NCBI RefSeq assembly: GCF_010730355.1
Contig: NZ_AP022576.1
Location: forward strand, 4,526,001 to 4,590,000
DNA: 64,000 nucleotides
From: Mycobacterium florentinum
Lineage (GTDB): Bacteria > Actinomycetota > Actinomycetes > Mycobacteriales > Mycobacteriaceae
Direction of reading: 5' to 3'
Shown: positions 1-64,000 of the stretch, one piece after another
Numbering within the stretch: the stretch's first letter is position 1
How the letters are laid out: each line of letters starts with the position of its first letter
The notes under the pieces: generated by a model
Told to the model about the DNA's origin: nothing
The model's input: the letters and a program-made list of their open reading frames with translations, nothing else
The model's database searches: none
Program-made: the position numbers and the translations under genes

Positions 1-65
1 GAGGCCCAGAAGAACTCATTCTCCTGCGTGACCAGGGGCAATGGGCGGCCCGGTGCTGCTGACAC
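1..65 (-). CDS. DUF35/OB-fold acyl-CoA-associated protein, N-terminus only (runs off left edge)
   Basis: A GTG at 63-65 on the minus strand is preceded by a strong ribosome site (GGAGGTGA, about 1-9 bases upstream) and opens a frame with no stop to the window edge. The 21 visible residues contain PLPLVTQENEFFWA. This resembles the first helix of zinc-ribbon/OB-fold DUF35 proteins, which usually carry a Pro-rich stretch then an E/N-x-F-F-W motif and partner lipid-transfer thiolase-like proteins in sterol and lipid catabolism. A promoter-like block lies just upstream at 95-143. The family call is inference from very few residues; that this is a translated start is better supported. Confidence 0.55.
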   Translation of the reverse strand, partial: MSAAPGRPLPLVTQENEFFWA

Positions 66-94
66 GTCACCTCCGGGAGTCGCACGGCCGGCCC

Positions 95-143
95 GGTAGG
101 GCCATTATGCAAATTGGAGAATTACGTTATCACCCAAGCCAGG
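95..143 (-). promoter_or_regulatory. Promoter/operator block, copy 1 (shared with 4130-4177)
   Basis: Read on the minus strand this block ends about 30 bases before the GTG at 65. It contains a -10-like CATAAT (103-108) and a GATAACGTAATTCTC element (116-130). A closely matching block precedes the decayed acyl-CoA dehydrogenase at 4130-4177: the outer 17 bases and the 14-base core AATTACGYTATCAC (plus-strand reading) are shared. Two similar upstream regions on the same strand suggest common regulation or a duplicated ancestral promoter. Confidence 0.5.
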
Positions 144-193
144 CACTATCCAGAAGCTGGTGCCGCAGGGCAGGTGAGGTGGGGCGCTCGCCG

Positions 194-520
194 TCAGTAC
201 GGCACCCAGACGCCGTTGAAATAGGCACCCCACTGGTGAAAGCCGACACTCCACATCGGGGCGTTCGGTGACCACGCGGGCCGCAGGGGAGGTGGCGGCA
301 CATCCTGGCCGGCAAACCCCGGCGCGTAGGCCGGCGGGGCCACGTACCACGCCGGCGGCGCCGTCGGCGTTTTGCACTCGCCGGTCGCCTCATTCCACGA
401 CATATTGGTGGACAGACACTGCGCCCCAGGCGCCGCGATCGCCACAGCGGGCGTCGCGATCGCCATCGGCATGAAGACGAGCCCGATGACGGCACTCAAT
501 CGACCAACAAACCACCTCAT
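194..520 (-). CDS. Small secreted proline-rich hypothetical protein
   Basis: Encodes 108 residues. Residues 1-29 form a Sec-type signal peptide: Arg near the start, a hydrophobic core, and a small-residue cleavage region at AIAAPGA. The mature part has two cysteines close together (near residues 35 and 49), possibly a disulfide, then a Pro/Tyr/Trp-rich tail ending in GVWVPY. This composition is typical of small exported mycobacterial proteins of unknown role. It is transcribed divergently from the epimerase gene starting at 670; the 149-base gap must hold both promoters. I do not recognise a named family. Confidence 0.75.
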   Translation of the reverse strand: MRWFVGRLSAVIGLVFMPMAIATPAVAIAAPGAQCLSTNMSWNEATGECKTPTAPPAWYVAPPAYAPGFAGQDVPPPPLRPAWSPNAPMWSVGFHQWGAYFNGVWVPY

Positions 521-669
521 GGTGGGCCTCCCGTTTGGTCATCCGACCTTGCTTCGTGCCATTTTATTCGTAGACGCCACCCGTGCCATTTCCGATCGGC
601 CGGGCGTTTATGCTCCCAAAGAACATATCAAGTACTTCACATTGTCTCTCGTCGTGATCGGAGGCCTTG

Positions 670-1593
670 GTGCTCGACGCGGAGAAGATCCTGATCACCG
701 GGGCGACTGGCAAGATCGCGTTCCCCATCGCGCGTACTTTGGCCGCGGCGGGAAACGAGGTGTGGGGTGCCGCTCGGCTGCAGGACCCCGCGGACCGGGA
801 AAGGCTCGCCGAAGCCGGCATCAAACCCGTCGCGCTTGACATCGGCACCGGCGACTTCTCCGGTCTCCCCGACGATTTCACCTACGTCTTCCATGCGGCC
901 GTGGACCCCGGTGCGGGCGACTGGAATCGCTGCGTCGAAACCAACGCGCAGATGTCGGGTGAATTGCTGCACCACTGCCGCGCCGCCGAGGGTTTCGTCT
1001 TCTGTTCCACCGGTTCGATTTACGCCTACCAGGGACGACGGCCGCTGACCGAATCCGATCCGCCGGGGGTGCCGCTGCGGGCGAACTACAGCATGTCCAA
1101 GGTTGCGGCCGAGGCAGTGTGCACGTGGATCGCTAAGCGCTATAGGATCCCACTCACCATCATCCGGATCTGTTCGACGTATGGGCCCCAGGGCGGTGCG
1201 CCGGCCGATCGTCTCGATGCGATGCTGGCGGGCAAGCCAATTCGGTTGCATCCCGACAAGCCGAACAACTACAACCCCATCTACGAGGACGACTATGTGG
1301 AACTCGGCATCCGCGCCATGCAAGTCGCCGCGGTGCCGCCGGTCGTAGTGAATTGGGCCGGCAGCGAGACGGTCAGCGTCGAGGACTACTGCACGTTCAT
1401 GGGTGAGCTGGTCGGTGTCGAGCCGATCTTCGAGTACACGGCCGAGGCACACACGCCGCTATGGCCGGATGTCACCCGCATGCACGACGTTCTCGGCCGC
1501 ACGAAGGTGCCCTGGCGTGACGGCTTCCGGCGCATGATCACGGCACGACATCCCGAAATCTCGCTGCCCCAGCATGATTCGACAGGAATCTGA
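670..1593 (+). CDS. NAD(P)-dependent epimerase/dehydratase-type oxidoreductase (extended SDR)
   Basis: A 307-residue extended short-chain dehydrogenase. The N-terminal Rossmann motif ITGATGKIAFPIA binds the dinucleotide, and the YSMSK stretch supplies the Tyr-x3-Lys catalytic pair. Length fits the NAD-dependent epimerase family. GTG at 670 is chosen over TTG at 667 because GGAGG (660-664) then has a usable 5-base spacing. It is followed almost directly by the EthD-like gene and the F420-type oxidoreductase, so the three probably form one operon. The substrate is unknown; a sugar nucleotide or a hydroxylated lipid is possible. Confidence 0.85.
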   Translation: MLDAEKILITGATGKIAFPIARTLAAAGNEVWGAARLQDPADRERLAEAGIKPVALDIGTGDFSGLPDDFTYVFHAAVDPGAGDWNRCVETNAQMSGELLHHCRAAEGFVFCSTGSIYAYQGRRPLTESDPPGVPLRANYSMSKVAAEAVCTWIAKRYRIPLTIIRICSTYGPQGGAPADRLDAMLAGKPIRLHPDKPNNYNPIYEDDYVELGIRAMQVAAVPPVVVNWAGSETVSVEDYCTFMGELVGVEPIFEYTAEAHTPLWPDVTRMHDVLGRTKVPWRDGFRRMITARHPEISLPQHDSTGI

Positions 1594-1597
1594 CGGT

Positions 1598-2341
1598 ATG
1601 GCGCTTCCGGGCACGCCATCCGACGAGGTAGCCGAGATCCTCGCCGCCGGGCGCGGAGAGATCACCACGCTGTTCGTTTCCATGGCGACTCGCCATCCCG
1701 ACGGAACCGACGCCGACTACCTGCGCTGGCACACGCTTGACCACCGCCCGGAGCAACACCGGCTCGCCGCGGTTCGCGCATCACTGCGGTTGGTGTCCAC
1801 CCCGGCCTGCCGCGGTGCGCGTGCGGTCAGCGGCGGGCCGCTGGACGCCGTCGACCACGTGATGACGTACTTCTTCACGAATGCAGCCGGGCTGCACAGC
1901 TTCAACGAACTGTCCACGGCGCTAGGCAATGCCGGTCGCAAGCTCTCACTGCTGCCGCCGGTGGAGCGCGGTGTCTACGAGGTCCGGGATCGAGCGGCGG
2001 CGCCCCGGAACAAGGTCGGCTCAGATGTGCTTCCCTGGCTGCCGGTGCGAGGAGCCTACGTGATCGTCGAGCGGGGATCGGCAGCGGTGGACCCGCTGGT
2101 AAACGTAGACGGTGTCGCCGGCGTCTGGTCCGCACTGTCGCTTGAGGTCGACGCCAAACTGGCGAGTGCTCAAGGGAATCAGTCGATCACGTATTGCTTT
2201 CTCGATGACGACCCGGTCGCCACCGCGCAACGGCTGCGGCCGGTGCTCACGGCCCGGTGGGCAGCGTCCGACATCGAACCCCTCTTTGCCGCACCGTTTT
2301 TCACGGTGGTGCCGTACGAATGGGACCGGTATGTCCCGTAG
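1598..2341 (+). CDS. EthD-like / dimeric alpha-beta barrel hypothetical protein
   Basis: About 247 residues. The segment YLRWHTLDHRPEQHRL near the N-terminus resembles the His-containing motif of dimeric alpha-beta barrel (EthD-like) proteins, and the chain seems to hold two such halves with a second hydrophobic segment near VRGAYVIVERG. ATG at 1598 is chosen because AGGA lies about 11 bases upstream; an in-frame ATG at 1574 would overlap the preceding gene by 20 bases. It lies between an epimerase and an F420-type oxidoreductase, so a role in the same catabolic step is likely. The family assignment is tentative. Confidence 0.65.
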   Translation: MALPGTPSDEVAEILAAGRGEITTLFVSMATRHPDGTDADYLRWHTLDHRPEQHRLAAVRASLRLVSTPACRGARAVSGGPLDAVDHVMTYFFTNAAGLHSFNELSTALGNAGRKLSLLPPVERGVYEVRDRAAAPRNKVGSDVLPWLPVRGAYVIVERGSAAVDPLVNVDGVAGVWSALSLEVDAKLASAQGNQSITYCFLDDDPVATAQRLRPVLTARWAASDIEPLFAAPFFTVVPYEWDRYVP

Positions 2342-2353
2342 ACAGTGGGCCGC

Positions 2354-3310
2354 ATGCGCATCGGCTTGATGGTGGGCTCCGACAAGGAGCGCGCGCGTGC
2401 CGACCGGTTGGGCGGGCTGATCGCCGACGCCGTCGCGGCCGAAAACGCCGGCTTCACCGCGTTTTGGATACCCCAGGTCCCTGGCTACCTCGACGCGATG
2501 ACCGCGGCGACGCTGATCGGGCAGGCAACCGACCGCATCGAAATCGGAACGGCGGTCGTGCCGATTCAGACCCGCCATCCGCTGATCATGGCGCAGCAGG
2601 CCCTGACGACCCAGATCGCCTGCGGTGGGCGGTTCACGCTCGGCATCGGGCCCTCGCATCATTGGATCGTGCACGGCCAACTCGGGCTGGATTACGAGCG
2701 CCCGGCGCGCTTGGTCGGCGATTACCTGGACGTGCTCGCGGCGTCGTTCGCCGGGCCGGGGACGGTCGACGTCGACAATGACAGCTATCGGGTCCACTCG
2801 CCGGTGGACGTGACGGATAGCTACGACGTTCCAATTCTGTTGTCCGCGTTGGGCCCGACGATGCTGCGGCTTGCGGGGGAGCGAGCCGGCGGCACCGTGC
2901 TCTGGATGGCGGACGAGCGGGCGATCCGCGACCACGTCGTCCCACGCATCAGCGAGGCGGCCGCGCGTGGCGGGCGGCGCGCACCACGGATCGTCGCAGG
3001 AGTTCCCGTCGCACTGTGCGCCAACGACGAGGCAGACGACGCCCGCGCCTACGCCAGCGACGTGCTCGGGCACGCCGACTTCTCGCCGAACTACGTCCGA
3101 CTGCTGGAACACGGTGACGCCCAGGACGTCGGCGACACGATGGCCGCGGGCGACGAGTCGGCGATCCTGGCCCGGCTGCGCCGCTATCGCGACGCGGGCG
3201 CTACCGAGCTGGCAGCGCGAATTGTGCCGTTGGGCAAGGATGCAACGCAACGGACCGAATCCCGACGCCGGACCCACGAGTTTCTGTCGTCGCTGTGTCC
3301 GGCGTTGTGA
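2354..3310 (+). CDS. Luciferase-like (LLM) F420-dependent oxidoreductase
   Basis: A 318-residue TIM-barrel protein of the bacterial luciferase-like superfamily. The MRIGLM start, the TDRIEIGTAVVPIQTRHP stretch and GRFTLGIGPSHHW match the F420-dependent LLM subgroup found in large numbers in mycobacteria. These enzymes move hydride between reduced F420 and organic substrates, or act as monooxygenases. ATG at 2354 is preferred; GTG at 2345 is an alternative. The gene ends at 3310, one base before the convergent acyl-CoA dehydrogenase remnant ends. Last gene of the 670-3310 operon. The substrate cannot be inferred. Confidence 0.85.
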   Translation: MRIGLMVGSDKERARADRLGGLIADAVAAENAGFTAFWIPQVPGYLDAMTAATLIGQATDRIEIGTAVVPIQTRHPLIMAQQALTTQIACGGRFTLGIGPSHHWIVHGQLGLDYERPARLVGDYLDVLAASFAGPGTVDVDNDSYRVHSPVDVTDSYDVPILLSALGPTMLRLAGERAGGTVLWMADERAIRDHVVPRISEAAARGGRRAPRIVAGVPVALCANDEADDARAYASDVLGHADFSPNYVRLLEHGDAQDVGDTMAAGDESAILARLRRYRDAGATELAARIVPLGKDATQRTESRRRTHEFLSSLCPAL

Positions 3311-4111
3311 TCAGCGCGACGGCAGACCGAGCACTCGCTGCGCGATGATGTTGCGCTGAATCTCCGACGTGCCGCCGGCGATGGTGCCCGCGTAGCTGCT
3401 GATGTAGCGGGTGAACCAGCTGGCGGTAAAGACGTTGGGGGCGTGGGGGTTATACGGAGCGGTCAGTGCCGTGTCGCGCAATCCGTCGATTCCCGACCCG
3501 TCCAGCGCGTGGCGGAGCGCGTTCTGTTCGGCCTCCGAACCGAAAACCTTGAGCACGGACAGGCCCGCCACGTCGACGTCTCCGCGGGCGGCGCGCCCCA
3601 GCGCCCGCGAGCCGAGCAGCCGCAGTGCGTAATAGTCCATCGCGATGGTGGCGTAGTGATCCTCGATCAGTTCCGCCTTCGTCGAGAGGCCGGCCAGGTC
3701 GGAGCCCGCTCCCGGCTCGCTCATTCCCAGCGACGCGGTCATGTCGGCGCGCAGAATCGGTATCGCCCAACGCCGCTTCTGCTCGTCGGTGCCGAAGGAC
3801 AGCAGCGACGCCGCGATGATGCCGACGCCTTGCGGGTTGAAGCAGTGATAGATCCGGCGCCGCGACAGCTACTCGCGGTGCACAAATTGCTGCAGGATAT
3901 TCGCGTTGCGGCCGCCGAATTCGGGTGGATTGCCGGGGAGCAGCCAGCCGTGGTCGAACTGGAGCCGTTGCCAGCGGCGTGACCATTCGGGCAGATGCGA
4001 TGTCGACGAGGGGCGTTCGGCGGCCTGCGCCTGCGTCGGCAGATGTTCGTCGAGAAAGTCGACGAACTCCACCCGGAAGGCTTCCACCTGGGCGTCGAAA
4101 GTGAGTTGCAT
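3311..4111 (-). pseudogene. Decayed acyl-CoA dehydrogenase (FadE), nonsense codon plus internal deletion
   Basis: One reading frame throughout, closely similar to the intact FadE at 23722-24894. It starts MQLTFDAQVEAF like the intact copy's VQLTFDSDVEEF and ends GGTSEIQRNIIAQR. Two lesions are visible. A TAG stop at 3869-3871 falls where the intact gene has Glu of QELSRRR, and the frame continues correctly beyond it. About 125 codons are missing in frame between ...IEDH and YATIAMD, the region corresponding to FVINGQKVW through EVERDQ. The deleted part includes much of the central beta domain and FAD/substrate contacts. A restart at the ATG at 3742 would give at most 143 residues, so activity is unlikely. 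Confidence 0.85.
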
Positions 4112-4129
4112 GAACGCGACGGCCGATCT

Positions 4130-4177
4130 GGTAGGACCGTTATTCGGATCAGCGAAATTACGCTATCACTCGCCAGG
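4130..4177 (-). promoter_or_regulatory. Promoter/operator block, copy 2 (shared with 95-143)
   Basis: Lies 18 bases upstream of the start of the decayed acyl-CoA dehydrogenase. It shares the GGTAGG-RCC-RTTAT half and the AATTACGYTATCAC core (plus-strand reading) with 95-143. It survives although the gene it served is broken. No good ribosome site lies between it and the ATG at 4111. Confidence 0.45.
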
Positions 4178-4285
4178 ACCCGCGATCCAGACCGCGTGAC
4201 GTAGCGGGCCGCGGCATTCATAATCTTTTGGTCCGGTTCGAACCGCGGATTTCGGTGTGCGGTCATCAGCCGCAAAGGTGGACGA

Positions 4286-5158
4286 ATGTCCGAGTACGTC
4301 GCCGATGAACAATACCGGGTGGTTCGGCTGCGGGACGGGCGGCGGATGAGCTACGCCGAATACGGCGACCCGAACGGCTTTCCGGTACTCAACGCGCACG
4401 GCGGACTGGCCTGCCGGGTGGACGTTTCCGCCGGCGCGCCAATCGCCAACGAGTGTGGCGTTCGCCTTATTTCCCCCGACCGACCGGGCGTCGGCCGGTC
4501 GGACCCGCATCCGGGCCGGACCATCCTTGACTGGGCGCGCGACGTCGCCGAGCTGCTTGACGGACTCGATGTTGCTCGATTCGCCGTGATGGGCTGGTCT
4601 CTCGGTGGGCAGTACGCCGCGGCGGTGAGTTACGCACTGCCGCAGCGGGTGATACGCGCCGCCATCATCGCCGGTGCGCTTCCGCTGACCGAACCGGGTG
4701 CAATCGATCATCTGCCGACTATCGATCGCACCTATATCCGATTGTCTTGCCGCGCACCGTGGGCGGCGCGGCTGTGCTTTCGCACCACGGGGCTCGGGGC
4801 CGCATGCGCCCCGCGACTGTACGGCCGGCTTGCCGCGCGCGAACTCGGGCCTGCCGATGCCGCGGTGCTGAGGGCCGACGGTTTCTCGAGTTTTGCTCGC
4901 ATGTCGCGCGAGGCGCTGCGACAACCACAAGGCGTCGTCGAGGAGTACCGTGCCATGGTGCGCCCGTGGGGCTTCGCGCCCGAGGATATCCAAGTGCCGG
5001 TGGATATTTGGGCCGGGGCGGACGACCAATTCGTGGATCCGTCCTGGACCGCTGAACTCGCCCGTCGCATACCGCACGCAACGCTGCACCTGCGCGCCGG
5101 CGGACACTTCCTCGCCCACCTCTATTACCGGGACATCTTCACGTCGCTACGCGGCTGA
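4286..5158 (+). CDS. Alpha/beta hydrolase
   Basis: A 290-residue alpha/beta hydrolase fold protein. The nucleophile elbow is GWSLGGQ (Ser near residue 111). The oxyanion region is NAHGGL, and the catalytic His is probably in GGHFLAH near the C-terminus. SPDRPGVGRSD is the usual strand-beta4 loop. The start at 4286 has AAGGTGG about 8 bases upstream. It ends 8 bases before the left copy of a 25-base repeat that matches the 3' end of the ferredoxin gene, so before any insertion it may have been convergent with that gene. The substrate is unknown; C-C bond or ester hydrolysis in ring or side-chain degradation is plausible. Confidence 0.85.
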   Translation: MSEYVADEQYRVVRLRDGRRMSYAEYGDPNGFPVLNAHGGLACRVDVSAGAPIANECGVRLISPDRPGVGRSDPHPGRTILDWARDVAELLDGLDVARFAVMGWSLGGQYAAAVSYALPQRVIRAAIIAGALPLTEPGAIDHLPTIDRTYIRLSCRAPWAARLCFRTTGLGAACAPRLYGRLAARELGPADAAVLRADGFSSFARMSREALRQPQGVVEEYRAMVRPWGFAPEDIQVPVDIWAGADDQFVDPSWTAELARRIPHATLHLRAGGHFLAHLYYRDIFTSLRG

Positions 5159-5165
5159 TGAGCCG

Positions 5166-5190
5166 CTCAGCGCGTGAAGCCCCATTCGGC
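5166..5190. repeat. 25-base direct repeat, left copy (matches ferredoxin 3' end)
   Basis: Identical over 25 bases to 8932-8956, where it encodes the last residues of the ferredoxin (AEWGFTR and stop, minus strand). Here it stands alone with no ferredoxin body. The two copies bracket the MerR/VWA gene pair exactly, as in a target-site or attachment-site duplication. Confidence 0.8.
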
Positions 5191-5235
5191 GTCGGGCACT
5201 GGGTAGCCGTCGACGGCCGCCCTACGACCTACACG

Positions 5236-5265
5236 TTGACAGTGTCACAATAACAGTGTCAGTAT
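5236..5265 (+). promoter_or_regulatory. Promoter of the MerR/VWA operon overlapped by tandem palindromic operators
   Basis: A perfect -35 hexamer TTGACA (5236-5241) is followed after about 18 bases by a -10-like CAGTAT (5260-5265), ending 7 bases before the ATG at 5272. Two 11-base palindromes lie within it: TGACAGTGTCA (5237-5247, perfect) and TAACAGTGTCA (5251-5261, one mismatch). A dyad inside a long spacer is the classical MerR-family arrangement, so autoregulation by the adjacent gene is likely. The transcript would be nearly leaderless. Confidence 0.6.
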
Positions 5266-5271
5266 CGAAGG

Positions 5272-5883
5272 ATGACCGAAGGGGCGTCCTGGACGCTGGA
5301 CGAGCTGGTGCGACGGGTCTCCGCCGGGCTGGCCGATCCCGCGTACCCGGGGGCGCCCAACGGGCGAGTCCGGGAGCTGCCCGACCGGCGGGTTGTGCGG
5401 TGGTACACGACGACCGGACTTGTCGACCGACCAGCCATGCGCGGGCGCACGGCCGTCTATGGCCCGCGGCACCTGCTGCAGATCGTCGCCCTCAAACGCC
5501 GCCAGGCCGAGGGCCGCTCGCTCGCGGAGATCCAGGCCGAGTTGGCCGGGGCGACAGACGAAACGTTGCGCCGCGTCGCCGCCGTTCCCGACGAACTGAT
5601 CGTCACGGAGCCGGCGCCGGCGGCCCCGGCCCGCCGGGCCCGGAGCCGGTTCTGGGCCGACCCGCCTGCTGCGGCGGAACCGGCGACGTCGGGCAATGGC
5701 GCTGACACTGTCACCAGGCTGGCCGGCGTGAGCCTGCCCGGTGGGGCGTTTCTGATGCTGCCCGCCGATCGCGTCGGCCGGCCCGACGCCGACGACATCC
5801 AGGCGATCCACGCGGCCGCGCGGCCATTACTCGAACTGCTGGCCGACCGCGGCCTGCTGCCCCCCGATGAACGGAGCTCATGA
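5272..5883 (+). CDS. MerR-family transcriptional regulator
   Basis: 203 residues. The winged-helix DNA-binding part spans roughly residues 35-95: VVRWYTTTGLVDRP is the recognition-helix region, with an RW-Y pattern like that of MerR proteins, and GRTAVYGPRHLLQIVALKRRQ continues the wing and the linker helix. It lacks an obvious cysteine metal site. The C-terminal half is Ala/Pro-rich, then has a helix ending ARPLLELLADRG. It overlaps the VWA gene by 4 bases (ATGA), so the two are translationally coupled. Palindromes in its promoter and inside the gene (5703-5713) are its likely operators. The effector is unknown. Confidence 0.8.
   Translation: MTEGASWTLDELVRRVSAGLADPAYPGAPNGRVRELPDRRVVRWYTTTGLVDRPAMRGRTAVYGPRHLLQIVALKRRQAEGRSLAEIQAELAGATDETLRRVAAVPDELIVTEPAPAAPARRARSRFWADPPAAAEPATSGNGADTVTRLAGVSLPGGAFLMLPADRVGRPDADDIQAIHAAARPLLELLADRGLLPPDERSS
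5703..5713 (+). promoter_or_regulatory. Intragenic TGACA-N-TGTCA palindrome
   Basis: A perfect 11-base palindrome, TGACACTGTCA, inside the MerR-type coding sequence. It matches the two promoter palindromes at 5237-5247 and 5251-5261 in both arms and differs only at the centre. It could be a third, downstream binding site for the same regulator, or chance. Confidence 0.35.
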
Positions 5884-8800
5884 TGACGGTCCGCATCACG
5901 ACGATGACCGACGCCGAAGCGGCTCGCTCGGCCGCCGCGGACGACGAGGCCGGGCTCGGTGCGCTATGCACCGAGCGGGGCAATCTGCCGCTCGACTGCA
6001 TCGACGTGCGCGCGGAGATCACCGGGCTCACGAGCCGGGTAGAGCTGACCCAGGATTTCGTCAACTCCTATGACGTACCGCTGGAAGCCAGCTACGTGTT
6101 CCCGCTCCCGGATCGGGGCGCGGTCACGCGGATGCGGATGTCCGCCGACGGGCGGGTTGTTGAGGCCGAGCTACGAGAGCGTGAGGCCGCTCGCGAGGCC
6201 TACGACCAGGCCATCGCGTCGGGCCGACGAGCGTCCATCGCCGAGGAGGAGCGGCCCGACGTTTTCACCATGCGGGTCGGCAACATCTTGCCCGGTGAAC
6301 GGGTCAGTGTCGCGCTCACACTGGTCTGCCCGCTGTCCTACGAGGACGGCGAGGCGACGTTCCGCTTCCCGCTCGTGGTTGCGCCGCGGTACATCCCGGG
6401 TGAACCCCTCGCGGCTGTCGCGGTCGGCGACGGCTACGCCGACGACACCGCTGCGGTCCCGGATGCATCACGCATCACCCCGCCCGTGCTGCTCCCCGGT
6501 TTCCCCCACCCGGTACCACTGGCCATCGAGGTCGGCATCGACCCGTGCGGCCTCGCGCTCTCCGAGGTGCGGTCGAGCCTGCACGCGGTGTCTACCGACG
6601 ACGACCGGATACGAGTGCGGCCCGGCGAGCGGGCCGATCGGGATTTCGTCCTGCGGCTGCGCTACGGCGCCGACGATCTCACCAACTCGCTCGTTCTGGT
6701 ACCCGACGCGGATGGCGACGAGGGAACATATCAACTCACCGTGTTGCCGCCGGCGTCCAGCGCACCGGCACGCCCCCGGGACCTGGTGCTGGTGCTGGAC
6801 CGCTCCGGCAGCATGGCCGGGTGGAAGATGGTGGCCGCCCGCCGCGCCGCGGCGCGCATCGTCGACACGCTTACCACCGGTGACCGATTCGCCGTACTCA
6901 CATTCGACGACCAGATCGACCACCCCGCGGGTCTTCCCGACGGGTTGGCCGACGCCAGCGACCGACACCGGTACCGCGCCGTCGAACACCTCGCCCGTGT
7001 CGACGCGCGGGGCGGCACCGAGATGGTCGAGCCGTTGCGGCAGGCGCTCGCCTTCTTGCGCGAGACCCCGGGGAGCGACGCGCGCGATGCCGTCGTCATC
7101 CTCGTCACCGACGGCCAGGTCGGCAATGAGGACCAGCTATTGCGAGAGCTGTCCAGCGATCTGCGCCGGGTACGGATCCACGCGGTGGGCATCGACCAGG
7201 CCGTCAATGCCGGATTCCTGGGTCGCCTGGCCGGTGCCGGCGGAGGGCGCTGCGAGCTGGTGGAAAGCGAGGACCGCCTCGACGAGGCAATGGATGCCAT
7301 TCACCGCCGCATCGGCGCGCCGTGCGCGTACTCGTTGGCGCTGAGCACCGATGGACTGACCGTGATCGAGGACACCGCGAGCCCGGCCCGGCTGCCCGAC
7401 CTGTTCCCGGGGGTGCCTCTCGTGGCGGCCGGGCGGTATCGGGGAGGTGCGACCGGCGCGGTCACCCTGCGCGGCACGACCGGCGACGACGGGGACTGGT
7501 CGACGACCGTCGCCGGAGAGCGCCGCGAGGCCCCGGCGGTTACCGCCCAGTGGGCGAGGGCGCACTTACGTGACCTGGAGGACCGGTACGCGTCGGCGGA
7601 CACGGAGGCCCTGGAACGGCGGATCATCGACACGTCATTGCGGTTCGGTGTGTTGTGCCGGTTCACGGCCTACGTCGCCGTCGACCACCGAGTTGTCGCC
7701 GAGGGCGGCGTGCGGCACCGCGTGATGCAACCCGTCGAGATTCCGGCCGGGTGGGATCGGTGCCCGACCCGTGACGGTGTCGACGCACTCTTTGCGGCCG
7801 CACCCCAAGGCATGACTCTTGCGGGCCGGGATTTCTCGGCCAAGCCGATGGCATCGGCTCCGGTACCCGCGGCAAGTGCACTGCCGGGTCAGCCCGCACC
7901 GCCCGTCAAGACGCCATCGAGTCCGACACCGTCGACCGGCGGGGGTGCCGAGGGCAAAGCGTCGCAATCGCGAACAGTCAAGCTGCGCAATGTGATTACG
8001 GTCGCGTTGGTGGGTTTGTTGCTCATCGGCGTCGGCTGGACCTGGTCGCTGAACCGGGTCGATCTGTCCACCACGGCGCGCGATGAAGGAGTCGTGGGTG
8101 GCAAGCCGGTGCAAACGGAGGATGCATTCCGCCCCGCTCCCGCGACGAAGGGCGGCGTTGGCGAGAACACGGTCGCGGCACCAGAGGCACCGCCACCGCC
8201 GGGAACCCCCGCGGACGGTACCTACAAACGAGACATCATCACGACGGGGTCGGTGCAGATGGTCGTCTCCGAGCCGACCCAGGTCGCCGACCGTCTCATC
8301 TCCGCGGTCACCGATGCCGGCGGCCGAGTGGATTCTCGATCGGAGCGATCCGGATCGTCGTCGCCGGCGGTTGATCTGGTGCTGCGCATTCCTGCGGACA
8401 AACTCGACGGCGTCCTGGCCGACGCCAAGAAACTCGGGACGGTCGAGTCGATGTCGATCGGCCACAACGACGTTACGTCGCAGCGGGTCGACCTCGATGC
8501 CCGCATCGAGGCGCTACAGACCTCGGTCAACCGACTGCTGGACCTGATGCGCCGGGCGGGCAGCGTCGCTGACTTGCTCGCGGCGGAGTCGGCGCTGACC
8601 CAACGACAAGCGGATCTGGACTCGCTCAGGGCGCAGCGTGCCTCACTGGGCGACCAGATTTCCTACGCGACAATCAATGTCAATCTCTCGGCGCAACCGA
8701 CCGTGGCCCGCCAGGGTTTCCTCGGGGCGCTCGAACACGGGTGGCAGTCGTTGACCTCCACTGCCTATGGCGTGGTGCTGGCGGTCGGATTCCTGCTCCC

Positions 8801-8909
8801 GTGGACGCCGGGGCTGGCAATACTCGTCCTGATTGTCGCATTAGTGTTGCGCCGCCGGCCTTTTCGGCGGGGACAACGCCCTGGTAAGAGTCCGGAACCC
8901 GGCGCGTAA
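5880..8909 (+). CDS. VIT-VWA-DUF4349 multidomain membrane protein
   Basis: 1009 residues with an unusual domain order. Residues about 40-165 form a VIT domain (VELTQDFVNSYDVPLEASYVF, then FPLPDRGAVTRM). Residues about 298-470 form a von Willebrand A domain with an intact metal site: DRSGS near 307, the Thr of GGTEM, and Asp of LVTDGQ. A Pro-rich linker leads to a transmembrane helix at about 704-724. Residues about 780-960 match DUF4349 (YKRDIITTGSVQMVV, then a coiled-coil LDLMRRAGSVADLLAAES). A second membrane helix lies at about 963-990, before a basic tail. The likely layout puts VIT-VWA in the cytoplasm and DUF4349 outside. No enzymatic motif is visible; a metal-dependent adhesion or scaffold role is inferred. 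It is coupled to the MerR gene. Confidence 0.85.
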   Translation: MMTVRITTMTDAEAARSAAADDEAGLGALCTERGNLPLDCIDVRAEITGLTSRVELTQDFVNSYDVPLEASYVFPLPDRGAVTRMRMSADGRVVEAELREREAAREAYDQAIASGRRASIAEEERPDVFTMRVGNILPGERVSVALTLVCPLSYEDGEATFRFPLVVAPRYIPGEPLAAVAVGDGYADDTAAVPDASRITPPVLLPGFPHPVPLAIEVGIDPCGLALSEVRSSLHAVSTDDDRIRVRPGERADRDFVLRLRYGADDLTNSLVLVPDADGDEGTYQLTVLPPASSAPARPRDLVLVLDRSGSMAGWKMVAARRAAARIVDTLTTGDRFAVLTFDDQIDHPAGLPDGLADASDRHRYRAVEHLARVDARGGTEMVEPLRQALAFLRETPGSDARDAVVILVTDGQVGNEDQLLRELSSDLRRVRIHAVGIDQAVNAGFLGRLAGAGGGRCELVESEDRLDEAMDAIHRRIGAPCAYSLALSTDGLTVIEDTASPARLPDLFPGVPLVAAGRYRGGATGAVTLRGTTGDDGDWSTTVAGERREAPAVTAQWARAHLRDLEDRYASADTEALERRIIDTSLRFGVLCRFTAYVAVDHRVVAEGGVRHRVMQPVEIPAGWDRCPTRDGVDALFAAAPQGMTLAGRDFSAKPMASAPVPAASALPGQPAPPVKTPSSPTPSTGGGAEGKASQSRTVKLRNVITVALVGLLLIGVGWTWSLNRVDLSTTARDEGVVGGKPVQTEDAFRPAPATKGGVGENTVAAPEAPPPPGTPADGTYKRDIITTGSVQMVVSEPTQVADRLISAVTDAGGRVDSRSERSGSSSPAVDLVLRIPADKLDGVLADAKKLGTVESMSIGHNDVTSQRVDLDARIEALQTSVNRLLDLMRRAGSVADLLAAESALTQRQADLDSLRAQRASLGDQISYATINVNLSAQPTVARQGFLGALEHGWQSLTSTAYGVVLAVGFLLPWTPGLAILVLIVALVLRRRPFRRGQRPGKSPEPGA

Positions 8910-8931
8910 CGCGCCGGCGTTCGCGGGCAGC

Positions 8932-8956
8932 CTCAGCGCGTGAAGCCCCATTCGGC
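8932..8956. repeat. 25-base direct repeat, right copy (ferredoxin 3' end)
   Basis: Second copy of the repeat at 5166-5190, here as the natural 3' end of the ferredoxin gene. The copies are 3.77 kb apart and the segment between them (5191-8931) holds only the MerR and VWA genes. Confidence 0.8.
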
Positions 8957-9229
8957 TTCGTTCTCTTCGGTTTTGAGATGCTCGGCCGGATCGTCCGCGT
9001 CGGTGAGCGGCGGCTCGGGGGCGCGGAACCGGCGCTCACCGATCTCGGTGATGGCGTGCACCGGGCAGTCCAACAGTGCCCGCATGACCGCGTCATGATC
9101 TCCTTCGGCGACGGTGCCGTCCCCGATCAGCGCCGCGTATCCCCAGTCGTCCAGCGAGAAGTATCCCGGCGCGTGCTTGGCGCAGACGCCGAAGCCGTCA
9201 CAAATGGTGCGGTCCAGACGGATTTTCAT
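8933..9229 (-). CDS. Ferredoxin (single 3Fe-4S or 4Fe-4S cluster)
   Basis: 98 residues. Cluster ligands are C10 and C16 in TICDGFGVCAKHAP and the Cys of LLDCPVHA, the C-x5-C...CP pattern of P450-partner ferredoxins. The centre position is Phe/Gly rather than Cys, so a 3Fe-4S cluster is likely. It has a longer acidic C-terminal tail than the 66-residue ferredoxin at 28448-28648. The ATG overlaps the stop of the NuoF-like gene by 4 bases (ATGA), so reductase and ferredoxin are co-translated and probably form an NADH-to-ferredoxin-to-oxygenase chain. Its last 25 bases are the direct repeat discussed at 5166. Confidence 0.88.
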   Translation of the reverse strand: MKIRLDRTICDGFGVCAKHAPGYFSLDDWGYAALIGDGTVAEGDHDAVMRALLDCPVHAITEIGERRFRAPEPPLTDADDPAEHLKTEENEAEWGFTR

Positions 9230-10523
9230 GCGTGCCTCACAGCTTCTGCCTCATACGGTCGGTCGGCGCGGAACGCGCCACCGGCGCAGTCCGGGCAGGT
9301 GCCGTCGAGATGTGCGGTGACTTCGGCCGGGAATTGATCGAGCAGGCTGGCGGCGATATTGGTGGCGGCATCCAGTGTCGCGCAGGCCCCGCGCCCGCGC
9401 AGCAGCACCGACCAACGGCGCAACCTGTCGACGTCCTCTTTCGTCGCGGCGCCGTCGCGCAGCGCCCCGGCCGCCGCCGCCATCGCCGCCGTCCCGTTGA
9501 AGCACGACCCGCACTGCCCGGCATTTTCGCGGTCGAAGTAGGCCAGCACCCCGCCGCGACCGCGATGGGGCAATCGTCGGTGATCACCGAGACCGCACCG
9601 CAGCCCAGACCGCTGCCGAGGCGCCGCATTGTCTCGTGGTCCAGCGAGGTCTCCAGCACGGTGCGGTTGAGCAGGCCGGCAAAGTACCCGCCCATCAGCG
9701 CCCCACGTACCTTTTCTGGTGAAATTCCATGCAGGGCAAGCAATTCGGTGAATGCCAAACCGTGGGGGAGTTCGTAGAGGACCGGCGGCCTGCCGCCACC
9801 GGTGATGGTGGCCAAAAACGTGCCCGGCGACAACGACGTGCCCTGCGACCGGAACTCGGCCGAGCCGTGGCCCTGCAGGTAGGGCAGATTGGCCAGCGTC
9901 TCGACGTTGCTCACCAGCGTGGGCCGATCGTCGACACCGGCTTCGAACGGGCGGGGCGGCTTATCGGTCGGCTTGGCCGGGCCACCGTTGATCATCCGAA
10001 CCGCGGCGGTCTCCTCGCCGGCTACGTACCCCGGCGCCACCGTGATTACCTGCACAGAGATGCCTTGGATTTCGGAATCGAGCTCGCCGAGGGCGGTTTC
10101 GACGCTGTGCGCTGATTCCGGGTCGGACACATACACGTATGCGCGGTCGGCGGCCACGACTGCCGCGGCCAACCGCAGTCCGTCCAAGACCAGGTGGGGG
10201 CGGTTGCGCAGCAGCCAGCGGTCCTTGAGCGAAGCCGGTTCTCCCTCTTCGCCATTCGCGATGACGACGGGGCCGCCAGTGATCAGGCGCCCGTTGTCGC
10301 GCACCGTCCGCAACTTCACCGCAAGCGGGAAGGCCGCACCGCCCCGGCCGACGAGTCCGCTGGCTTCGACCTCGCTCAGCAATGCCTCGGCATCGGCGAG
10401 CGGCAGATAGCCGCCCAGCCGTCGATAGGCCGCGAGGTCCTCGGGACCTTGTTCAATGAGCAGCCGCGGTGTGCACCCGGCAAGGGTGGCGGTGGTGATG
10501 GGGGTGGACTGGGTGGTGTTCAA
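9226..10523 (-). pseudogene. NuoF-like NADH:ferredoxin oxidoreductase, frameshifted
   Basis: The first about 325 residues (10523 down to about 9550) read as a NuoF/51-kDa flavoprotein. FMN site GRGGAAFP is near residue 60, ANGEEGEPASLKDR follows, and the SLBB-like region includes LPHGLAFTELLALHG. At DDCPIAVAAG the frame breaks: a C4 run at 9549-9552 (plus strand) needs one more base to continue into GVLAYFDRENAGQCGSC, which then stays open to 9226 and couples to the ferredoxin. The cluster motif CGSCFNG lacks the third Cys of the usual C-x2-C-x2-C. Start is TTG at 10521-10523. The frameshift may be real or a homopolymer sequencing error. Confidence 0.75.
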
Positions 10524-10559
10524 AACTGGCCTGCCATCGTCTTAGTTAGGCTTGCGCAC

Positions 10560-11033
10560 ATGCGAACTGCCGTAGTGCGTGTCAACGTCGACCCGGAAAG
10601 CGTTCTTACGCCGGCGCAACTACGCGATGGCATGGCAGCGCTCCTGCAGCTCGCGGCCGAGGCCGGCGCCGGCGTGGTCGAGAACGACCTCGCGTCCATG
10701 CCGATCAGCCGTCGCGAAGTGGAGGTGCTCGTCGCGGCCGAAGACGGCGACACGGCCAAAGAAACCGCGATCGGTTTGTGCACCATGGTATTCAGCGTTA
10801 CCCCGGTCCCGGGCGTGATTACTTTTGTCAGCCGCGGAACCGACGACGACGCGCAGGGCGTGCTCTCCGCGTTCGGCCTGACCGGTGACATTGTGCGCAG
10901 CCCCGGCGAGGACGGCTTCGACATCGTCTATGTGACGCTGCGGGAGGCGGACCTCGAACGAATTCCGGAAAGCAGAGTCCACACGGCGCTGGAAGCGTCG
11001 CTCAACTGCGAGGTCCACATTCGCACCGTGTAG
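10560..11033 (+). CDS. Conserved hypothetical protein, divergent from NuoF-like gene
   Basis: 157 residues from ATG at 10560 (MRTAVVRVNVDPES). Acidic, no signal peptide, no membrane segment, no cysteine motif. Secondary structure looks alternating: a helix rich in Ala/Leu (LRDGMAALLQLAAEAG), strands such as REVEVLVAAE and GVITFVSRG, and a C-terminal strand CEVHIRTV. Reading the frame upstream of 10560 only gives antisense of the NuoF-like gene. It starts 36 bases from that gene in the opposite direction and ends 5 bases before the convergent hydrolase, so it may share regulation with the reductase-ferredoxin pair. I do not recognise a family. Confidence 0.7.
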   Translation: MRTAVVRVNVDPESVLTPAQLRDGMAALLQLAAEAGAGVVENDLASMPISRREVEVLVAAEDGDTAKETAIGLCTMVFSVTPVPGVITFVSRGTDDDAQGVLSAFGLTGDIVRSPGEDGFDIVYVTLREADLERIPESRVHTALEASLNCEVHIRTV

Positions 11034-11038
11034 CGCCA

Positions 11039-11905
11039 TTACGAGCCCAGGAATTCGAGAATCGCCGGTGCCGCCTGCACCCAGGTGTCGAACATGTTGA
11101 AGTGATTCACCCGTCCCGCCGCGCGGTCTTCGGACGCGCGCTCCCAGGCGTCCTCCGGCCACGGCGGGTCGATGAGCTTCGATCCCTTGATCAGGCAGCT
11201 TACTTCCAGCGACGTCCGCTTGGGGTGATCCATGTCGTTCTCGCCGCCACGAATGATCAACGTGGGAACCTTTATCCGGTCGAACATCTCGTCCTCGACA
11301 CCGGGAATCGTCTGCCCCGGCTTGGAGACGAACGCGTTGAGCCAGCGCAACATGAGCTTGAGGAAGTCGTCCTTGTCGAAGTCGAGGAAACGTTGCTTGT
11401 TGGCCGGGTTCTCCGCGATCCGGTCGCGCCATTCCTGCACCTGCACCACGCCGTCCATCCCCGTGCCGCGCACCGCGAGGATGCTGGGAATGATGTAAAA
11501 GGAACCCAGCACGAAGGTGCCGTAGGTGCCGCCGACGATGTTCCACACCACCAGCTTGGTGACCATCTCGGGGTAGAGCATCGTGGTCAGCATGGAATCC
11601 CTTGCGCCGCCGGATCCTCCGGCGAGGATGCAGCGCTCGAAGCCCAGCCCCGTCACCAGCTTGTGCAGGGTCTCGGCGCGCATGTGTGATTCGCTTTGCC
11701 CATAGAACTGCACATCGGAGGCCCCGCAATTGGGCCGGTCCCACAGCAGCACCCGGTAGCCGCCCGCGGCGAGCGCCTCCGCGAGCGGGCGCAAACCTTC
11801 GATCTCCTTACTGAACCGCCCTCCGGGCGTCAGGGCAATGAGATCGCCTGAGTCACCGAGGATTTCGTAGACGACATTTCCCCCGTTGATCTCGATTGAA
11901 GGCAC
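11039..11905 (-). CDS. Alpha/beta hydrolase
   Basis: 288 residues. The nucleophile elbow is GGSGGA (Ser near residue 97), oxyanion region TPGGRFSKE, strand-4 loop LLWDRPNCGASD, and the probable catalytic Asp lies in TLIIRGGENDMDHP. The His is likely in RVNHFNMFD near residue 268. The NPANKQRF and WLNAFV cap region is typical of hydrolases in aromatic or alicyclic ring degradation. It is the last gene of a minus-strand cluster with the Rieske protein and two amidohydrolases, spaced 15 bases from the Rieske gene, which suggests hydrolytic cleavage of a product made by the other three. Confidence 0.85.
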   Translation of the reverse strand: MPSIEINGGNVVYEILGDSGDLIALTPGGRFSKEIEGLRPLAEALAAGGYRVLLWDRPNCGASDVQFYGQSESHMRAETLHKLVTGLGFERCILAGGSGGARDSMLTTMLYPEMVTKLVVWNIVGGTYGTFVLGSFYIIPSILAVRGTGMDGVVQVQEWRDRIAENPANKQRFLDFDKDDFLKLMLRWLNAFVSKPGQTIPGVEDEMFDRIKVPTLIIRGGENDMDHPKRTSLEVSCLIKGSKLIDPPWPEDAWERASEDRAAGRVNHFNMFDTWVQAAPAILEFLGS

Positions 11906-11920
11906 GCGATTCTCCTGTAG

Positions 11921-12319
11921 TTAGGCTTGGACCAGAACGTCATTGCCGACGACTCGCACCGGATAGGTGCGGATACTCCATTCCGGCTTGACCGCGGTTG
12001 TGCCGGTCGCCAGCTCGAAACCCCATTGGTGCCAAGGGCAGTAGATGAACTCCAGGTCCCGCACCATCACCGCGTCGCCGGGCACGGACTCGTCGACGAT
12101 GGTCCGTCCGCGCGGGCGCCCCGAGCACAGCGGACCGCCCTCGTGCGGGCAGTAATTCGCGATGGCGTAGAAGGTGCCGTTGACGTTGTAGACACCGACA
12201 CCGTGCCGTCCGATCGGTACCAGCTTGTGCTTGCCCGGCGGAATCTCGTCCACGGTTGCGACGACGTGCTCGCGGCCCTGGGCGAGACGAGGCTCGGGCC
12301 GTTTCGTTTCTTCTGACAA
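11921..12319 (-). CDS. Rieske [2Fe-2S] ferredoxin-like protein
   Basis: About 132 residues from TTG at 12317-12319 (LSEETKRPEP), which lies one base after the stop of the upstream amidohydrolase. Both halves of the Rieske motif are present: NYCPHEGG (Cys-x-His) and YCPWHQWGF (Cys-x2-His). The length fits a stand-alone Rieske ferredoxin rather than an oxygenase alpha subunit. It would carry electrons to an oxygenase, or serve as a small component of one; no matching alpha subunit lies in this cluster. An upstream GTG would extend it into the amidohydrolase gene and is less likely. Confidence 0.85.
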   Translation of the reverse strand: MSEETKRPEPRLAQGREHVVATVDEIPPGKHKLVPIGRHGVGVYNVNGTFYAIANYCPHEGGPLCSGRPRGRTIVDESVPGDAVMVRDLEFIYCPWHQWGFELATGTTAVKPEWSIRTYPVRVVGNDVLVQA

Positions 12320-12320
12320 T

Positions 12321-13466
12321 TCAGAGCACCCTGGTCTGACCCTCGAGCACCGGGACGGTCTCGGGCAGGTGATAGGTGGCAATGCCGTTCTTGTACATCA
12401 CCGCGTCGCGGGCGTGCTTGGGCAGGTGCTTGACCAACCAGCGCGGGTCGTCGAACGTCCAGTGCGGGTAGTCCGAGGAGAACAGCAGGATCTTCTCGCA
12501 CTCCATCCATTCCAGCGCCCGGGTCAGCTCGGTCTTGTCTTCCGGGTAGTCCAGCGGCTGGGTGGTGAACTTGATGTGGTCCTTGACGTACTCCGAGGGC
12601 CTGCGCTTGATGTCCACCCACGACTTGCGTGCTTCGTAGATCGCGTCCATCCGCCACATCAGCGGCAGGATCCAGGTGAACGCGTGCTCGACGAAGACGA
12701 TCCGCAGCGTCGGGAACCGGTCGAAGACGCCGTCGAAGATCAGGCTCATCACCTGGTTCGCGGCCAGCAGCGAGTAGGTCACCATGAAGTCGTGGTTGTA
12801 GCTGGGGAATCCGACCGGCGGGATCGGTAGCTCGTCGAATTGGCTGCGCGACAGGTGGCAGCTCACCGTGATGTCGTGCTTGGTGGCGGCGGCCCAGATC
12901 GGGTCGTATTTCGGGTGGCCCCAGGACGGCCGCGGCTCGGCCTTGATCAGAATCTGCGCCATGAACGGGTGCCCGGCCCATTTCTCGATTTCGCGCGCGG
13001 ACTCTTCGGGCTCCTCGATGGCGGCGCAAATCGAACCGCGCCACCGCTCGTGCCAGTTGTTGTGACTGTCCAGCCAGTGATTGGCCTGCCAGTCGTTCAG
13101 CGCGGCCGACATCGCGTGCTGCGCTTCGGGCAGCCGCGCCGGGTAGGCGGCCGGCTCCAGGATCGCGATGTCGGAGCCCGCCTCCATGATCAGCTGACGA
13201 AACGCCATATTCGGGTCGCTGCACGGGAATTCGCCGTTGGCCGGGAAGGTGTCCACGCGCATCGCGTAGGAGTGCGCGTAGTCGGGGGCGTCATAGTAGA
13301 TCTGCTCACCCACGGCGCGGGTGAGGAAGTACTTGCTGCGCCAGGGCTCGGGGATGTACGGGACCAGCTCGCCCCGCTTGGGCGCCGGGTGGACATCCGA
13401 ATCGACGCAACGGACGGCTATGCGCTCGGTAGCGGGAACCCGCTCCTGCGAATGGGTCAACGTCAT
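12321..13466 (-). CDS. Amidohydrolase 2 family protein (metal-dependent TIM barrel)
   Basis: 381 residues from ATG at 13464-13466, which has CTGAGGAGA just upstream; longer in-frame starts run into the neighbouring gene. The N-terminal DSDVHPAP replaces the usual D-x-H metal motif, CHLSRSQFDELP is internal, and SSDYPHWTFDDP near the C-terminus carries the conserved Asp. Members of this family are decarboxylases or C-C hydrolases acting on aromatic or cyclic acids. It is paired head-to-tail with a second, diverged amidohydrolase at 13496 and with the Rieske gene downstream. Confidence 0.85.
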   Translation of the reverse strand: MTLTHSQERVPATERIAVRCVDSDVHPAPKRGELVPYIPEPWRSKYFLTRAVGEQIYYDAPDYAHSYAMRVDTFPANGEFPCSDPNMAFRQLIMEAGSDIAILEPAAYPARLPEAQHAMSAALNDWQANHWLDSHNNWHERWRGSICAAIEEPEESAREIEKWAGHPFMAQILIKAEPRPSWGHPKYDPIWAAATKHDITVSCHLSRSQFDELPIPPVGFPSYNHDFMVTYSLLAANQVMSLIFDGVFDRFPTLRIVFVEHAFTWILPLMWRMDAIYEARKSWVDIKRRPSEYVKDHIKFTTQPLDYPEDKTELTRALEWMECEKILLFSSDYPHWTFDDPRWLVKHLPKHARDAVMYKNGIATYHLPETVPVLEGQTRVL

Positions 13467-13495
13467 CTGGGTCTCCTCAGTCTGCCGTGTTGGTT

Positions 13496-14593
13496 CTACT
13501 GTGCGCCTACCCCGGCGGGGATGTCTATGCCGTAGAGCTGCGCCGCGTTTCGCCAGCAGAGCTTGTTTCGCTGCTCGGCGGACAGCGCGCTGGGCAGCTT
13601 CTTGACATCGCCGCATTGCCAGTGTGGGTAACTCGAGCCGAACATCGTCATGTCGTCCTTGCCGGTGAACCCGAACCATTGGCTCGCGAACTCGGTGTCA
13701 CCGGGACCGTCGAGGCTGCCCTGTACGAAAAAGACGTGGCCGGGCAGGTAGTCGCTGGGAATCCGCGGCGCCCACGGCGTCTGCTCGAGGTGCGGCCGGC
13801 CGAACGTGTCCATCCGCCAGATGAACGGCGTGATGAAGTCCGCGGCGCCGTCGCCCCAGACGAATTTGAGGCCGTCGAAGCGCTCGAACACGCCCTCGGC
13901 GATCATGTTCATCAGGTGGTACAGGTAATTCAGCGCCATGAAGCTGACGTACTGCTCATAGGTGCGGGTGTTCCCGGACGGTGTCGGCGGGAACGCGATG
14001 CCCGAGCCGACCTCGATGTGCGCGGCAACGGGAAGCCCGGCGTCTACCGCGGCTTCCCACAGCGGCCAGAACTGCGGCTTGCCGTAGACCTCGCGCGATT
14101 GCAGCGGAACGCCGATCTGCACCACGCGCGGATGATCGCGCCATTTCTCGATCTCGCGCAGTGCGCCGGGGATGTCGTCGGGGTTTACCCGGATGGTGCC
14201 GCGGAACCGCTCGCCGTACTGGCTGGACTCCAGCCAGTCCGACACCATCATCTCGTTGTGCGCGGCGTGCAGCGCGCTGCCCAGATGCCGGTCGGGCATG
14301 ATGCCACGCGCCATCGGGTGCAGGATCGCGACGTCGACTCCCCGCTTTGAAAACAGCTCGTTGCCAACGAATTCCGGATCCGAACCGGGGTACTGGCCGT
14401 CCGGGCCCTCGGCGTTGGGCGCGTACTCACCGCCGGGCGCGCCGTACCAGTCCATCTCGTAGTCCGGGAACCCGCGGCTCTTGAACGGCTCACGCAGCGT
14501 CTGACGCAGCGCTTTGTTGGACGGGAAGAAAATATGCACGCTCGCATCGATGAGCGGTGTGCTTGTTCCGTCAGCGTGCTCGATCACGACAGC
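13496..14593 (-). CDS. Amidohydrolase 2 family protein, second copy
   Basis: About 365 residues from GTG at 14593 (VAVVIEHADG). TTG at 14626 and GTG at 14584 are alternatives; no start has a clear ribosome site. The N-terminal motif is IDASVHIFFP, where the family's D-x-H is followed by a long loop. VAAHIEVGSG gives a metal-ligand His, and GSSYPHWQCGD takes the place of the usual SSDYPH with Ser instead of Asp. That substitution could alter or abolish one metal ligand. It shares fold and overall length with the gene at 12321 but is clearly diverged. First gene of the 11039-14593 minus-strand cluster. Confidence 0.8.
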   Translation of the reverse strand, partial: AVVIEHADGTSTPLIDASVHIFFPSNKALRQTLREPFKSRGFPDYEMDWYGAPGGEYAPNAEGPDGQYPGSDPEFVGNELFSKRGVDVAILHPMARGIMPDRHLGSALHAAHNEMMVSDWLESSQYGERFRGTIRVNPDDIPGALREIEKWRDHPRVVQIGVPLQSREVYGKPQFWPLWEAAVDAGLPVAAHIEVGSGIAFPPTPSGNTRTYEQYVSFMALNYLYHLMNMIAEGVFERFDGLKFVWGDGAADFITPFIWRMDTFGRPHLEQTPWAPRIPSDYLPGHVFFVQGSLDGPGDTEFASQWFGFTGKDDMTMFGSSYPHWQCGDVKKLPSALSAEQRNKLCWRNAAQLYGIDIPAGVGAQ

Positions 14594-14644
14594 CACCCTT
14601 GGGTTCCGGTAGCCAAAGTGAGCCAAACCCGATCATAAGATAGA

Positions 14645-14778
14645 TAATCTAACATTCTCATAGGCTGTCGATCAATGGAATTTCGGTAAGCGTCTCGGTT
14701 AACGATATGACCTGGTAGTCATTGGTATTGCCCTCATCAGAGCAATCGTCGTTCTTCAATCAGGATAATACCATTCTC
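14645..14778 (-). promoter_or_regulatory. AT-rich control region with GAGAAT-type motifs upstream of amidohydrolase cluster
   Basis: Within the 275-base gap 14594-14868 the sequence is unusually AT-rich for this genome. A 15-base element at 14764-14778 (GATAATACCATTCTC) matches the GAGAATRNYATTCTC palindrome found upstream of several other catabolic genes here at about 12 of 15 positions. A half-site ACATTCTC lies at 14652-14659, beside a TAGAT-A-ATCTA dyad (14641-14651). These sites probably control the divergent minus-strand amidohydrolase operon. Confidence 0.45.
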
Positions 14779-14868
14779 GGCGCTCGTCGGAAGGTGGCTT
14801 CCGTGCCGTCGAGATTGCCTTGCCGCGGCCGGGCTCGCTAGGCGGTCATTACAGAGTGGGCGAACGTG

Positions 14869-15777
14869 TCACGCCGTCCGGCCGTCGTCGACGCCACCGA
14901 CGGTGACGCCGGCCGCCTTTTCGAACGGTTTGATGACGGTCGTGAAATCGGAGTCGGCGCCCTGGTCGAGCGCGGCCGCCTCCCAGAGCCGGCCGATGGT
15001 CTCGGCGATGTCGACCGGCACGCCGAGCGCCTTGGCTTCGTCGAGATAGAGCCGCACGTCCTTGACCATCAGGCCGGTGGCAAAGCCGTAGTCGAAGGTG
15101 CGGGGTAGCACCGCGCGCGGGAACTTGTCCCGACTGGCGCTCGTCGCGCCCGAGCCCGCATTGAGCACTTCGATCATCACGGCCGGGTCGAGACCGGCCT
15201 TGACGCCCATCACGACGACCTCTGACGTCGCGACCAACACGTTGGCCGCCAGGATGTTGTTGGCCAGCTTCATCGTCTGCGCCGAACCGGGTTTCGCTCC
15301 GATGTAGTACGGCCGGCCGATCGACTCGAGTACCGGCTGTATGACGTCGAACTCGCCGCGCGGACCGGAGACCATCAGCGCGAGCAGCCCTTTTTCCGCG
15401 CCGCCGACGCCGCCACTGACCGGGCTGTCGAGGGCGGCGATTCCTCGTTGGGCCAGCAGGTCATGGATGCGCACGGAGGTCCGGCTGCCCACGGTCGACA
15501 GGTCGACGTAACGCTTGACCCGGGAGCCCTCGATCACACCCGCGGCTCCCGTGGCGACCTCGAGCGACACCGCGGGTGACGGGAGGCTGGCCAGCACCGT
15601 CTCGGCGCGGTCCGCGACCTCTTTCGCCGATGACGCGGCCCGGGCCCCGAGCGAGACGATGCGGTCGAGTGTCGCGCCGCTCGTGTCGAAGGCGATGACG
15701 TCGTGGCCGTCGCCGATCAGGCGCCGTGCCATGGGAAAACCCATGTTTCCCAACCCGATAAACCCGATTTCGGACAC
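14869..15777 (-). CDS. 3-hydroxyisobutyrate dehydrogenase-like NAD(P)-dependent oxidoreductase
   Basis: 302 residues from GTG at 15775-15777 (VSEIGFIGLGNMG). The GFIGLGNMGFPMA Rossmann motif, DSPVSGG substrate loop and GAKPGSAQTMKLANN with its catalytic Lys are diagnostic of the 6-phosphogluconate/3-hydroxyisobutyrate dehydrogenase family. The longer frame upstream would overlap the next gene and has no support. It follows the carboxymuconolactone-decarboxylase-like gene by 5 bases, and that gene follows the aldehyde dehydrogenase by 22 bases, so the three form an operon that likely oxidises an alcohol through aldehyde to acid. Confidence 0.9.
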   Translation of the reverse strand: MSEIGFIGLGNMGFPMARRLIGDGHDVIAFDTSGATLDRIVSLGARAASSAKEVADRAETVLASLPSPAVSLEVATGAAGVIEGSRVKRYVDLSTVGSRTSVRIHDLLAQRGIAALDSPVSGGVGGAEKGLLALMVSGPRGEFDVIQPVLESIGRPYYIGAKPGSAQTMKLANNILAANVLVATSEVVVMGVKAGLDPAVMIEVLNAGSGATSASRDKFPRAVLPRTFDYGFATGLMVKDVRLYLDEAKALGVPVDIAETIGRLWEAAALDQGADSDFTTVIKPFEKAAGVTVGGVDDGRTA

Positions 15778-15782
15778 GATTG

Positions 15783-16163
15783 TCAGGCCTCGTCCAGTTC
15801 GGCGAACACCTCGCGGGCGATGCGGAAACTGTCCACAGCGGCCGGGACGCCCGCGTAGACGGCGACCTGCAAGAATATCTCGCAAATCTCTTCTCGGGTA
15901 ACGCCGTTGGTCAGCGCGCCCTTGATGTGCGTTCGTAATTCGTTCGGCCGGTTCAGGATTGGGATCATCGCCAGGTTCAGCATGCTACGCGTCTTGCGGG
16001 GCAAGCCGTCTCGGCCCCACACCGCGCCCCAGCAGTATTCGGTGACGAGATCTTGTAGGGGCGTGGTGAACTCGTCGGCATCGGCGAGCGCCCGGTTGAC
16101 GTACGCCTCGCCCAGCACCGCGGAGCGGATTTCGAGTCCCCGTTGATATGTTTCGCGATCCAA
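15783..16163 (-). CDS. Carboxymuconolactone decarboxylase (CMD) family protein
   Basis: 126 residues, the standard single-domain CMD length. RKTRSMLNLAMIPIL, ELRTHIKGALTNGVTREEI and FLQVAVYAGVPAAVDSFR follow the family pattern closely and resemble PcaC-type 4-carboxymuconolactone decarboxylases; the Cys of the AhpD-type C-x2-C pair is absent. True PcaC acts in the beta-ketoadipate pathway, but no other pathway genes are present here, so the substrate is probably a different lactone or beta-keto acid. Middle gene of the 14869-17610 operon. Confidence 0.85.
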   Translation of the reverse strand: MDRETYQRGLEIRSAVLGEAYVNRALADADEFTTPLQDLVTEYCWGAVWGRDGLPRKTRSMLNLAMIPILNRPNELRTHIKGALTNGVTREEICEIFLQVAVYAGVPAAVDSFRIAREVFAELDEA

Positions 16164-16185
16164 TGTCTTCTCCTTAACGACTGAG

Positions 16186-17610
16186 TTACAGACGTACGAC
16201 TACGGTCTTGGTGGCGGTGAACATGTCGAGGGCTTCGTAACCCTTCTCGCGGCCGTACCCGGATTTCTTGAAACCTCCGAACGGCAACTCGACCCCGCCG
16301 CCGGCGCCGTAGGTGTTGACGTATATCTGGCCCGCCCGGATCTCGGCCGCGAGCCGATGTGCGCGGGAGAGGTCGTTGGTCCACACCGCACCAAGCAACC
16401 CATAGTCCGTCCCATTGGCCAAGGCGATCGCCTCGTCCTCGCTGACGAACCTGTTCACGGTGAGCACCGGGCCGAAGATCTCCTCTTGGGCGATGGTCTC
16501 CGCGGGATCGACATCTGTGATGATCGTGGGGGCGAAGTACGCCCCGTCCGCCAGCTTCGGATCGTGCGGTGGCTCACCGCCGCACAGGATTTCGCCCTTG
16601 ACGTTGCCGGCAACCATCGATTCCACCCGCTGCTGCTGCTTGCGGGAGACCAGCGGCCCGAGATCAGGATCCTCGAGTCCCGGCCCGATCGTCGCCAATT
16701 GCAGCCGCTGGCAAACCATTTCGACCAATGTGTCGTGAATGGAATCGTGCACCAGCAGCCGCGAACCGGCCGAGCAGGTTTGACCGGCGTTCTGCAGGAT
16801 CGCCTTCGCGATCGACTCCGCCGCGCGTTCCAAATCCGCGTCGGGGAAGACGATCTGCGGGGATTTCCCACCCAGCTCCAAAATCGTCGGCGCGACCCGG
16901 TCGGCTGCGGCGTGGGCGATCAACGAACCGATCTGGGTCGATCCGACAAAACCCACATGGTCGACGCCCGGATGTGCCGCCAGGGCGGCCCCGGCCTCGG
17001 CGCCGATCCCGCTCACCACGTTGAACACCCCGGCCGGCAGGCCGGCTTCAATCGCGAGTCGGGCCAATTCGACTGCGGTGCGCGGTGTTTCATCGGCGGG
17101 TTTGGCCACCGAGCAATTGCCCACGGCGATCGCGGGCGCCACGGCGCGAGACAGCAGCTGCATCGGGTAGTTCCAGGCGACGATGTGCCCGGTGACACCG
17201 AGTGGCTCACGCCGGGTGTAGACGTGCAGATCAGTTGACAGCGGGATGGTTTGGCCATAGTACGAGTCGATCGCATGGCCGTAGAAGCGGAAGTAGCGTG
17301 CGGCCACGACGGTATCGGCGCGCGCCTGGGCCAGAGGTTTTCCGGTGTCCTCGCTTTCGATCCGGGCCAACCGCTCCTGGTTGTCGCCGATCAGATCCGC
17401 GATCCGCGTCAGGAGTGTCGCCCGCGCCTCCGGCGTGGTGTTGCGCCAGCTTTTCGATGCCGCCGCGGCGGCCCGGACCGCACGATCCACTTCTTCGCCA
17501 CCGCCGCGTGCCACCGGCCCGAGGGAGCGTCCCGTCGCGGGGTCGATGTTGTCGTAGACGTCTTTCGAGGGCACTGATTCGCCGTCGATGAATGACTCGG
17601 TGATCGTCAC
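16186..17610 (-). CDS. NAD(P)-dependent aldehyde dehydrogenase
   Basis: 474 residues, full length for the family. WNYPMQL holds the catalytic Asn, LELGGKSP the general-base Glu, and GQTCSAGSR the nucleophilic Cys (residue 279). IFGPVLTV and PFGGFKKSGYGRE are typical C-terminal motifs. It starts with GTG at 17608-17610. It is divergent from the TetR-type regulator gene, and the 60-base gap contains a putative operator (17650-17671) that could control both. It would oxidise an aldehyde to the acid with NAD(P). It also shows, intact, the architecture of the deleted aldehyde dehydrogenase remnant at 29683. Confidence 0.92.
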   Translation of the reverse strand: MTITESFIDGESVPSKDVYDNIDPATGRSLGPVARGGGEEVDRAVRAAAAASKSWRNTTPEARATLLTRIADLIGDNQERLARIESEDTGKPLAQARADTVVAARYFRFYGHAIDSYYGQTIPLSTDLHVYTRREPLGVTGHIVAWNYPMQLLSRAVAPAIAVGNCSVAKPADETPRTAVELARLAIEAGLPAGVFNVVSGIGAEAGAALAAHPGVDHVGFVGSTQIGSLIAHAAADRVAPTILELGGKSPQIVFPDADLERAAESIAKAILQNAGQTCSAGSRLLVHDSIHDTLVEMVCQRLQLATIGPGLEDPDLGPLVSRKQQQRVESMVAGNVKGEILCGGEPPHDPKLADGAYFAPTIITDVDPAETIAQEEIFGPVLTVNRFVSEDEAIALANGTDYGLLGAVWTNDLSRAHRLAAEIRAGQIYVNTYGAGGGVELPFGGFKKSGYGREKGYEALDMFTATKTVVVRL

Positions 17611-17649
17611 GGTAACCCCTTGGCTCGATTGGTCGTCCCAACGGTTATC

Positions 17650-17671
17650 TACACGTTAATGTATATTTCCG
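17650..17671 (+). promoter_or_regulatory. Putative TetR operator, copy 1
   Basis: This 22-base site begins TACACGTTAATGTATATT and has TACA-N6-TGTA arms. It matches the site at 19063-19084 (read on the minus strand) at 18 of 22 positions. Lying between the TetR gene and the divergent aldehyde dehydrogenase, it fits autoregulation. Confidence 0.6.
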
Positions 17672-18303
17672 TGGTCACGACAACCCGGCGTGGACGCCCG
17701 ACGCAGGCCGAAGCCAAGAAGCTGCAACAAAAGCTGCGCAACGCGGCCGTGGCGACCTTCGTCAAGCTCGGATATGACGGCGCCAGCATGGAAGCGATCG
17801 CCAAGGCGGCGGGCATCACCCGGCGGACGCTCTATGCGCGCTACCCCGACAAGCGGGCGGTTTTCCTCGATGTCATTCCCTGGGCGCTCACCCGCAGGAC
17901 GGAAGGTGAGGCCACCGAGGAATTCGACGACGGCGACCTGCGTGCGGCCCTGGTCGCGGTGGGCCGCGCCGGCCTCGCACGGGCGATCGATCCCGACATC
18001 GTGCGCCTGAAGCGGATCGCGATGAACGAGTCGGCACGGTTTCCCGAGTTCGCGGTCAGCGCCCACTCCATGACCTGGTCGGCCCGCCACCGACAGGTGA
18101 TGGAGCTGCTTCGTCGCCACCAAGACGCCGGAGCCATCGAGGTGGATGATCTCGAGTTGGCCGCAGGCCACTTCATCGCGGCGGTTGAACATCTGCCCGC
18201 GCGGCTCGCGGACAGCGGCATCTACCGCAGTCCAGAGGAAGAGGAGCGCCATTTGCAGCACGCCGTCGACCTTTTCCTGCGCGGCATCCTGCGTCGCGGC
18301 TGA
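17671..18303 (+). CDS. TetR-family transcriptional regulator
   Basis: About 210 residues from GTG at 17671. An ATG at 17659 lies inside the putative operator and GTG at 17671 abuts it, so a leaderless or near-leaderless start is likely. The helix-turn-helix spans about residues 20-60: GYDGASMEAIAKAAGITRRTLYARYPDKRAVF is the standard pattern, with ITRRTLYARY as recognition helix. The C-terminal ligand domain carries several Arg/His and ends in a helix FLRGILRRG, possibly the dimer face. It is followed by a hydrolase and the LuxE/LuxC-like pair, whose promoter region carries a matching operator. Confidence 0.85.
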   Translation: MVTTTRRGRPTQAEAKKLQQKLRNAAVATFVKLGYDGASMEAIAKAAGITRRTLYARYPDKRAVFLDVIPWALTRRTEGEATEEFDDGDLRAALVAVGRAGLARAIDPDIVRLKRIAMNESARFPEFAVSAHSMTWSARHRQVMELLRRHQDAGAIEVDDLELAAGHFIAAVEHLPARLADSGIYRSPEEEERHLQHAVDLFLRGILRRG

Positions 18304-18310
18304 ACTCGCG

Positions 18311-19078
18311 ATGGCTTGGCCTGGGCTGGTACTGGTGCACGGGGGAGCGCATGCCGCCGATTGCTGGGAACTCACGGTCGCCGAATTATCCCGTCAGGCA
18401 CCGGAATTGCGGGTCCTGGCGGTCGATCTGCCCGGCCGCGGTAGCAGGCCGGCGGATCTGACATCCGTCACCGTCGCCGATTGGGTGAACTCCGCTGTCG
18501 CCGATATCGATGCCGCCGGTCTCGATGACGTTGTGGTCGTTGGGCATTCGATGGGCGGGCTGACAGTGCCGGGAATCGTGGCGAAGCTCGGCGCCACCCG
18601 GGTGCGGGAGATGATCCTGCTGACCGCGTTCGTGCCGCCGCGGGGCTCGTCGGTGGTGGATACGCTGGGCGGGCCCCTGGCCCCATTGGCGCGTTCAGCG
18701 CGCCGAATCCATACGCCGCTCCCAATCCTGCGGGCCGCAGCACCTTTCGCGTTCTGCAATGGCATGACGCGTCAACAGCGCGCGCTCACCCGGTCGAGAT
18801 TGTGCATGGAATCGCCGAACGTCATTTTCGAACGGGCCGACCGCAGCGACCTACCCACCGAGGTGCCGCGGACGTGGATCATGACGCTGGCCGATCGAGC
18901 GTTGTCGCAGCGCCAGCAGCTCGGCGCGATCGAGGCCCTCGGTGGAGTCGACACGATGATCTGCGTCGATGCCTGCCATGACGTGATGTTCTCTCGCCCA
19001 CGCTGGTTGGCCGGCACCCTGGCCGACCGGTGCCGAGAGTATCGGTCTCGACCGCCCGACGTCGTTAATATACAGTAG
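18311..19078 (+). CDS. Alpha/beta hydrolase (esterase-like)
   Basis: 255 residues from ATG at 18311; longer upstream frames lie within the TetR gene. LVHGGAHAADCW is the oxyanion region, GHSMGGL the nucleophile elbow (Ser near residue 79), and CHDVMFSRP near the C-terminus gives the catalytic His. DLPGRGSRP is the beta4 loop. It resembles hydroxynitrile-lyase/methylesterase-like hydrolases. It starts 7 bases after the TetR stop, so the two are co-transcribed. Its last bases overlap the second TetR operator (19063-19084). Confidence 0.85.
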   Translation: MAWPGLVLVHGGAHAADCWELTVAELSRQAPELRVLAVDLPGRGSRPADLTSVTVADWVNSAVADIDAAGLDDVVVVGHSMGGLTVPGIVAKLGATRVREMILLTAFVPPRGSSVVDTLGGPLAPLARSARRIHTPLPILRAAAPFAFCNGMTRQQRALTRSRLCMESPNVIFERADRSDLPTEVPRTWIMTLADRALSQRQQLGAIEALGGVDTMICVDACHDVMFSRPRWLAGTLADRCREYRSRPPDVVNIQ

Positions 19079-19084
19079 CGTGTA
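19063..19084 (-). promoter_or_regulatory. Putative TetR operator, copy 2
   Basis: Read on the minus strand it begins TACACGCTACTGTATATT, matching the site at 17650-17671 at 18 of 22 positions. It lies 34 bases upstream of the LuxE-like gene start and overlaps the hydrolase stop. The same regulator probably controls an internal promoter for the LuxE/LuxC-like pair. Confidence 0.6.
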
Positions 19085-19117
19085 CTTAATGACGGTGCGG
19101 TCAGAGAGGAGTCACCG

Positions 19118-20458
19118 ATGACATCTGCGACCGAACGGCTGGTCCAGCTGGTCGGAGCCAGGGATTGCTTCGACATCGCGCCCGCCGAACTGCTGCCGGT
19201 GCAGCTGGAAGCGGCCAACGAGCGGCTGCAAAGCCAAACGGAGTGCAATCCGTTGTTGGCCAACCGCGCCGGCGCGGTCAAAGAGATCAAGCGGCCCGCC
19301 GATCTGGTGCCACTGCTGTTCGCGCACACCACCTACAAGACGTATGCGGAAGGCTGGCTCAGCGAGGGGCAGTGGGACCGGATGGGCAAGTGGCTGGCCA
19401 CCGTGTCCACCCGCGCGGTGGACGGCCTCGACACCGCCGGCGTGCAGACGCTCGATGACTGGATCAAGCAGCTGGAGACGGTCGGTCACTACCTCTCCTG
19501 CTCCAGCGGCACGACCGGCAAACCCGCCATGCTGTCCTGTACCGAGGGAGACGTCGAGCTGTCCGCGCGGATCAACATCGAGGCGCTGCTGTGGGCCACG
19601 GGCTTGACCCGCGGCGAAGACCGCAAATTCCTCGGCCTGGGGCCACAATTCGCCGCTCCGCGCGAGGACGCGATTCGCCAGGCGATGGTCGACTGCTTCT
19701 CGTCGCGATACCCGCCGTACCAATTCGGCGACGGTGAACCGATCACGGTCGGGTCGATGGTGGACATCATCACCCTGCGGCGCAAGCTCGCCGACGGCAC
19801 CGCACGCCCCAGCGAGATCGCGGAGTTCGAACGCATTGCCACGCAGCGGGCCAACGATATGGGCAACTCGGCGAAGAAGGCGGTCGATGCCGTGATCGAG
19901 GCCCGCGAGCTTCCGTTGCTGGGCGCCGGCATGTTCGCCACGCTTTATCAGATCGCCGAAGGCATCAACGCCAAGGGGCATGGCGGCGGCGACTTCAATC
20001 CCGACAATGCGCTGATGGTCGCCGGCGGCCTCAAAGGCGCTGCGCTACCGGAGAATTACCGCGAATACGTGCTGGAGACGTTCAACGTCGCCGAAGGGCG
20101 ACTCTTCCACGCGTACAGCATGCGCGAGATCAATGCGGTGTTCCCGTTGTGCTGTGTGCAGCGGTATCACATCTCGCCCTGGGTGATCCTGTTGCCGCTG
20201 GATACCGCCGGCGAGCAGCTGCTGGATACCTTCGACGGTGAGATCGAGTCTCGGGCAGCCTTTTTCGATGCATCGATCGAAGGCCGCTGGGGTGGAGTGA
20301 TCAGCGGTGACCGCGTCAGTGTCAGTTACGCGAAGTGCCGGTGCGGGCATCAGGGTCCGACGATAGGCCGTGAGATCACCCGGTACGCCGACCTGCCGGG
20401 CGGTGACAAGATCACCTGCGCCGGCAGCATCGACGCCTATGTGCGGGGTGTCGCATGA
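19118..20458 (+). CDS. LuxE-like acyl-activating (acyl-protein synthetase) enzyme
   Basis: 446 residues. SCSSGTTGKPAML (near residues 126-137) is the ATP-binding P-loop of adenylate-forming enzymes. The overall order, with KTYAEGWL early, no typical FadD GRxK-D lid motif, and adjacency to a LuxC homologue, fits the LuxE acyl-protein synthetase family. A Cys-rich tail (KCRCGHQGPTIGR) may bind metal or act as acyl acceptor. LuxE activates a fatty acid as acyl-AMP and hands it to LuxC for reduction. The start has AGAGAGGA 10 bases upstream. It overlaps the LuxC-like gene by 4 bases (ATGA), supporting a complex. Confidence 0.8.
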   Translation: MTSATERLVQLVGARDCFDIAPAELLPVQLEAANERLQSQTECNPLLANRAGAVKEIKRPADLVPLLFAHTTYKTYAEGWLSEGQWDRMGKWLATVSTRAVDGLDTAGVQTLDDWIKQLETVGHYLSCSSGTTGKPAMLSCTEGDVELSARINIEALLWATGLTRGEDRKFLGLGPQFAAPREDAIRQAMVDCFSSRYPPYQFGDGEPITVGSMVDIITLRRKLADGTARPSEIAEFERIATQRANDMGNSAKKAVDAVIEARELPLLGAGMFATLYQIAEGINAKGHGGGDFNPDNALMVAGGLKGAALPENYREYVLETFNVAEGRLFHAYSMREINAVFPLCCVQRYHISPWVILLPLDTAGEQLLDTFDGEIESRAAFFDASIEGRWGGVISGDRVSVSYAKCRCGHQGPTIGREITRYADLPGGDKITCAGSIDAYVRGVA

Positions 20459-21840
20459 CCACGCTGTCGGCACCGCATTTCGTGCAGGGAGTGTTGGTCG
20501 AAGGGGACGCAATTCGCCACCGGTCACGCGACTTGGGTGCTGATTTCACCACTCCCGCAATTGATCTCGATGCGCTTGTGTTGCCGCGCTCGCGGTTGCC
20601 GCCGCTGCTCGACGTGACGCTGGCCGAGATCGTCGACTACCTGGTCGAGACGGGCGAACGCCTGCGGCTGGATCGCAACCCGCACCTGCAGGAATGCCTG
20701 GAGCTGATCGCGGCCACGAATCCGTTACCCCGGCGGGTGGTGGAGAACTTGTACCGCCAGGCGCCGTATTTTCTGACCAGGCCGCTGCTCGAGAGTATCG
20801 TCGATGCGAACTTCGCGAACCGCGCGGCGCTCGACGGCTGGGTCGAGCGCGTCGACGGCCACGGCAACAAGGGGGCGGTGCGTGCGTTTCCGCCGCGCAT
20901 GGTCCACATGCTGGCGGGCAATGCCCCGTCGGGATGTGTGTCGTCGATCGCGCAAGGCGCGTTGGTCAAGGCGGTCAACCTGTTCAAGATGCCCTCGAGT
21001 GACCCGTTCACGACGGTGGCGGTGTTGCGCACGATGGCCGAGGTCGATCCGAGGCACCCAGTGGTGCAGTCGATGTCGGCGGTGTACTGGCAAGGCGGGG
21101 ACGCGGTTATCGAACGTACCCTGTACCGCCCCCAGTACTTCGACAAGATCGTCGCCTGGGGAGGCGGCGACGCGATCAACAACGTGATCCAATACCTCGG
21201 ACCGGGGATTCAGCTGATCTCGTTCGACCCGAAATCGTCGATCTCGATGATCGGCCGCGAAGTTTTCGGCTCGCCGGACCGCGTCGCCGAGGTCGCTGAT
21301 CGGCTGGCCGCCGACACCACGGTGTTCAACCAGGAGGCGTGCCTGGCCAGTCGCTACGCCTTCGTGGAAGGCCAACGGCCCCAAGTGGAATCGTTCTGCG
21401 CAGCACTGGCGCAGCGGCTGAACGTCGACCGTGACTTCGGCTCGGCCGAGGGCCCGGCACTGCCGGCGGAAGTGCGCGAGGAGATTCAGGTGGCCGAGGC
21501 GATGGGCGATCTCAAAGTGTGGGGCGGCTTCGACGGGCGCGGCTTGGTGATCCTGTCGGAGCGGCCGGTGGAGTTTCAGCCCAGCCACAAGACGTCCAAC
21601 GTCGTGCTGGTGGACTCCCTCGACGACGCCGTCCGCTACGTCAACGTCGCCACCCAGACCATCGGGGTATATCCCGACGAGCGCAAGACCCAGCTGCGCG
21701 ATCGGCTGGCGAGCCAAGGGGCACAACGGTTGTGCCGCTTGGGAACCGCAAACGCCCATGTGCTGGGAAGCCCGCACGACGCGATGTACCCACTGCAGCG
21801 ATTCGTGCACTGGATGGGTGACGACGACATCACCCTGTGA
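20455..21840 (+). CDS. LuxC-like acyl-CoA/acyl-enzyme reductase
   Basis: 461 residues, close to the about 480 of LuxC. PPRMVHMLAGNAPSGCV is the conserved cofactor-binding segment, ISFDPKSSISMIG follows, and TTVFNQEACLASRYAF carries the expected catalytic Cys (about residue 296). LuxC reduces an activated acyl group to the aldehyde with NADPH. Paired with the LuxE-like gene it would make a fatty-acid or steroid-acid reductase that delivers an aldehyde. The window has no luciferase alpha/beta pair next to it; the nearest luciferase-fold protein is the F420-type enzyme at 2354, so luminescence is not implied. Strong 3' neighbour: nitroreductase. Confidence 0.88.
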   Translation: MTTLSAPHFVQGVLVEGDAIRHRSRDLGADFTTPAIDLDALVLPRSRLPPLLDVTLAEIVDYLVETGERLRLDRNPHLQECLELIAATNPLPRRVVENLYRQAPYFLTRPLLESIVDANFANRAALDGWVERVDGHGNKGAVRAFPPRMVHMLAGNAPSGCVSSIAQGALVKAVNLFKMPSSDPFTTVAVLRTMAEVDPRHPVVQSMSAVYWQGGDAVIERTLYRPQYFDKIVAWGGGDAINNVIQYLGPGIQLISFDPKSSISMIGREVFGSPDRVAEVADRLAADTTVFNQEACLASRYAFVEGQRPQVESFCAALAQRLNVDRDFGSAEGPALPAEVREEIQVAEAMGDLKVWGGFDGRGLVILSERPVEFQPSHKTSNVVLVDSLDDAVRYVNVATQTIGVYPDERKTQLRDRLASQGAQRLCRLGTANAHVLGSPHDAMYPLQRFVHWMGDDDITL

Positions 21841-21900
21841 TCTGTGATGCCCGCTGCACGCTAGGTTGCATCAGAAGGCCCGTGCCGAAAAGGAGTGACC

Positions 21901-22569
21901 ATGACGGGAGCGAGCAGCGACGTCTGGGAAGTGATGTCGACGGCGCGGACGATCCGGCGCTTCACCGACGAGCCGGTCGACGACTTCACCCTGGCGCAGT
22001 GCCTGGAAGCGGCGAGGTGGGCCCCGTCGGGCGCCAACGCGCAGGGCTGGCGTTTCGTCGTGTTGCGCTCACCCGAGCAGCGGGCCGTCGTGGCCGAGGC
22101 CGCGGCCCACGCCCTGGAAGTGATCGAGCCGGTCTATGGCATGACCCGCCCCGCCGACGACGACAACAGCCGCCGCGCTCGTACCTACCGCGCGACTTAC
22201 GAATTGCATGACCGGGCCGGTGAATTCACCTCGGTCTTGTTCGCGCAACAGCATTACCCGACGGCATCCGAACTGTTGCTCGGCGGATCGATCTTTCCCG
22301 CGATGCAGAACTTCCTGCTCGCCGCGCGCGCTCAGGGCCTCGGGGCCTGCATGACCAGCTGGGCCTCCTACGGCGGCGAGCAGTTGCTGCGGCAAGCCAT
22401 CGGGGTGCCCGACGGCTGGTTGGTCGCCGGCCACATCGTGGTCGGCTGGCCCGAGGGCAAGCACGGCCCCCTTCGTCGCCGCCCGCTCGCTGAGTTCGTC
22501 AATCTCGACCGCTGGGACGAGTCTGCCACCGGCCTTTTTGCAGCTCCGACCGGTCGGCCGGTGAACTAA
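21901..22569 (+). CDS. Nitroreductase-family FMN oxidoreductase
   Basis: 222 residues from ATG at 21901 (AAAAGGAG at 21887-21894 gives a better spacing than GTG at 21895). TARTIRRFTDEPVDD and ARWAPSGANAQGWRFVV are the FMN-binding N-terminal motifs, and LGACMTSWASYGGEQ is the central FMN/dimer segment. Nitroreductase-family proteins reduce nitro, quinone or enone groups with NAD(P)H; some act as flavin-dependent dehydrogenases in steroid degradation. It is separated from the LuxC-like gene by 60 bases and may be part of the same transcript. A strong hairpin follows. Confidence 0.9.
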   Translation: MTGASSDVWEVMSTARTIRRFTDEPVDDFTLAQCLEAARWAPSGANAQGWRFVVLRSPEQRAVVAEAAAHALEVIEPVYGMTRPADDDNSRRARTYRATYELHDRAGEFTSVLFAQQHYPTASELLLGGSIFPAMQNFLLAARAQGLGACMTSWASYGGEQLLRQAIGVPDGWLVAGHIVVGWPEGKHGPLRRRPLAEFVNLDRWDESATGLFAAPTGRPVN

Positions 22570-22593
22570 GGCACCGGGCCACCGAGCACGCTC

Positions 22594-22635
22594 CCGGCTG
22601 GCCGGGCGCTCGGACCTTTGAGCCCGGCCAGCCGG
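22594..22635 (+). terminator. GC-rich stem-loop, likely transcription terminator
   Basis: Perfect 14-base inverted repeat (CCGGCTGGCCGGGC at 22594-22607 pairs with 22622-22635) around a 14-base loop, 24 bases after the nitroreductase stop. There is no U-tract, as is common for mycobacterial intrinsic terminators. The GGCCGGGCGCTC stretch also occurs twice as a direct repeat. Confidence 0.55.
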
Positions 22636-22693
22636 GCGCTCAGCACCTATCGATACGTCATACGCGGAATGCGAGATTATTACTTCCGGAAGG

Positions 22694-22708
22694 GAGAATG
22701 GTATTCTC
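22694..22708 (+). promoter_or_regulatory. GAGAATGGTATTCTC operator upstream of fadE pair
   Basis: A near-perfect 15-base palindrome, 31 bases before the ATG at 22740. Its right half contains TATTCT, a possible -10 hexamer, so a bound repressor would block the promoter. Best match is 50856-50870 (one base different). See the finding on the shared motif. Confidence 0.6.
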
Positions 22709-22739
22709 GCGAGGGCGGTGACGACAGGAGGCGGCCCCG

Positions 22740-23738
22740 ATGCTGTTGGAGTTCGATGCTGATCAGCGACTGTGGCAGGACACGGTGCGTGACGCCGTCG
22801 CAAAGCAATGTCCGCCCTCGCTGGTGCGGAGCGTGGCCGAGGATGGCGTAGACCCGAGCCCACTGTGGAAGTCGTATGTCGACCAGGGCTGGACCGAGCT
22901 GAACGAATCGGATAGCGCTGTGGAGCTGGCCATCGTGCTCGAAGAGCTAGGCCGCGCAACCGATCCCACGCCGTTCCTGGCGACGATGAGCCAGTTCGCT
23001 CCGCTTGCCGGGGACCGATTCGACCCACACCAGTCCGGTACCGCGGTGTACAGCGGTGTTACGGCGCACCGCGACGCAGACGGGTGGGTGCTGGACGGAA
23101 CGGCACGCCACGTCCTGGACGGCGATCGCGCCGACCGGCTGGCGGTCGTGACCGACGCGGGCGTGTTCCTCGTCGAGTCCGGTCAGGTCTCCGCCCGCCG
23201 CGCGTCGGTGTTCGACCCGGTTTTGCACGTCGCGGACCTGTCGTTCGCCAGGGTCCGGGTGCCCGACACCGAACGACTGACCGTCGACGCGGAACGCGCT
23301 CGCCATCTCGCGTTGACCGGCATGGCCATCACGATGGTCGGCGCCTGCCAGCGCATCCTCGACCTGGTGCTCGAGCACGTGAAAAGCCGTCAGCAGTTCG
23401 GTGTCGCCATCGGCTCCTTCCAGGCCGTGCAGCATAAGGCCGCCGACATGCACGTCGCCGTCGAACGCGCCAGGGCGCTGGCCTATTTCGCGGCGCTGAC
23501 GATCGCCGCCGACGATCCCCGCCGCCGGCTGGCGGCCGCGATGGCCAAGGCGTCGGCGGGGGAGTGCCAGTCGCTGGTGTTCCGGCACGGCCTACAGCTG
23601 CACGGCGCAATGGGCTTCACGTGGGAGAACGACCTGCAGTTCGCGCTGAAACGGGCCAAAGCCGGCGAGCTGATGCTCGGTGGTGCCGCCGAGCACCGGG
23701 CGCGGATCGCGGAGGAATACCGTGCAGCTGACTTTTGA
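22740..23738 (+). CDS. Acyl-CoA dehydrogenase, smaller subunit (FadE-like)
   Basis: 332 residues, short for an acyl-CoA dehydrogenase (usually about 380-400). N-terminal helices and the C-terminal four-helix bundle are recognisable (KSRQQFGVAIGSFQAVQHKAAD; HGLQLHGAMGFTWENDLQFALKRAK), while the middle beta domain is reduced. Short, diverged FadE chains like this pair with a full-length chain as alpha2-beta2 heterotetramers in mycobacterial steroid side-chain oxidation. The downstream FadE overlaps it by 17 bases, fitting such a complex. The GAGAATGGTATTCTC palindrome precedes it. Confidence 0.88.
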   Translation: MLLEFDADQRLWQDTVRDAVAKQCPPSLVRSVAEDGVDPSPLWKSYVDQGWTELNESDSAVELAIVLEELGRATDPTPFLATMSQFAPLAGDRFDPHQSGTAVYSGVTAHRDADGWVLDGTARHVLDGDRADRLAVVTDAGVFLVESGQVSARRASVFDPVLHVADLSFARVRVPDTERLTVDAERARHLALTGMAITMVGACQRILDLVLEHVKSRQQFGVAIGSFQAVQHKAADMHVAVERARALAYFAALTIAADDPRRRLAAAMAKASAGECQSLVFRHGLQLHGAMGFTWENDLQFALKRAKAGELMLGGAAEHRARIAEEYRAADF

Positions 23739-24894
23739 TTCCGACGTCGAGGAATTCCGGGCGGAGTTCTCGGCCTTCCTCGACGAAAACCTGCCTCCCG
23801 CAAGCGAAACGCTCGAGCGTCCCCGCTCGGTGTCGCACATGCCGCAGTGGGCACGCGACTGGCAGCGACTGCTGTTCGACAACGGCTGGCTGCTGCCCGG
23901 CCAGCCGCCGGAATTCGGCGGACGCAATGCGACGGTCCTTCAGCAGTTCGTCTACATGCAGGAACTCAGTCGCCGCCGGATCTATCACAGCTTCAACCCG
24001 CAGGGCGTGAATATCGTTGGTGCCTCACTGTTGTCGTTCGGCAACGACGAGCAGAAGCGGCGTTGGGCGGTGCCGATCCTGCGCGCCGAGCTCACCGCGT
24101 CGCTCGGCATGAGCGAACCCAGCGCGGGTTCCGATCTGGCGTCGCTGCGTACTCGCGCCGTGCTGGACGGCGATCACTTTGTGATCAACGGCCAGAAGGT
24201 GTGGACCTCGGGCGCCCACGATGCCGACGTTTTGTTGACGTTCGTCCGGACGAATCCAGATGTGCCGAAGCACAAGGGAATCAGCGTGCTGATCGTCCCC
24301 ACCGATACCCCGGGTCTGGTGCGCCGGCCGTTCCCGTCGATCGTCGCGGCCGACGATCTGGATTTCAATGAGGTCTTTTTCACCGACGTGCGGGTGCCGG
24401 TGGAGAACCTGGTCGGGGAGGTCGACCAGGGCTGGAAGGTGGCCAACGGGTCGCTCGGACACGAGCGCACGATGATGTGGCTGGGCTTCGCGGATCGAAT
24501 CGACAATATGATCGACGACTTCCACCCCGGCACCGAGGTTGAGCGCGACCAGTACGCCAGCACGATCATGGACCGACAGGCGCTGCGCCTGCTTGGGTCG
24601 GCGGCCTTGGCCCGCGCCTCGCGTGGCGAAGACGACGTGGCCGCGATCTCGGTGCTCAAACTGCTCGGGTCCGAGGCCGAGTTGCGGGGGATGGAGCTCG
24701 CGTTCACGTCCGCGGGATCCGACGGGCTCGTTCACCCGGGCCAGACCGGGCCGTATGCGCACATGAACCTCGACCACTACTTCGCCAGCTGGTTCGAGCG
24801 TTATGCGCGAAGCTTTTCCGGCACCATCGCCGGCGGCACCTCCGAGATCCAGCGCAACATCATCGCCCAGCGCGTGCTTGGCCTTCCGCGCTGA
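23722..24894 (+). CDS. Acyl-CoA dehydrogenase, larger subunit (FadE-like)
   Basis: 390 residues from GTG at 23722, which has GGAGGA 5 bases upstream; the gene overlaps the previous FadE by 17 bases. LGMSEPSAGSDLASL is the acyl-CoA dehydrogenase signature, FVINGQKVWTSGA the beta-domain FAD contact, DQGWKVANGSLGHERTMMW the helix entering the C-terminal bundle, and GGTSEIQRNIIAQRVLGL the usual C-terminal motif. It oxidises acyl-CoA to enoyl-CoA with electron transfer flavoprotein as acceptor. Intact paralogue of the pseudogene at 3311-4111; together they suggest a duplicated catabolic step. Confidence 0.9.
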   Translation: MQLTFDSDVEEFRAEFSAFLDENLPPASETLERPRSVSHMPQWARDWQRLLFDNGWLLPGQPPEFGGRNATVLQQFVYMQELSRRRIYHSFNPQGVNIVGASLLSFGNDEQKRRWAVPILRAELTASLGMSEPSAGSDLASLRTRAVLDGDHFVINGQKVWTSGAHDADVLLTFVRTNPDVPKHKGISVLIVPTDTPGLVRRPFPSIVAADDLDFNEVFFTDVRVPVENLVGEVDQGWKVANGSLGHERTMMWLGFADRIDNMIDDFHPGTEVERDQYASTIMDRQALRLLGSAALARASRGEDDVAAISVLKLLGSEAELRGMELAFTSAGSDGLVHPGQTGPYAHMNLDHYFASWFERYARSFSGTIAGGTSEIQRNIIAQRVLGLPR

Positions 24895-24909
24895 GCTAAC
24901 TGGCGAACG

Positions 24910-24939
24910 ATGCCGAGTTGCTTTTTATCGCAACGGCAT
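24910..24939. terminator. Stem-loop between convergent fadE and Mce-associated genes
   Basis: ATGCCG-AG-TTGC pairs with GCAACGGCAT, leaving a two-base bulge; the loop holds TTTTTATC. It lies 15 bases after the fadE stop and 10 bases before the end of the convergent gene, so it could terminate both strands. Confidence 0.45.
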
Positions 24940-24949
24940 TCAACGTCGT

Positions 24950-25522
24950 CTAGACCGGGTCGAATTTGGTGATCAGCCAGTTACCGTTGACTCGGCTCAA
25001 ACTCACCAGCACACTGCTGGACGACATCGCGGGGTCGGGATTGTCCTTGCTCGTGGTGCTCTGGTCGACCAGCACCAGCACGACGGCCGAATCCGGATGC
25101 AATTCCTGAACCGCGGCCCCCAACACCCGGGCGTTGGTCTTCAGTGACTTCTGTTTGGCTGCCGGAGCGACGATCTGTTCGGTGAACTGGTTGTAGTACG
25201 ACAAGAAGTCCCCGGACAGGTGAGACTTGGCGGCAGCGAAGTCCTTGTCGAGTGTGTCGGGCGAGTAGGACAGCAACGCGACCGTTCCGTCGGACGCCGA
25301 ACTGACAACTGCGCTCGCGACGCTTGCGTCGGTTTGTTTATCGGGCCGGTACTGCTTGAAGTACAGCCACGTCGCCGCGCCACCGGATAGCAGCAGCAGC
25401 AAAATCAGAACGACGGGAAGGATTTTCACCTTCCGCCGCGCGCGTTGCTCGCTACGTCCACTCGGTTCGGTTTGCTCGGGAGTGTCGCCGTCGACGTCGG
25501 CGCTCTCGTTGTCCTTGCTCAT
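24950..25522 (-). CDS. Mce-associated membrane protein (Mas/Mam-type), smaller
   Basis: 190 residues from ATG at 25520-25522 ([11 protein letters not shown]). A charged cytoplasmic N-terminus, one transmembrane helix at about residues 34-54 ([22 protein letters not shown]), then a periplasmic domain ending [13 protein letters not shown]. That fold resembles the SnoaL-like periplasmic domain of Mce-associated proteins, which stabilise Mce lipid transporters. It overlaps its upstream partner by 4 bases. It is paralogous to 41773-42387 on the far side of the mce operon (shared motifs [12 protein letters not shown] versus [12 protein letters not shown]). The longer upstream frame lacks a good ribosome site. 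Confidence 0.85.
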
Positions 25523-26448
25523 GGAATGAACTCCAGTTTGGACACCTTGTATTGCCCACCGTCCTCTGTGACGGTCACCCGGAGCCGCCATCTGCGGGGT
25601 TCGTCTTTGGCGCCCGCGGCGTTGGTGATCCGCGATGTCGCCGCGACGAGCACCAATGCGGAATTCCCGTCGATGGATTGCACGGCCGCTGCCGTCACGG
25701 TTCCTTCGGTGACCACTTTGGACTGCTCAACGACTGTCGTGAAATCTTTTGCGCGCTGCTGGAAATCGTCCCTGAACTGGCCGGTCGAGCTATCGATCAC
25801 CCGCTGGACGTCCTGCTTGGCGCGGTTGAAGTCCAAGGAGGTTATGTTGACGACACCCTGTCTGGCGCCCGCAGTGAACTTCGCGATGCGTTCCTTGCGC
25901 TCGGTGATTTCATGACGCTGCCACATCATGTATCCGCTGGCCCCGACGAATGCGCAGATGAGGATGACGGCGGCCACTTTCCACAGCAAGGACAGCGACG
26001 GCAGCCGCAGGCGTCGCCGTGAGCCGGCCGACTCAGATTCCGATTCGGCGTCTTCGGGCGTCGCGTCGGAGTCGTCTTCGGGCGTCGCGTCGGAGTCTTC
26101 TTCTTCGGTCTCGGCTTCGTCGGCGTCGGTGACGTCCTCGTCAGTTCCGTCGTCGGTGTCGGTGTCGGTGTCGTCCTCGTCGGTCGTCGCCTCGACGGTT
26201 TCGGTTGCGTCCTCGTCGGCGTCCGAGACTTCTTCGGCAGTTTCAGCGGTGTCGGCAGTTTCCGCCTCGGCGTCTGTTTCAGCTTGGGCCTGCACTTCGC
26301 GCCGGAGCCGGGCGGCACGGGCGCGGGCACGCGCCGCGGCAGCCAGTGCCTCGGCTTCGGCGGCTTCCGCCTCGGCTTCCGCGATCAAAGCCAAGGTGTC
26401 GGCTTTCGATGTGGCCGAATTTTGTGGCGGGTCCTTCGCGTCAGCCAT
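25519..26448 (-). CDS. Mce-associated membrane protein, larger, with acidic repeat domain
   Basis: 309 residues. Residues 22-58 are an Ala/Glu/Arg-rich coiled coil; about 60-140 are extremely acidic and include two copies of an 8-residue DSDATPED repeat (24-base DNA repeat at 26051-26097). A transmembrane helix at about 155-178 ([21 protein letters not shown]) leads to a periplasmic domain ending [11 protein letters not shown]. It is the upstream partner of the smaller Mce-associated gene. The same two-gene arrangement recurs at 41773-43187. The acidic domain stays cytoplasmic and may contact basic parts of the transporter; this is inference. Confidence 0.85.
26051..26097. repeat. 24-base tandem repeat in acidic domain (2 copies)
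   Basis: Two adjacent 24-base units (the second lacking its last base) encode repeated DSDATPED on the minus strand. In-frame units of this kind can change copy number by slippage, so this locus may be length-variable between strains. Confidence 0.7.
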
Positions 26449-26503
26449 CCCGCTTACCCCCGGTCGCCCTCATAAGCGACTGATTCCGGTCCGTCTCACG
26501 CGG

Positions 26504-26932
26504 CTACCATCGCACGAGCGTGAACGGGTAGGTGTTGGTGCCCCCCGGTGCGCCGCCGCAGCCCGTGTTGAACGTCGAGACGACCTCACCCGCCAGCGTC
26601 ACCGCATCCCACGAATAAACGTCGTGCGAGGGAAAGAACTGGACGGTGCAGCGCACGCCGTCGGGTACATCCACGGTCATGGTGTAGCGGCCGTTGGACA
26701 GGTGCGCGTCCGATTTCCAGGGGGCGGCTTGCCCGTTGGGTTGCGGAACCCCTTGCACGGTCACACATCCCGGCGCTTTAGGAGTGCAAGTGCCGAGAGC
26801 CCAGACCCAGAGGTGGCCGGGATCCCGGTTGGTGTCCACCCGGTAGTTACCGATACTCATGTCTGCGTGGGCGGTCGGTGTGACAGTCAGTGCGGCCGTG
26901 GCGAGCGCAAGGCTTACTGCGAAAGTCTTCAC
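26504..26932 (-). CDS. Small secreted hypothetical protein
   Basis: 142 residues. Residues 1-23 are a Sec signal peptide (MKTFAVSLALATAALTVTPT, cleaved after AHA). The mature domain has four cysteines (CTPKAPGC, RCTVQFF, TGCGG) that could form two disulfides, and is rich in beta-strand-forming residues (GRYTMTVDVPDG). The general pattern of a signal peptide and a small beta-rich domain recurs in the secreted proteins at 41128 and 43354 near the Mce-associated genes. It sits 55 bases upstream of the larger Mce-associated gene on the same strand. Confidence 0.75.
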   Translation of the reverse strand: MKTFAVSLALATAALTVTPTAHADMSIGNYRVDTNRDPGHLWVWALGTCTPKAPGCVTVQGVPQPNGQAAPWKSDAHLSNGRYTMTVDVPDGVRCTVQFFPSHDVYSWDAVTLAGEVVSTFNTGCGGAPGGTNTYPFTLVRW

Positions 26933-27068
26933 CGGTGGTTCTCCCGTCTCTGCACACGCGCTCGTCTCAAATATAAGGCGCGGTCACGCTGAAAAGGCCT
27001 ACTCCCAAAAATCGTGGCAGTCAACGTCCGGCTTTCAGGTATGGCTGGGAAAACGCGCCGCGAGCCAC

Positions 27069-28433
27069 CTAGTCGATGACCGCGGCTTCCTTGCGTTCGG
27101 TGATCGGCAAGGCGAGTTGTTGCTCGTCGCAGATGCGCTGCAGCTTGTCCAGCGTTTCGTCGAGGCCGGCGCCGACCGTCGGGCCGGGGGTAAAGGTGGC
27201 CGGCAGCTTGCGCATGCCCTGGATGACGCCGATGCACTCGTAGTGCACGGTGCCCGCGGGGTCGCACTGATAGTCCGGCATCCGGTCCAGAACCGCGGTG
27301 AGCATGGACTTGAACACGGTGCGCGCCACGTTGGATCCGACGCATCGGTGCACGCCGATCCCAAAGCTGAAGTGCCGGTTGCCTTTACGATCGAGCACGA
27401 CCTTGTCCGGGTCGGCGAACACCGCGGGGTCCCGATTAGCCATGGCCCACGAAATCCACAGCCGCTCACCCTCTTTGAACGTGTTTCCATTGAGCTCGAC
27501 ATCGTCGGAGAATGTCCTGCCGTCGCCTGCCGCGGGGGTGAAGTAGCGCAGGAATTCCTCGGTTGCAGGATCGAGGAGGGTGTCGCGGTTCTTGGAGAGC
27601 AGCTCGCGCTCCTCGGGGTTCTCCGAGAGCCATTCCAGCGAGTGGGCGGTCAACGCCGTCGTGGTGTCGAAGCCGCCGCCGATGACCAGCCCGAGATTGC
27701 CGAGGATTTCAAGATCCGGGGCGGGTTCGCCGTCGATCCGCATCTGCAGGAGTCCGTTGACGATGCCGGGGCGTGGATTCTCGCGGATCTCGAGCATGTT
27801 GTTGACCATGTCGAGGCCCATCTCCCGGTGCATCGCGGTGACCCGCTCGATGTCGGGTGAGTGCTCCGGGGTGTAGACCGCCGCGTGCACCGGTTCGCTG
27901 TACAGATTCCACTTCTTCAGCGGAATGCCCAGCATTGCCAGGGTCAGCACCGCGGGCACGACGTTGGCCAGGTCGTCGACGAAGTCGATGCTGCCCGTTT
28001 CGATCTTCTCGTCGAGGCAGGCGCGGGTGACGTCGTGAATGAACGGCTCCCAGCGCTTGACAGCCGCCGGCGACAGGTAGGGGTTGAGCACGTTGCGGTA
28101 GGTGCGGTGCTCGGGGTCGTCCATCTCGAGGATGCCGCCGCGCACCATGCTGACGCGTCTGGCCTTAGGGATGGAAATCCCGCCGTAGCCTCGGCGTTCG
28201 TTGTTGATGTCGTGGTCGTTGGAGACCGCGGGGCAGCGCGCGAGCTCGAAGACCTCGTTGCTTCCGGCCGCGACCCAATGCCCGCCGTAGGTCTCGGTCC
28301 ACGCCATCGGGCACTTGGCGTGCATCTCCTCGGTGATCTGCTTGAACTGGGAGCGGTACTCCGCGGTGTTGCGGTCGAAGTGGTACCGCGGCTTCTCCTG
28401 GTCGCCGTCGCTCACGACATCGTCGACACTCAA
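27069..28433 (-). CDS. Cytochrome P450
   Basis: 454 residues from TTG at 28431-28433, chosen because AGGGAG lies 7 bases upstream and the longer frame overlaps the ferredoxin gene. The heme loop is FSFGIGVHRCVGSN (Cys364), the ExxR is in EEFLRY, and the I-helix carries GGGFDTTTA, which keeps the D-T-T proton-delivery residues but has Gly where Ala is usual. It resembles bacterial class I P450s that hydroxylate lipids or terpenoids. It is preceded by a dedicated ferredoxin (14-base gap) and an SDR, a typical hydroxylase-plus-alcohol-dehydrogenase set. Confidence 0.93.
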   Translation of the reverse strand: MSVDDVVSDGDQEKPRYHFDRNTAEYRSQFKQITEEMHAKCPMAWTETYGGHWVAAGSNEVFELARCPAVSNDHDINNERRGYGGISIPKARRVSMVRGGILEMDDPEHRTYRNVLNPYLSPAAVKRWEPFIHDVTRACLDEKIETGSIDFVDDLANVVPAVLTLAMLGIPLKKWNLYSEPVHAAVYTPEHSPDIERVTAMHREMGLDMVNNMLEIRENPRPGIVNGLLQMRIDGEPAPDLEILGNLGLVIGGGFDTTTALTAHSLEWLSENPEERELLSKNRDTLLDPATEEFLRYFTPAAGDGRTFSDDVELNGNTFKEGERLWISWAMANRDPAVFADPDKVVLDRKGNRHFSFGIGVHRCVGSNVARTVFKSMLTAVLDRMPDYQCDPAGTVHYECIGVIQGMRKLPATFTPGPTVGAGLDETLDKLQRICDEQQLALPITERKEAAVID

Positions 28434-28447
28434 GGTGCTGTCTCCCT

Positions 28448-28648
28448 TTAGGTTTCGTCCGTGATCATGATCGCCTGCTCCGGGCACGAGTGCGCGGCCT
28501 CGCGAACCTGGTCTTCCTGGTCGGCCGGCACCACCTCGTTGACCGCCGACGAACTGCCGTCAATATCGCTGAGCTGGAACGAATCCGGCGCAATCATCGC
28601 GCACAGGGTGTGGCCCTGGCAGCGTTCTGAATCAACCCAGACCTTCAC
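28448..28648 (-). CDS. P450-partner ferredoxin (3Fe-4S type)
   Basis: 66 residues from GTG at 28646-28648, with AGGAGGAG 5-12 bases upstream. Ligands C10 and C16 (RCQGHTLC) and the Cys of HSCPEQA give C-x5-C...CP, with His in the centre position instead of a fourth Cys, as in 3Fe-4S ferredoxins that serve CYPs. Located directly upstream of the P450 gene. The reductase is not in this operon; the NuoF-like gene at 9226 is the only candidate in the window. Confidence 0.92.
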   Translation of the reverse strand: MKVWVDSERCQGHTLCAMIAPDSFQLSDIDGSSSAVNEVVPADQEDQVREAAHSCPEQAIMITDET

Positions 28649-28702
28649 GATGTCTCCTCCTGTGGGCTGTCGTGTGGTTGGCGCTGCGGACGCCGACGTC
28701 GC

Positions 28703-29404
28703 TCAGGTGTTTCGACCGCCGTTGACGCCCAATATCTGACCGGTGATGTAGCCGGCTTCCTCGGATATCAGGAATGCGCATGCGGCCGCGATGTCTTCGG
28801 GCTTGCCGATCCGGCGCACCGGGGTCCGGGCGATGGTCTCATCGATGTCGCCGAGGTAGCCGCGTTGCTCGGCGCTGCGCAGCATCGGGGTGTCGATGAA
28901 ACCCGGCGGCACCGCATTGACCGTGATCCCACTCGGCCCGTATTCGAGGGCCAGCGACTTGGTGAGTCCGTTGACCGCCGACTTGGCCGCCACATAGTGC
29001 GACATATAAGGAGCGCCGGAATGGGTGCTCGACGAAGAGATGTTGACGATCCGTCCCCACCCGGCCTCGACCATGTCGGGCAGCACCGCCTGAGTCATAT
29101 GGAACACCCCGTGCAGGTTGACGTTGATCACCCGTTGCCAGTCCTCGAACGTGAGGTTGGCGAACTTCTTGAACCCGTCCAGGCCCGCGGCGTTGACCAG
29201 AACGGCCACCGGTCCCAATTGCGCGCGGATCGCCGACAGCGCGGCGTCCACCTGGGACCGATCCGTCACGTCGGCGGTGAACGCCAACTCGGCGTCCGAC
29301 GGACTCAGATCGATGGTCGCGACATCGAGACCATCGGCGCGCAGCCGATGGGCGACCGCCAGACCGATACCGGATCCGCCGCCGGTGACCACCGCGGTCT
29401 TCAC
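28703..29404 (-). CDS. Short-chain dehydrogenase/reductase
   Basis: 233 residues, classical SDR. VVTGGGSGIGLAV is the dinucleotide loop, NAAG is the structural motif, and SSSSTH with YVAAK gives the Ser-Tyr-Lys catalytic set. IDLSPSD at the end of beta2 places an Asp after the strand, suggesting NAD(H) rather than NADP(H). It would oxidise the hydroxyl made by the P450. First gene of the SDR-ferredoxin-P450 operon; the GAGAAC...CTCTC site at 29465-29479 lies 61 bases upstream. Confidence 0.92.
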   Translation of the reverse strand: MKTAVVTGGGSGIGLAVAHRLRADGLDVATIDLSPSDAELAFTADVTDRSQVDAALSAIRAQLGPVAVLVNAAGLDGFKKFANLTFEDWQRVINVNLHGVFHMTQAVLPDMVEAGWGRIVNISSSSTHSGAPYMSHYVAAKSAVNGLTKSLALEYGPSGITVNAVPPGFIDTPMLRSAEQRGYLGDIDETIARTPVRRIGKPEDIAAACAFLISEEAGYITGQILGVNGGRNT

Positions 29405-29464
29405 GCCAAGGCCCCGGGGCCAAATGCGGGCGTCTCAGTCACAAAGAATCTCCTTCGCAATTAT

Positions 29465-29479
29465 GAGAACATTACTCTC
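29465..29479 (-). promoter_or_regulatory. GAGAATRNYATTCTC-type operator upstream of SDR-ferredoxin-P450 operon
   Basis: GAGAACATTACTCTC differs from the 50856-50870 site mainly by symmetric T-to-C changes at two positions, so the dyad is largely kept. It is placed suitably for control of the minus-strand operon starting at 29404. Confidence 0.5.
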
Positions 29480-29538
29480 ACGCGGAAGTGACGTGCAACA
29501 TAGCGGCGAAACGCCCTGCAGCCTGGGCTGAGGCCAGC

Positions 29539-29554
29539 CACACGCTAGCGTGTA
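29539..29554. promoter_or_regulatory. ACACGCTAGCGTGT palindrome (possible TetR site)
   Basis: A perfect 14-base palindrome (29540-29553) in the divergent region between the SDR and the aldehyde dehydrogenase remnant/CoA transferase. It shares ACACGCTA with the TetR operator at 19063-19084 (about 12 of 16 positions over the wider site). It may be a third site for the regulator at 17671, or a site for another dimeric regulator. Confidence 0.4.
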
Positions 29555-29641
29555 GCCTCTACTGGCGCTGTTCAGCCCCCTTGTCCCATTCCTATGACTT
29601 TCTTGAATTCTCGAGACTCGAATGTAAGATTCGCCGGGGAT

Positions 29642-29656
29642 GAGAATGAAATTTTC
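29642..29656 (+). promoter_or_regulatory. GAGAATRNYATTCTC-type operator upstream of CoA transferase operon
   Basis: GAGAATGAAATTTTC matches the consensus at about 12 of 15 positions and lies 26 bases upstream of the ATG at 29683. Together with 29465-29479 it places a copy of the motif before each of the two divergent operons. Confidence 0.45.
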
Positions 29657-29682
29657 GTGACCGTCACCACACTAGGAGCCGA

Positions 29683-29982
29683 ATGTCAGCGCAGGTCACA
29701 CTGTCGGAGGCCGCGGAAACGCCAGGCTCGAGGGTCGACCGCAGACTGCTGATCGATGGCCGGCTCGTCACGACTGACAGGGCATTCCCCTCGATCAACC
29801 CCGCCACCGGAGAGGTCATCGGACACGCTCCGGACGCCGGCGTCGAGGAGGCCGAAGCGGTGATCGCCGCCGCGCGACGGGGCTTCAAGCAGTCCGGCGT
29901 CGGTCGTGAGATGGGCGTCGCCGGACTCGAAGAGTTCTCGGAGCGCACCTTCGCCGTTCCAGTGATGGGAGGCAACAAGTGA
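29683..29982 (+). pseudogene. Aldehyde dehydrogenase remnant with large in-frame deletion
   Basis: 99 residues made of an aldehyde dehydrogenase N-terminus (LLIDGRLVTTDRAFPSINPA, then EEAEAVIAAARRGF) joined directly to its C-terminus (KQSGVGREMGVAGLEEFSE). About 385-390 codons are missing, including the catalytic Cys, Glu and Asn. The join is at GGC-TTC, which fits both RRGF of the N-terminal part and the usual GGFK of the C-terminal part, so microhomology deletion is likely. The remnant keeps a good start (AGGAG upstream), and its last codons overlap the CoA transferase start (GTGA) and supply its ribosome site. That may be why the stub survives. Confidence 0.85.
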
Positions 29983-31184
29983 GACCGTTAGAGGGCGTTC
30001 GCGTGCTGGAAGTCGCCATGTACGGGTTCGTCCCGTCGGCAGGTGCCGTGCTGGCCGAATGGGGCGCGGACGTAGTCAAGGTCGAGCACGCGGTGACGGG
30101 CGACCCCCAGCGTGGGCTTCGGCAGACCGGCATGTTGCGCGTCGAAGGCGATCCGAATCCCAACATCGAGCACGCCAACCGCGGTAAGCGCAGCGTCGGA
30201 CTCGACATGTCGGTTCCCGAGGGCAAGGAAGTGCTTTACGAATTGGCCCGCCGCTCGGACGTTTTCTTGACGAGCTTCCTGCCCGGTGCCCGGCAGAAGT
30301 TCGGCATCGACGTCGACGACATTCGCGCGGTCAACCCGAAGATCGTCTACGCGCGCGGCAGCGCGCTCGGGCCACGCGGTGAAGAGTCGACCAAAGGCGG
30401 CTACGACATGACCGCTTTCTGGTGCCGGGCCGGAACGGCCGCCACCATCACCCCGATGGGGATGCCCGGAATGATCGCGCCGCCGGGACCCGCCTACGGC
30501 GACACCATTTCCGGGACCAATCTGGCGGGCGGCATCGCGGCGGCGTTGCTCAAGCGTGAGCGCACCGGGGAGCCATCCGTCGTCGACGTGTCTTTGCTGG
30601 GCAGCGGGCTGTGGTCGATGGGCCACACCGTCGCGTTGACCAAGCACTTGAACCAGCGGCTGGAAGCACCGCCGCCGGGTGTGCACGGGGCACCGAACAA
30701 CCCGTTGGTGGGGCTGTATACGACATCTGACGGCCGGTACATCTCCTTCGTGATGATGCAGCCGACGAAGTTCTGGGCCGATGTGTGCCGGCACGTCGAG
30801 ATGCCGGAACTGGCGGATGACCCGCGCTTTGCGACTGTCGAGAAAATTGCTGAGAACACACCCGAAGCCGTCGAGATCTTGACCAAGGCCATCGCAACCC
30901 GCACGCTTGCCGAGTGGAGCGAGCGCTTTGCTACGTTGGCCGGCCCCTGGGCGCCGGTGCAGGACACGCTGCAGGCGACCGACGATTCGCAGATCAGAGC
31001 CAACGAATATCTCGTGCGCGCAGGCGAACTCGAGCTGGTCGCCAACCCCGTTCAATTCGATGTCACCGCACCGCAAACCGGACCGGCACCGGGATTTGCC
31101 GAACAAACCGACGAGATCCTGCAGGAATTGGGATTCGACTGGGACCGCATTATCGAACTCAAGACAGCCGGCGCAGTCACTTAA
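29979..31184 (+). CDS. CaiB/BaiF-family CoA transferase (class III)
   Basis: 401 residues from GTG at 29979, with GGGAGG inside the upstream remnant. The N-terminus LEGVRVLEVAMYGFVPSAGA and EWGADVVKVEH are the family's CoA-fold motifs. The catalytic Asp is D143 in KGGYDMTAFW. VGLYTTSDGRYISFVM and the C-terminal FAEQTDEILQELGFDWD are also conserved. It moves CoA between acyl groups and so would activate a substrate acid without ATP. It lies upstream of the mce operon, 343 bases away, and carries a shared operator-like site in its promoter. Confidence 0.92.
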   Translation: MRPLEGVRVLEVAMYGFVPSAGAVLAEWGADVVKVEHAVTGDPQRGLRQTGMLRVEGDPNPNIEHANRGKRSVGLDMSVPEGKEVLYELARRSDVFLTSFLPGARQKFGIDVDDIRAVNPKIVYARGSALGPRGEESTKGGYDMTAFWCRAGTAATITPMGMPGMIAPPGPAYGDTISGTNLAGGIAAALLKRERTGEPSVVDVSLLGSGLWSMGHTVALTKHLNQRLEAPPPGVHGAPNNPLVGLYTTSDGRYISFVMMQPTKFWADVCRHVEMPELADDPRFATVEKIAENTPEAVEILTKAIATRTLAEWSERFATLAGPWAPVQDTLQATDDSQIRANEYLVRAGELELVANPVQFDVTAPQTGPAPGFAEQTDEILQELGFDWDRIIELKTAGAVT

Positions 31185-31527
31185 AGCCGTTACTCAGAAG
31201 CGGAGCAGCCCTCAATTGTCCAAGCCGAATATCACGTCTGTTCAGACCCGCCCGCCCGAACCGGGCGCGGCGGCCAAAACTCGTTCGATAACGGTTGCGC
31301 GATTTCTGCTTCGCTCGGACGTGGCATGAGTCACAATGACCCGACGCTTCTCACGCGTCAGAACGGAGGACCGGCGTTGAGCATGGTCGCCGCCGCTGCG
31401 CCGGAGGTCGATTCCGGAATGTGGCTGCTCGGTGAGCATTTCGCCAACAACGTTGTGTCGAATCTACCGCAGCAGATGTGCAAGAACAAGACTGTCAGTC
31501 TCGTTGGGCGGGAAGGGGCTGACGCCG
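31185..31527. other. Leader region of the mce operon; no convincing gene
   Basis: A 343-base gap between the CoA transferase and yrbEA. A 70-codon frame (31326-31538) has no ribosome site and no recognisable features, so I do not call it a gene. GACGC and GCGTC arms face each other at 31342-31358. No copy of the GAGAATRNYATTCTC motif is visible. Either the mce genes are read through from the CoA transferase, or an unrecognised promoter lies here. Confidence 0.5.
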
Positions 31528-32346
31528 ATGGCAACTAAGGGCGTAGACCACTGGTCGGCGGGATTGCCGCAGCTGAAACTGAAGTGGGACATCTCGGGGC
31601 CCATGCAAGCGGTCGGAGCTTTGTTCGCAATGTCAGCGGACGCGGTCAAGTTCGTGTTCGTCCGGCCATTCCAGTGGCGGGAGTTCTTGGACCAGTCCTG
31701 GTTTGTCGCGCGGGTGGCGCTGGCTCCCACCTTGCTGGTAGCGATCCCGTTTACGGTCCTCGTCAGCTTCACGCTCAACATCCTGTTGCGCGAACTGGGC
31801 GCGGCGGACCTGTCCGGTGCGGGTGCCGCGTTCGGTGCAGTCACCCAGCTCGGCCCGTTGGTAACGGTTTTGATCGTGGCCGGCGCCGGTGCCACGGCAA
31901 TGTGTGCTGACTTGGGGTCGCGAACAATTCGCGAAGAAATCGACGCGATGGAAGTGCTGGGCATCAACCCGGTGCAACGATTGGTCACACCGCGCATGCT
32001 GGCTTCCGGGTTGGTGGCCTTTTTGCTCAACAGCCTTGTCGTCATCATCGGCGTCCTTGGCGGCTACGTCTTTTCGGTGTTTGTCCAAGACGTCAACCCC
32101 GGCGCGTTCGCCGCGGGTATCACGTTGCTCACCGGGGTGCCCGAGGTGGTCATTTCCTGCGTCAAGGCGGCCCTATTCGGCCTCATCGCCGGCCTGGTCG
32201 CCTGCTACCGGGGCCTGTCGATCACCGGCGGCGGCGCTAAGGCCGTCGGCAACGCCGTGAACGAAACCGTGGTCTATGCCTTCATGTCGCTGTTCGTCGT
32301 CAACGTGGTCGTCACCGCGATCGGCATCAAGATGACGGCGAAGTAG
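31528..32346 (+). CDS. yrbEA: YrbEA permease of the Mce transporter (MlaE family)
   Basis: 272 residues from ATG at 31528 (MATKGVDHWSAG), with GGGAAGGGG upstream. Multi-pass membrane protein of the MlaE/YrbE permease family. The signature GAGATAMCADLGSRTIREEIDAMEVLG is the cytoplasmic EQ-loop-like segment that contacts the MceG ATPase; LGINPVQRLVTPRMLA follows. YrbEA and YrbEB form the inner-membrane channel base of Mce lipid importers. First gene of a complete eight-gene set running to 41044, all on the plus strand with overlaps or very short gaps. The ATPase is not in this window, as usual in mycobacteria. Confidence 0.95.
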   Translation: MATKGVDHWSAGLPQLKLKWDISGPMQAVGALFAMSADAVKFVFVRPFQWREFLDQSWFVARVALAPTLLVAIPFTVLVSFTLNILLRELGAADLSGAGAAFGAVTQLGPLVTVLIVAGAGATAMCADLGSRTIREEIDAMEVLGINPVQRLVTPRMLASGLVAFLLNSLVVIIGVLGGYVFSVFVQDVNPGAFAAGITLLTGVPEVVISCVKAALFGLIAGLVACYRGLSITGGGAKAVGNAVNETVVYAFMSLFVVNVVVTAIGIKMTAK

Positions 32347-32355
32347 GGGCTGCCA

Positions 32356-33201
32356 ATGGCACTGAGGGCGGTATATCCGCGATTGAGCCGTCAATTCGAG
32401 AAGCCGGTCGCCTCGTTGGGCCGGATCGGCGACCACACCCTGTTTTACGGTAGAGCGCTCGCCGGGATGCCCTTCGCGGCTACTCATCACCGGCGCGAAG
32501 TCATTCGCCTGATTGCCGAGATCAGCATGGGTGCAGGCACTTTGGCGATGATCGGCGGAACCGTTGTGATCGTCGGCTTCCTGACGCTGGCAGCGGGCGG
32601 CACGCTGGCGATTCAGGGGTACACCTCGCTGGGCAATATCGGCATCGAGGCGCTGACGGGCTTTCTGGCCGCGTTTATCAATGTGCGTATCGCGGCACCG
32701 GTGGTCGCCGGGATTGGTCTGGCGGCCACGTTCGGCGCCGGGGTGACCGCTCAGCTGGGCGCCATGCGAATCAACGAAGAAGTCGATGCGTTGGAAAGCA
32801 TGGCCATTCGGCCGGTTGCCTATTTGGTGAGCACCAGGATCCTGGCGGGAATGCTGGCTATTACGCCGCTCTACAGCGTCGCCGTAATCCTGTCGTTCCT
32901 GGCCAGTCAGTTCACCACGACGTTCTTGCTCGGACAGTCGCAGGGTTTGTACCAGCACTATTTCAACACGTTCCTGAATCCGATCGACTTGTTGTGGTCG
33001 TTCCTGCAGGCCATCCTGATGGCGCTCACCATCCTGCTGATCCACACGTACTACGGCTATTTCGCTTCCGGAGGACCGGCCGGTGTCGGCAATGCGACCG
33101 GTAACGCGGTGCGGACGTCGCTCATCGTCGTGGTGTCGGTAACGCTGTTGGTTTCGCTGGCTATTTACGGTTCAAACGGCAACTTCAACCTGTCCGGGTA
33201 A
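32356..33201 (+). CDS. yrbEB: YrbEB permease of the Mce transporter (MlaE family)
   Basis: 281 residues, paralogous to YrbEA. ATFGAGVTAQLGAMRINEEVDALESMAIRP is the matching cytoplasmic loop, and five or so hydrophobic segments are visible. The start is 9 bases after the yrbEA stop. With YrbEA it makes the heterodimeric permease core of the importer. The C-terminal segment VGNATGNAVRTSLIVVVSV matches the last helix of the family. Confidence 0.95.
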   Translation: MALRAVYPRLSRQFEKPVASLGRIGDHTLFYGRALAGMPFAATHHRREVIRLIAEISMGAGTLAMIGGTVVIVGFLTLAAGGTLAIQGYTSLGNIGIEALTGFLAAFINVRIAAPVVAGIGLAATFGAGVTAQLGAMRINEEVDALESMAIRPVAYLVSTRILAGMLAITPLYSVAVILSFLASQFTTTFLLGQSQGLYQHYFNTFLNPIDLLWSFLQAILMALTILLIHTYYGYFASGGPAGVGNATGNAVRTSLIVVVSVTLLVSLAIYGSNGNFNLSG

Positions 33202-33212
33202 GGAGGGTAGAC

Positions 33213-34490
33213 GTGACAGACAGATTCGGGCCAAGCCCCATCGGCCGGTCTGAAACCGCCAGTGACGCACGTCCCGTCGCCGCGTCACCCGGCCGCCATT
33301 TCGGTGCCCAGTCGTATGCGCGCCCGCTGGCGGGCCTGGCCACCTTGGTCGTCGTCGCCGTCATCTTCGCCGTTGCCGTGGGTCTGTTTCGGGGCTCCTT
33401 CACCGAATCCGTGCCGGTGACCGTGATTTCGCAACGGGCCGGCCTGGTGATGAACCCGGACGCCAAGGTCAAGATGCGCGGCGTCCAGGTGGGCAAGGTC
33501 TCCTCGATCGATCCGCTGCCCAACGGCCAAGCGGCCATTCACCTGGCGATGGACCCATCCCAGTTGCACTTCATTCCCAGCAATGTGCTGGTCGACATCG
33601 CGTCGTCGACGGTGTTCGGCGCGAAGTCCATCCTGTTGGTCGAACCCGACCAACCCTCGGCGCAGCGGCTACACGGTGGCCAGACGCTGCAGGGCCAGCA
33701 CGTCATGGTCGAAATCAACACGGTGTTCCAGCAATTGGTGTCGGTGCTGGCTCAGATCGACCCGCCGAAGCTCAACGAGTCACTGGGTGCGCTGGCGCAG
33801 GCGTTCAGTGGGCGGGGTGCCAGGCTCGGCCAATCCCTGAGCGACCTGGATTCGTTTCTGGCCAGGCTGGAGCCGAGCCTTCCCGCGTTCCGCCATGACC
33901 TCGCGGTCTTGCCGGTGGTGGCCAACGCCTACGCCGATGCGGCACCGAACCTGGTGAAGACCGCCTCCAATGCGACCCGGATCAGCAAGACGATTGTCGA
34001 GGAGCAGAACAACCTGGATGCATTGCTGATCAGCGCGATCGGCTTGGCCGACATCGGCAATGACGTCTTGTCGGCCAACCGCCAACCGCTGACGGACGTA
34101 ATGCATCTGCTGGTGCCGACCACCGATCTGCTCAACGAGTACGGCCCGGCGCTCACCTGCAGCTTCGGCGGTCTCATTCAGATTGGGCACGGTGCCCCGC
34201 TGTCGGAGCCGAGCATCAACATCTCGGCGAGCCTCACGTTGGGCGCCGAACGTTATCGGTACCCGACGAACCTGCCCAAGGTTGCGGCGACGGGCGGCCC
34301 GCAGTGCGTGGGTCTGCCCAAGCTGCCCTTCAACACCAACCCGCCGCAATTGATTACCGATACCGGCGCCAACGCCGGTGGGTACGGAAACCAGCAGACG
34401 TTGCTGAACTCCGACCTCCTCAAACAACTGCTGTACGGGCCGATCGCCGGTCCCCCACGCAACCCCGCGCAGATCGGACAACCGGGATGA
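33213..34490 (+). CDS. mceA: MceA substrate-binding subunit
   Basis: 425 residues from GTG at 33213, with AAGGAGGGT upstream. A membrane anchor at about residues 33-55 (GLATLVVVAVIFAVAVGLF) is followed by an MCE/MlaD domain (VTVISQRAGLVMNPDAKVKMRGVQVGKVSS), then a long coiled-coil helical region and a C-terminal tail with one Cys pair (TCSFGG; GGPQCVG). MceA-F together form a hexameric tube that carries lipid across the periplasm. The stop overlaps the mceB start (ATGA). Confidence 0.95.
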   Translation: MTDRFGPSPIGRSETASDARPVAASPGRHFGAQSYARPLAGLATLVVVAVIFAVAVGLFRGSFTESVPVTVISQRAGLVMNPDAKVKMRGVQVGKVSSIDPLPNGQAAIHLAMDPSQLHFIPSNVLVDIASSTVFGAKSILLVEPDQPSAQRLHGGQTLQGQHVMVEINTVFQQLVSVLAQIDPPKLNESLGALAQAFSGRGARLGQSLSDLDSFLARLEPSLPAFRHDLAVLPVVANAYADAAPNLVKTASNATRISKTIVEEQNNLDALLISAIGLADIGNDVLSANRQPLTDVMHLLVPTTDLLNEYGPALTCSFGGLIQIGHGAPLSEPSINISASLTLGAERYRYPTNLPKVAATGGPQCVGLPKLPFNTNPPQLITDTGANAGGYGNQQTLLNSDLLKQLLYGPIAGPPRNPAQIGQPG

Positions 34491-35509
34491 GAATGCGCGC
34501 AACGCTAATCAAGTTCGGGGTCTTCGCGGCCGTGATGGCGATGCTTACCGCCTTCCTGTTCTTCATCTTCGGCCAGTACCGGACGGGTTCGACGACCGGG
34601 TATTCGGCGGTGTTCACCGACGTTTCGCGGCTCAAGCCGGGGCAGTCGGTACGGGTCGCCGGGATCCGGGTGGGCACGGTCGACAGTGTTTCGCTGCAGC
34701 CGGACAAAAAAGTTGTGGTGAAATTCGACGCCGACCGCAATGTCGTTCTCACCGAGGGCACCAGGGCCGCCGTGCGCTACCTCAACCTGGTGGGCGATCG
34801 CTACCTCGAACTCGTCGATGGTCCGGGCTCGCCCAAGCAGCTGCCGCCCGGCGGTCAGATACCCGTCAACCGCACCGCGCCCGCGCTTGACCTCGATCTG
34901 CTGCTCGGCGGACTGAAACCCGTTACGCAGGGCCTGAATGCGCGCGACGTCAACGCGCTGACGTCGGGCTTACTACAGGTGTTCCAAGGCCAAGGTGGGA
35001 CTCTCGAGTCGCTGTTCTCCAAGACCACCTCGTTTTCAAATGCCTTGGCCGACAATGATCAAACCGTGCAGCAACTGATCGACAACCTCAACACGGTGGT
35101 CGGCACGGTCTCCAAGGACGGCACCCAGTTCTCGGCCGCGATCGATCGGCTGCAGAAACTTGTCAGCGGGCTATCGGATGACCGCGACACCATCGGGCCC
35201 GCCATTGACGCCCTGGACCGCGGAACGGCCTCGCTGGCGGATCTGCTCTCCCAGGCCCGCCCGCCGCTGTCCGGCACCATCGCTCAGCTGAACCGGCTGG
35301 CGCCGATTCTCGATAACGACAAGGACCGCCTCGACGCCGCAATCGGCAAGGCGCCCAAGAACTACCGCAAGCTGGTCCGTCTCGGCGTAGCCGGCGCCAC
35401 CATCCCCTACTACCTCTGCCAGTTAGAGCTGCGCGGCACGGATCTTCAGGGTAAGACGGTGCACGCCAATGTCTTTAGGTCAGATGCGGGAAGGTGCACA
35501 GAACCCTGA
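34487..35509 (+). CDS. mceB: MceB substrate-binding subunit
   Basis: 340 residues from ATG at 34487, overlapping mceA by 4 bases. N-terminal membrane helix (LIKFGVFAAVMAMLTAFLFF), then MCE domain (YSAVFTDVSRLKPGQSVRVAGIRVGTV), then the helical tail (FSNALADNDQTVQQLIDNLN). It lacks the long Pro-rich tail found on MceD-F here. PYYLCQLELRG near the C-terminus and a final Cys match MceB proteins. Longer frames upstream are within mceA. Confidence 0.95.
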   Translation: MRMRATLIKFGVFAAVMAMLTAFLFFIFGQYRTGSTTGYSAVFTDVSRLKPGQSVRVAGIRVGTVDSVSLQPDKKVVVKFDADRNVVLTEGTRAAVRYLNLVGDRYLELVDGPGSPKQLPPGGQIPVNRTAPALDLDLLLGGLKPVTQGLNARDVNALTSGLLQVFQGQGGTLESLFSKTTSFSNALADNDQTVQQLIDNLNTVVGTVSKDGTQFSAAIDRLQKLVSGLSDDRDTIGPAIDALDRGTASLADLLSQARPPLSGTIAQLNRLAPILDNDKDRLDAAIGKAPKNYRKLVRLGVAGATIPYYLCQLELRGTDLQGKTVHANVFRSDAGRCTEP

Positions 35510-36627
35510 TGCTTAAGTATCGCGGAGGCGGCCGGGTAAAGGCCGGATTCATCGGCGTCGTCCTGGCGGTGCTGGTCATCCTGGTGGGCCTGTCGCCCGA
35601 CCGGTTCATTGCCTGGGCGACGATGGTCAGGTACCAGGCACTGTTCACCGAAGCCGGCGGCATTGCGGTGGGCAACCCCGTAATCGTGTCGGGGGTGAAG
35701 GTCGGAACGGTGTCGGACGTGTCGCTGCGCCACGGCGATGCACTGGTGACGTTCACGACGAAGGGCAACGTCCTGCTCGGGTCGGAGACCACCGCGCACA
35801 TCCGCACCGGCTCGCTGCTGGGCGAGCGGACGCTGACGTTGGAGTCCACCGGCGGCGGCACGATGCACCCGAACGCTCTCATTCCCGTCTCGCGCACGTC
35901 CTCGCCCTATTCGTTGACGGAAGCGGTCAGCGACTTGACATCGGACACCGCGGGCACCAACACCACGGCGCTGAATCAGTCGTTGGACACGCTGTCGGCG
36001 ACGCTCGACCAGCTCGCGCCCCAAATGGGGCCGGCCTTCGACGCGCTCAGCCGGTTGTCCCGCACCCTCAACAGTCGCAACAAGAACCTGGGCGAGCTCT
36101 TCAAGAGCGCCTCCGACGTCACGGGCGTTCTTTCCGAACGCAGCCAGCAGGTCAACAAGCTCATCCTCAACTCCGACTCGCTGCTCCAGGTCCTGGTGGC
36201 GCGGCGGCAAGAGATCGTGGACTTGCTGGCCAACACGTCGGTGGTGGCAAAACAGCTGACGGCATTGGTGCACGACAACGAAGCCACCCTGGCACCGACA
36301 CTGGAGAGACTGAATAGGGTGCTCGGGGTCCTGGAGAAGAACCGCGACAACATCGCCAAGGCGCTGCCGGGTCTCGCCAAATTCGAGATCACGGTCGGTG
36401 AGGGCATCGCCAGCATGTACGCCTACTCGGCGTTCGTCCCGAACTTCCTTGCCCCGCAGATCTTCCAGCCGTTCTTCGACTACCTCTGGGGATTCCGCAC
36501 CTTCGACACTTCTCGCGGTCCCGGCTTCCCGTCGCCGGTACCTCGGTCGCTGGTTCCCTTCCCGTACAACGCTATTCCAATGTGCCCTGGCTGCACGTTG
36601 GGCGGCAGGATCGGAGGATCGCAGTGA
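35509..36627 (+). CDS. mceC: MceC substrate-binding subunit
   Basis: 372 residues from ATG at 35509, which overlaps the mceB stop by one base; GTG at 35494 is an alternative (377 residues). The N-terminal helix VKAGFIGVVLAVLVILVGL is followed by the MCE domain (FTEAGGIAVGNPVIVSGVKVGTV) and a long helical segment with repeated Leu/Asn spacing (SQQVNKLILNSDSLLQVL). It ends with a Cys-containing IPMCPGC. Compared with the usual about 500 residues, this MceC has a short C-terminus without a Pro-rich tail. Confidence 0.93.
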   Translation: MLKYRGGGRVKAGFIGVVLAVLVILVGLSPDRFIAWATMVRYQALFTEAGGIAVGNPVIVSGVKVGTVSDVSLRHGDALVTFTTKGNVLLGSETTAHIRTGSLLGERTLTLESTGGGTMHPNALIPVSRTSSPYSLTEAVSDLTSDTAGTNTTALNQSLDTLSATLDQLAPQMGPAFDALSRLSRTLNSRNKNLGELFKSASDVTGVLSERSQQVNKLILNSDSLLQVLVARRQEIVDLLANTSVVAKQLTALVHDNEATLAPTLERLNRVLGVLEKNRDNIAKALPGLAKFEITVGEGIASMYAYSAFVPNFLAPQIFQPFFDYLWGFRTFDTSRGPGFPSPVPRSLVPFPYNAIPMCPGCTLGGRIGGSQ

Positions 36628-38042
36628 TCCCGCGCAAAAGGCTGGCGGTCGTCGCGGCAGTTGCCCTGGTCGCGCTCATCCTTGCCGGCGTGGCCGTGGT
36701 CCTTCGCAATACCGTCTTTGGCCCGCGGACGATTACGGCGTATTTCACCACCGCCACGGCGATCTACCCCCATGACGAGGTGCGGGTGTCGGGCGTCAAA
36801 GTCGGAAACATCAAATCCATTGAGCCACAGGGCACACAGGCCAAGATGACCCTCGAGGTCGACCGCGACGTGCCCATTCCGGCCGACGCGAAGGCGATTG
36901 TCGTCGCCCCGAACCTGGTGGCCTCCCGCTACGTACAGCTCTCACCGGCCTATCGCGATAGTGGGCCCGTGATGCGCGATGGGGCAGTGATACCGGTCGA
37001 ACGAACCGCGGTGCCGGTCGAGTGGGATGAGGTCAAAACCCAGTTGATGCGGCTGGCAACCGATTTGGGCCCCAAGAGCGGAGTGTCGGGCACATCCGTG
37101 GGTCGTTTCATCGACAGCGCCGCCAACGCTCTCGACGGCGGTAACGGCGACAAACTGCGGCAAACACTGGCTCAGTTGTCGGGGGTGGGCCGGATCCTCG
37201 CCAACGGTAGCGGCAACATCGTCGACATCATCAAGAACCTGCAGACCTTCGTCGGCGCGCTGCGGGACAGCAATGTCCAGATCGTGCAGTTCAACGAGCG
37301 CCTGGCCACTCTCACCAGCGTGGTCAACGACAGCAAATCCGATCTCGATGCGGCGCTGACAGATCTGTCGACGGCCGTCGGTGAGGTGCAGCGATTCATC
37401 GCCGGCACGCGCAACCAGACCAGCGAGCAGATTGCCAGGTTGGCCGACGTCACCCAGAACCTGGTCGATCACCACATGTCCCTGGAAAACATTTTGCACG
37501 GCGCGCCGACCGCACTCGGCAACTTCTTCAACGACTACAACGCCGACACCGGAACCATCGTGGGGGGCTTCGGGCTGATGAACTTCGCGAATCCCACTTG
37601 GGGCGGCCAGCTTCTGCTGTCGGCTCCGGGCTGCGACCAGATCGGCGCCATCGAGAACGTGACCGCGGTCGAATCCGGCAAGCTGTGCGCCCTGTTTCTC
37701 GGCCCCGGATTGCGACTGCTCAACTTCAACAACTCGCCGCTTCCGATCAACTTCATTCTGCAGAAGTCCATCGACCCGTCCAAGATCCTCTACACCGAAC
37801 CGCGTTTGGCACCCGGCGGTGAGGGCCCGAAACCCGGACCACCCGAGATCCCGCCCGCGGTATCGGCCTATACCGGCCTGCCCGGTGATCCGGTCGGACC
37901 GCCGGGGGCGGTGCCACCGGAGCGGATACCGGGTGCGGCGATGCCGTTGCCGCCTCCGCCGTCGACGCCGATGCCACCACCACCGCCACCGGCGGCGAGT
38001 GTGTCGGACATGCTGCTGCCAGCCGAAGGGCCACAGCAGTGA
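36624..38042 (+). CDS. mceD: MceD substrate-binding subunit
   Basis: 472 residues from GTG at 36624 (VIPRKRLAVVAAVALVALIL), with GGAGG upstream and a 4-base overlap with mceC. Single membrane anchor, MCE domain (ATAIYPHDEVRVSGVKVGNI), helical region, then a Pro-rich tail (PLPPPPSTPMPPPPPPAA) that may span cell-wall space. The stop overlaps the mceE start by 4 bases. Confidence 0.93.
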   Translation: MIPRKRLAVVAAVALVALILAGVAVVLRNTVFGPRTITAYFTTATAIYPHDEVRVSGVKVGNIKSIEPQGTQAKMTLEVDRDVPIPADAKAIVVAPNLVASRYVQLSPAYRDSGPVMRDGAVIPVERTAVPVEWDEVKTQLMRLATDLGPKSGVSGTSVGRFIDSAANALDGGNGDKLRQTLAQLSGVGRILANGSGNIVDIIKNLQTFVGALRDSNVQIVQFNERLATLTSVVNDSKSDLDAALTDLSTAVGEVQRFIAGTRNQTSEQIARLADVTQNLVDHHMSLENILHGAPTALGNFFNDYNADTGTIVGGFGLMNFANPTWGGQLLLSAPGCDQIGAIENVTAVESGKLCALFLGPGLRLLNFNNSPLPINFILQKSIDPSKILYTEPRLAPGGEGPKPGPPEIPPAVSAYTGLPGDPVGPPGAVPPERIPGAAMPLPPPPSTPMPPPPPPAASVSDMLLPAEGPQQ

Positions 38043-39310
38043 TCGCCCGGGTCGCGGCTCGGCGGGTGTTGACCGTCGGATGCTGTGTGGTGTTCACGGC
38101 GACGGGATGCGCGTTTCACGGCCTGAATTCGTTGCCGTTGCCCGGTGCGGTGGGGCGTGGGCCGGGGGCCAACATCTATCACGTCGAACTGCCGAATGTT
38201 GGCACGATGGAGTCGAATTCGCCGGTGATGATCGACGATGTCGTGGTCGGCAGTGTCGGGGAGATGCGGGTGCAGGGCTGGCACGCCGACGTCGAGATCT
38301 CGGTCAAGCGTGATGTGGTCGTGCCGGCCAATGTGGTGGCCAGTGTGGGTCAGACCAGCCTGCTGGGGTCGATGCACGTGGAGCTCAACACCCCACTCGG
38401 TCAGGGCGGCCGCGGACGACTGCAGCCCGGGGCCACCATCCCGCTGAGCCGGGCCACGGCGTATCCGTCGACCGAGCAGACGTTGTCGTCGCTGGGCGCG
38501 GTGGTCAACGGCGGAGGACTGGGGCAGATCGGCGAGGTCGTCCACAACTTCTCCACCGCGCTGTCGGGGCATGAGGGTGCGGTGCGTGATCTGATCACGC
38601 GCCTGGACACGTTCGTGGGGACGCTGGATCAGCAGCGGGACAACCTCGTTGACTCCATTAAGGCGCTGAACCGGTTGTCGGGCACGTTCGCCGATCAGCG
38701 CGACGTGCTGACCGAGGCGTTGCGCAAGATCCCGCCGGCGCTCGATGTGTTGATCAAGGAGCGGCCGCGGCTGACCGCCGCGCTGGATCACTTGCGCGTG
38801 TTCAGCAATACCGCGAACCGGTTGGTCAACGACGCTCAGGATGATCTGGTCAAGAACCTGAAGAATTTGGAGCCGGCCATCAAGGCACTCGCCGATGTGG
38901 GACCGGAGTTCGGCATGGCGATCGCGGCAGGGTTCGTGTTCCCGTTCACCCAGAACTTCGTCGACCGCGCGGTCCGGGGCGACTACTTCAACCTGCATGT
39001 CGACCTCGACCTCTCAATTCCCCGGCTCAAGAAGGGATTGCTGTTGGGGACCCACTGGGGGCAGCTGGATATGCCGGTGGTACCGGAGCCCGGGGACCCG
39101 TATCGCATGAACTACACACTCGATCCGTTGCACGACCCGGTGCGGCCGCCATGGATCGATCCCAATGCGCTGCCGCTGCCCCCGCCGCCAGCCGGGGTCC
39201 CGTTGCCCGGGCCTCCAGGGGGTTATTACGGCCCCGCGCCCGGGCCGCCGCGGGCTCCTCAGCCTGACGCGGGTCTGGGTCAAACGGCACCGACGGGAGG
39301 TGGCGGATAG
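38039..39310 (+). CDS. mceE: MceE lipoprotein subunit (LprN-like)
   Basis: 423 residues from GTG at 38039. A lipobox-like TATGC places the lipidated Cys at residue 24, as expected for MceE, the lipoprotein member of each mce operon. MCE domain (SNSPVMIDDVVVGSVGEM), helical part (HEGAVRDLITRLDTFVGTLD), and a Pro/Gly-rich tail. The stop is directly followed by the mceF start with no gap. Confidence 0.93.
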   Translation: MIARVAARRVLTVGCCVVFTATGCAFHGLNSLPLPGAVGRGPGANIYHVELPNVGTMESNSPVMIDDVVVGSVGEMRVQGWHADVEISVKRDVVVPANVVASVGQTSLLGSMHVELNTPLGQGGRGRLQPGATIPLSRATAYPSTEQTLSSLGAVVNGGGLGQIGEVVHNFSTALSGHEGAVRDLITRLDTFVGTLDQQRDNLVDSIKALNRLSGTFADQRDVLTEALRKIPPALDVLIKERPRLTAALDHLRVFSNTANRLVNDAQDDLVKNLKNLEPAIKALADVGPEFGMAIAAGFVFPFTQNFVDRAVRGDYFNLHVDLDLSIPRLKKGLLLGTHWGQLDMPVVPEPGDPYRMNYTLDPLHDPVRPPWIDPNALPLPPPPAGVPLPGPPGGYYGPAPGPPRAPQPDAGLGQTAPTGGGG

Positions 39311-41044
39311 ATGCTGACGCGCTTCGTTCGGCTGCAGTTGTGGATTTTCACGATCGTCGGGACCCTTGGCGTGATCGCGATGGTGATCTTCTACATCCAA
39401 GCGCCGACCCTGCTGGGCATCGGCCGGATGACGGTGACGCTGGAGCTGCCGGCTACCGGCGGCCTGTATCAGTTTTCCAACGTGACCTACCGCGGGGTTC
39501 AGATGGGCAAGGTCACCTCGGTGGGTTTGACTCCGACCGGCGCGAAAGCGACGCTGTCCCTTAACACTTCACCCAAGGTCCCCGCGGACCTGACGGCGGC
39601 GGTGCTCAGTGTTTCCGCGGTTGGTGAACAGTATGTGGACCTACGGCCCAAAACCGATTCGGCGCCCTATCTGCACGACGGCTCGGTAATCGCCGCACGC
39701 GACACGACGATTCCGCAGGCGGTCGGCCCGATGCTCGAGCAGCTCAATGCCTTGGTCGGCAGCATCCCGAAGTCCAAACTCGGCCAATTGCTCGACGAAA
39801 CCTTCCGCGGCTTCAACGGTTCCGGTTACGACCTGGGGTCATTGATCGATTCCTCGGAGACACTGTCTCGCGATGCCAACGGGGTTGTCGATCGCACCAA
39901 AGCCCTCACCGAAGACACTGGGCCGCTGTTGGATACGCAAGCAAGCACCACCGATTCGATCAGGACGTGGGCACGTAGCTTCGCCGGGATTTCGGATGTG
40001 TTGGTGGACAACGATTCCCACTTCCGTACCATCCTGCGAAACGGTCCCGACGCTGCGAACGAGGCGTCCCGGCTTCTCGAACAAGTCAAGCCGACGTTGC
40101 CGGTGTTGCTTGCCAATCTGACCACCATCGGGCAGATCGGCGTCACCTACCACCCCTCGATCGAGCAGCTGCTGGTGTTGCTGCCGTCGGCGGTTGCCAT
40201 CGAGCAGGCCGCTCAGGGCGAAAACCATCCCGACGGTAAGGCCATGGGCGACTTCGCACTTACGATCGACGACCCGCCCATCTGCACGGTCGGCTTCATG
40301 CCACCCAACACGTGGCGATCCCCGGACGACCTCAGCGACATCGACACACCGGACGGGTTGTATTGCAAACTCCCGCAGGATTCACCGCTGGCGGTTCGCG
40401 GTGCCCGCAACTATCCCTGCATGGGCCATCCGGGTAAGCGCGCGCCCACCGTCGAAATCTGCAACAGCGACAAGCCGTTCATGCCGCTGGCGATGCGCCA
40501 GCACACTTTGGGTCCCTACCCACTGGATCCGAATCTGCTCGCTCAGGGCGTCCCGCCCGACGACCGGATCACCGGCGATAGCAGAATTTTCGCCCCGATA
40601 GGGGGAACGCCGCTGCCTCCGGGAGCGGTGCCGCGCGGCACACCAGCGGGGCCGCGTGGAGAAAATCCGCCAGCGGGTACGCCTGGAGCGGCGGTGCCAC
40701 CGGTGCCGTCGTCGGGACCGGTGCTGGCGCCCATATCGCCGATGTCGGCTGAACTTCCGCCGATAGCACCACTCGACCTTCCTGCGGCCGGGGAACTTCC
40801 CGCACCAGCGCCGCCACCGCCCGCCGCCCCCGCACCACCGGATCAGGTGGTCGACGGTGGACAGCCCCAGGCTGCGCCAAGCTCGTTCGGAGCCAACGGA
40901 TCTAAGCCCAAGCCGTCGGTCGTGGTGGCAAAGTACGATCCGCGCACCGGTCGTTACATCGGCCCGGACGGGAAGTTGTACGAGCAGTCGGATCTCGCGA
41001 CCTCGAAAGCGCCCAAGACGTGGAAGGACATGCTTCCCACCTGA
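39311..41044 (+). CDS. mceF: MceF substrate-binding subunit
   Basis: 577 residues. Membrane anchor at residues 10-30 (LWIFTIVGTLGVIAMVIFYI), MCE domain (SNVTYRGVQMGKVTSVGL), helical region, a Cys-rich segment (ICTVGF, YCKLP, YPCMGH, EICNSD) and a long Pro/Ala-rich tail (LPAPAPPPPAAPAPPDQ). It ends with YDPRTGRYIGPDGKLYEQ, a conserved C-terminal motif of MceF-type proteins. Last gene of the operon; a short palindromic repeat follows at 41075-41107. Confidence 0.95.
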   Translation: MLTRFVRLQLWIFTIVGTLGVIAMVIFYIQAPTLLGIGRMTVTLELPATGGLYQFSNVTYRGVQMGKVTSVGLTPTGAKATLSLNTSPKVPADLTAAVLSVSAVGEQYVDLRPKTDSAPYLHDGSVIAARDTTIPQAVGPMLEQLNALVGSIPKSKLGQLLDETFRGFNGSGYDLGSLIDSSETLSRDANGVVDRTKALTEDTGPLLDTQASTTDSIRTWARSFAGISDVLVDNDSHFRTILRNGPDAANEASRLLEQVKPTLPVLLANLTTIGQIGVTYHPSIEQLLVLLPSAVAIEQAAQGENHPDGKAMGDFALTIDDPPICTVGFMPPNTWRSPDDLSDIDTPDGLYCKLPQDSPLAVRGARNYPCMGHPGKRAPTVEICNSDKPFMPLAMRQHTLGPYPLDPNLLAQGVPPDDRITGDSRIFAPIGGTPLPPGAVPRGTPAGPRGENPPAGTPGAAVPPVPSSGPVLAPISPMSAELPPIAPLDLPAAGELPAPAPPPPAAPAPPDQVVDGGQPQAAPSSFGANGSKPKPSVVVAKYDPRTGRYIGPDGKLYEQSDLATSKAPKTWKDMLPT

Positions 41045-41074
41045 ACCCGCCCGGAGACCGTGCCCGGCACGAAA

Positions 41075-41107
41075 TGGGGGTACCGCCCCCTGCGGGGAGG
41101 TGGGGCA
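41075..41107 (-). repeat. Short palindromic GC-rich repeat, intergenic copy
   Basis: Lies between mceF and the convergent secreted-protein gene. Read on the minus strand it contains CCTCCCCGCAGGGGGCGG and TACCCCCA, similar to the copy inserted in the acyl-CoA synthetase gene at 53219-53247. It folds into a GC hairpin and may double as a terminator for the mce operon. Confidence 0.55.
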
Positions 41108-41127
41108 GTGAAGCTACGACCGCGCGG

Positions 41128-41649
41128 TCAGCTCAGCTGGTCCAGGCGCAACGGCATCGCGATATCAAGCCACTGGTTTTGTCCGCAGGCACCGCTCGGG
41201 CCGACCGTCTTGTCCTTGCCGGACAAGGTATGCGACCCGACTTGATATCCACCGTTCTCGTTCACCGGGAAGAAAGAGAAGGTCTGCTGGCCGGAGAACG
41301 CGGTACCGTCTTCGCACCGCTCCCAATTCGGCACCTCGCGTTTCAGCTTCCACACCTGCCCGTCATTCATATACAGGGGCGCGCTCCAGCCCTGGTCACT
41401 CGAGACCGTGCCGTGGCATTCCTGGAATGTGACACACGTTGAGCTGATGGTCCATACTTGGTAGACCGTTGGCTCGCCGAAGTATTGGTCATTTCTCTGG
41501 GCCCAATCGCCGATGGACGTGGCGCGAAAAGTCCCATTGAGGGCCACTTCTTCCTTGGTTACTGCCTGGGCTGTGGAGGCAGTGCCCAAACCGCCGAATG
41601 CAGTGGCAGCCAGCAGCGTTGCGGTGGTGAGTGTTTTAGCTGAACGCAT
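41128..41649 (-). CDS. Small secreted hypothetical protein
   Basis: 173 residues from ATG at 41647-41649 (MRSAKTLTTATLLAATAFGG); the longer frame adds residues before a clear signal peptide. Cleavage is likely after AQA at residue 29. The mature part has four to five cysteines (STCVTFQECHG; RCEDG; GACGQ) and a Tyr/Trp-rich beta pattern (PTVYQVWTISS). It resembles a group of mycobacterial exported proteins of unknown role. It is convergent with mceF and lies 124 bases downstream of the minus-strand Mce-associated pair. Confidence 0.75.
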   Translation of the reverse strand: MRSAKTLTTATLLAATAFGGLGTASTAQAVTKEEVALNGTFRATSIGDWAQRNDQYFGEPTVYQVWTISSTCVTFQECHGTVSSDQGWSAPLYMNDGQVWKLKREVPNWERCEDGTAFSGQQTFSFFPVNENGGYQVGSHTLSGKDKTVGPSGACGQNQWLDIAMPLRLDQLS

Positions 41650-41772
41650 CAGGGACTCCTCGAAGCGCATAATCCGACAGTGCCTTTGGCAGCTTTCCGC
41701 CATCGGTTGCGGCGTTCTCGAACGATGACGTTACACCGTTTCGGCCCGTCAGGTAACGGGTTGGAACTGCAC

Positions 41773-42387
41773 TCATGCGACCGGTTCGAATTTCGCGATC
41801 AGCCAGGAATCGTTGACCTTTGTCAGGGTGATCAGGACCGCGCTTTGCATCTTCGAGGGATCTTTCTTTTGCATGCTTGCCGTGGTCTGGTCGACGAAAG
41901 CCAGCACGACGGCCGAATCGGGATGCAAATCCGAAACCGCGGCCCGAATCACCTTGGCGGACGTCGTCAGGTGCCCCTCTTTCGCCGTCGGCCCGACGAT
42001 ATCGTCGGTGAATTTACTGTAGTAGGCCAAAAACTCGCCGGTGAGATGCGATTTCGCCGCGGCGAAATCGCGATCCAAATGGTCGTAGGAATAGGTCAGC
42101 ACCGCCACGGCGCCTTCTGATGCCGACTGGACGACGCGGTGTGCTGTCGCGTCGTCGACCCGCTGACCCGGCCGGTACAGAACGAAATACACGCCGGCGG
42201 CGACTCCCACGGTGGCAACGACCAACGTCGTCCCGACGATCGAACCCCACTTTGCCGCACACCGGCGGGCCCAGCGCCGGATCGCCGCAGGCCGTCGTAA
42301 GTTTGCCGATCCTTCGGCGGGCGGAATTTCCGTGCTGTCACTTGCGGTTTCGGTGCTGTCCAGCGACGAGCCACGCTCACCCGTCAT
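41773..42387 (-). CDS. Mce-associated membrane protein, smaller (second pair)
   Basis: 204 residues from ATG at 42385-42387. Cytoplasmic N-terminus, a transmembrane helix at about residues 49-70 (IVGTTLVVATVGVAAGVYFVLY), then a periplasmic domain with [20 protein letters not shown] and the ending NDSWLIAKFEPVA. Clearly paralogous to 24950-25522. Overlaps its upstream partner by 4 bases. Placed convergently to the mce operon rather than downstream in the same direction as is usual. Confidence 0.85.
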   Translation of the reverse strand: MTGERGSSLDSTETASDSTEIPPAEGSANLRRPAAIRRWARRCAAKWGSIVGTTLVVATVGVAAGVYFVLYRPGQRVDDATAHRVVQSASEGAVAVLTYSYDHLDRDFAAAKSHLTGEFLAYYSKFTDDIVGPTAKEGHLTTSAKVIRAAVSDLHPDSAVVLAFVDQTTASMQKKDPSKMQSAVLITLTKVNDSWLIAKFEPVA

Positions 42388-43187
42388 GAGAGGTAATCGA
42401 TCTTCGACATCTTGAGCTGACCGCCGTCGCGGTGCAGCGTGACGCTCAGCCGAAACAACGCCGGTGGCGGTTTCTCGTTATCCGGCCCAATGGCATCGGT
42501 TTTCGCCGCCACCAGCACGACTCCCGAATTGTCGCTCAACGACTCGACGGCAACGGCTTCCACATTGACCTTGCTGCCGATCTTCGAGTCCTGGGCCTTC
42601 TTGACCATGAGGACTGAAATCGCTGCCAGCTGGCCGTTGAGGTCGCCCGTCGTGGCATCGATCATGCGCTGGACGTCCTCCTTGGCATGATTGGGATCGA
42701 TCGACATCAGCTTCGTAATCCCTTGCCGGGCGGCCTCTTTGAACTCCACGGAGAGCTGGCGATTGTGCACGGTCGTGCGGTGCTGCCACAGCATGTAACC
42801 GCTCGCGCCGAGAGAAGCAGAGGCGAGCACGATGCCGACGCCAACAGCTATTGCTTTGCGCGTCGGGCGGCGCCGCCACCACGGACGCCCGGACCGTTTC
42901 CGGGTGGGCTTCGCCGGGCGCTGCTGGGCATCTCGGGACGCGGCGTCGTCCGCGTCCCCGGTTTCTGCCGCCTCACGTAGCCGCGCGAGGCGTGCTCGAG
43001 CCGCCTCAGCTCGCGCTTCAGCCTCAACGAGTTCGTCGTCTGTGCCGGTTTCCGACGCGGGCGCTACGGCACCTGAGTCGACCCCTGAGCGCGACTGTGG
43101 TTCGCCGGGATTGGTGGCGTCCGTTGAATCACCACAATCGTCGGCGTCGAGCCCGTCCGGATGGTGCACGGAGAGGCAGCTTATCAC
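42384..43187 (-). CDS. Mce-associated membrane protein, larger (second pair)
   Basis: About 267 residues from GTG at 43185-43187; the exact start is uncertain. An acidic and Ala/Arg coiled-coil region (VEAEARAEAARARLARLREA) precedes a basic cluster (RKRSGRPWWRRRPTRK), a transmembrane helix near residues 110-132, and a periplasmic domain ending QLKMSKIDYLS. Domain order matches 25519-26448 but without the DSDATPED repeats. The two Mce-associated pairs flank the mce operon on both sides and probably serve the same or related transporters. Confidence 0.8.
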   Translation of the reverse strand: MISCLSVHHPDGLDADDCGDSTDATNPGEPQSRSGVDSGAVAPASETGTDDELVEAEARAEAARARLARLREAAETGDADDAASRDAQQRPAKPTRKRSGRPWWRRRPTRKAIAVGVGIVLASASLGASGYMLWQHRTTVHNRQLSVEFKEAARQGITKLMSIDPNHAKEDVQRMIDATTGDLNGQLAAISVLMVKKAQDSKIGSKVNVEAVAVESLSDNSGVVLVAAKTDAIGPDNEKPPPALFRLSVTLHRDGGQLKMSKIDYLS

Positions 43188-43353
43188 TTGGGCCTGAGCT
43201 CAAACCTTTCATCGGGCAGCTGCCTTCATAGCTCTTACATGCGGAAATACTCACTCGTCGGGAAACGGGACGTTGTAGCTTTCGGGGCGGTCCGGCGCGG
43301 ACAGCCGTTGTTGCTCAGGCGATCTTCTCCAACCAGGAGAATTTTCTTTTCGG

Positions 43354-43773
43354 GTGTGGCAAAGTAATCGGGTGCGATTAATCGTGGCCCTATTTGCCGC
43401 GTTGCTCGGCGCCGGTGTCCTGGCGGCGCCGCCGTCGTCGGCCGGCCCCACCGTCTGCGACTATCCCGACTGCACGCCCGGCATCATGGGGCATCAGGTC
43501 CTCGGAGCGCCGTGTGACAACACCACCTATTACGCCTTCGGTGTCACGGATGGTTATGTCTCCTTCGGCTCGCAGCCGGGACGGCTGATGTTCTGCGGTT
43601 CGCCGAGGAGATATCAGCCGCGATGGTTCCGATCACCGCCAATGGCGGGAGTCAAGGACGAAGGCGCCAACTGCCAGAATTACCAGAACTACGTTGCGCA
43701 GTCGCCCGATGGCCTTTTCCTGATCTGTTTTGCCCATGACGGCATTTTGAGCTGGATCCGCGGCGACACGTAA
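43354..43773 (+). CDS. Small secreted hypothetical protein
   Basis: 139 residues from GTG at 43354 (GTG at 43372 is an alternative). Signal peptide to about residue 30 (VRLIVALFAALLGAGVLAAP). The mature chain has six cysteines (VCDYPDCTPG, APCDN, MFCG, NCQNY, ICFAHDG), probably disulfide-bonded. AGGAGA at 43335-43340 serves as ribosome site for 43354 with long spacing. It is convergent with the TetR gene at 43777. I do not recognise a family. Confidence 0.75.
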   Translation: MWQSNRVRLIVALFAALLGAGVLAAPPSSAGPTVCDYPDCTPGIMGHQVLGAPCDNTTYYAFGVTDGYVSFGSQPGRLMFCGSPRRYQPRWFRSPPMAGVKDEGANCQNYQNYVAQSPDGLFLICFAHDGILSWIRGDT

Positions 43774-43776
43774 GCG

Positions 43777-44379
43777 TCAGCCGGCGGATTCTCGACGCAG
43801 ACCGAGCAGGCGCCGGATCATGTCGGTGAGCCGCTCCAGCAATGTGTCGTCGTCGATGTCGGCAACCAGTGGGTGCATGACGGCGGTGCTGATCGCTCCC
43901 GAGAACATGGCCGCCTCGATCCGCCCGTCCAGGCCGGCATCGCTCAGCAGCACTTCATACAGCCGGTCCATAAAGCGTTGAAACGGCTTGTGTTCGGCCA
44001 GTAAACGGACCACAACGGGGTCGAACTGCAGGGTGCGCACCAGCCGGCGGTCGCGGACAGCCATTTCGACGACGCTCTCGAGCAGCGCATCCCGGGCCTG
44101 CGGTCCGTTGCCGTGTGCCTCGGCTGCCTCCAGGGACGGAATCAGCCGCCCCAGCTCACGCTCGGTCACCGCGATCACGATCTGGTCTTTTGTCCGGAAT
44201 TGGTGGTACACAGCGGCTTTCGTGATACCGACGCTGTCGGCGATCATCTGTAGCGACGTACCGCTGACGCCGTGCTGTGCGAACAGATCGAGCGCGGCAT
44301 CGAGTACCCGTGTTCGGGCAGGGCTGTAGTGAACAACTCTCAGCTCTTCGTCGCTGACCGGCTGCTCCGCTGTTCCCAC
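43777..44379 (-). CDS. TetR-family transcriptional regulator (controls membrane oxidase-subunit cluster)
   Basis: 200 residues. The helix-turn-helix is GVSGTSLQMIADSVGITKAAVYHQFRTKDQIV at about residues 38-69. The C-terminal part has VVRLLAEHKPFQRFMDRLYEVLL and resembles TetR regulators of fatty-acid genes. It is divergent from the membrane-protein operon starting at 44485. A 28-base near-perfect palindrome between them (44409-44436) is the evident operator, so it most likely represses both itself and that operon. Confidence 0.9.
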   Translation of the reverse strand: MGTAEQPVSDEELRVVHYSPARTRVLDAALDLFAQHGVSGTSLQMIADSVGITKAAVYHQFRTKDQIVIAVTERELGRLIPSLEAAEAHGNGPQARDALLESVVEMAVRDRRLVRTLQFDPVVVRLLAEHKPFQRFMDRLYEVLLSDAGLDGRIEAAMFSGAISTAVMHPLVADIDDDTLLERLTDMIRRLLGLRRESAG

Positions 44380-44408
44380 GCACTGAGCCTAGACGAACGG
44401 CTATTGAC

Positions 44409-44436
44409 CCGAGGCTAGCCGACCGGCTAGCTTCGG
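44409..44436. promoter_or_regulatory. TetR operator, GCTAGCCG-AC-CGGCTAGC palindrome
   Basis: The inner 18 bases (44414-44431) are a perfect dyad around a two-base centre. The flanks CCGAG and TTCGG extend it to 28 bases with one mismatch. It lies in the 105-base divergent gap, 30 bases from the regulator start and 49 from the membrane operon. Confidence 0.7.
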
Positions 44437-44484
44437 TGTCGAGCCGAATGTAGCCATGTGATTTCGTGTTGAAGGGAGTCACCG

Positions 44485-45270
44485 ATGTCCGACATCGGCG
44501 GGGGCGATGCAACGGGTCAGGGATCCGCGCGAGCCGCGCTGCGGCGTATCGACGGCGAGGTCATTCTGTTGTGGACGCTGCCCGTGGCGGTGATTCTCTG
44601 GATCGCCGGCTTCTTCCTGTTTCCGGGCTTCAATCCGCCGATGTCACCGACGATGCCGGCGGATCAGGTGGCCGCGTTCTATCGCGATCCGGCCCACATC
44701 CCACAGATCCGGTACAGCATGATCGTGTTCAACTGGTTCGGCGTGTGCCTGGTCCCGATCCTGACCCTGATCGTGCTGCAGATCCGCAGAATGGCACACC
44801 GGACGCCGATCTTCTCCTACGCGATGCTGGGCTGTCTGGCCGGCGGTCCGACGTTGTTTCTCGTCGCCAACGTCTGCTGGCTGCTGGCCGCCTTCCGCCC
44901 CGAGCGCAGTCCAGAGCTGACTCAGCTGCTCAATGACTTCGCCTGGATGACCTTCACCATCCTGGTGCCATTCCTGATCGGACAAAGCGTAATCCTCGCT
45001 CTGGCAATATATTTCGATGACCAGCCACGCCCCGTGTTCCCCCGCTGGGTCGCGCACTTCAACCTTCTCGTTGCCGTCGCGTTGGTGCCCGCGGCCTTTG
45101 TCGGAGTGTCATTGACCGGCCCATTCGCGTGGGACGGCTTCCTGTCCTTCTGGGTGAAAAACGTTGCGATCGCCGTCTGGATCGTCGTGATGGGCGTGGT
45201 CTTGGGGCAGGCCGTATATCGCGAGCGCGCCGAGAACCGCGGGCGCCCAGATGAACTGGTCAACGCATGA
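44485..45270 (+). CDS. Multi-pass integral membrane protein (paralogue of next gene)
   Basis: 261 residues with about six hydrophobic segments (for example ILLWTLPVAVILWIAGFFLF, MIVFNWFGVCLVPILTLIVL, VALVPAAFVGVSL). A short hydrophilic N-terminus precedes the first helix. It has the same helix spacing and the same central acidic/aromatic loop (ERSPELTQLLNDFAWMTF) as its downstream neighbour (ERNPEAIGWLYDFAFLSF). No catalytic or heme-ligand His pattern is evident. It overlaps the next gene by 4 bases. Probably part of a membrane complex with the oxidase-type subunits that follow. Confidence 0.85.
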   Translation: MSDIGGGDATGQGSARAALRRIDGEVILLWTLPVAVILWIAGFFLFPGFNPPMSPTMPADQVAAFYRDPAHIPQIRYSMIVFNWFGVCLVPILTLIVLQIRRMAHRTPIFSYAMLGCLAGGPTLFLVANVCWLLAAFRPERSPELTQLLNDFAWMTFTILVPFLIGQSVILALAIYFDDQPRPVFPRWVAHFNLLVAVALVPAAFVGVSLTGPFAWDGFLSFWVKNVAIAVWIVVMGVVLGQAVYRERAENRGRPDELVNA

Positions 45271-46082
45271 GCGCGGTGATCACACCACCGACCACTGGGG
45301 CCACGCCCCCCTCCGGCCCGCTGCCGCAGCGGATCGCCTGGCACCTGCTGCGCGGTCCCAAGCGCGAGTTGTGGCTGGCGTGGGGGATACTCATCGTCTT
45401 CTACAACGTCTTCTTCCCGGTGTTCTTCATCGTCGCCCAAGTCCAGCCCCCGCCGGAGCCCACCTGGGATCTCGCGACTCAGGTCCACTGGTTCTCCGAA
45501 CGCCACCTCGGCATCCCGTTGGGCTTCGGCGTCATTTTCGCCATCAGCGGCATGATCGCCGTGAACAATGCCCTGATCGCCTATTCGATGCGACGCATGT
45601 CGGTAAGCCCCGCATTCGGTTACTCGTACCTGATCATCTACTCGCTCAGTGCGGTTCCCGGCATGATCCTGCTCAATATCGCGTTGATCGTCGGGACGCT
45701 GCGACCGGAGCGCAACCCCGAAGCGATCGGCTGGCTCTACGACTTCGCCTTCCTGTCTTTCGACGGAACCATGGGAGTCTTCTTGATCGGCTCGCTGATC
45801 TGGATGGTCGCGATTCTGCTCGACAAGAATCGGGTGTTTCCCAAGTGGTTCGGCTATCTGAACCTCTGCAACGCGCTGACCGAGGTCGTCGTGGCGCCCT
45901 GCTGGATCTTCCGGCGTGGTGTGTTGGCATGGGACGGCGAGATCGCCTGGTGGCTGGACATGGTCGTGTTCGGCATCTACCAAGTCACCTTCATCGTGAT
46001 GCTGTTCCAGATGATCCGGCGCGAAGACTTCGGTACCGGACCGCTGCCGCAAGTCGCGCGGAAAAAGGCTGCCGCGCTGTGA
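45267..46082 (+). CDS. Multi-pass integral membrane protein (paralogue of previous gene)
   Basis: 271 residues, about six transmembrane helices. It shares helix order and the RPERNPE...FDGTMGVF region with the 44485 protein, so the two are tandem duplicates that may act as a heterodimer. The aromatic-rich first loop (VQPPPEPTWDLATQVHWF) may contact substrate or quinone. It overlaps the next gene (cytochrome c oxidase subunit III-like) by 4 bases. The function is unknown. Confidence 0.85.
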   Translation: MSAVITPPTTGATPPSGPLPQRIAWHLLRGPKRELWLAWGILIVFYNVFFPVFFIVAQVQPPPEPTWDLATQVHWFSERHLGIPLGFGVIFAISGMIAVNNALIAYSMRRMSVSPAFGYSYLIIYSLSAVPGMILLNIALIVGTLRPERNPEAIGWLYDFAFLSFDGTMGVFLIGSLIWMVAILLDKNRVFPKWFGYLNLCNALTEVVVAPCWIFRRGVLAWDGEIAWWLDMVVFGIYQVTFIVMLFQMIRREDFGTGPLPQVARKKAAAL

Positions 46083-46678
46083 CCGACCTCAAGACCGAAC
46101 TCCCCGACAAAGACAAACGCACCAGGTTCGTGCCGGGCCAGCCGGACATGTGGGCCTTCGTATTGTTCGAAACCCTGGTCTTCACCGCATATTTCGGCTT
46201 CTACCTGTTCTCCCGCGCTCGCAACGCCGAGCTTTTCCTGCACTCCCAGGCGCACCTTGACCTGCGGATCGGAGTGTTCAACACCCTCGTCTTGCTGCTG
46301 AGCTCATGGTCGGTGGCGCGGTGTGTTCAGTCGTCGCGCGCCGGTGAGTACCGGGCGGCGCTGCGAGACGTGTTCATCACGGCCGCGTTCGCCGCGGTGT
46401 TCCTCTTCTTCAAGGTGTTCGAGTGGGCCCGGCTGGTCGGCGCCGGAAATGGGTTGGACAGCAACGACTTCTTTACCTATTACTTCTTTCTGACCGGAAT
46501 TCACTTCGTTCATCTGGTGATCGGCTTCGTCGCCCTCGGCGTCATCGTTTACCAACTCCGAAGTGCGCCAGCAAGATCACGGGAATCCCAGGTAATCGTC
46601 GAAACGTGCGCCACCTACTGGCACACCGTGGACTTCCTGTGGGTGCTCATCTTCGCGCTGTTGTACGTGGTGAGGTGA
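46079..46678 (+). CDS. Cytochrome c oxidase subunit III-family protein (NorE-like)
   Basis: 199 residues from GTG at 46079 (VTDLKTELPDKDKRTRF). About five transmembrane helices, the short form of heme-copper oxidase subunit III as in NorE of nitric oxide reductase clusters. PDMWAFVLFETLVFTAYF holds the conserved helix with Glu, and YYFFLTGIHFVHLVIGFVAL and CATYWHTVDFLWVLIFALLY are the C-terminal signatures. No subunit I or II gene is nearby, so it either assists an oxidase encoded elsewhere or has been recruited to the membrane cluster. It is 3 bases from the next gene. Confidence 0.88.
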   Translation: MTDLKTELPDKDKRTRFVPGQPDMWAFVLFETLVFTAYFGFYLFSRARNAELFLHSQAHLDLRIGVFNTLVLLLSSWSVARCVQSSRAGEYRAALRDVFITAAFAAVFLFFKVFEWARLVGAGNGLDSNDFFTYYFFLTGIHFVHLVIGFVALGVIVYQLRSAPARSRESQVIVETCATYWHTVDFLWVLIFALLYVVR

Positions 46679-46681
46679 GGC

Positions 46682-46963
46682 GTGAAATTCAACAAACGGC
46701 TGCTGGTGGTGTGGGTGATCCTGGCGTTGCTCACGCTCGGTTACCTGTGGCTGGACCACTCGGTCGACGGGTCGCTGAAATCCAGTGCGGTGGTGACGTC
46801 GAGCGTCATCGTCATCGCACTCATCAAGGTGCGCATCATCTTTCGCGAGTTCATGGAGGTGCGAAACGCACCCGTGCTGCTCTGCCGACTGACCGACGCC
46901 TGGGTGGTGGTGATGGCCGTCGCGATGCTCAGCTGCTACTTCGTCGGGATGCAGCTCGGGTAG
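46682..46963 (+). CDS. Cytochrome c oxidase subunit IV-type small membrane protein (NorF-like)
   Basis: 93 residues from GTG at 46682. Three transmembrane helices (LLVVWVILALLTLGYLWL, VTSSVIVIALIKVRIIF, WVVVMAVAMLSCYFVGM). The segment KVRIIFREFMEVRNAP is typical of the prokaryotic subunit IV family (NorF/CyoD-like). Forms the conventional NorE-NorF pair with the preceding gene. Last gene of the 44485-46963 operon, and convergent with the P450 gene at 46982. Confidence 0.85.
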   Translation: MKFNKRLLVVWVILALLTLGYLWLDHSVDGSLKSSAVVTSSVIVIALIKVRIIFREFMEVRNAPVLLCRLTDAWVVVMAVAMLSCYFVGMQLG

Positions 46964-46981
46964 TGCGCACGAAGCGGTGGT

Positions 46982-48277
46982 TCAGCCCACCGGCGCGACA
47001 GCATCCGCCGTCGTGAACGACAGGTGCAGTTCGCTCAAGCCGCGCAAGATATAGGTCGGCTCGTAGGTGTAGCGACGGTCGGCGGCCGGCCCGTGATGGG
47101 CTTCGTTGATCTCGATGTGCGGCATCCGGTCCAGGATGCGTTCGATCGAGACCCGTCCCTCCACCCGCGCGAGCGGTCCGCCCGGGCACGAGTGCACACC
47201 GCGGGCGAACGCCATGTGCTCGCGAACGTTCTTGCGGTGCAAGTCGAACTCGTGCGGGTTGTCGAATCGGCGGGGGTCTCGATTGGCCGCACCCGGGAGC
47301 ACCATCACCACGGTGCCCGCGGGTATGTCGACGCCACCGATGTTGGTGTCCCGGACGGCCAGTCGGGAGTCGCTCTTGACCGGGCTGTCCATGCGCAGCG
47401 ATTCCTCGATGAAGCCGGGAATCAGGCTGCGGTCGTCACGAAGTGCCTGCTGGATATCGGGCCGGTCGCCGAGCACCTGCAGCGCAGCGCTGAGCAGCTT
47501 GGCCGTGGTCTCCTGGCCTGCGGCGAAAAGGAAGGTGGCCGAGCGGGAGATTTCGATGACCTCGGGTGTGGATCCGTCGGGGTATTTCGCCGTCGCCAGC
47601 GATGTCAGCACATCCTCGCCGGGATTGCCGCGGCGCTCCTCGATGTAGGAACAGAATTTGTCGTCGAGCCACTCCAGCGGATTGATGCCGACCGACTCGT
47701 GATCAAGTGCCCCCACTCGGGCGCCGGGGCGGTCGGCACCCAAAACGGTGCGGAACTCCTTGTGATCCTCCTCGGGAACGCCGAGCAGGTCGGCGATGAC
47801 CAGCGTGGCAAACGGCTTGGAATATTCGGCGATGAACTCGCACTCACCGGTGGCGAGGAACTCGTCGAGTTGGCGGTCGGCCAACCGCCACATGAATTCC
47901 TCGTTGTGCTTCAGCCGGCTGGGGGTCAGCAGCTTGCTCAGCACCGAGCGGGCCTTGGTGTGGTCCGGCGGGTCCATCGTGACCATGTGCTCGTTCATCG
48001 GGAAGTAGCTGCGGTGCTCGTCGATCAGGGCGCGAATGTCACTGCCCTCGGGCGTGAACGGCAGCGGCGGGAACGGTCCGCCCAGCGCGACGATGTTGGA
48101 GAAGGTTTCCGGGTCCTTGTAGATCTCGGTGGCCTCCGCGTAGCCGGTGATTGCGATGACCCCGTAGTGCGGCAGGCGCAGCACCGGGTTCTGGCTGCGC
48201 AGGTAGTCGAAGTACGGGTGCGGATCGGGGACCAGAGACTGGTCGGTGAAGAAGTCGATCGACTCGTAGTCGGTCAT
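46982..48277 (-). CDS. Cytochrome P450
   Basis: 431 residues. The heme loop is AFARGVHSCPGGPLAR (Cys364), the ExxR is in ESLRMD, and the I-helix is FAAGQETTAK, which keeps the E/T-T proton-relay pattern with Gln before Glu. The RGVHSCPGG loop with Ala-Arg replaces the usual FG-x-G, seen in a subset of mycobacterial CYPs. No ferredoxin is adjacent, so it relies on one elsewhere. Transcribed divergently from the TetR-type gene at 48466; a dyad (48356-48373) lies between them. Confidence 0.93.
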   Translation of the reverse strand: MTDYESIDFFTDQSLVPDPHPYFDYLRSQNPVLRLPHYGVIAITGYAEATEIYKDPETFSNIVALGGPFPPLPFTPEGSDIRALIDEHRSYFPMNEHMVTMDPPDHTKARSVLSKLLTPSRLKHNEEFMWRLADRQLDEFLATGECEFIAEYSKPFATLVIADLLGVPEEDHKEFRTVLGADRPGARVGALDHESVGINPLEWLDDKFCSYIEERRGNPGEDVLTSLATAKYPDGSTPEVIEISRSATFLFAAGQETTAKLLSAALQVLGDRPDIQQALRDDRSLIPGFIEESLRMDSPVKSDSRLAVRDTNIGGVDIPAGTVVMVLPGAANRDPRRFDNPHEFDLHRKNVREHMAFARGVHSCPGGPLARVEGRVSIERILDRMPHIEINEAHHGPAADRRYTYEPTYILRGLSELHLSFTTADAVAPVG

Positions 48278-48355
48278 CGGATTGCGTCTCCCTGGGCTGA
48301 CTTAAACGATGGGCTTCGGCGGCATGCGGTACCGGCCCCCCGATTTCGGAAATCT

Positions 48356-48373
48356 GCTGAGCACCTGCTTAGC
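48356..48373. promoter_or_regulatory. Putative TetR operator (GCTGAGCA-CC-TGCTTAGC)
   Basis: An 18-base dyad with one mismatched pair in the 188-base gap between the P450 and TetR genes. It is the only clear inverted repeat there and is well placed to control the P450 gene, whose start is 79 bases away. Confidence 0.45.
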
Positions 48374-48465
48374 ACGGCGGTAATGTCGTGGTCAAGGTCA
48401 CAACGCCGTGCCACGCTACGATTCCCGTGGTCGGCAGGTGAGCGCGGAAAGGACGGAGCAGCGGC

Positions 48466-49167
48466 ATGACATCGGCCCGCAGGATCGGGGCGCCGGACGC
48501 CAAGAACCGCGGCCTGCTGCTCGATGCGGCCGAACAGTTGATGATCGAGGAGGGCTACGCCGCCGTCACGTCGCGCCGTCTGGCGAACAAGGCGGGGCTG
48601 AAGCCTCAGCTGGTGCACTACTACTTCCGCACCATGGAGGAGTTGTTCCTCGAGGTCTTCCGTCGCCGCGGCGAAGAAGCGCTCGAGGTGCACGCTCAGT
48701 TGATGCAGTCGCCGCAGCCGCTATGGGCGGTATGGAGGTTCGGCACCGACCCCGCATTCACCCGGATTTCCATGGAATTCATGGCGCTGGCCAATCACCG
48801 CAAAGACATGCGAGCCGAAATCGCTTATTACGCGGAACGTTTCCGCGAAGAACAACGCCAAGCGGTGACGGCTGCGCTGGAGCGCTACGGCGTGGCACGC
48901 GAAGAGATGCCGCCGGTGGTGGTTGCCGTTCTCATGTCCAGCCTGTCGCGATTTCTCGTGCTCGAGCAGGCGGTCGGTATTTCGGCCGGTCATGCCGAAA
49001 CCGTGGCATTAGTCGAGAGTCACCTGCGTCGCCTGGAAGGCGAGCCACAGCCCTTTGCGGGGGTGCCGGAGACCTGGGTGGTTCACCAGTTGCGCAGCGA
49101 GCAAAGCACGCCCTTGGGGCCATCCTTGGACACGACGACGGCTCCGTCCACCGCCAGATCGCAGTGA
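48466..49167 (+). CDS. TetR-family transcriptional regulator
   Basis: 233 residues. The helix-turn-helix is EEGYAAVTSRRLANKAGLKPQLVHYYFRTMEELF, about residues 27-60, with the aromatic-rich recognition helix LVHYYF. The ligand-binding half has MEFMALANHRKDMRAEIAYYAERF. The last about 28 residues overlap the convergent secreted-protein gene (49083-49167) and are low-complexity Ser/Thr, so the end may be a recent read-through extension. It probably regulates the adjacent P450; co-regulation of the downstream minus-strand genes is possible. Confidence 0.88.
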   Translation: MTSARRIGAPDAKNRGLLLDAAEQLMIEEGYAAVTSRRLANKAGLKPQLVHYYFRTMEELFLEVFRRRGEEALEVHAQLMQSPQPLWAVWRFGTDPAFTRISMEFMALANHRKDMRAEIAYYAERFREEQRQAVTAALERYGVAREEMPPVVVAVLMSSLSRFLVLEQAVGISAGHAETVALVESHLRRLEGEPQPFAGVPETWVVHQLRSEQSTPLGPSLDTTTAPSTARSQ

Positions 49168-49529
49168 AGCCCCGGTGTGCCGGGCTCCGTGCCCGTGCTC
49201 GCCACCACCATCGCGTAAGCGTCGGGGTTCGACATGTCCAGATCGAAGCTCCACGGCTTGCCCGGGCCGAGATCGACGTCGACGTGCGGTGTGAACGCGT
49301 ACGGGTTGTGGCTGTAATCGGAGAATCTTGCCGGCTGCTGGTCCAGGTAATAGATGTCGGTGTAGATCGGATGCTGTGCGGTGACGGTGTACTTGACGTG
49401 ATGCATGACCACCGGGTCGGGGTCGGCATGGGCCAGCGGAGTGCTCACGACTAAACCGACGCCCACCAACAGCTCTGCCACGGTCAGCGCGGATCCGATG
49501 CCCATTAGTCTCTTTACGCTGGTACTCAT
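49083..49529 (-). CDS. Secreted/membrane-anchored MmpS-like hypothetical protein
   Basis: 148 residues from ATG at 49527-49529 (MSTSVKRLMGIGSALTVAEL). A hydrophobic segment to residue 34 ending AHA may be a signal peptide or anchor. The mature part (VVMHHVKYTVTAQHPIYTDIYYLDQQPA, then GKPWSFDLDMSNPDAYAMVVAS and DLAVDGAVVVSKDG...VLCSL) resembles the beta-sandwich of MmpS-type accessory proteins of lipid exporters, with two cysteines. No MmpL partner is in the window. It overlaps the enoyl-CoA hydratase gene by 4 bases and the convergent TetR gene by 85 bases. Confidence 0.65.
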   Translation of the reverse strand: MSTSVKRLMGIGSALTVAELLVGVGLVVSTPLAHADPDPVVMHHVKYTVTAQHPIYTDIYYLDQQPARFSDYSHNPYAFTPHVDVDLGPGKPWSFDLDMSNPDAYAMVVASTGTEPGTPGLHCDLAVDGAVVVSKDGPKGVLCSLRNW

Positions 49530-50272
49530 GTCCCTCCTCCGGCGGCCTTGCGCGGCTTGGTGTTTCGGTTCATTACCCGCTCTGCGGCCTGCCAGTGCGC
49601 GTCGGCAACCCACAGTCGTGCAAAGGATGCTATCGCCTCCTCAGCCGAAACACCGCTGATTACGCGTTTTATCTCGGCGGCCGGCTGGTGGGCGAGCGAG
49701 GTGGCAATCGAACGCCAGCCCTCTTCGAACGAGGCGCGCGGTAACACCACGTCCACCAACCCCATCCGCTCGGCCTCGGCGGCGTCGACGGCTTTTCCGC
49801 TGCCCGCCAGTAGAAGTGCTCTGCCCTTTCCGACCAGCGCGGCCAGTCTCTCCGCGCCGCCCCAGGCCGGCATGATCTCCAGCGTCGCCTGATTGAACGC
49901 AATCTTGATGTCGCTTGCCGCAACCCGGATGTCGGCGGCAACGGCCACTTCGGCGCCACCGCCGAAGGCGTGGCCGTTGAGTGCGGCGATCACCGGTGCG
50001 GGAAAGTTCGCCAGCTGGTCGCAGATGGCCCGCATCCGCCTTGCCATCGCGGTTGCTTCCTCCAGGGTCCGCAGCGCACTGAGCTCCTTGAGGTCACCGC
50101 CGGACACGAAAGCCTTGTCGCCGGCGCCCCTGATCACCAGGGCCTGGGCGCCCGCTGCCGCATCGAGCGCCTTCTCCAACTGGTCCATGGTGTCGAGCGC
50201 GATCGCGTTGCGCGCGTGGGGGCGGTCGATGGTGAGTACCGCCAACCCGTTGTCGAGCTCCAAATCCAGCAT
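49526..50272 (-). CDS. Enoyl-CoA hydratase/isomerase family protein
   Basis: 248 residues from ATG at 50270-50272, with GAGGAGCAAAG just upstream; the longer frame is unsupported. Crotonase fold: IDRPHARNAIALDTM near the N-terminus, AFVSGGDLKELS is the first oxyanion loop, and LNGHAFGGGAEVAVAADIRVA the second. MPAWGGAERLAALVG holds the helix that normally carries catalytic Glu; here Ala/Trp-Gly-Gly occupies it, so the acid/base may be Asp or Glu elsewhere, or the enzyme may be an isomerase. Two operator-like sites (50299-50335) lie upstream. Translationally coupled to the MmpS-like gene. Confidence 0.88.
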   Translation of the reverse strand: MLDLELDNGLAVLTIDRPHARNAIALDTMDQLEKALDAAAGAQALVIRGAGDKAFVSGGDLKELSALRTLEEATAMARRMRAICDQLANFPAPVIAALNGHAFGGGAEVAVAADIRVAASDIKIAFNQATLEIMPAWGGAERLAALVGKGRALLLAGSGKAVDAAEAERMGLVDVVLPRASFEEGWRSIATSLAHQPAAEIKRVISGVSAEEAIASFARLWVADAHWQAAERVMNRNTKPRKAAGGGT

Positions 50273-50298
50273 CCGTCTTTGCTCCTCGAAGAGCCGTC

Positions 50299-50335
50299 GA
50301 TATTGGCATTCTCGTGCGGCGAGAATAGCATCATC
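50299..50335. promoter_or_regulatory. Two GAGAATRNYATTCTC-type operators between hydratase and lipoprotein genes
   Basis: Site 1 (50299-50313, minus-strand reading) and site 2 (50321-50335, plus-strand reading) each match the consensus at about 13 of 15 positions. Their inner halves form a perfect 7-base inverted repeat (50308-50326). They sit in a divergent region and could control both the minus-strand hydratase and the plus-strand lipoprotein. Confidence 0.5.
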
Positions 50336-50381
50336 GCTGCAGGCTGAATGGGTTTGTTCATCAACGATATGAGGTGGCCCA

Positions 50382-50804
50382 GTGCAGAATCGATTCGTCG
50401 CGGCGACCGCTGCGGTGCTCGCTGTGGTCGGCCTCGGGGCCTGCACGTCGCGACCGGCATCCCAACTGTCCAGCTCGGCGTCGGTGACCGTCAACGGTGA
50501 CGACGCGAGTTTCCACATCGTCAAATGCAGTCAACGTGAGTGGACTCGGACGATCGATATCGGCGGCGAGTTCGCCGGAGCCAGTTTGATCATCGACGAA
50601 GGCGCGCAACCGGCGTCGGCCGAGGCGGTCCGCATTCGAAATCTGGGTGGGTTCACCGGGATGTACGCCCGCGGCGACGGCAGCCCCGCCGAGATGAGCA
50701 TGAGCGGGGACAAATTCACCATCACCGGCACCGCCAACGGATTCAAGACCGACAAGCCCAACGAAGCCGCGTCGGCCAAGTTCAAGATCATCGCTACCTG
50801 CTGA
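50382..50804 (+). CDS. LpqH-like (19-kDa antigen family) lipoprotein
   Basis: 140 residues from GTG at 50382. Lipobox VGLGAC places the lipidated Cys at residue 21. The mature chain ASVTVNGDDASFHIVKCSQ, DIGGEFAGASLII and GTANGFKTDKPNEAASAKFKI matches the LpqH beta-sandwich family. Members are surface lipoproteins that bind hydrophobic ligands and signal through TLR2 in host infection. Its location between lipid-catabolism genes fits a carrier role here. Two operator-like sites lie just upstream. Confidence 0.88.
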   Translation: MQNRFVAATAAVLAVVGLGACTSRPASQLSSSASVTVNGDDASFHIVKCSQREWTRTIDIGGEFAGASLIIDEGAQPASAEAVRIRNLGGFTGMYARGDGSPAEMSMSGDKFTITGTANGFKTDKPNEAASAKFKIIATC

Positions 50805-50855
50805 CCGCGAGTGGCGCTCACCACTGGGGGGGCACGTTGCGGCGACGACCCTCGA

Positions 50856-50870
50856 GAGAATAGTATTCTC
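50856..50870 (+). promoter_or_regulatory. GAGAATAGTATTCTC operator upstream of amidohydrolase-FadD operon
   Basis: A 15-base palindrome whose right half contains TATTCT, a plausible -10 hexamer, ending 22 bases before the ATG at 50893. It is the clearest copy of the motif together with 22694-22708. Confidence 0.6.
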
Positions 50871-50892
50871 ACAAATTGCGAAGGAGGATCTC

Positions 50893-52083
50893 ATGGGCCA
50901 ACTGTCTCACCGGGTCGACGTCCCGTTCCCCATCTTTGATGCCGACAATCACCTCTACGAGCCGCCGGAGGCGCTGACCAAGTTCCTGCCCAAGGAGTAC
51001 AAGGACTATGTCCAGTACGTGCAGATCAACGGGCGGACCAAGATCGCGATCCGCGGCCAGATCAGCAACTACATTCCCAACCCGACCTTCGAGGTCGTAG
51101 CCCGGCCGGGCGCCTGGGAGGAGTACTTCAAGTACGGCAACCCAGAGGGCAAGACCAAGCGCGAGTTGTTCGGCGAGCCGATGCGCGCGATCCCGGCGTT
51201 CTTCGAACCGGGCCCGCGCCTCGAGACGATGAACGAGCTGGGCCTGGACAAGACGCTGATGTTCCCGACGCTGGCGAGCCTCCTCGAGGAGCGGCTGCGC
51301 GACGACCCGCTCGCCATCCACGTTCTGGTCCACGCGCTGAACGAGTGGCTGGATGAGGTCTGGGGCTTCAACTATCAGAACCGGATCTTCACCACCCCGG
51401 TCATCACGCTGCCGATCGTCGAGAAGGCGATCGAGGAGCTGGAGTGGGCGGTCAAGCGCGGTGCCCGTGCCATCCTGGTCCGCCCGGCTCCGGTCCCCGG
51501 CTTCCGTGGCCCGCGGTCGTTCGCGGTGCCCGAGTTCGACCCGTTCTGGGAGCGGGTCGTCGAGCACGACGTGCTGGTCGGCATGCACTCCAGCGACAGC
51601 GGCTACTCCCGGTACACCTCCGAATGGGACGGTGCCGACCAGGAGATGCTGCCGTTCCAGACCAACGCGATGGGCATCCTCAACGAGTGGCGGCCGATCC
51701 AGGACTCGGTGGGGTCGTGGGTGATTCACGGTGCGCTCTACCGCCACCCGAAGCTGAAGGTCGCGATCGTCGAGGCCGGTTCCAAGTGGATGACCCCGCT
51801 GCTGGACGGCCTGGCCGAGGTCTTCCGGAAGGCCCCCGAGGCGTTCCCGAGCGATCCCGTCGAGATGGTCAAGAACCGCATCCACGTCAGCCCGTTCTTC
51901 GAGGACGGCATCGACGATCTGGTCAACCTCGTCGGTGTGGATCAGGTGCTATACGGTTCGGACTGGCCGCATCCGGAAGGGCTGGCGGAGCCGACGTATT
52001 ACATCGAGGCGCTGTCGCACCTGACCGCCGAAGACCAGGCGAAGATCATGGGCGGAAACCTGGCCAGACTCGTCACGGTGTGA
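50893..52083 (+). CDS. Amidohydrolase 2 family protein
   Basis: 396 residues, with GAAGGAGGATC upstream. The FDADNHLYEPP motif is the usual N-terminal metal site with Asn before His. VGMHSSDSGYSRY and VLYGSDWPHPEGLAEP contain the other conserved His/Asp ligands, and MTPLLDGLAEVFRKAPE lies near the C-terminus. This family includes decarboxylases and hydrolases in aromatic or steroid ring degradation. It overlaps the acyl-CoA synthetase gene by 4 bases. It is diverged from the two at 12321 and 13496, giving three amidohydrolases in the window. Confidence 0.9.
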   Translation: MGQLSHRVDVPFPIFDADNHLYEPPEALTKFLPKEYKDYVQYVQINGRTKIAIRGQISNYIPNPTFEVVARPGAWEEYFKYGNPEGKTKRELFGEPMRAIPAFFEPGPRLETMNELGLDKTLMFPTLASLLEERLRDDPLAIHVLVHALNEWLDEVWGFNYQNRIFTTPVITLPIVEKAIEELEWAVKRGARAILVRPAPVPGFRGPRSFAVPEFDPFWERVVEHDVLVGMHSSDSGYSRYTSEWDGADQEMLPFQTNAMGILNEWRPIQDSVGSWVIHGALYRHPKLKVAIVEAGSKWMTPLLDGLAEVFRKAPEAFPSDPVEMVKNRIHVSPFFEDGIDDLVNLVGVDQVLYGSDWPHPEGLAEPTYYIEALSHLTAEDQAKIMGGNLARLVTV

Positions 52084-53597
52084 CGGAGCGGCCAACCTGG
52101 CAGACCATCCCCGAGATGGTCCTCAGCGCGGCGGACCGGTTCGGCGACGCGGAAGCGATCGTCGACGGTCCGCTACGCTTCACATTCGGCGATGTTGTCG
52201 AGCGAATCCGTTGTGCTGCAGGTGCATTCGCGGAGTTCGGTATTGACAAGGGTGACCGAGTCGCCATCTGGGCACCCAACTGCGTGGAGTGGATCATCGC
52301 GGCGTTCGGGCTGCTCACCGCCGGCGGCGTGCTGGTGCCGGTCAACACACGATTCAAGACGGAGGAAGCGGGCGACATCATCGCCCGTAGCGGGGCGAAA
52401 GCCGTCCTGGCGCAGCAGGGATTTCTGGGCCAGGACTACACCGCACCCGCGGGCACGCCGGTGATCGATCTGAAGTCCGACTTCCTGTCCAGCGGTTCAC
52501 CATTCGAGCGGGCCGTCAGCGGCAGCGACATCTCGGACATCATCTTCACTTCGGGCACGACCGGGCGCCCGAAGGGCGCGATGATGAATCATCGCCAAAC
52601 GCTGCGGATGTATGAGGAGTGGGCGACGCTCGCGGATCTGCGCGAGGGCGACCGCTACCTGCAGATCAACCCGTACTTCCACACGTTCGGCCTGAAGGCG
52701 GGACTCGTCACGTCCTTCCTGCGCGGCGCGACGATGCTGCCGGTCGCCGTATTCGATGTCGACACCGTGGTGGATCTCATTGCGCGCGAACGCATTACGA
52801 TGCTGCCCGGCCCGCCGACGTTGTACCACTCGTTGCTGACGGTGGCGGACAAGGCCAAGCTGTCGACGCTGCGGGCGGGTGTCACCGGTGCCGCCGACAT
52901 CCCCGTCGAGCTCGTTCGTCGTATCCACGACGAACTGCCGTTCCAGACGCTGATGACCGGTTACGGCCTGACCGAGGCCGGCAATGTCACGCTGTCGCTG
53001 CCCGGCGATTCCTTCGAGGACGTCGCCACCACCGCCGGCGTGGCCTGCGAGGGGGTCGAGGTGCGCATCGCCGACGACGGCGAGGTACTGGTCCGCGGCT
53101 ACGGCGTCATGCAGGGCTACCTGGACGACCCCGCCGCCACGGCGCAGGCAATCGATGACGACGGTTGGCTGCACACCGGAGACCTGGGGCAATTCACCGA
53201 CGGGTCCGATGGTGGTGACCCTCCCCCGCAAGCGGGAGGTGCCCCCACGCGCCCGGCTTCGCTGGGCTCGCGATCACCGCGGAGCCGCCTGCGCATCGTC
53301 GGCCGCAAGAAGGACATGTTCATCGTCGGCGGCTTCAACGCCTATCCCGCCGAGATCGAGGGCTTCCTGCTGAGCCACCCGGCAGTCGCTCAGGCGGCGG
53401 TGATCGGCATCCCCGACGAGCGACTCGGGCAGGTGGGCAAGGCGTTCGTTGTGCGCAACGGTGTGGTGGGCGCCGACGAATTGATCGACTGGTGCCGTGA
53501 CCGCATGGCCGGATTCAAGGTGCCGCGCGCGGTAGAGTTCCTGGATTCACTTCCGCTCAACGCGACGGGGAAGGTGATGAAGGACCAACTTCGATGA
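52080..53597 (+). CDS. Acyl-CoA synthetase (FadD family) with inserted repeat
   Basis: 505 residues from GTG at 52080, overlapping the amidohydrolase by 4 bases. The P-loop is FTSGTTGRPKGAMM, YGLTEAG is the A5 motif, and GWLHTGDLG is A7. LRIVGRKKDMFIVGGFNAYP is the hinge and A8 region, and NATGKV carries the catalytic Lys of A10. Between FTDG and RLRIV there is an insertion of about 27 residues (SDGGDPPPQAGGAPTRPA onward) encoded by a GC-rich palindromic repeat at 53219-53247. It lies just before the hinge and may slow domain alternation. It activates a carboxylic acid as CoA thioester with ATP. Confidence 0.9.
   Translation: MTERPTWQTIPEMVLSAADRFGDAEAIVDGPLRFTFGDVVERIRCAAGAFAEFGIDKGDRVAIWAPNCVEWIIAAFGLLTAGGVLVPVNTRFKTEEAGDIIARSGAKAVLAQQGFLGQDYTAPAGTPVIDLKSDFLSSGSPFERAVSGSDISDIIFTSGTTGRPKGAMMNHRQTLRMYEEWATLADLREGDRYLQINPYFHTFGLKAGLVTSFLRGATMLPVAVFDVDTVVDLIARERITMLPGPPTLYHSLLTVADKAKLSTLRAGVTGAADIPVELVRRIHDELPFQTLMTGYGLTEAGNVTLSLPGDSFEDVATTAGVACEGVEVRIADDGEVLVRGYGVMQGYLDDPAATAQAIDDDGWLHTGDLGQFTDGSDGGDPPPQAGGAPTRPASLGSRSPRSRLRIVGRKKDMFIVGGFNAYPAEIEGFLLSHPAVAQAAVIGIPDERLGQVGKAFVVRNGVVGADELIDWCRDRMAGFKVPRAVEFLDSLPLNATGKVMKDQLR
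53202..53285 (+). repeat. In-frame repeat insertion inside FadD (palindromic core 53219-53247)
   Basis: An approximately 81-base segment splits the conserved TDG-RLRIV junction of the acyl-CoA synthetase. Its core, CCCTCCCCCGCAAGCGGGAG followed by GTGCCCCCA, forms a hairpin and is similar to the intergenic element at 41075-41107. The length is a multiple of three, so the frame is kept. The exact ends are uncertain by a few bases. Confidence 0.65.
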
Positions 53598-54217
53598 CCG
53601 ACGGCGATATTCATTCGATGGTGATCGCGTCGGACTACCGCTTGCCCGACCCGACCCGGGTGAAGCCCTTCCTCGAGCACAACAAGGAAGCTCTCTCCGA
53701 TATCGGAGCGCACCACGTGCTGGTCTACACGTCGACACACGACTACGGCCGCGTACTGGTGATGATCGGTGTGCACAGTCGTGAGCCGATCGTGGAATTG
53801 CTGCGGTCCCGGGTGTTCTTCGACTGGTTCGACGAGGCGGGTGTCGAGGACATCCCCGCGGTGTTCGCCGGCGAGATCATCGACAGGTTCATCCCGGCGC
53901 CCCCGTCGACTCCGGCGGTGCCCGGGGTCGTCGTGGCCGCCATCGCATCCGTCGACGATGTGCCGGCCCTGATCGCGGGCGTCGGCTCGGCGATGGACCG
54001 GTTTACCGCGGCCGGTATCCGAAAAACTTGGGTATTCCAGGCTTTCGATGACACCCACGAGGTGTTGATCCTGCAGGAATTCCCGGACGAAGAGAGCGCG
54101 CGAGAGTGGATCGAGCATCCCGACGCCGCCGCCCAGTGGATGTCGGGCGCGGGAGTCGGCCCGTACCCGCCGCTGTTCGTCGGCCGGTTCACCGACATCA
54201 TGCGTATCGAGAGATAA
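53594..54217 (+). CDS. Hypothetical protein coupled to FadD
   Basis: 207 residues, overlapping the synthetase stop by 4 bases (ATGA). No signal peptide or membrane segment. Two similar halves are suggested by repeated strand-helix patterns (HVLVYTSTHDYGRVLVMIG near residues 41-59; TWVFQAFDDTHEVLILQEF near 144-162), consistent with a dimeric alpha-beta barrel. PDEESAREWIEHPDAAAQWM also fits such folds, as in the antibiotic-biosynthesis-monooxygenase-like superfamily. No catalytic residues can be named. Last gene of the amidohydrolase-FadD operon. Confidence 0.75.
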   Translation: MTDGDIHSMVIASDYRLPDPTRVKPFLEHNKEALSDIGAHHVLVYTSTHDYGRVLVMIGVHSREPIVELLRSRVFFDWFDEAGVEDIPAVFAGEIIDRFIPAPPSTPAVPGVVVAAIASVDDVPALIAGVGSAMDRFTAAGIRKTWVFQAFDDTHEVLILQEFPDEESAREWIEHPDAAAQWMSGAGVGPYPPLFVGRFTDIMRIER

Positions 54218-54265
54218 GCGAGTCGACCGCTACTCAAGTCGCCGAAGCGCGAGCCGGGATCCGAG

Positions 54266-55981
54266 TCAGCGACGCCTACTGCCATCCGGTGACAAGGGTT
54301 GCACGAGTTCGACCAGTAGCGGCGGTATCTCCATGCGGGGCAAGACCACCTCGACGAGCACCATGCGATCCTGATGCTCCGCGGCAGCGGTCAGCGCGTC
54401 GTCGAGTTCGCCATAGGTTTGCGCGTGGTAGGCGAGGTGATCGACCACGCCCAGCGCGTTGGGAATGTCGGTCCAACTCCAGCTGGCGATGTCGTTGTAG
54501 GGCGCGGTTTCTCCGTGGATCGCCCGTTCGACGGTGTAGCCGTCGTTGTTGACCACCACGATCACCGGGGAGAGTCCTTCGCGAAAGAAAGTGCCGAGCT
54601 CCTGCACGGTCAGTTGCGCGGCGCCGTCGCCGATCAGCAGCACCGACCTTCGGTCCGGGTGCGCGACCGCCGCCCCGAGTGCCGCGGGCAACGTGTAACC
54701 GATTGAGCCCCAAAGGGGTTGGCCGATGAAAGTGACGCCCTTGGGCAGCCGGTGGTCGGCCATCCCGTAGAAGGACGTTCCCTGATCGGCGAGCACCACG
54801 TTTCCGGGTGTGAGCGCGTCGCACAGCCGGTTCCAGACCATTTCCTGGGTCAGGGGCTGATCGCGTGCGGGCGCCGGGGCCCCGGTGTCGGGTTGCCGGC
54901 CCGCTGCCGGCGCGACCGGTGGTGAACTGATCCCGCGTGCGGCCAGGATCTCGGCCAGCGCCCCGAGTGCGGCGCCCATTTCCATTGGCGCGAACACCTG
55001 GCCGGCCACGGTGCTCTGATATTGCCCGACGTCGATGGTCCGGGCCGAGTCGATGTGCTGGCTGAAGAAGCCGCTGACCATGTCGGTGAACACCACGCCG
55101 GCGGTGACCAAGACGGGCGCGTCTTCGATCGCGGCACGCACCTGCGGCGCGCTGGCCGCGCCCGCGTAGATCCCCAGGAAGTTGGGTGAGCTCTCGTCGC
55201 GCAGGCTCTTTCCCCACATCAGCGTGGCGTAGGGCACCACGTCGGCGGTCAGCAATGCCTCAAGCTCTTTGACCGCTTGCAGGCGATGCACCAGCAGGTC
55301 GGCCAGCACGGTCAACCGGTTGTCACCGATCAGTTCGCGGGCCGCGCCGATGAACATGGCCAGCGCGCGAGGGCTGGTACCGCCGGTGTAGCGGGGCAGC
55401 GGCGTTTCGGGGGGTTCGGTGGGGAAGCGTGCCACATCGGTGGACAGCAGTATGTAGCCCGGCCGCTTTTGCTCACGCACCTCCGACAGCACCCGGTCGA
55501 TCTCCCGGCATGCCGTCGCCGGCATGAGATTGGCTTGCGCACAGGTGATTTCGCGGCTGATACGCAAAAAGTGCTCGAAGTCGCCGTCGCCGAGCGAATG
55601 GTGTAGCGCCCGTCTGGTTCCTTGGGCGTCCTTGGAGGGGCCGCCGACGATATGCACGACCGGCACGTGCTCGGCGTAACTGCCGGCGATCGCATTGGTC
55701 GCCGAGAGCTCGCCCACCCCGAATGTCGTTACAACTGCCGCCATTCCGCGCAGCCGTCCATAGCCATCGGCGGCGTAGCCGGCGTTCAACTCGTTGGCGT
55801 TGCCCACCCACCGAATTCTCGGATGCGCGACGATGTGGTCGAGGAATTCCAGGTTGTAGTCGCCGGGGACGCCGAAGATCTCGGAGACGCCAAGCTCGGC
55901 GAGACGGTCCAACAGGTAGTCACCGATGGTGTACGCGGAATCCGCGGGGCCGGCCCCCGCGTCGGGCGTGGTAGCTGTCAC
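54266..55981 (-). CDS. kdc: Alpha-keto acid decarboxylase (TPP-dependent)
   Basis: 571 residues from GTG at 55979-55981. Thiamine-diphosphate enzyme of the pyruvate/indolepyruvate decarboxylase family. [16 protein letters not shown] holds the Glu that activates TPP, and [16 protein letters not shown] to VVNNDGY is the Mg-TPP binding motif. FHFGV-type ends are absent, and the middle domain is Pro-rich ([20 protein letters not shown]). It matches the mycobacterial Kdc (Rv0853c) that decarboxylates branched-chain and aromatic keto acids to aldehydes. Gene order beyond it follows the M. tuberculosis block Rv0854-Rv0860. Confidence 0.92.
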
Positions 55982-56046
55982 GAAGTCGACGGTACGCTCG
56001 GTCGAAAGCGCTCCCGGCCGGACGCTGTTTCGCTATCGTGCGGGCC

Positions 56047-56490
56047 ATGGCGATCAAGGAAACCCGCGAAGTTATTATCGAAGCCAGCCCCGAAGAGATC
56101 ATCGATGTGATCGCCGATCTGGAGTCGGCTCCCGAATGGTCACCGCCCCATCAGAGCGTTGAGATTCTCGAGCGGGACGCCGACGGGCGCCCCAGCAAGG
56201 TCAAGATGAAAGTCAAAGCCGCGGGCATCACCGACGAGCAGGTCATCGCTTACACCTGGGGTGACAACGAGGTGAGCTGGACGCTGGTGAGCTCCGGTCA
56301 GCAGCGCTCACAGGATGCGTCCTACACGTTGATACCCGACGGCGCCGCCACCAAGGTCAAGTTCCAGCTCAGCGTCGATCCGGTGGTGCCACTGCCAGGT
56401 TTCGTATTGAAGCGCGCCATCAAGGGCACGGTGGACACCGGGACGGAGGGCCTGCGCAAGCGGGTGCTGCAGGTGAAGAGGGGTAAGTAG
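56047..56490 (+). CDS. SRPBCC/START-like protein (Rv0854-like)
   Basis: 147 residues from ATG at 56047 (GTG at 56038 would add three). SRPBCC ligand-binding fold: MAIKETREVIIEASPEEI at the N-terminus, APEWSPPHQSVEILERD in strand-helix 2, and a C-terminal helix RAIKGTVDTGTEGLRKRV. Such proteins bind hydrophobic ligands such as lipids and polyketides. It is divergent from kdc by 65 bases, and followed 5 bases later by far. It is one of three related proteins in this stretch (with 57634 and 58116). Confidence 0.9.
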   Translation: MAIKETREVIIEASPEEIIDVIADLESAPEWSPPHQSVEILERDADGRPSKVKMKVKAAGITDEQVIAYTWGDNEVSWTLVSSGQQRSQDASYTLIPDGAATKVKFQLSVDPVVPLPGFVLKRAIKGTVDTGTEGLRKRVLQVKRGK

Positions 56491-56495
56491 CCACC

Positions 56496-57575
56496 GTGAC
56501 CGGTGCAGGGCCGTTGGCCGGGGTCAAAGTCATCGAACTCGGCGGCATCGGTCCCGGGCCGCACGCGGGCATGGTGCTCGCCGACCTCGGTGCCGATGTG
56601 GTGCGGGTGCGCCGCCCCGGCGGGCTGACGATGCCGGCCGAGGACCGTGACCTGTTGCACCGGGGCAAGCGGATCGTCGACCTGGACGTCAAGACGCGGC
56701 CGGGCGCACTGCTGCAGCTCGCCGCCAAGGCCGACGTGCTGCTGGACTGCTTCCGGCCGGGGACCTGCGAGCGCCTCGGCATCGGGCCCGCCGACTGCGC
56801 GGCGATCAACCCGCGGCTGATCTACGCGCGGATCACCGGCTGGGGGCAGGACGGACCGCTGGCCTCGACCGCGGGGCACGACATCAATTACCTCTCACGG
56901 ACCGGCGCGTTGTCGGCGCTGGGCTATGCCGACCGGCCGCCGATGCCGCCGCTGAACCTGGTCGCCGATTTCGGCGGCGGTTCGATGCTGGTGCTACTCG
57001 GTATCGCCGTCGCGCTGTACGAGCGGGAACGGTCGGGCCTCGGGCAGGTGGTCGACGCGGCGATGGTCGACGGGGTCAGCGTGCTCGCCCAAATGATGTG
57101 GACCATGAAGGCAATTGGCAGCCTGCGCGATAAGCGGGAATCGTTTCTGCTCGACGGCGGCGCCCCCTTCTACCGGTGCTACGAGACCTCCGACGGCGGG
57201 TACATGGCCGTCGGCGCGATCGAGCCGCAGTTCTTCGCGGCGTTGCTCGACGGGCTCGGTCTGGCGCCCGACGAGGTGGGAGGCCAGCTCGAAATCTGTT
57301 CGTATCAACAGATGTACGAGGTCTTCGCGCAGCGGTTCGCCAGCCGGACGCGCGACGAGTGGACCCAGGTCTTCGCCGGCACGGACGCCTGCGTCACCCC
57401 GGTGCTCACGTGGAGCGAGGCCGCCATCGATGATCATTTGAACGCCCGGTCGACGGTCATCACCGCCCACGGCGTCGAGCAGGCCGCGCCCGCTCCGCGC
57501 TTCTCCCGAACACCGGCCGGGCCCGTCGGGCCGCCGCCGGCCGCCACCACGCCGATCGACGAAATCAACTGGTAG
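56496..57575 (+). CDS. far: Fatty-acid-CoA racemase (CaiB/BaiF family), Far
   Basis: 359 residues from GTG at 56496. Alpha-methylacyl-CoA racemase type: GVKVIELGGIGPGPHAGMV at the N-terminus, LGADVVRVRRPGG, GRTWRP-like IGPADCAAIN, and the catalytic Asp129 in GHDINYLSRTGAL, with His preceding it as expected for racemases (His-Asp pair). It isomerises 2-methylacyl-CoA so that branched chains from sterols or methyl-branched lipids can enter beta-oxidation. Matches Rv0855. Distinct from the CoA transferase at 29979 which lacks the His. Confidence 0.92.
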   Translation: MTGAGPLAGVKVIELGGIGPGPHAGMVLADLGADVVRVRRPGGLTMPAEDRDLLHRGKRIVDLDVKTRPGALLQLAAKADVLLDCFRPGTCERLGIGPADCAAINPRLIYARITGWGQDGPLASTAGHDINYLSRTGALSALGYADRPPMPPLNLVADFGGGSMLVLLGIAVALYERERSGLGQVVDAAMVDGVSVLAQMMWTMKAIGSLRDKRESFLLDGGAPFYRCYETSDGGYMAVGAIEPQFFAALLDGLGLAPDEVGGQLEICSYQQMYEVFAQRFASRTRDEWTQVFAGTDACVTPVLTWSEAAIDDHLNARSTVITAHGVEQAAPAPRFSRTPAGPVGPPPAATTPIDEINW

Positions 57576-57633
57576 CGAATTAATTACCCGGAACACGTTC
57601 CGCGCCTGGTACGGGGTTGCTAGGTTGGGTTCA

Positions 57634-58086
57634 GTGGCTGTAAAGGCATCACGTGAATTTGTGGTTGATGCGCCGCTCGACGTGGTCATGGGGGCGCTCG
57701 AGGATGTCAACGTGCTGGAATCCTGGTCGCCGCTGCATAAACGGATCGAAGTGCTCGACCGCTATCCCGACGGCCGAGCGCACCACGTGAAGACCACGAT
57801 CCGAATTTTCGGCCTCGTCGACAAAGAGGTTCTGGAATATCACTGGGGCCCGGACTGGGTGGTGTACGACGCCAAAGGAACCTTCCAACAGCACGGCCAG
57901 CACGTCGAGTACAACCTGAAACCCGAAGGTGTCGACAAGACCCGGGTGCGCTTCGATATCACCGTCGAACCGGCCGGACCTATTCCAGCCTTCGTCGTGC
58001 GGCGCGCAATGCGAAATGTTCTCGACGCGTCGGTGAAGGGGCTGCAGGACCTCGTCATGCGTGGCGGTTCGGATAAGGCACCGTAA
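57634..58086 (+). CDS. SRPBCC/START-like protein (Rv0856-like)
   Basis: 150 residues from GTG at 57634 (VAVKASREFVVDAPLDV); TTG at 57625 is less likely. Same fold as 56047, and much closer to 58116: WSPLHKRIEVLDRYPDG and VEYHWGPDW-type motifs (here LEYHWGPDWVVYDAKGT) recur. The C-terminal helix is RRAMRNVLDASVKGLQDLV. Tandem duplication with 58116 is evident. Ligand unknown. Confidence 0.9.
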   Translation: MAVKASREFVVDAPLDVVMGALEDVNVLESWSPLHKRIEVLDRYPDGRAHHVKTTIRIFGLVDKEVLEYHWGPDWVVYDAKGTFQQHGQHVEYNLKPEGVDKTRVRFDITVEPAGPIPAFVVRRAMRNVLDASVKGLQDLVMRGGSDKAP

Positions 58087-58115
58087 TCCTCGGACCATTG
58101 CTAATTTGGTAGGCA

Positions 58116-58568
58116 GTGGCCATACGCGCATCGTCGGAAATCGTCATTGAGGCGCCCCCGGGAGTGATCATGGAGGCGCTGGCCGACATGGATGCCGTGC
58201 CCTCGTGGTCCCCGTTGCACAAGCGGGTCGAAGTCATCGACAGATACTCCGACGGCCGGCCGCACCACGTGAGAATGACGATCAGGGTCAGCGGCATCGC
58301 CGATACCGAAATGGTCGAATATCACTGGGGCCCAGATTGGATGGTATGGGATGCGCAGAAGACCTCCCAGCAACACGCTCAGCATGGCGAATACAACCTG
58401 GAGCGTGAGGGCGACGACAAGACCCGGGTGCGATTCAGCCTCACGATCGAACTGAGGGTGCCGCTGCCGGGGTTCTGGGTGCGCTCGGCCGGCAACAAGA
58501 TCCTCAGCGCCGCGCTGGAGGGCCTGCGAAAGCGCGTGATGGGCGACGAAGACGCTACGCAGGCTTGA
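58116..58568 (+). CDS. SRPBCC/START-like protein (Rv0857-like)
   Basis: 150 residues from GTG at 58116. WSPLHKRVEVIDRYSDG and VEYHWGPDWMVWDAQ closely match the preceding gene, so the two arose by tandem duplication. The C-terminal helix GNKILSAALEGLRKRV is conserved. It overlaps the end of the convergent dapC gene by 14 bases. The three SRPBCC proteins around far suggest a role in holding hydrophobic acyl intermediates, by inference only. Confidence 0.9.
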   Translation: MAIRASSEIVIEAPPGVIMEALADMDAVPSWSPLHKRVEVIDRYSDGRPHHVRMTIRVSGIADTEMVEYHWGPDWMVWDAQKTSQQHAQHGEYNLEREGDDKTRVRFSLTIELRVPLPGFWVRSAGNKILSAALEGLRKRVMGDEDATQA

Positions 58569-59727
58569 GCGCGGACAGCCTCCTGATCGCCTCGTCGAGA
58601 GTGTCGTCACGCTTGCAGAAGGTGAAGCGCACCAAGTGATTCCACAGATCGGCATGCGGCGCCGCCGGGTCACAGAAGGCCGACATCGGAATAGCGGCCA
58701 CGCCAACCTTTTCCGGTAACGCCGCGCAGAACGTCGTGCTGTCGTCGAACCCGAGTGGGCGTGGGTCGGCGCAGAGGAAATAACTGCCGTTGCTGTCGTG
58801 TACCGCGAAGCCGATGTCGGCGAGGCCCGCGGCCAGCCGGTCGCGCCGGGCCTGCAGCGAGCGCCGCAGTTCGTCCACCCAGGCATCCTCGGTGTCCAGC
58901 GCCAGAGCCACCGCGGGCTGGAACGGCGCCCCGCCGACGTAACTCAGATACTGCTTGGCGGCACGCAGCCCGGCGATGAGTTCTGCTGGGCCACAAGCCC
59001 ACCCGATCTTCCAGCCGGTGCAGTTGAACATCTTGGCCGCGCTGGAGATCGTGATGGTGCGCTGCGCCATGCCGTCGAAACCGGCCAGCGGCAGGTGGCG
59101 ATGCTCGTCGAACACCAGGTGCTCGTACACCTCATCCGTGATGACCAAAAGATCGGCCGCCACCGCGATCTCGGCGATGGCCTCCAGTTCGGTCACGCTC
59201 AGCACGGCTCCGGTGGGGTTGTGCGGCGAGTTGATGATCAGCGCTCGCGTCGCCGGTGTCACCGCCCGCCGCAGCACGTCGATGTCCAGCGCGAAGCCGC
59301 GGCCGTCGGCCACCAGCGGCACGGCGACGCGGTGCGCACCGGCCATCGCGACCACCGGTGAGTAGGAGTCGTAGAACGGCTCGATCAGCAGCACCTCCGA
59401 GCCGGGCTCGACCAGGCCGATGACCGCCGACGCAATGGCCTCGGTGGCGCCGACCGTCACCAGCACCTCGCTGTCGGGGTCGTACTCGATGCCGAAATGA
59501 CGTTTGCGCTGTGCCGCGATCGCGTGGCGCAGCGGCGCAATGCCGATCCCCGGCGGGTACTGGTTGGCGCCGTCGGCGATCGCGTCTTGCGCGGCCTTCA
59601 GCAGCGCCGGGGGACCGTCCTCGTCGGGAAAGCCCTGACCCAGATTCACCGCGCCGATGCGCGCGGCCAGGGCCGACATTTCGGCGAACACCGTGGTTGC
59701 GTAGGGCCGCAATCGCGACACCGTCAT
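58555..59727 (-). CDS. dapC: PLP-dependent class I aminotransferase (DapC-type)
   Basis: 390 residues from ATG at 59725-59727 (MTVSRLRPYATTVF); the longer frame is out of keeping with the family. Fold-type I: NLGQGFPDEDGPP, INSPHNPTGAVL with the Asn that contacts PLP, DEVYEHLVFDEH, and SSAAKMFNCTGWKIGW with the PLP Lys. RFTFCKRDDTLDEA gives the substrate-carboxylate Arg. It matches Rv0858c, annotated N-succinyldiaminopimelate aminotransferase (lysine/peptidoglycan pathway), although KAT-like activity is also possible. It is divergent from fadA by about 236 bases. Confidence 0.9.
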   Translation of the reverse strand: MTVSRLRPYATTVFAEMSALAARIGAVNLGQGFPDEDGPPALLKAAQDAIADGANQYPPGIGIAPLRHAIAAQRKRHFGIEYDPDSEVLVTVGATEAIASAVIGLVEPGSEVLLIEPFYDSYSPVVAMAGAHRVAVPLVADGRGFALDIDVLRRAVTPATRALIINSPHNPTGAVLSVTELEAIAEIAVAADLLVITDEVYEHLVFDEHRHLPLAGFDGMAQRTITISSAAKMFNCTGWKIGWACGPAELIAGLRAAKQYLSYVGGAPFQPAVALALDTEDAWVDELRRSLQARRDRLAAGLADIGFAVHDSNGSYFLCADPRPLGFDDSTTFCAALPEKVGVAAIPMSAFCDPAAPHADLWNHLVRFTFCKRDDTLDEAIRRLSALKPA

Positions 59728-59963
59728 GGTCGTCGAGCTTAGGCGGGCCGCGTCGCCGCTACCGTCGCGAGTGTGCGGCCAGGGTTTGAGTGTGCAGTCA
59801 CGGTGGGCCGAGCCGGTGTGTCGCCGCCCTGGGCGCACACTCAACGCCGGCGGCGCAGAGTGCTGACCAGCAGCGGCTTGCCCAACCAACAGGTTGGCCG
59901 GGAGCCCCTGTTAAGGTGCACGTAGACGGACCCGAAACCCCCATTTGTGAACAGGAAGTCGAC

Positions 59964-61175
59964 ATGTCCGAAGAAGCCTTCATCTATGAGGCCATCCGCA
60001 CACCACGCGGCAAGCAACGCAACGGATCGCTGAACGAGGTCAAACCTCTGAGCCTGGTCGTCGGCCTGATCGAGGAGCTGCGCCGCCGGTTCCCCGACCT
60101 GGACGAGAACCTGATCAGCGATGTCGTCCTGGGTTGTGTGTCCCCGGTCGGTGACCAGGGCGCCGACATCGCCCGTACCGCGGTGCTGGCGGCCGGCCTG
60201 CCCGACACCGTCGGCGGCGTCCAGCTGAACCGGTTCTGCGCCTCGGGCCTCGAGGCCGTCAACACCGCCGCGCAGAAGGTGCGCTCCGGCTGGGATGACC
60301 TGGTCTTGGCCGGTGGCGTGGAGTCGATGAGCCGGGTGCCCATGGGCTCCGACGGCGGCGCCATGTTCACCGACGTCCCGTTCACGTATGACAACTACAT
60401 CGCGCCGCAGGGCATCGGCGCTGATCTGATCGCCACCATTGAGGGCTTCAGCCGCGACGACGTCGACGCCTATGCGCTGCGAAGCCAAGAGCGCGCCGCC
60501 GCGGCCTGGTCGGGCGGATATTTCGCCAAGTCCGTGATACCGGTCCGGGACCAGAACGGGCTGGTCATCCTCGACCACGACGAGCACATGCGGCCCGACA
60601 CCACCGCCGAAGGCCTGGGCAAGCTCAAGACCGCGTTCGACGGCATCGGCGAGATGGGCGGCTTCGACGATGTCGCGCTGCAGAAGTACCACTGGGTCGA
60701 GAAGATCAACCACGTCCACACCGGCGGCAACAGTTCGGGCATCGTCGACGGCGCCGCGCTGGTGCTTGTCGGCTCCGAGGCTGCCGGCAAGTCGCAGGGC
60801 CTGACCCCGCGGGCGCGCGTCGTTGCTACCGCAACCAGCGGGGCTGACGCGACGATCATGCTGACCGGCCCCGCCCCGGCCACCCGCAAGGCGCTCGACC
60901 GCGCGGGTCTGACGGTCGAGGACATCGATCTGTTCGAGCTCAACGAGGCATTCGCGTCGGTGGTGCTGAAATTCCAGAAGGAATTCAACATCCCCGACGA
61001 GATTCTCAACGTCAACGGTGGAGCCATCGCGATGGGCCACCCACTGGGCGCCACCGGCGCCATGATCGTGGGCACCATGGTCGACGAACTGGAGCGCCGC
61101 AACGCGCGCCGCGCGCTCGTCACACTGTGCATCGGCGGCGGCATGGGCGTCGCGACCATCATCGAGCGAGTCTGA
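59964..61175 (+). CDS. fadA: Acetyl-CoA acyltransferase (3-ketoacyl-CoA thiolase), FadA
   Basis: 403 residues from ATG at 59964 ([17 protein letters not shown]), with ACAGGAAG upstream; the longer frame is antisense to dapC. Thiolase I fold: active Cys92 in LNRFCASGL, His in GHPLGATG, and second Cys in TLCIGGGMG. The ELNEAFASV loop is present. It cleaves 3-ketoacyl-CoA to acetyl-CoA. Ten bases before fadB, with which it would form the trifunctional beta-oxidation complex. Matches Rv0859. Confidence 0.95.
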
Positions 61176-61184
61176 GGAAAGAGC

Positions 61185-63329
61185 ATGCCAGAGAACACCA
61201 TTCAGTGGGACAAGGACGCCGACGGCATCGTCACCCTGACGCTTGACGACCCCACCGGGTCAGCCAACGTGATGAACGAGCACTACGCCGATTCCATGCA
61301 CAAGGCCGTCGAACGCCTTGTCGCCGAAAAAGATTCGATCACCGGTGTGGTGATCACCAGCGCGAAGAAGACCTTCTTCGCCGGCGGTGACCTGAAGAGC
61401 ATGATCAACCTCGGGCCCGAGGACGCCGGCGAGGCATTCGACACGGTCGAGGCGGTCAAGCGCGACCTGCGGGCACTGGAGACCCTCGGCAAGCCGGTCG
61501 TGGCCGCTATCAACGGCGCCGCACTCGGCGGCGGCCTGGAGATCGCGCTCGCGTGTCATCACCGGATCGCGGCCGACGTCAAGGGAAGTCAGCTCGGATT
61601 GCCCGAAGTGACGCTGGGGCTGTTGCCCGGTGGTGGTGGGGTGACCCGCACCGTGCGGATGTTCGGCATCCAGAACGCGTTCATGAACATTCTGTCGCAG
61701 GGCACCCGGTTCAAGCCGGCGCAAGCCAAGGAGAACGGACTCGTCGACGAGTTGCTCGGCTCGGTCGAGGAGTTGGTGCCCGCTGCCAAGGCATGGATCA
61801 AGGCCAACCCCGATGCCCACACCCAGCCGTGGGATGTCAAGGGATACAAGATGCCTGGCGGGACACCGTCCAGCCCGGCGCTGGCCGCCATCCTGCCGTC
61901 GTTCCCGGCCCTGTTGCGCAAGCAGCTGAAGGGTGCGCCGATGCCGGCGCCGCGGGCCATCCTGGCCGCCGCCATCGAAGGCGCCCAGGTGGACTTCGAC
62001 ACGGCCAGCCGCATCGAGAGCCGCTACTTTGCGGAGCTCGTCACCGGTCAGGTCGCCAAGAACATGATCCAGGCGTTCTTCTTCGACCTGCAGTACATCA
62101 ACTCCGGGGGCTCCCGTCCCGACGGCATCGAGCCGGTCAAGATCAACAAGATCGGTGTGCTGGGCGCGGGCATGATGGGCGCCGGCATCGCGTACGTCTC
62201 GGCCAAGGCCGGCTACGACGTGGTGCTCAAGGACGTCAGCCTCGAGGCCGCCGAAAAGGGCAAGAACTACTCGGAAAAGCTTGAGGCCAAAGCACTTCAG
62301 CGGGGCAAGACCACCGAGGAGAAGAGCAAGGCCCTGCTGGCCCGCATCACGCCGTCCGCCGACCCCGCCGACTTCAAGGGCGTCGACTTCGTGATCGAGG
62401 CCGTCTTCGAGAACCAGGACCTCAAGCACAAGGTGTTCCAGGAGATCGAGGACGTCGTCGAACCCAACGCGCTGCTGGGGTCGAACACCTCGACGCTGCC
62501 GATCACCGGTCTGGCGACCGGCGTGAAGCGGCAAGAGGACTTCATCGGGATCCACTTCTTCTCACCGGTCGACAAGATGCCGCTGGTCGAAATCATCAAG
62601 GGCGAGAAGACTTCTGACGAAGCGCTGGCCCGGGTGTTCGACTACACACTGGCGATCGGCAAGACCCCGATCGTCGTCAACGACAGCCGTGGCTTCTTCA
62701 CCAGCCGTGTGATCGGCACGTTCGTGAACGAGGCGCTCGCGATGCTGGGCGAGGGCGTGGAGCCCGCCAGCATCGAGCACGCCGGTTCGCAGGCCGGTTA
62801 CCCGGCGCCGCCGCTGCAGCTGTCCGACGAGCTCAATCTGGAGCTGATGCACAAGATCGCCGTCGCCAGCCGCAAGGGCGTCGAGGACGCGGGCGGCAAG
62901 TACGAGCCGCACCCCGCCGAGGCGGTCGTCGAGAAGATGATCGAACTCGGCCGGCCCAGCCGGCTCAAGGGCGCGGGCTTCTATGAGTACGAGGACGGCA
63001 AGCGCACCCGCCTGTGGCCGGGCCTGCGCGAGACGTTCAAGTCCGGCTCGTCGCAGCCGCCGCTGCAGGACATGATCGACCGGATGTTGTTCGCCGAGGC
63101 ACTGGAAACCCAGAAGTGCCTTGACGAGAACGTGCTGACGTCGACCGCCGACGCCAACATCGGATCGATCATGGGAATCGGCTTCCCGCCGTACACCGGT
63201 GGAAGCGCGCAGTTCATCGTCGGCTACTCCGGTGCGGGCGGTACGGGCAAGGAAGCCTTCGTGGCCCGGGCGCGTGAGCTGGCGGCTAAGTACGGCGACC
63301 GCTTCCTGCCGCCGGAGTCTTTGACCTAG
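61185..63329 (+). CDS. fadB: Multifunctional beta-oxidation protein FadB (hydratase and dehydrogenase)
   Basis: 714 residues. The N-terminal crotonase part (about 1-190) has KTFFAGGDLKSM and INGAALGGGLEIALACHHRIA as oxyanion loops, and LGLPEVTLGLLPGGGG with the catalytic Glu. The 3-hydroxyacyl-CoA dehydrogenase part starts at about residue 322 with GVLGAGMMGAGIAYVSAKAG, has IGIHFFSPVDKMPLVEI with the catalytic His, and SRGFFTSRV. It ends with the C-terminal dimer half (IMGIGFPPYTGGSAQF). It hydrates enoyl-CoA and oxidises the product with NAD. Matches Rv0860; length fits (about 720). Confidence 0.95.
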   Translation: MPENTIQWDKDADGIVTLTLDDPTGSANVMNEHYADSMHKAVERLVAEKDSITGVVITSAKKTFFAGGDLKSMINLGPEDAGEAFDTVEAVKRDLRALETLGKPVVAAINGAALGGGLEIALACHHRIAADVKGSQLGLPEVTLGLLPGGGGVTRTVRMFGIQNAFMNILSQGTRFKPAQAKENGLVDELLGSVEELVPAAKAWIKANPDAHTQPWDVKGYKMPGGTPSSPALAAILPSFPALLRKQLKGAPMPAPRAILAAAIEGAQVDFDTASRIESRYFAELVTGQVAKNMIQAFFFDLQYINSGGSRPDGIEPVKINKIGVLGAGMMGAGIAYVSAKAGYDVVLKDVSLEAAEKGKNYSEKLEAKALQRGKTTEEKSKALLARITPSADPADFKGVDFVIEAVFENQDLKHKVFQEIEDVVEPNALLGSNTSTLPITGLATGVKRQEDFIGIHFFSPVDKMPLVEIIKGEKTSDEALARVFDYTLAIGKTPIVVNDSRGFFTSRVIGTFVNEALAMLGEGVEPASIEHAGSQAGYPAPPLQLSDELNLELMHKIAVASRKGVEDAGGKYEPHPAEAVVEKMIELGRPSRLKGAGFYEYEDGKRTRLWPGLRETFKSGSSQPPLQDMIDRMLFAEALETQKCLDENVLTSTADANIGSIMGIGFPPYTGGSAQFIVGYSGAGGTGKEAFVARARELAAKYGDRFLPPESLT

Positions 63330-63368
63330 GCGAGATTTGCTGCTTTAGCGCGTGATCTCAGCTACCCT

Positions 63369-63398
63369 CCGGTTGGGGGTTTGGCACCACCCGACCGG
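63369..63398 (+). promoter_or_regulatory. Stem-loop just upstream of membrane-protein start
   Basis: CCGGTTGGG (63369-63377) pairs with CCCGACCGG (63390-63398) with one G-T pair, across a 12-base loop. The 3' arm touches the ribosome site GGAGAG (63397-63402). It could be a fadB terminator, or hide the ribosome site; evidence is weak. Confidence 0.3.
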
Positions 63399-63403
63399 AG
63401 AGT

Positions 63404-64000
63404 ATGCAGATGCCCAACGTCGCCGACGGGAATGAACCAGCGCCGGCTCGCCAGCCCGGTGTGCTGGAGCGGATCGGTCAGAGCCCGATCGCGGGTTTTG
63501 CCCCGTGGATCATTTACGGCGTAGTCGCCAGCGGTAAGAGCACCTGGCTCTACGGTGCGCTCGCGGCCGCCATCGCCGCGATCATCTTGGCGGGTCCGTC
63601 GATCGTTCGCGGCAGCCACAAGGTTCTCGACCTGGTGACGATCGCGTTCTTCGTGGGACTGGCGATCGCCGGCGTCGTGACGGGGGCCAAGAACGACGAC
63701 TGGATGGACACCTGGTCGGCCACGCTCTCGAGCGGGATTCTTGCGGCAGTCGCGTTGGGCTCGTTGGCTTTTGTGCCCTTCACCGAGCAATACGCCCGCG
63801 AGTCCACCCCGCGCGAGGTCTGGGATCACCCCGCATTCAAACGCACCAACCGGGTGCTGACGTTGGTCTGGGGTTTGACCTTCGCGGCCAACTCGGTGCT
63901 GGCGTTCATTTCGGTGAAGTTCCCGGATACCGGCGACTGGACCGCGTGGGTCATCCCCACCGCGCTACTGGTCACCGCGTTCAAAATCACCGCGAGCTAC
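63404..64000 (+). CDS. Multi-pass membrane protein (partial, runs off right edge)
   Basis: 199 codons are open to the window end from ATG at 63404 (MQMPNVADGNEPA); ATG at 63410 is an alternative. About five hydrophobic helices are visible (GFAPWIIYGVVASG, GALAAAIAAIILAGPSIV, LVTIAFFVGLAIAGVVTG, LAAVALGSLAFVPF, TLVWGLTFAANSVLAFISV). Between them is a polar loop EQYARESTPREVWDHPAFKRTNR. No motif names a function. It replaces the gene that follows fadB in the M. tuberculosis order as I recall it (Rv0861c), so synteny ends here. Confidence 0.8.
   Translation, partial: MQMPNVADGNEPAPARQPGVLERIGQSPIAGFAPWIIYGVVASGKSTWLYGALAAAIAAIILAGPSIVRGSHKVLDLVTIAFFVGLAIAGVVTGAKNDDWMDTWSATLSSGILAAVALGSLAFVPFTEQYARESTPREVWDHPAFKRTNRVLTLVWGLTFAANSVLAFISVKFPDTGDWTAWVIPTALLVTAFKITASY

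Follow-up and report, generated by a model that had tools for sequence, protein, structure and literature searches.

What does a short palindrome that recurs among catabolic genes of Mycobacterium florentinum do, and which protein reads it? We considered this for a stretch of 64,000 nucleotides (the window), for which a preliminary description had proposed a local catabolic regulon and had left it open which TetR protein, inside the window or outside it, was the regulator. Our analysis makes it highly probable, as judged from sequence data, that GAGAAT-N3-ATTCTC is the operator of TetR103, a KstR-like repressor, presumably autoregulated, that would occlude the promoters serving about 55 genes of catabolism and Mce import.

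The palindrome and its distribution

Every copy listed in the preliminary description is present, and searches of the window and the genome confirm a real sequence with the arms GAGAAT and ATTCTC. With a spacer of three the window gives 9 matches; the other lengths between 0 and 9 give no more than 3 each. The RNY centre that had been counted as part of the motif does not belong to it, because exact copies also carry the centres CTG, CAT and GAG. Searched as originally written, with up to three mismatches, the full pattern matches the window 12 times against 2.82 expected from shuffles, and none of 100 shuffled windows reached 12.

The genome-wide motif search that had been suggested as a check found exact copies far above chance and in intergenic positions. 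There are 7 in the 6.22-Mb genome, against 0.117 expected when a first-order Markov model is fitted to a 248-kb segment; 6 of the 7 lie within 115 kb, 2 of these inside the window. One-mismatch copies are near chance genome-wide (6 against 4.6 expected), with 3 in the 115-kb cluster against 0.085 expected, and two-mismatch copies are at background level across the genome (79 seen, 83 expected). Counting copies with no more than one mismatch, 12 of the 13 in the whole genome are intergenic. With two mismatches allowed, all 16 found between 4.40 and 4.648 Mb are intergenic too, in DNA of which 91.7% is called coding sequence. Copies had also been described as mostly divergent. This holds in part: of the 7 main sites in the window, 4 are divergent, and they occupy 2 of the 5 intergenic regions.

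The site set spans 4.462-4.577 Mb, well past the window, and includes a remote copy at 3.880 Mb. The genome listing comprises 92 places, of which we inspected the positions of all exact and one-mismatch copies and of the two-mismatch copies up to 3.13 Mb. Further one-mismatch copies occur at 1970992 and 5333470, where the neighbouring genes were inspected; the copies at 816124 (within a gene) and 4622801 (off the cluster) were taken as chance. As a control, the reversed pattern gave no match in 41 relatives and one match each in 6 of 248 genomes of the genus.

Candidate operators and target operons in the window

Conservation of the window sites was assessed in stretches, rather than whole genomes, from four relatives (G180, G006, G020 and G016). 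The predicted operator GATAATACCATTCTC (14764-14778, one mismatch) lies upstream of a minus-strand operon (14587-11039) that is a predicted target and encodes two amidohydrolase-type proteins (13496-14587, from a Pfam run, and 12321-13466, by sequence reading) and, also by sequence reading, a Rieske-type ferredoxin (11921-12253) and an alpha/beta hydrolase (11039-11905). A counterpart with at most one mismatch precedes the orthologue in all four genomes and is exact in G020 and G016. The exact copy GAGAATGGTATTCTC (22694-22708) lies 32-46 bp upstream of a predicted target on the plus strand, a pair of acyl-CoA dehydrogenase (FadE) genes (22740-24894; Pfam on the first protein), and has an exact counterpart upstream of the orthologue in all four.

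Two predicted operators occupy the divergent region between a short-chain dehydrogenase (SDR) operon and a CoA-transferase-Mce operon: GAGAACATTACTCTC (29465-29479, two mismatches), which has a weak tandem partner 21 bp away (29444-29458, three mismatches), and GAGAATGAAATTTTC (29642-29656, one mismatch), upstream of the CoA-transferase-Mce operon. The predicted targets are the SDR, ferredoxin and P450 genes on the minus strand (27069-29404), whose P450 has P450cin as its closest PDB relative, and, on the plus strand (29683-41044), genes for a 99-aa ORF, a CoA transferase, a YrbE pair and six Mce proteins, assigned by sequence reading. Conservation of the two sites was scored jointly under 29642: a one-mismatch counterpart lies upstream of the SDR orthologue in three of the four genomes, the best SDR match in the fourth (G020) being only 34% identical, and a counterpart upstream of the CoA-transferase orthologue was found in G180 only.

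A tandem pair, GATATTGGCATTCTC (50299-50313) and, 22 bp from it, GAGAATAGCATCATC (50321-50335), each with two mismatches, separates two divergent predicted targets, an enoyl-CoA hydratase gene (49526-50272, minus strand; sequence reading) and a gene for a Mycobacterium 19-kDa-type lipoprotein (50382-50804, plus strand; Pfam PF05481). Two-mismatch sites precede the hydratase orthologue in all four genomes. The predicted operator GAGAATAGTATTCTC (50856-50870), exact here and in all four, is separated by 22 bp from the start codon of a predicted target operon on the plus strand (50893-54217) that encodes an Amidohydro_2 protein, FadD and a 207-aa protein with no Pfam match; this distance is 22-25 bp in the 8 loci with this target.

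Absent from the preliminary description is a weak candidate operator, GAGAATTTTCTTTTC (43337-43351, two mismatches), that precedes a gene for a small secreted protein (43384-43773) and has two-mismatch counterparts upstream of the orthologue in three of the four genomes; the compared stretches of the fourth held no orthologue. Conversely, the weaker copy placed at 116-130 does exist, with two mismatches, at 117-131 (GAGAATTACGTTATC), and is probably not a conserved operator: it is identical in G180, the closest of the four, and the best sequences upstream of the orthologue in G006, G020 and G016 have 3-4 mismatches. We dropped it from the regulon.

Orthologous operons with recurring upstream sites encode proteins 67-93% identical in the three more distant genomes. 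When one exact site was taken from each of 46 genomes, 36 of the 46 lay upstream of orthologues of operons that bear a site here. The proposal that one operator ties these genes into a catabolic regulon is thereby strongly supported, by the excess over chance, the intergenic placement, the conservation at orthologous operons and the co-occurrence with a regulator described below; the genes may also share a single substrate, as proposed.

TetR103 as the candidate regulator

To the question of which TetR protein is involved, good though not biochemical evidence gives the answer TetR103, whose gene (genome 4504117-4504767, minus strand; 216 aa as called) lies outside the window, 21 kb to its left. 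From sequence, placement, conservation, co-occurrence and operator covariation, we infer that it binds the palindrome. Its gene is flanked by two exact copies. In the 80 named loci that ranked best among 404 relatives, an exact site lies within 400 bp upstream of the TetR103 gene in 79; in 77, the 250 bp downstream contain a copy with two mismatches or fewer. Alignment of the 79 loci, in which the arms are 100% conserved by construction and the locus lacking the site (L148) was left out, shows 94% conservation in the centre and 81% in other noncoding columns. As for an autoregulated repressor, a candidate operator lies at the gene's own promoter and others at several unlinked operons. Of the four compared genomes, G180 and G006 have the site at the divergent fadE (gene 104); the best matches to this gene in G020 and G016 are without it.

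The operator also appears to vary with the protein. A second TetR103 copy in two genomes, which may be close relatives, is preceded at about -144 by GAGAAG-N3-CTTCTC, a symmetric change; the 130 loci of this upstream comparison include repeats of the same genomes. A paralogous TetR clade carries GGTAAY-N2-C-RTTCTC, with one half-site in common, 24-94 bp upstream in 10 of 13 homologues examined. The motif was not seen in the other three, one with a different helix and two on an unresolved strand; in the paralogue set, two "other" homologues and L070 were taken on a wrong or unresolved strand, and L070 is correctly placed in the TetR103 upstream comparison.

TetR103 matches the TetR_N domain (PF00440) at 31.2 bits against a cut-off of 24. 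The structural model of a 98% identical orthologue (L133) is all-helical, with ten helices and a pLDDT of 77, and resembles FadR, YvdT and EthR2 (TM by query 0.53-0.76). A search of PLSDB for plasmid-borne relatives at E 1e-15 gave no match. The operator words GAGAATNNNATTCTC and AGAATNNNATTCT and two exact words were not found in the literature searched, nor was a published account of the regulator or operator among the literature matches listed.

Promoter overlap and tandem spacing

The preliminary description had seen a possible -10 hexamer in the right half of many copies, so that binding would block transcription. This is supported at one promoter, that of fadE, with TA(C/G)TAT in place of the suggested TATTCT. 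At the 79 named TetR103 loci with an exact site (again from the best 80 of 404 relatives), 77 have TTGTAA at a distance of 17 bases from a following hexamer that lies within the palindrome, and this hexamer is TACTAT or TAGTAT in 76. Its letters T...AT are set by the palindrome arms, and independent support therefore comes only from the centre and TTGTAA.

Such a hexamer could also mean that the palindrome is itself a sigma-factor promoter element, as the TAnnnT -10 inside the copy at the fadE promoter would allow. We give this almost no credence: the arms have two-fold symmetry, are found in tandem and occur almost only in TetR103 genomes, and exact copies with the centre CTG or GAG contain no TAnnnT on either strand. 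A partner at 20-23 bp was found for 5 of 14 sites, against a mean of 0.023 in mononucleotide shuffles of the flanks; the test covered 14 of the 16 sites, leaving aside 4526117 and 4622801. The second members of such tandems are weak; one of them coincides in part with a -35-like hexamer.

TetR103 might bind this operator as proposed and yet act as an activator or in a mixed role, and some sites do lie at least 100 bp upstream of the called start codon. Placement close to the amidohydrolase-FadD start codon and over the -10-like hexamer at fadE is typical of repression, and we regard activation as unlikely.

Co-occurrence of the palindrome and TetR103

The exact motif occurs in 20 of 25 members of the genus, the M. 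florentinum genome included, and in none of 16 genomes of other genera, and TetR103 orthologues (at least 78% identity) occur in exactly the same 20 of these 41 relatives. Of 248 genomes of the genus, 202 have both, 39 neither, 4 TetR103 only and 3 the motif only, an agreement in 241; TetR103 was absent at the search threshold from 42. These counts are not independent, because the genomes are related.

We compared the discordant genomes by eye among those listed (22 genomes without TetR103 and 35 without TetR117 are unnamed). Among those with TetR103 only, a one-mismatch site persists upstream in G072 (79% identity) and G194 (64%) and a three-mismatch remnant in G105; in G222, where R59 just before the modelled recognition helix is changed to G, no site with at most two mismatches was found in 20 kb around the gene. 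G042 and G079 have TetR103 with an unchanged helix, yet likewise no such site in 20 kb around the gene. As for sites without an intact TetR103, G164 (93% complete, 7% contamination, 700 contigs) has 8 sites and a homologue of only 34% identity, G060 has one site and no TetR103 was found, and G086 has one site and a 52-residue fragment, 71% identical, at a contig end.

Co-occurrence alone does not prove the assignment, because target genes and TetR181 co-occur with the motif too: the amidohydrolase and FadE targets do so about equally well, and the association partly reflects the whole gene cluster. The operator could belong to TetR181 (48466-49167, plus strand, in the window) or to TetR117 (genome 4517287), each of which co-occurs with the motif in all 20 relatives; a TetR181-like gene adjoins TetR103 in G072 and G222, and TetR117 is in an operon downstream of a site. 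TetR117, however, is missing from 12 motif-bearing genomes and was rejected as a required regulator; 8 of these 12 have 4-8 sites, and all 8 have TetR103. TetR181, the less likely alternative from within the window, is less well conserved (58-85%), occurs as a 55% homologue in the one motif-free genome among the 41 relatives that carries it, and lacks the motif before its own start. Operator covariation tracks TetR103 and its paralogues, and ownership by one of the two appears improbable. TetR 147 (17659-18303, plus strand, in the window) was excluded as the regulator: it is present in 4 of the 41 relatives (its own genome and three at 63-64%), and the motif in 20.

The regulators searched for in the 248 genomes were TetR103 and TetR117. 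The cluster also encodes TetR 91, TetR 175, IclR 76 and MarR 100, which were outside the regulator searches.

Proposed mechanism

TetR103 would bind each palindrome as a dimer and, by covering promoters, would keep about a dozen operons repressed in addition to its own gene and the divergent fadE. Where sites lie 21-22 bp apart, or two helical turns, two dimers would probably sit side by side. Release from the DNA may follow when the C-terminal domain binds an intermediate in the breakdown of the substrate, plausibly a CoA thioester.

More tentatively, TetR103 could be the master switch, through one operator, of an undescribed and largely complete pathway that has its own Mce import and degrades a cyclic, possibly isoprenoid compound by way of P450s, a Rieske oxygenase and acyl-CoA steps, perhaps with KstD-like aromatisation, meta-cleavage and a B12-dependent acyl-CoA mutase with a MeaB chaperone. 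If so, alongside cholesterol catabolism there would be a second KstR-like system, which most but not all of the sampled genomes of the genus possess. What results for this large orphan cluster of catabolic genes, Mce importer included, is a defined operator with a candidate regulator and a set of predicted target operons. A binding screen would be a direct way to the pathway, since the compound that frees TetR103 from the DNA would indicate which substrate the whole cluster serves.

Comparison with known systems

KstR represses Mce genes. It, or another regulator of wide conservation encoded outside the window, might bind the palindrome instead. KstR is an autoregulated TetR repressor whose operator, TAGAAC-N2-GTTCTA, has the AGAA core in common with ours, and it represses an adjoining fadE (PMC1995591, in the portion available). 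The resemblance extends to a short palindrome at scattered promoters, one two-copy region, an operator partly over a -10 and dozens of lipid-metabolism genes (PMC1995591), autoregulation being a prediction for TetR103. The operators differ, however: we found no agreement with TnnAACnnGTTnnA, the arms here being GAGAAT and ATTCTC and the spacer N3 rather than N2. KstR chains match TetR103 at E 0.003-0.007 over about 97 residues, which does not indicate orthology. KstR is reported to be highly conserved among mycobacteria, but the exact copy is missing from 43 of 248 genomes, 39 of them also without TetR103. We therefore consider binding by an outside regulator very improbable, and the target sets of KstR and TetR103 presumably differ.

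FadR (Bacillus, Thermus) and FasR (M. tuberculosis) are acyl-CoA-binding TetR regulators. Bacillus halodurans FadR (5gp9/5gpa) is the best match of TetR103 in both sequence and fold, and FasR is also among its matches; TetR103 falls outside both equivalog families, with 29 of 330 bits for NCBIfam FasR and 26.9 of 200 for FadR. Its best NCBIfam family is ScbR, at 37.2 bits against a cut-off of 150.

The 30 TetR regulators that Balhana et al. scanned for motifs, BkaR among them, all have M. tuberculosis Rv numbers in the available part of that report (PMC4482099), and are alike in being TetR proteins with a divergent neighbour and a palindrome inferred from conservation. Genes for a CYP150-type P450 and ferredoxin around Mmar_4716-4736 of M. 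marinum resemble those here, and TetR has no occurrence in the main text as available (PMC6237146). Here the P450 encoded by gene 119 has CYP150A6 as its best PDB match, at 519 bits.

Motif definition and abundance

Every palindrome copy listed in the preliminary description is present in the sequence; two of its seven main copies are exact, two carry one arm mismatch and three carry two. The copy described there as weaker also exists, at window 117-131, yet it is common to G180 only among the four genomes with which we compared stretches rather than whole genomes (G180, G006, G020 and G016). GAGAAT-N3-ATTCTC describes the motif best because spacer 3 alone yields a family, with nine window matches at up to two mismatches versus three or fewer at every other spacer from 0 to 9.

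Exact copies occur seven times in the chromosome of 6,219,859 bases (in which the window is G000:C1:4526001-4590000), at 3880406, 4462674, 4504035, 4504890, 4512251 and window positions 22694 and 50856. Trained on the surrounding 248 kb, a first-order Markov model predicts 0.12, and exact copies therefore far exceed chance. The six one-mismatch copies do not exceed it genome-wide (4.6 expected), but three of them lie in the 115-kb cluster (0.085 expected). Allowing no more than one mismatch gives 13 copies, of which 12 are intergenic; the copy at 816124 is within a gene. Two-mismatch copies are background genome-wide, and are informative solely where clustered or conserved.

A candidate regulator

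Two of the exact sites (4504035 and 4504890) flank TetR103, a TetR-type gene on the minus strand at 4504117-4504767, 21 kb left of the window. Among 41 relatives, the motif and a TetR103 orthologue occur in the identical 20 genomes. TetR181 (window 48466-49167) and the target genes are likewise found in all 20, so co-occurrence by itself does not single out TetR103; the amidohydrolase match in G008, only 54% identical, is probably a paralogue. TetR147 (window 17659-18303) is present in 4 of the 41 relatives. In the larger set of 248 genus genomes, TetR117 (genome 4517287) is missing from 12 that have the motif. Because co-occurrence fails to discriminate, it is the covariation of the operator with the protein, together with the site at its own promoter, that points to TetR103 as the likely regulator.

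Of 404 loci found, the best 80, all named, were inspected: 79 have an exact site no more than 400 bp upstream of TetR103, Mycobacterium tilburgii alone lacking one. Across 248 genomes of the genus, motif and TetR103 are both present in 202 and both absent in 39; three have the exact motif without TetR103 (G060, G086, G164) and four have TetR103 without the exact motif (G072, G105, G194, G222). One-mismatch sites persist upstream of TetR103 in G072 and G194, while in G222 the protein carries R59G, immediately ahead of the recognition helix as modelled (residues 62-68), and no site was found upstream of its gene. In G042 and G079 the helix is unaltered, yet no adjoining site was found. G016 and G022 each carry an additional TetR103 copy, for which the word reads GAGAAG-N3-CTTCTC at almost the same position, and 10 of 13 paralogues examined (32-37% identity, related helix) have GGTAAY-N2-C-RTTCTC a little upstream.

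TetR103 shares 97-98% identity with its counterparts in M. ahvazicum, M. triplex and M. montefiorense. NCBIfam gave TetR103 no family name above cut-off, and source names among 120 listed relatives, where given, are generic (e.g. TetR or AcrR family regulator; one YvdT-like). Its start codon position is uncertain: it is called with 216 aa, many of these relatives have 238-239 aa, and distances to its start codon are therefore approximate. TetR103 would work in the manner of KstR, a known TetR repressor of a mycobacterial regulon (PMC1995591); that it is itself KstR was rejected, sequence and operator both failing to agree.

Promoter architecture

In the TetR103-fadE intergenic region, TTGTAA stands 17 bases before a hexamer inside the palindrome in 77 of 79 loci; 65 loci have TACTAT as this hexamer and 11 have TAGTAT. 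The letters T...AT are dictated by the palindrome arms, whereas the central A and TTGTAA are independent of them. A weaker palindrome copy, 22 bp off, lies over TTGTAA with three mismatches in 56 of the 79 loci, four in 22 and eight in one. Five of 14 G000 sites have a partner at 20-23 bp, making four pairs; shuffling the flanks gave 0.023 on average and 1 at most. Dimers would cover the promoter, at times two next to each other.

Conservation of the sites

A site with at most two mismatches, frequently with a different centre, is kept in all four compared genomes upstream of the orthologues of FadD, TetR103, the CMD-Rieske operon, the CYP150-type P450, the amidohydrolase operon, the FadE pair, the enoyl-CoA hydratase and the amidohydrolase-FadD operon. 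The picture is partial for the hydrolase (2/2 genomes with an orthologue), SDR gene 159 (3/3 true orthologues), the 43384 gene (3/3 orthologues), SDR gene 102 and fadE gene 104 (2/4 each) and MeaB (1/4). For the genes at 4474054/4474859, sites have three mismatches in the own genome and in G180 and two in G006, and none was found in the G020 stretch. In a sample of 46 exact sites from other genomes, one per genome, 36 are upstream of orthologues of operons bearing a site in G000, nine of them belonging to the remote 3880406 operon; the other 10 are not so placed.

Predicted target genes

By our count, the operons downstream of sites comprise about 55 genes. Families matched above curated cut-offs are Amidohydro_2, FadE, the 19-kDa lipoprotein, CMD, the acyl-CoA mutase N-terminal domain, MeaB, an MhpA-type hydroxylase and an MhpB-type dioxygenase. 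The KstD-like protein passes just one family, which bears the name 'FAD-binding protein'; for the Rieske protein and FadD, the matches to known families stay below cut-off; a PDB search gave CYP150A6-like and P450cin-like P450s; and the remaining names were assigned by reading the sequence. Since their own sites are weak (three mismatches), the mutase and the meta-cleavage operon are only tentatively placed in the regulon. M. marinum CYP150A5 is reported to have converted beta-ionone to 4-hydroxy-beta-ionone in a whole-cell system (PMC6237146), which is at most a hint at isoprenoid chemistry.

Neighbouring and remote loci

The amidohydrolase operon and FadE pair (window 14764-22708) share a single operator between them in G016 and at three further loci (L047, L082, L100); in G000, G180 and G006 variable cargo of 3.7-8 kb separates them, with an operator kept at either end. 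Within this cargo, two adjoining ORFs (window 19118-21840) read as a LuxE/LuxC-type acyl-protein synthetase and acyl-CoA reductase. Also by reading, a 99-aa ORF before the CoA transferase (window 29683-29982) resembles an aldehyde dehydrogenase minus most of its middle, and two short pieces at window 3311-4111 are similar to a cluster FadE gene and are probably a remnant.

In a remote conserved target (L026, genome 3875671-3880379), genes for a phosphotransferase-like protein, an SDR, a FadE and another TetR follow an exact site, which stands 26 bp ahead of the start codon. The gene behind a two-mismatch site near genome 1963466 (L028) may be a further target, its G018 orthologue (L039, 76%) being provided with an exact copy. 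A paralogous set (L029, genome 5325001-5342000) includes a TetR paralogue (34%) with the word GGTAAC-N3-ATTCTC upstream, an amidohydrolase (57% to that at window 50893) and a FadE pair, whose site at 5333470 has one mismatch.
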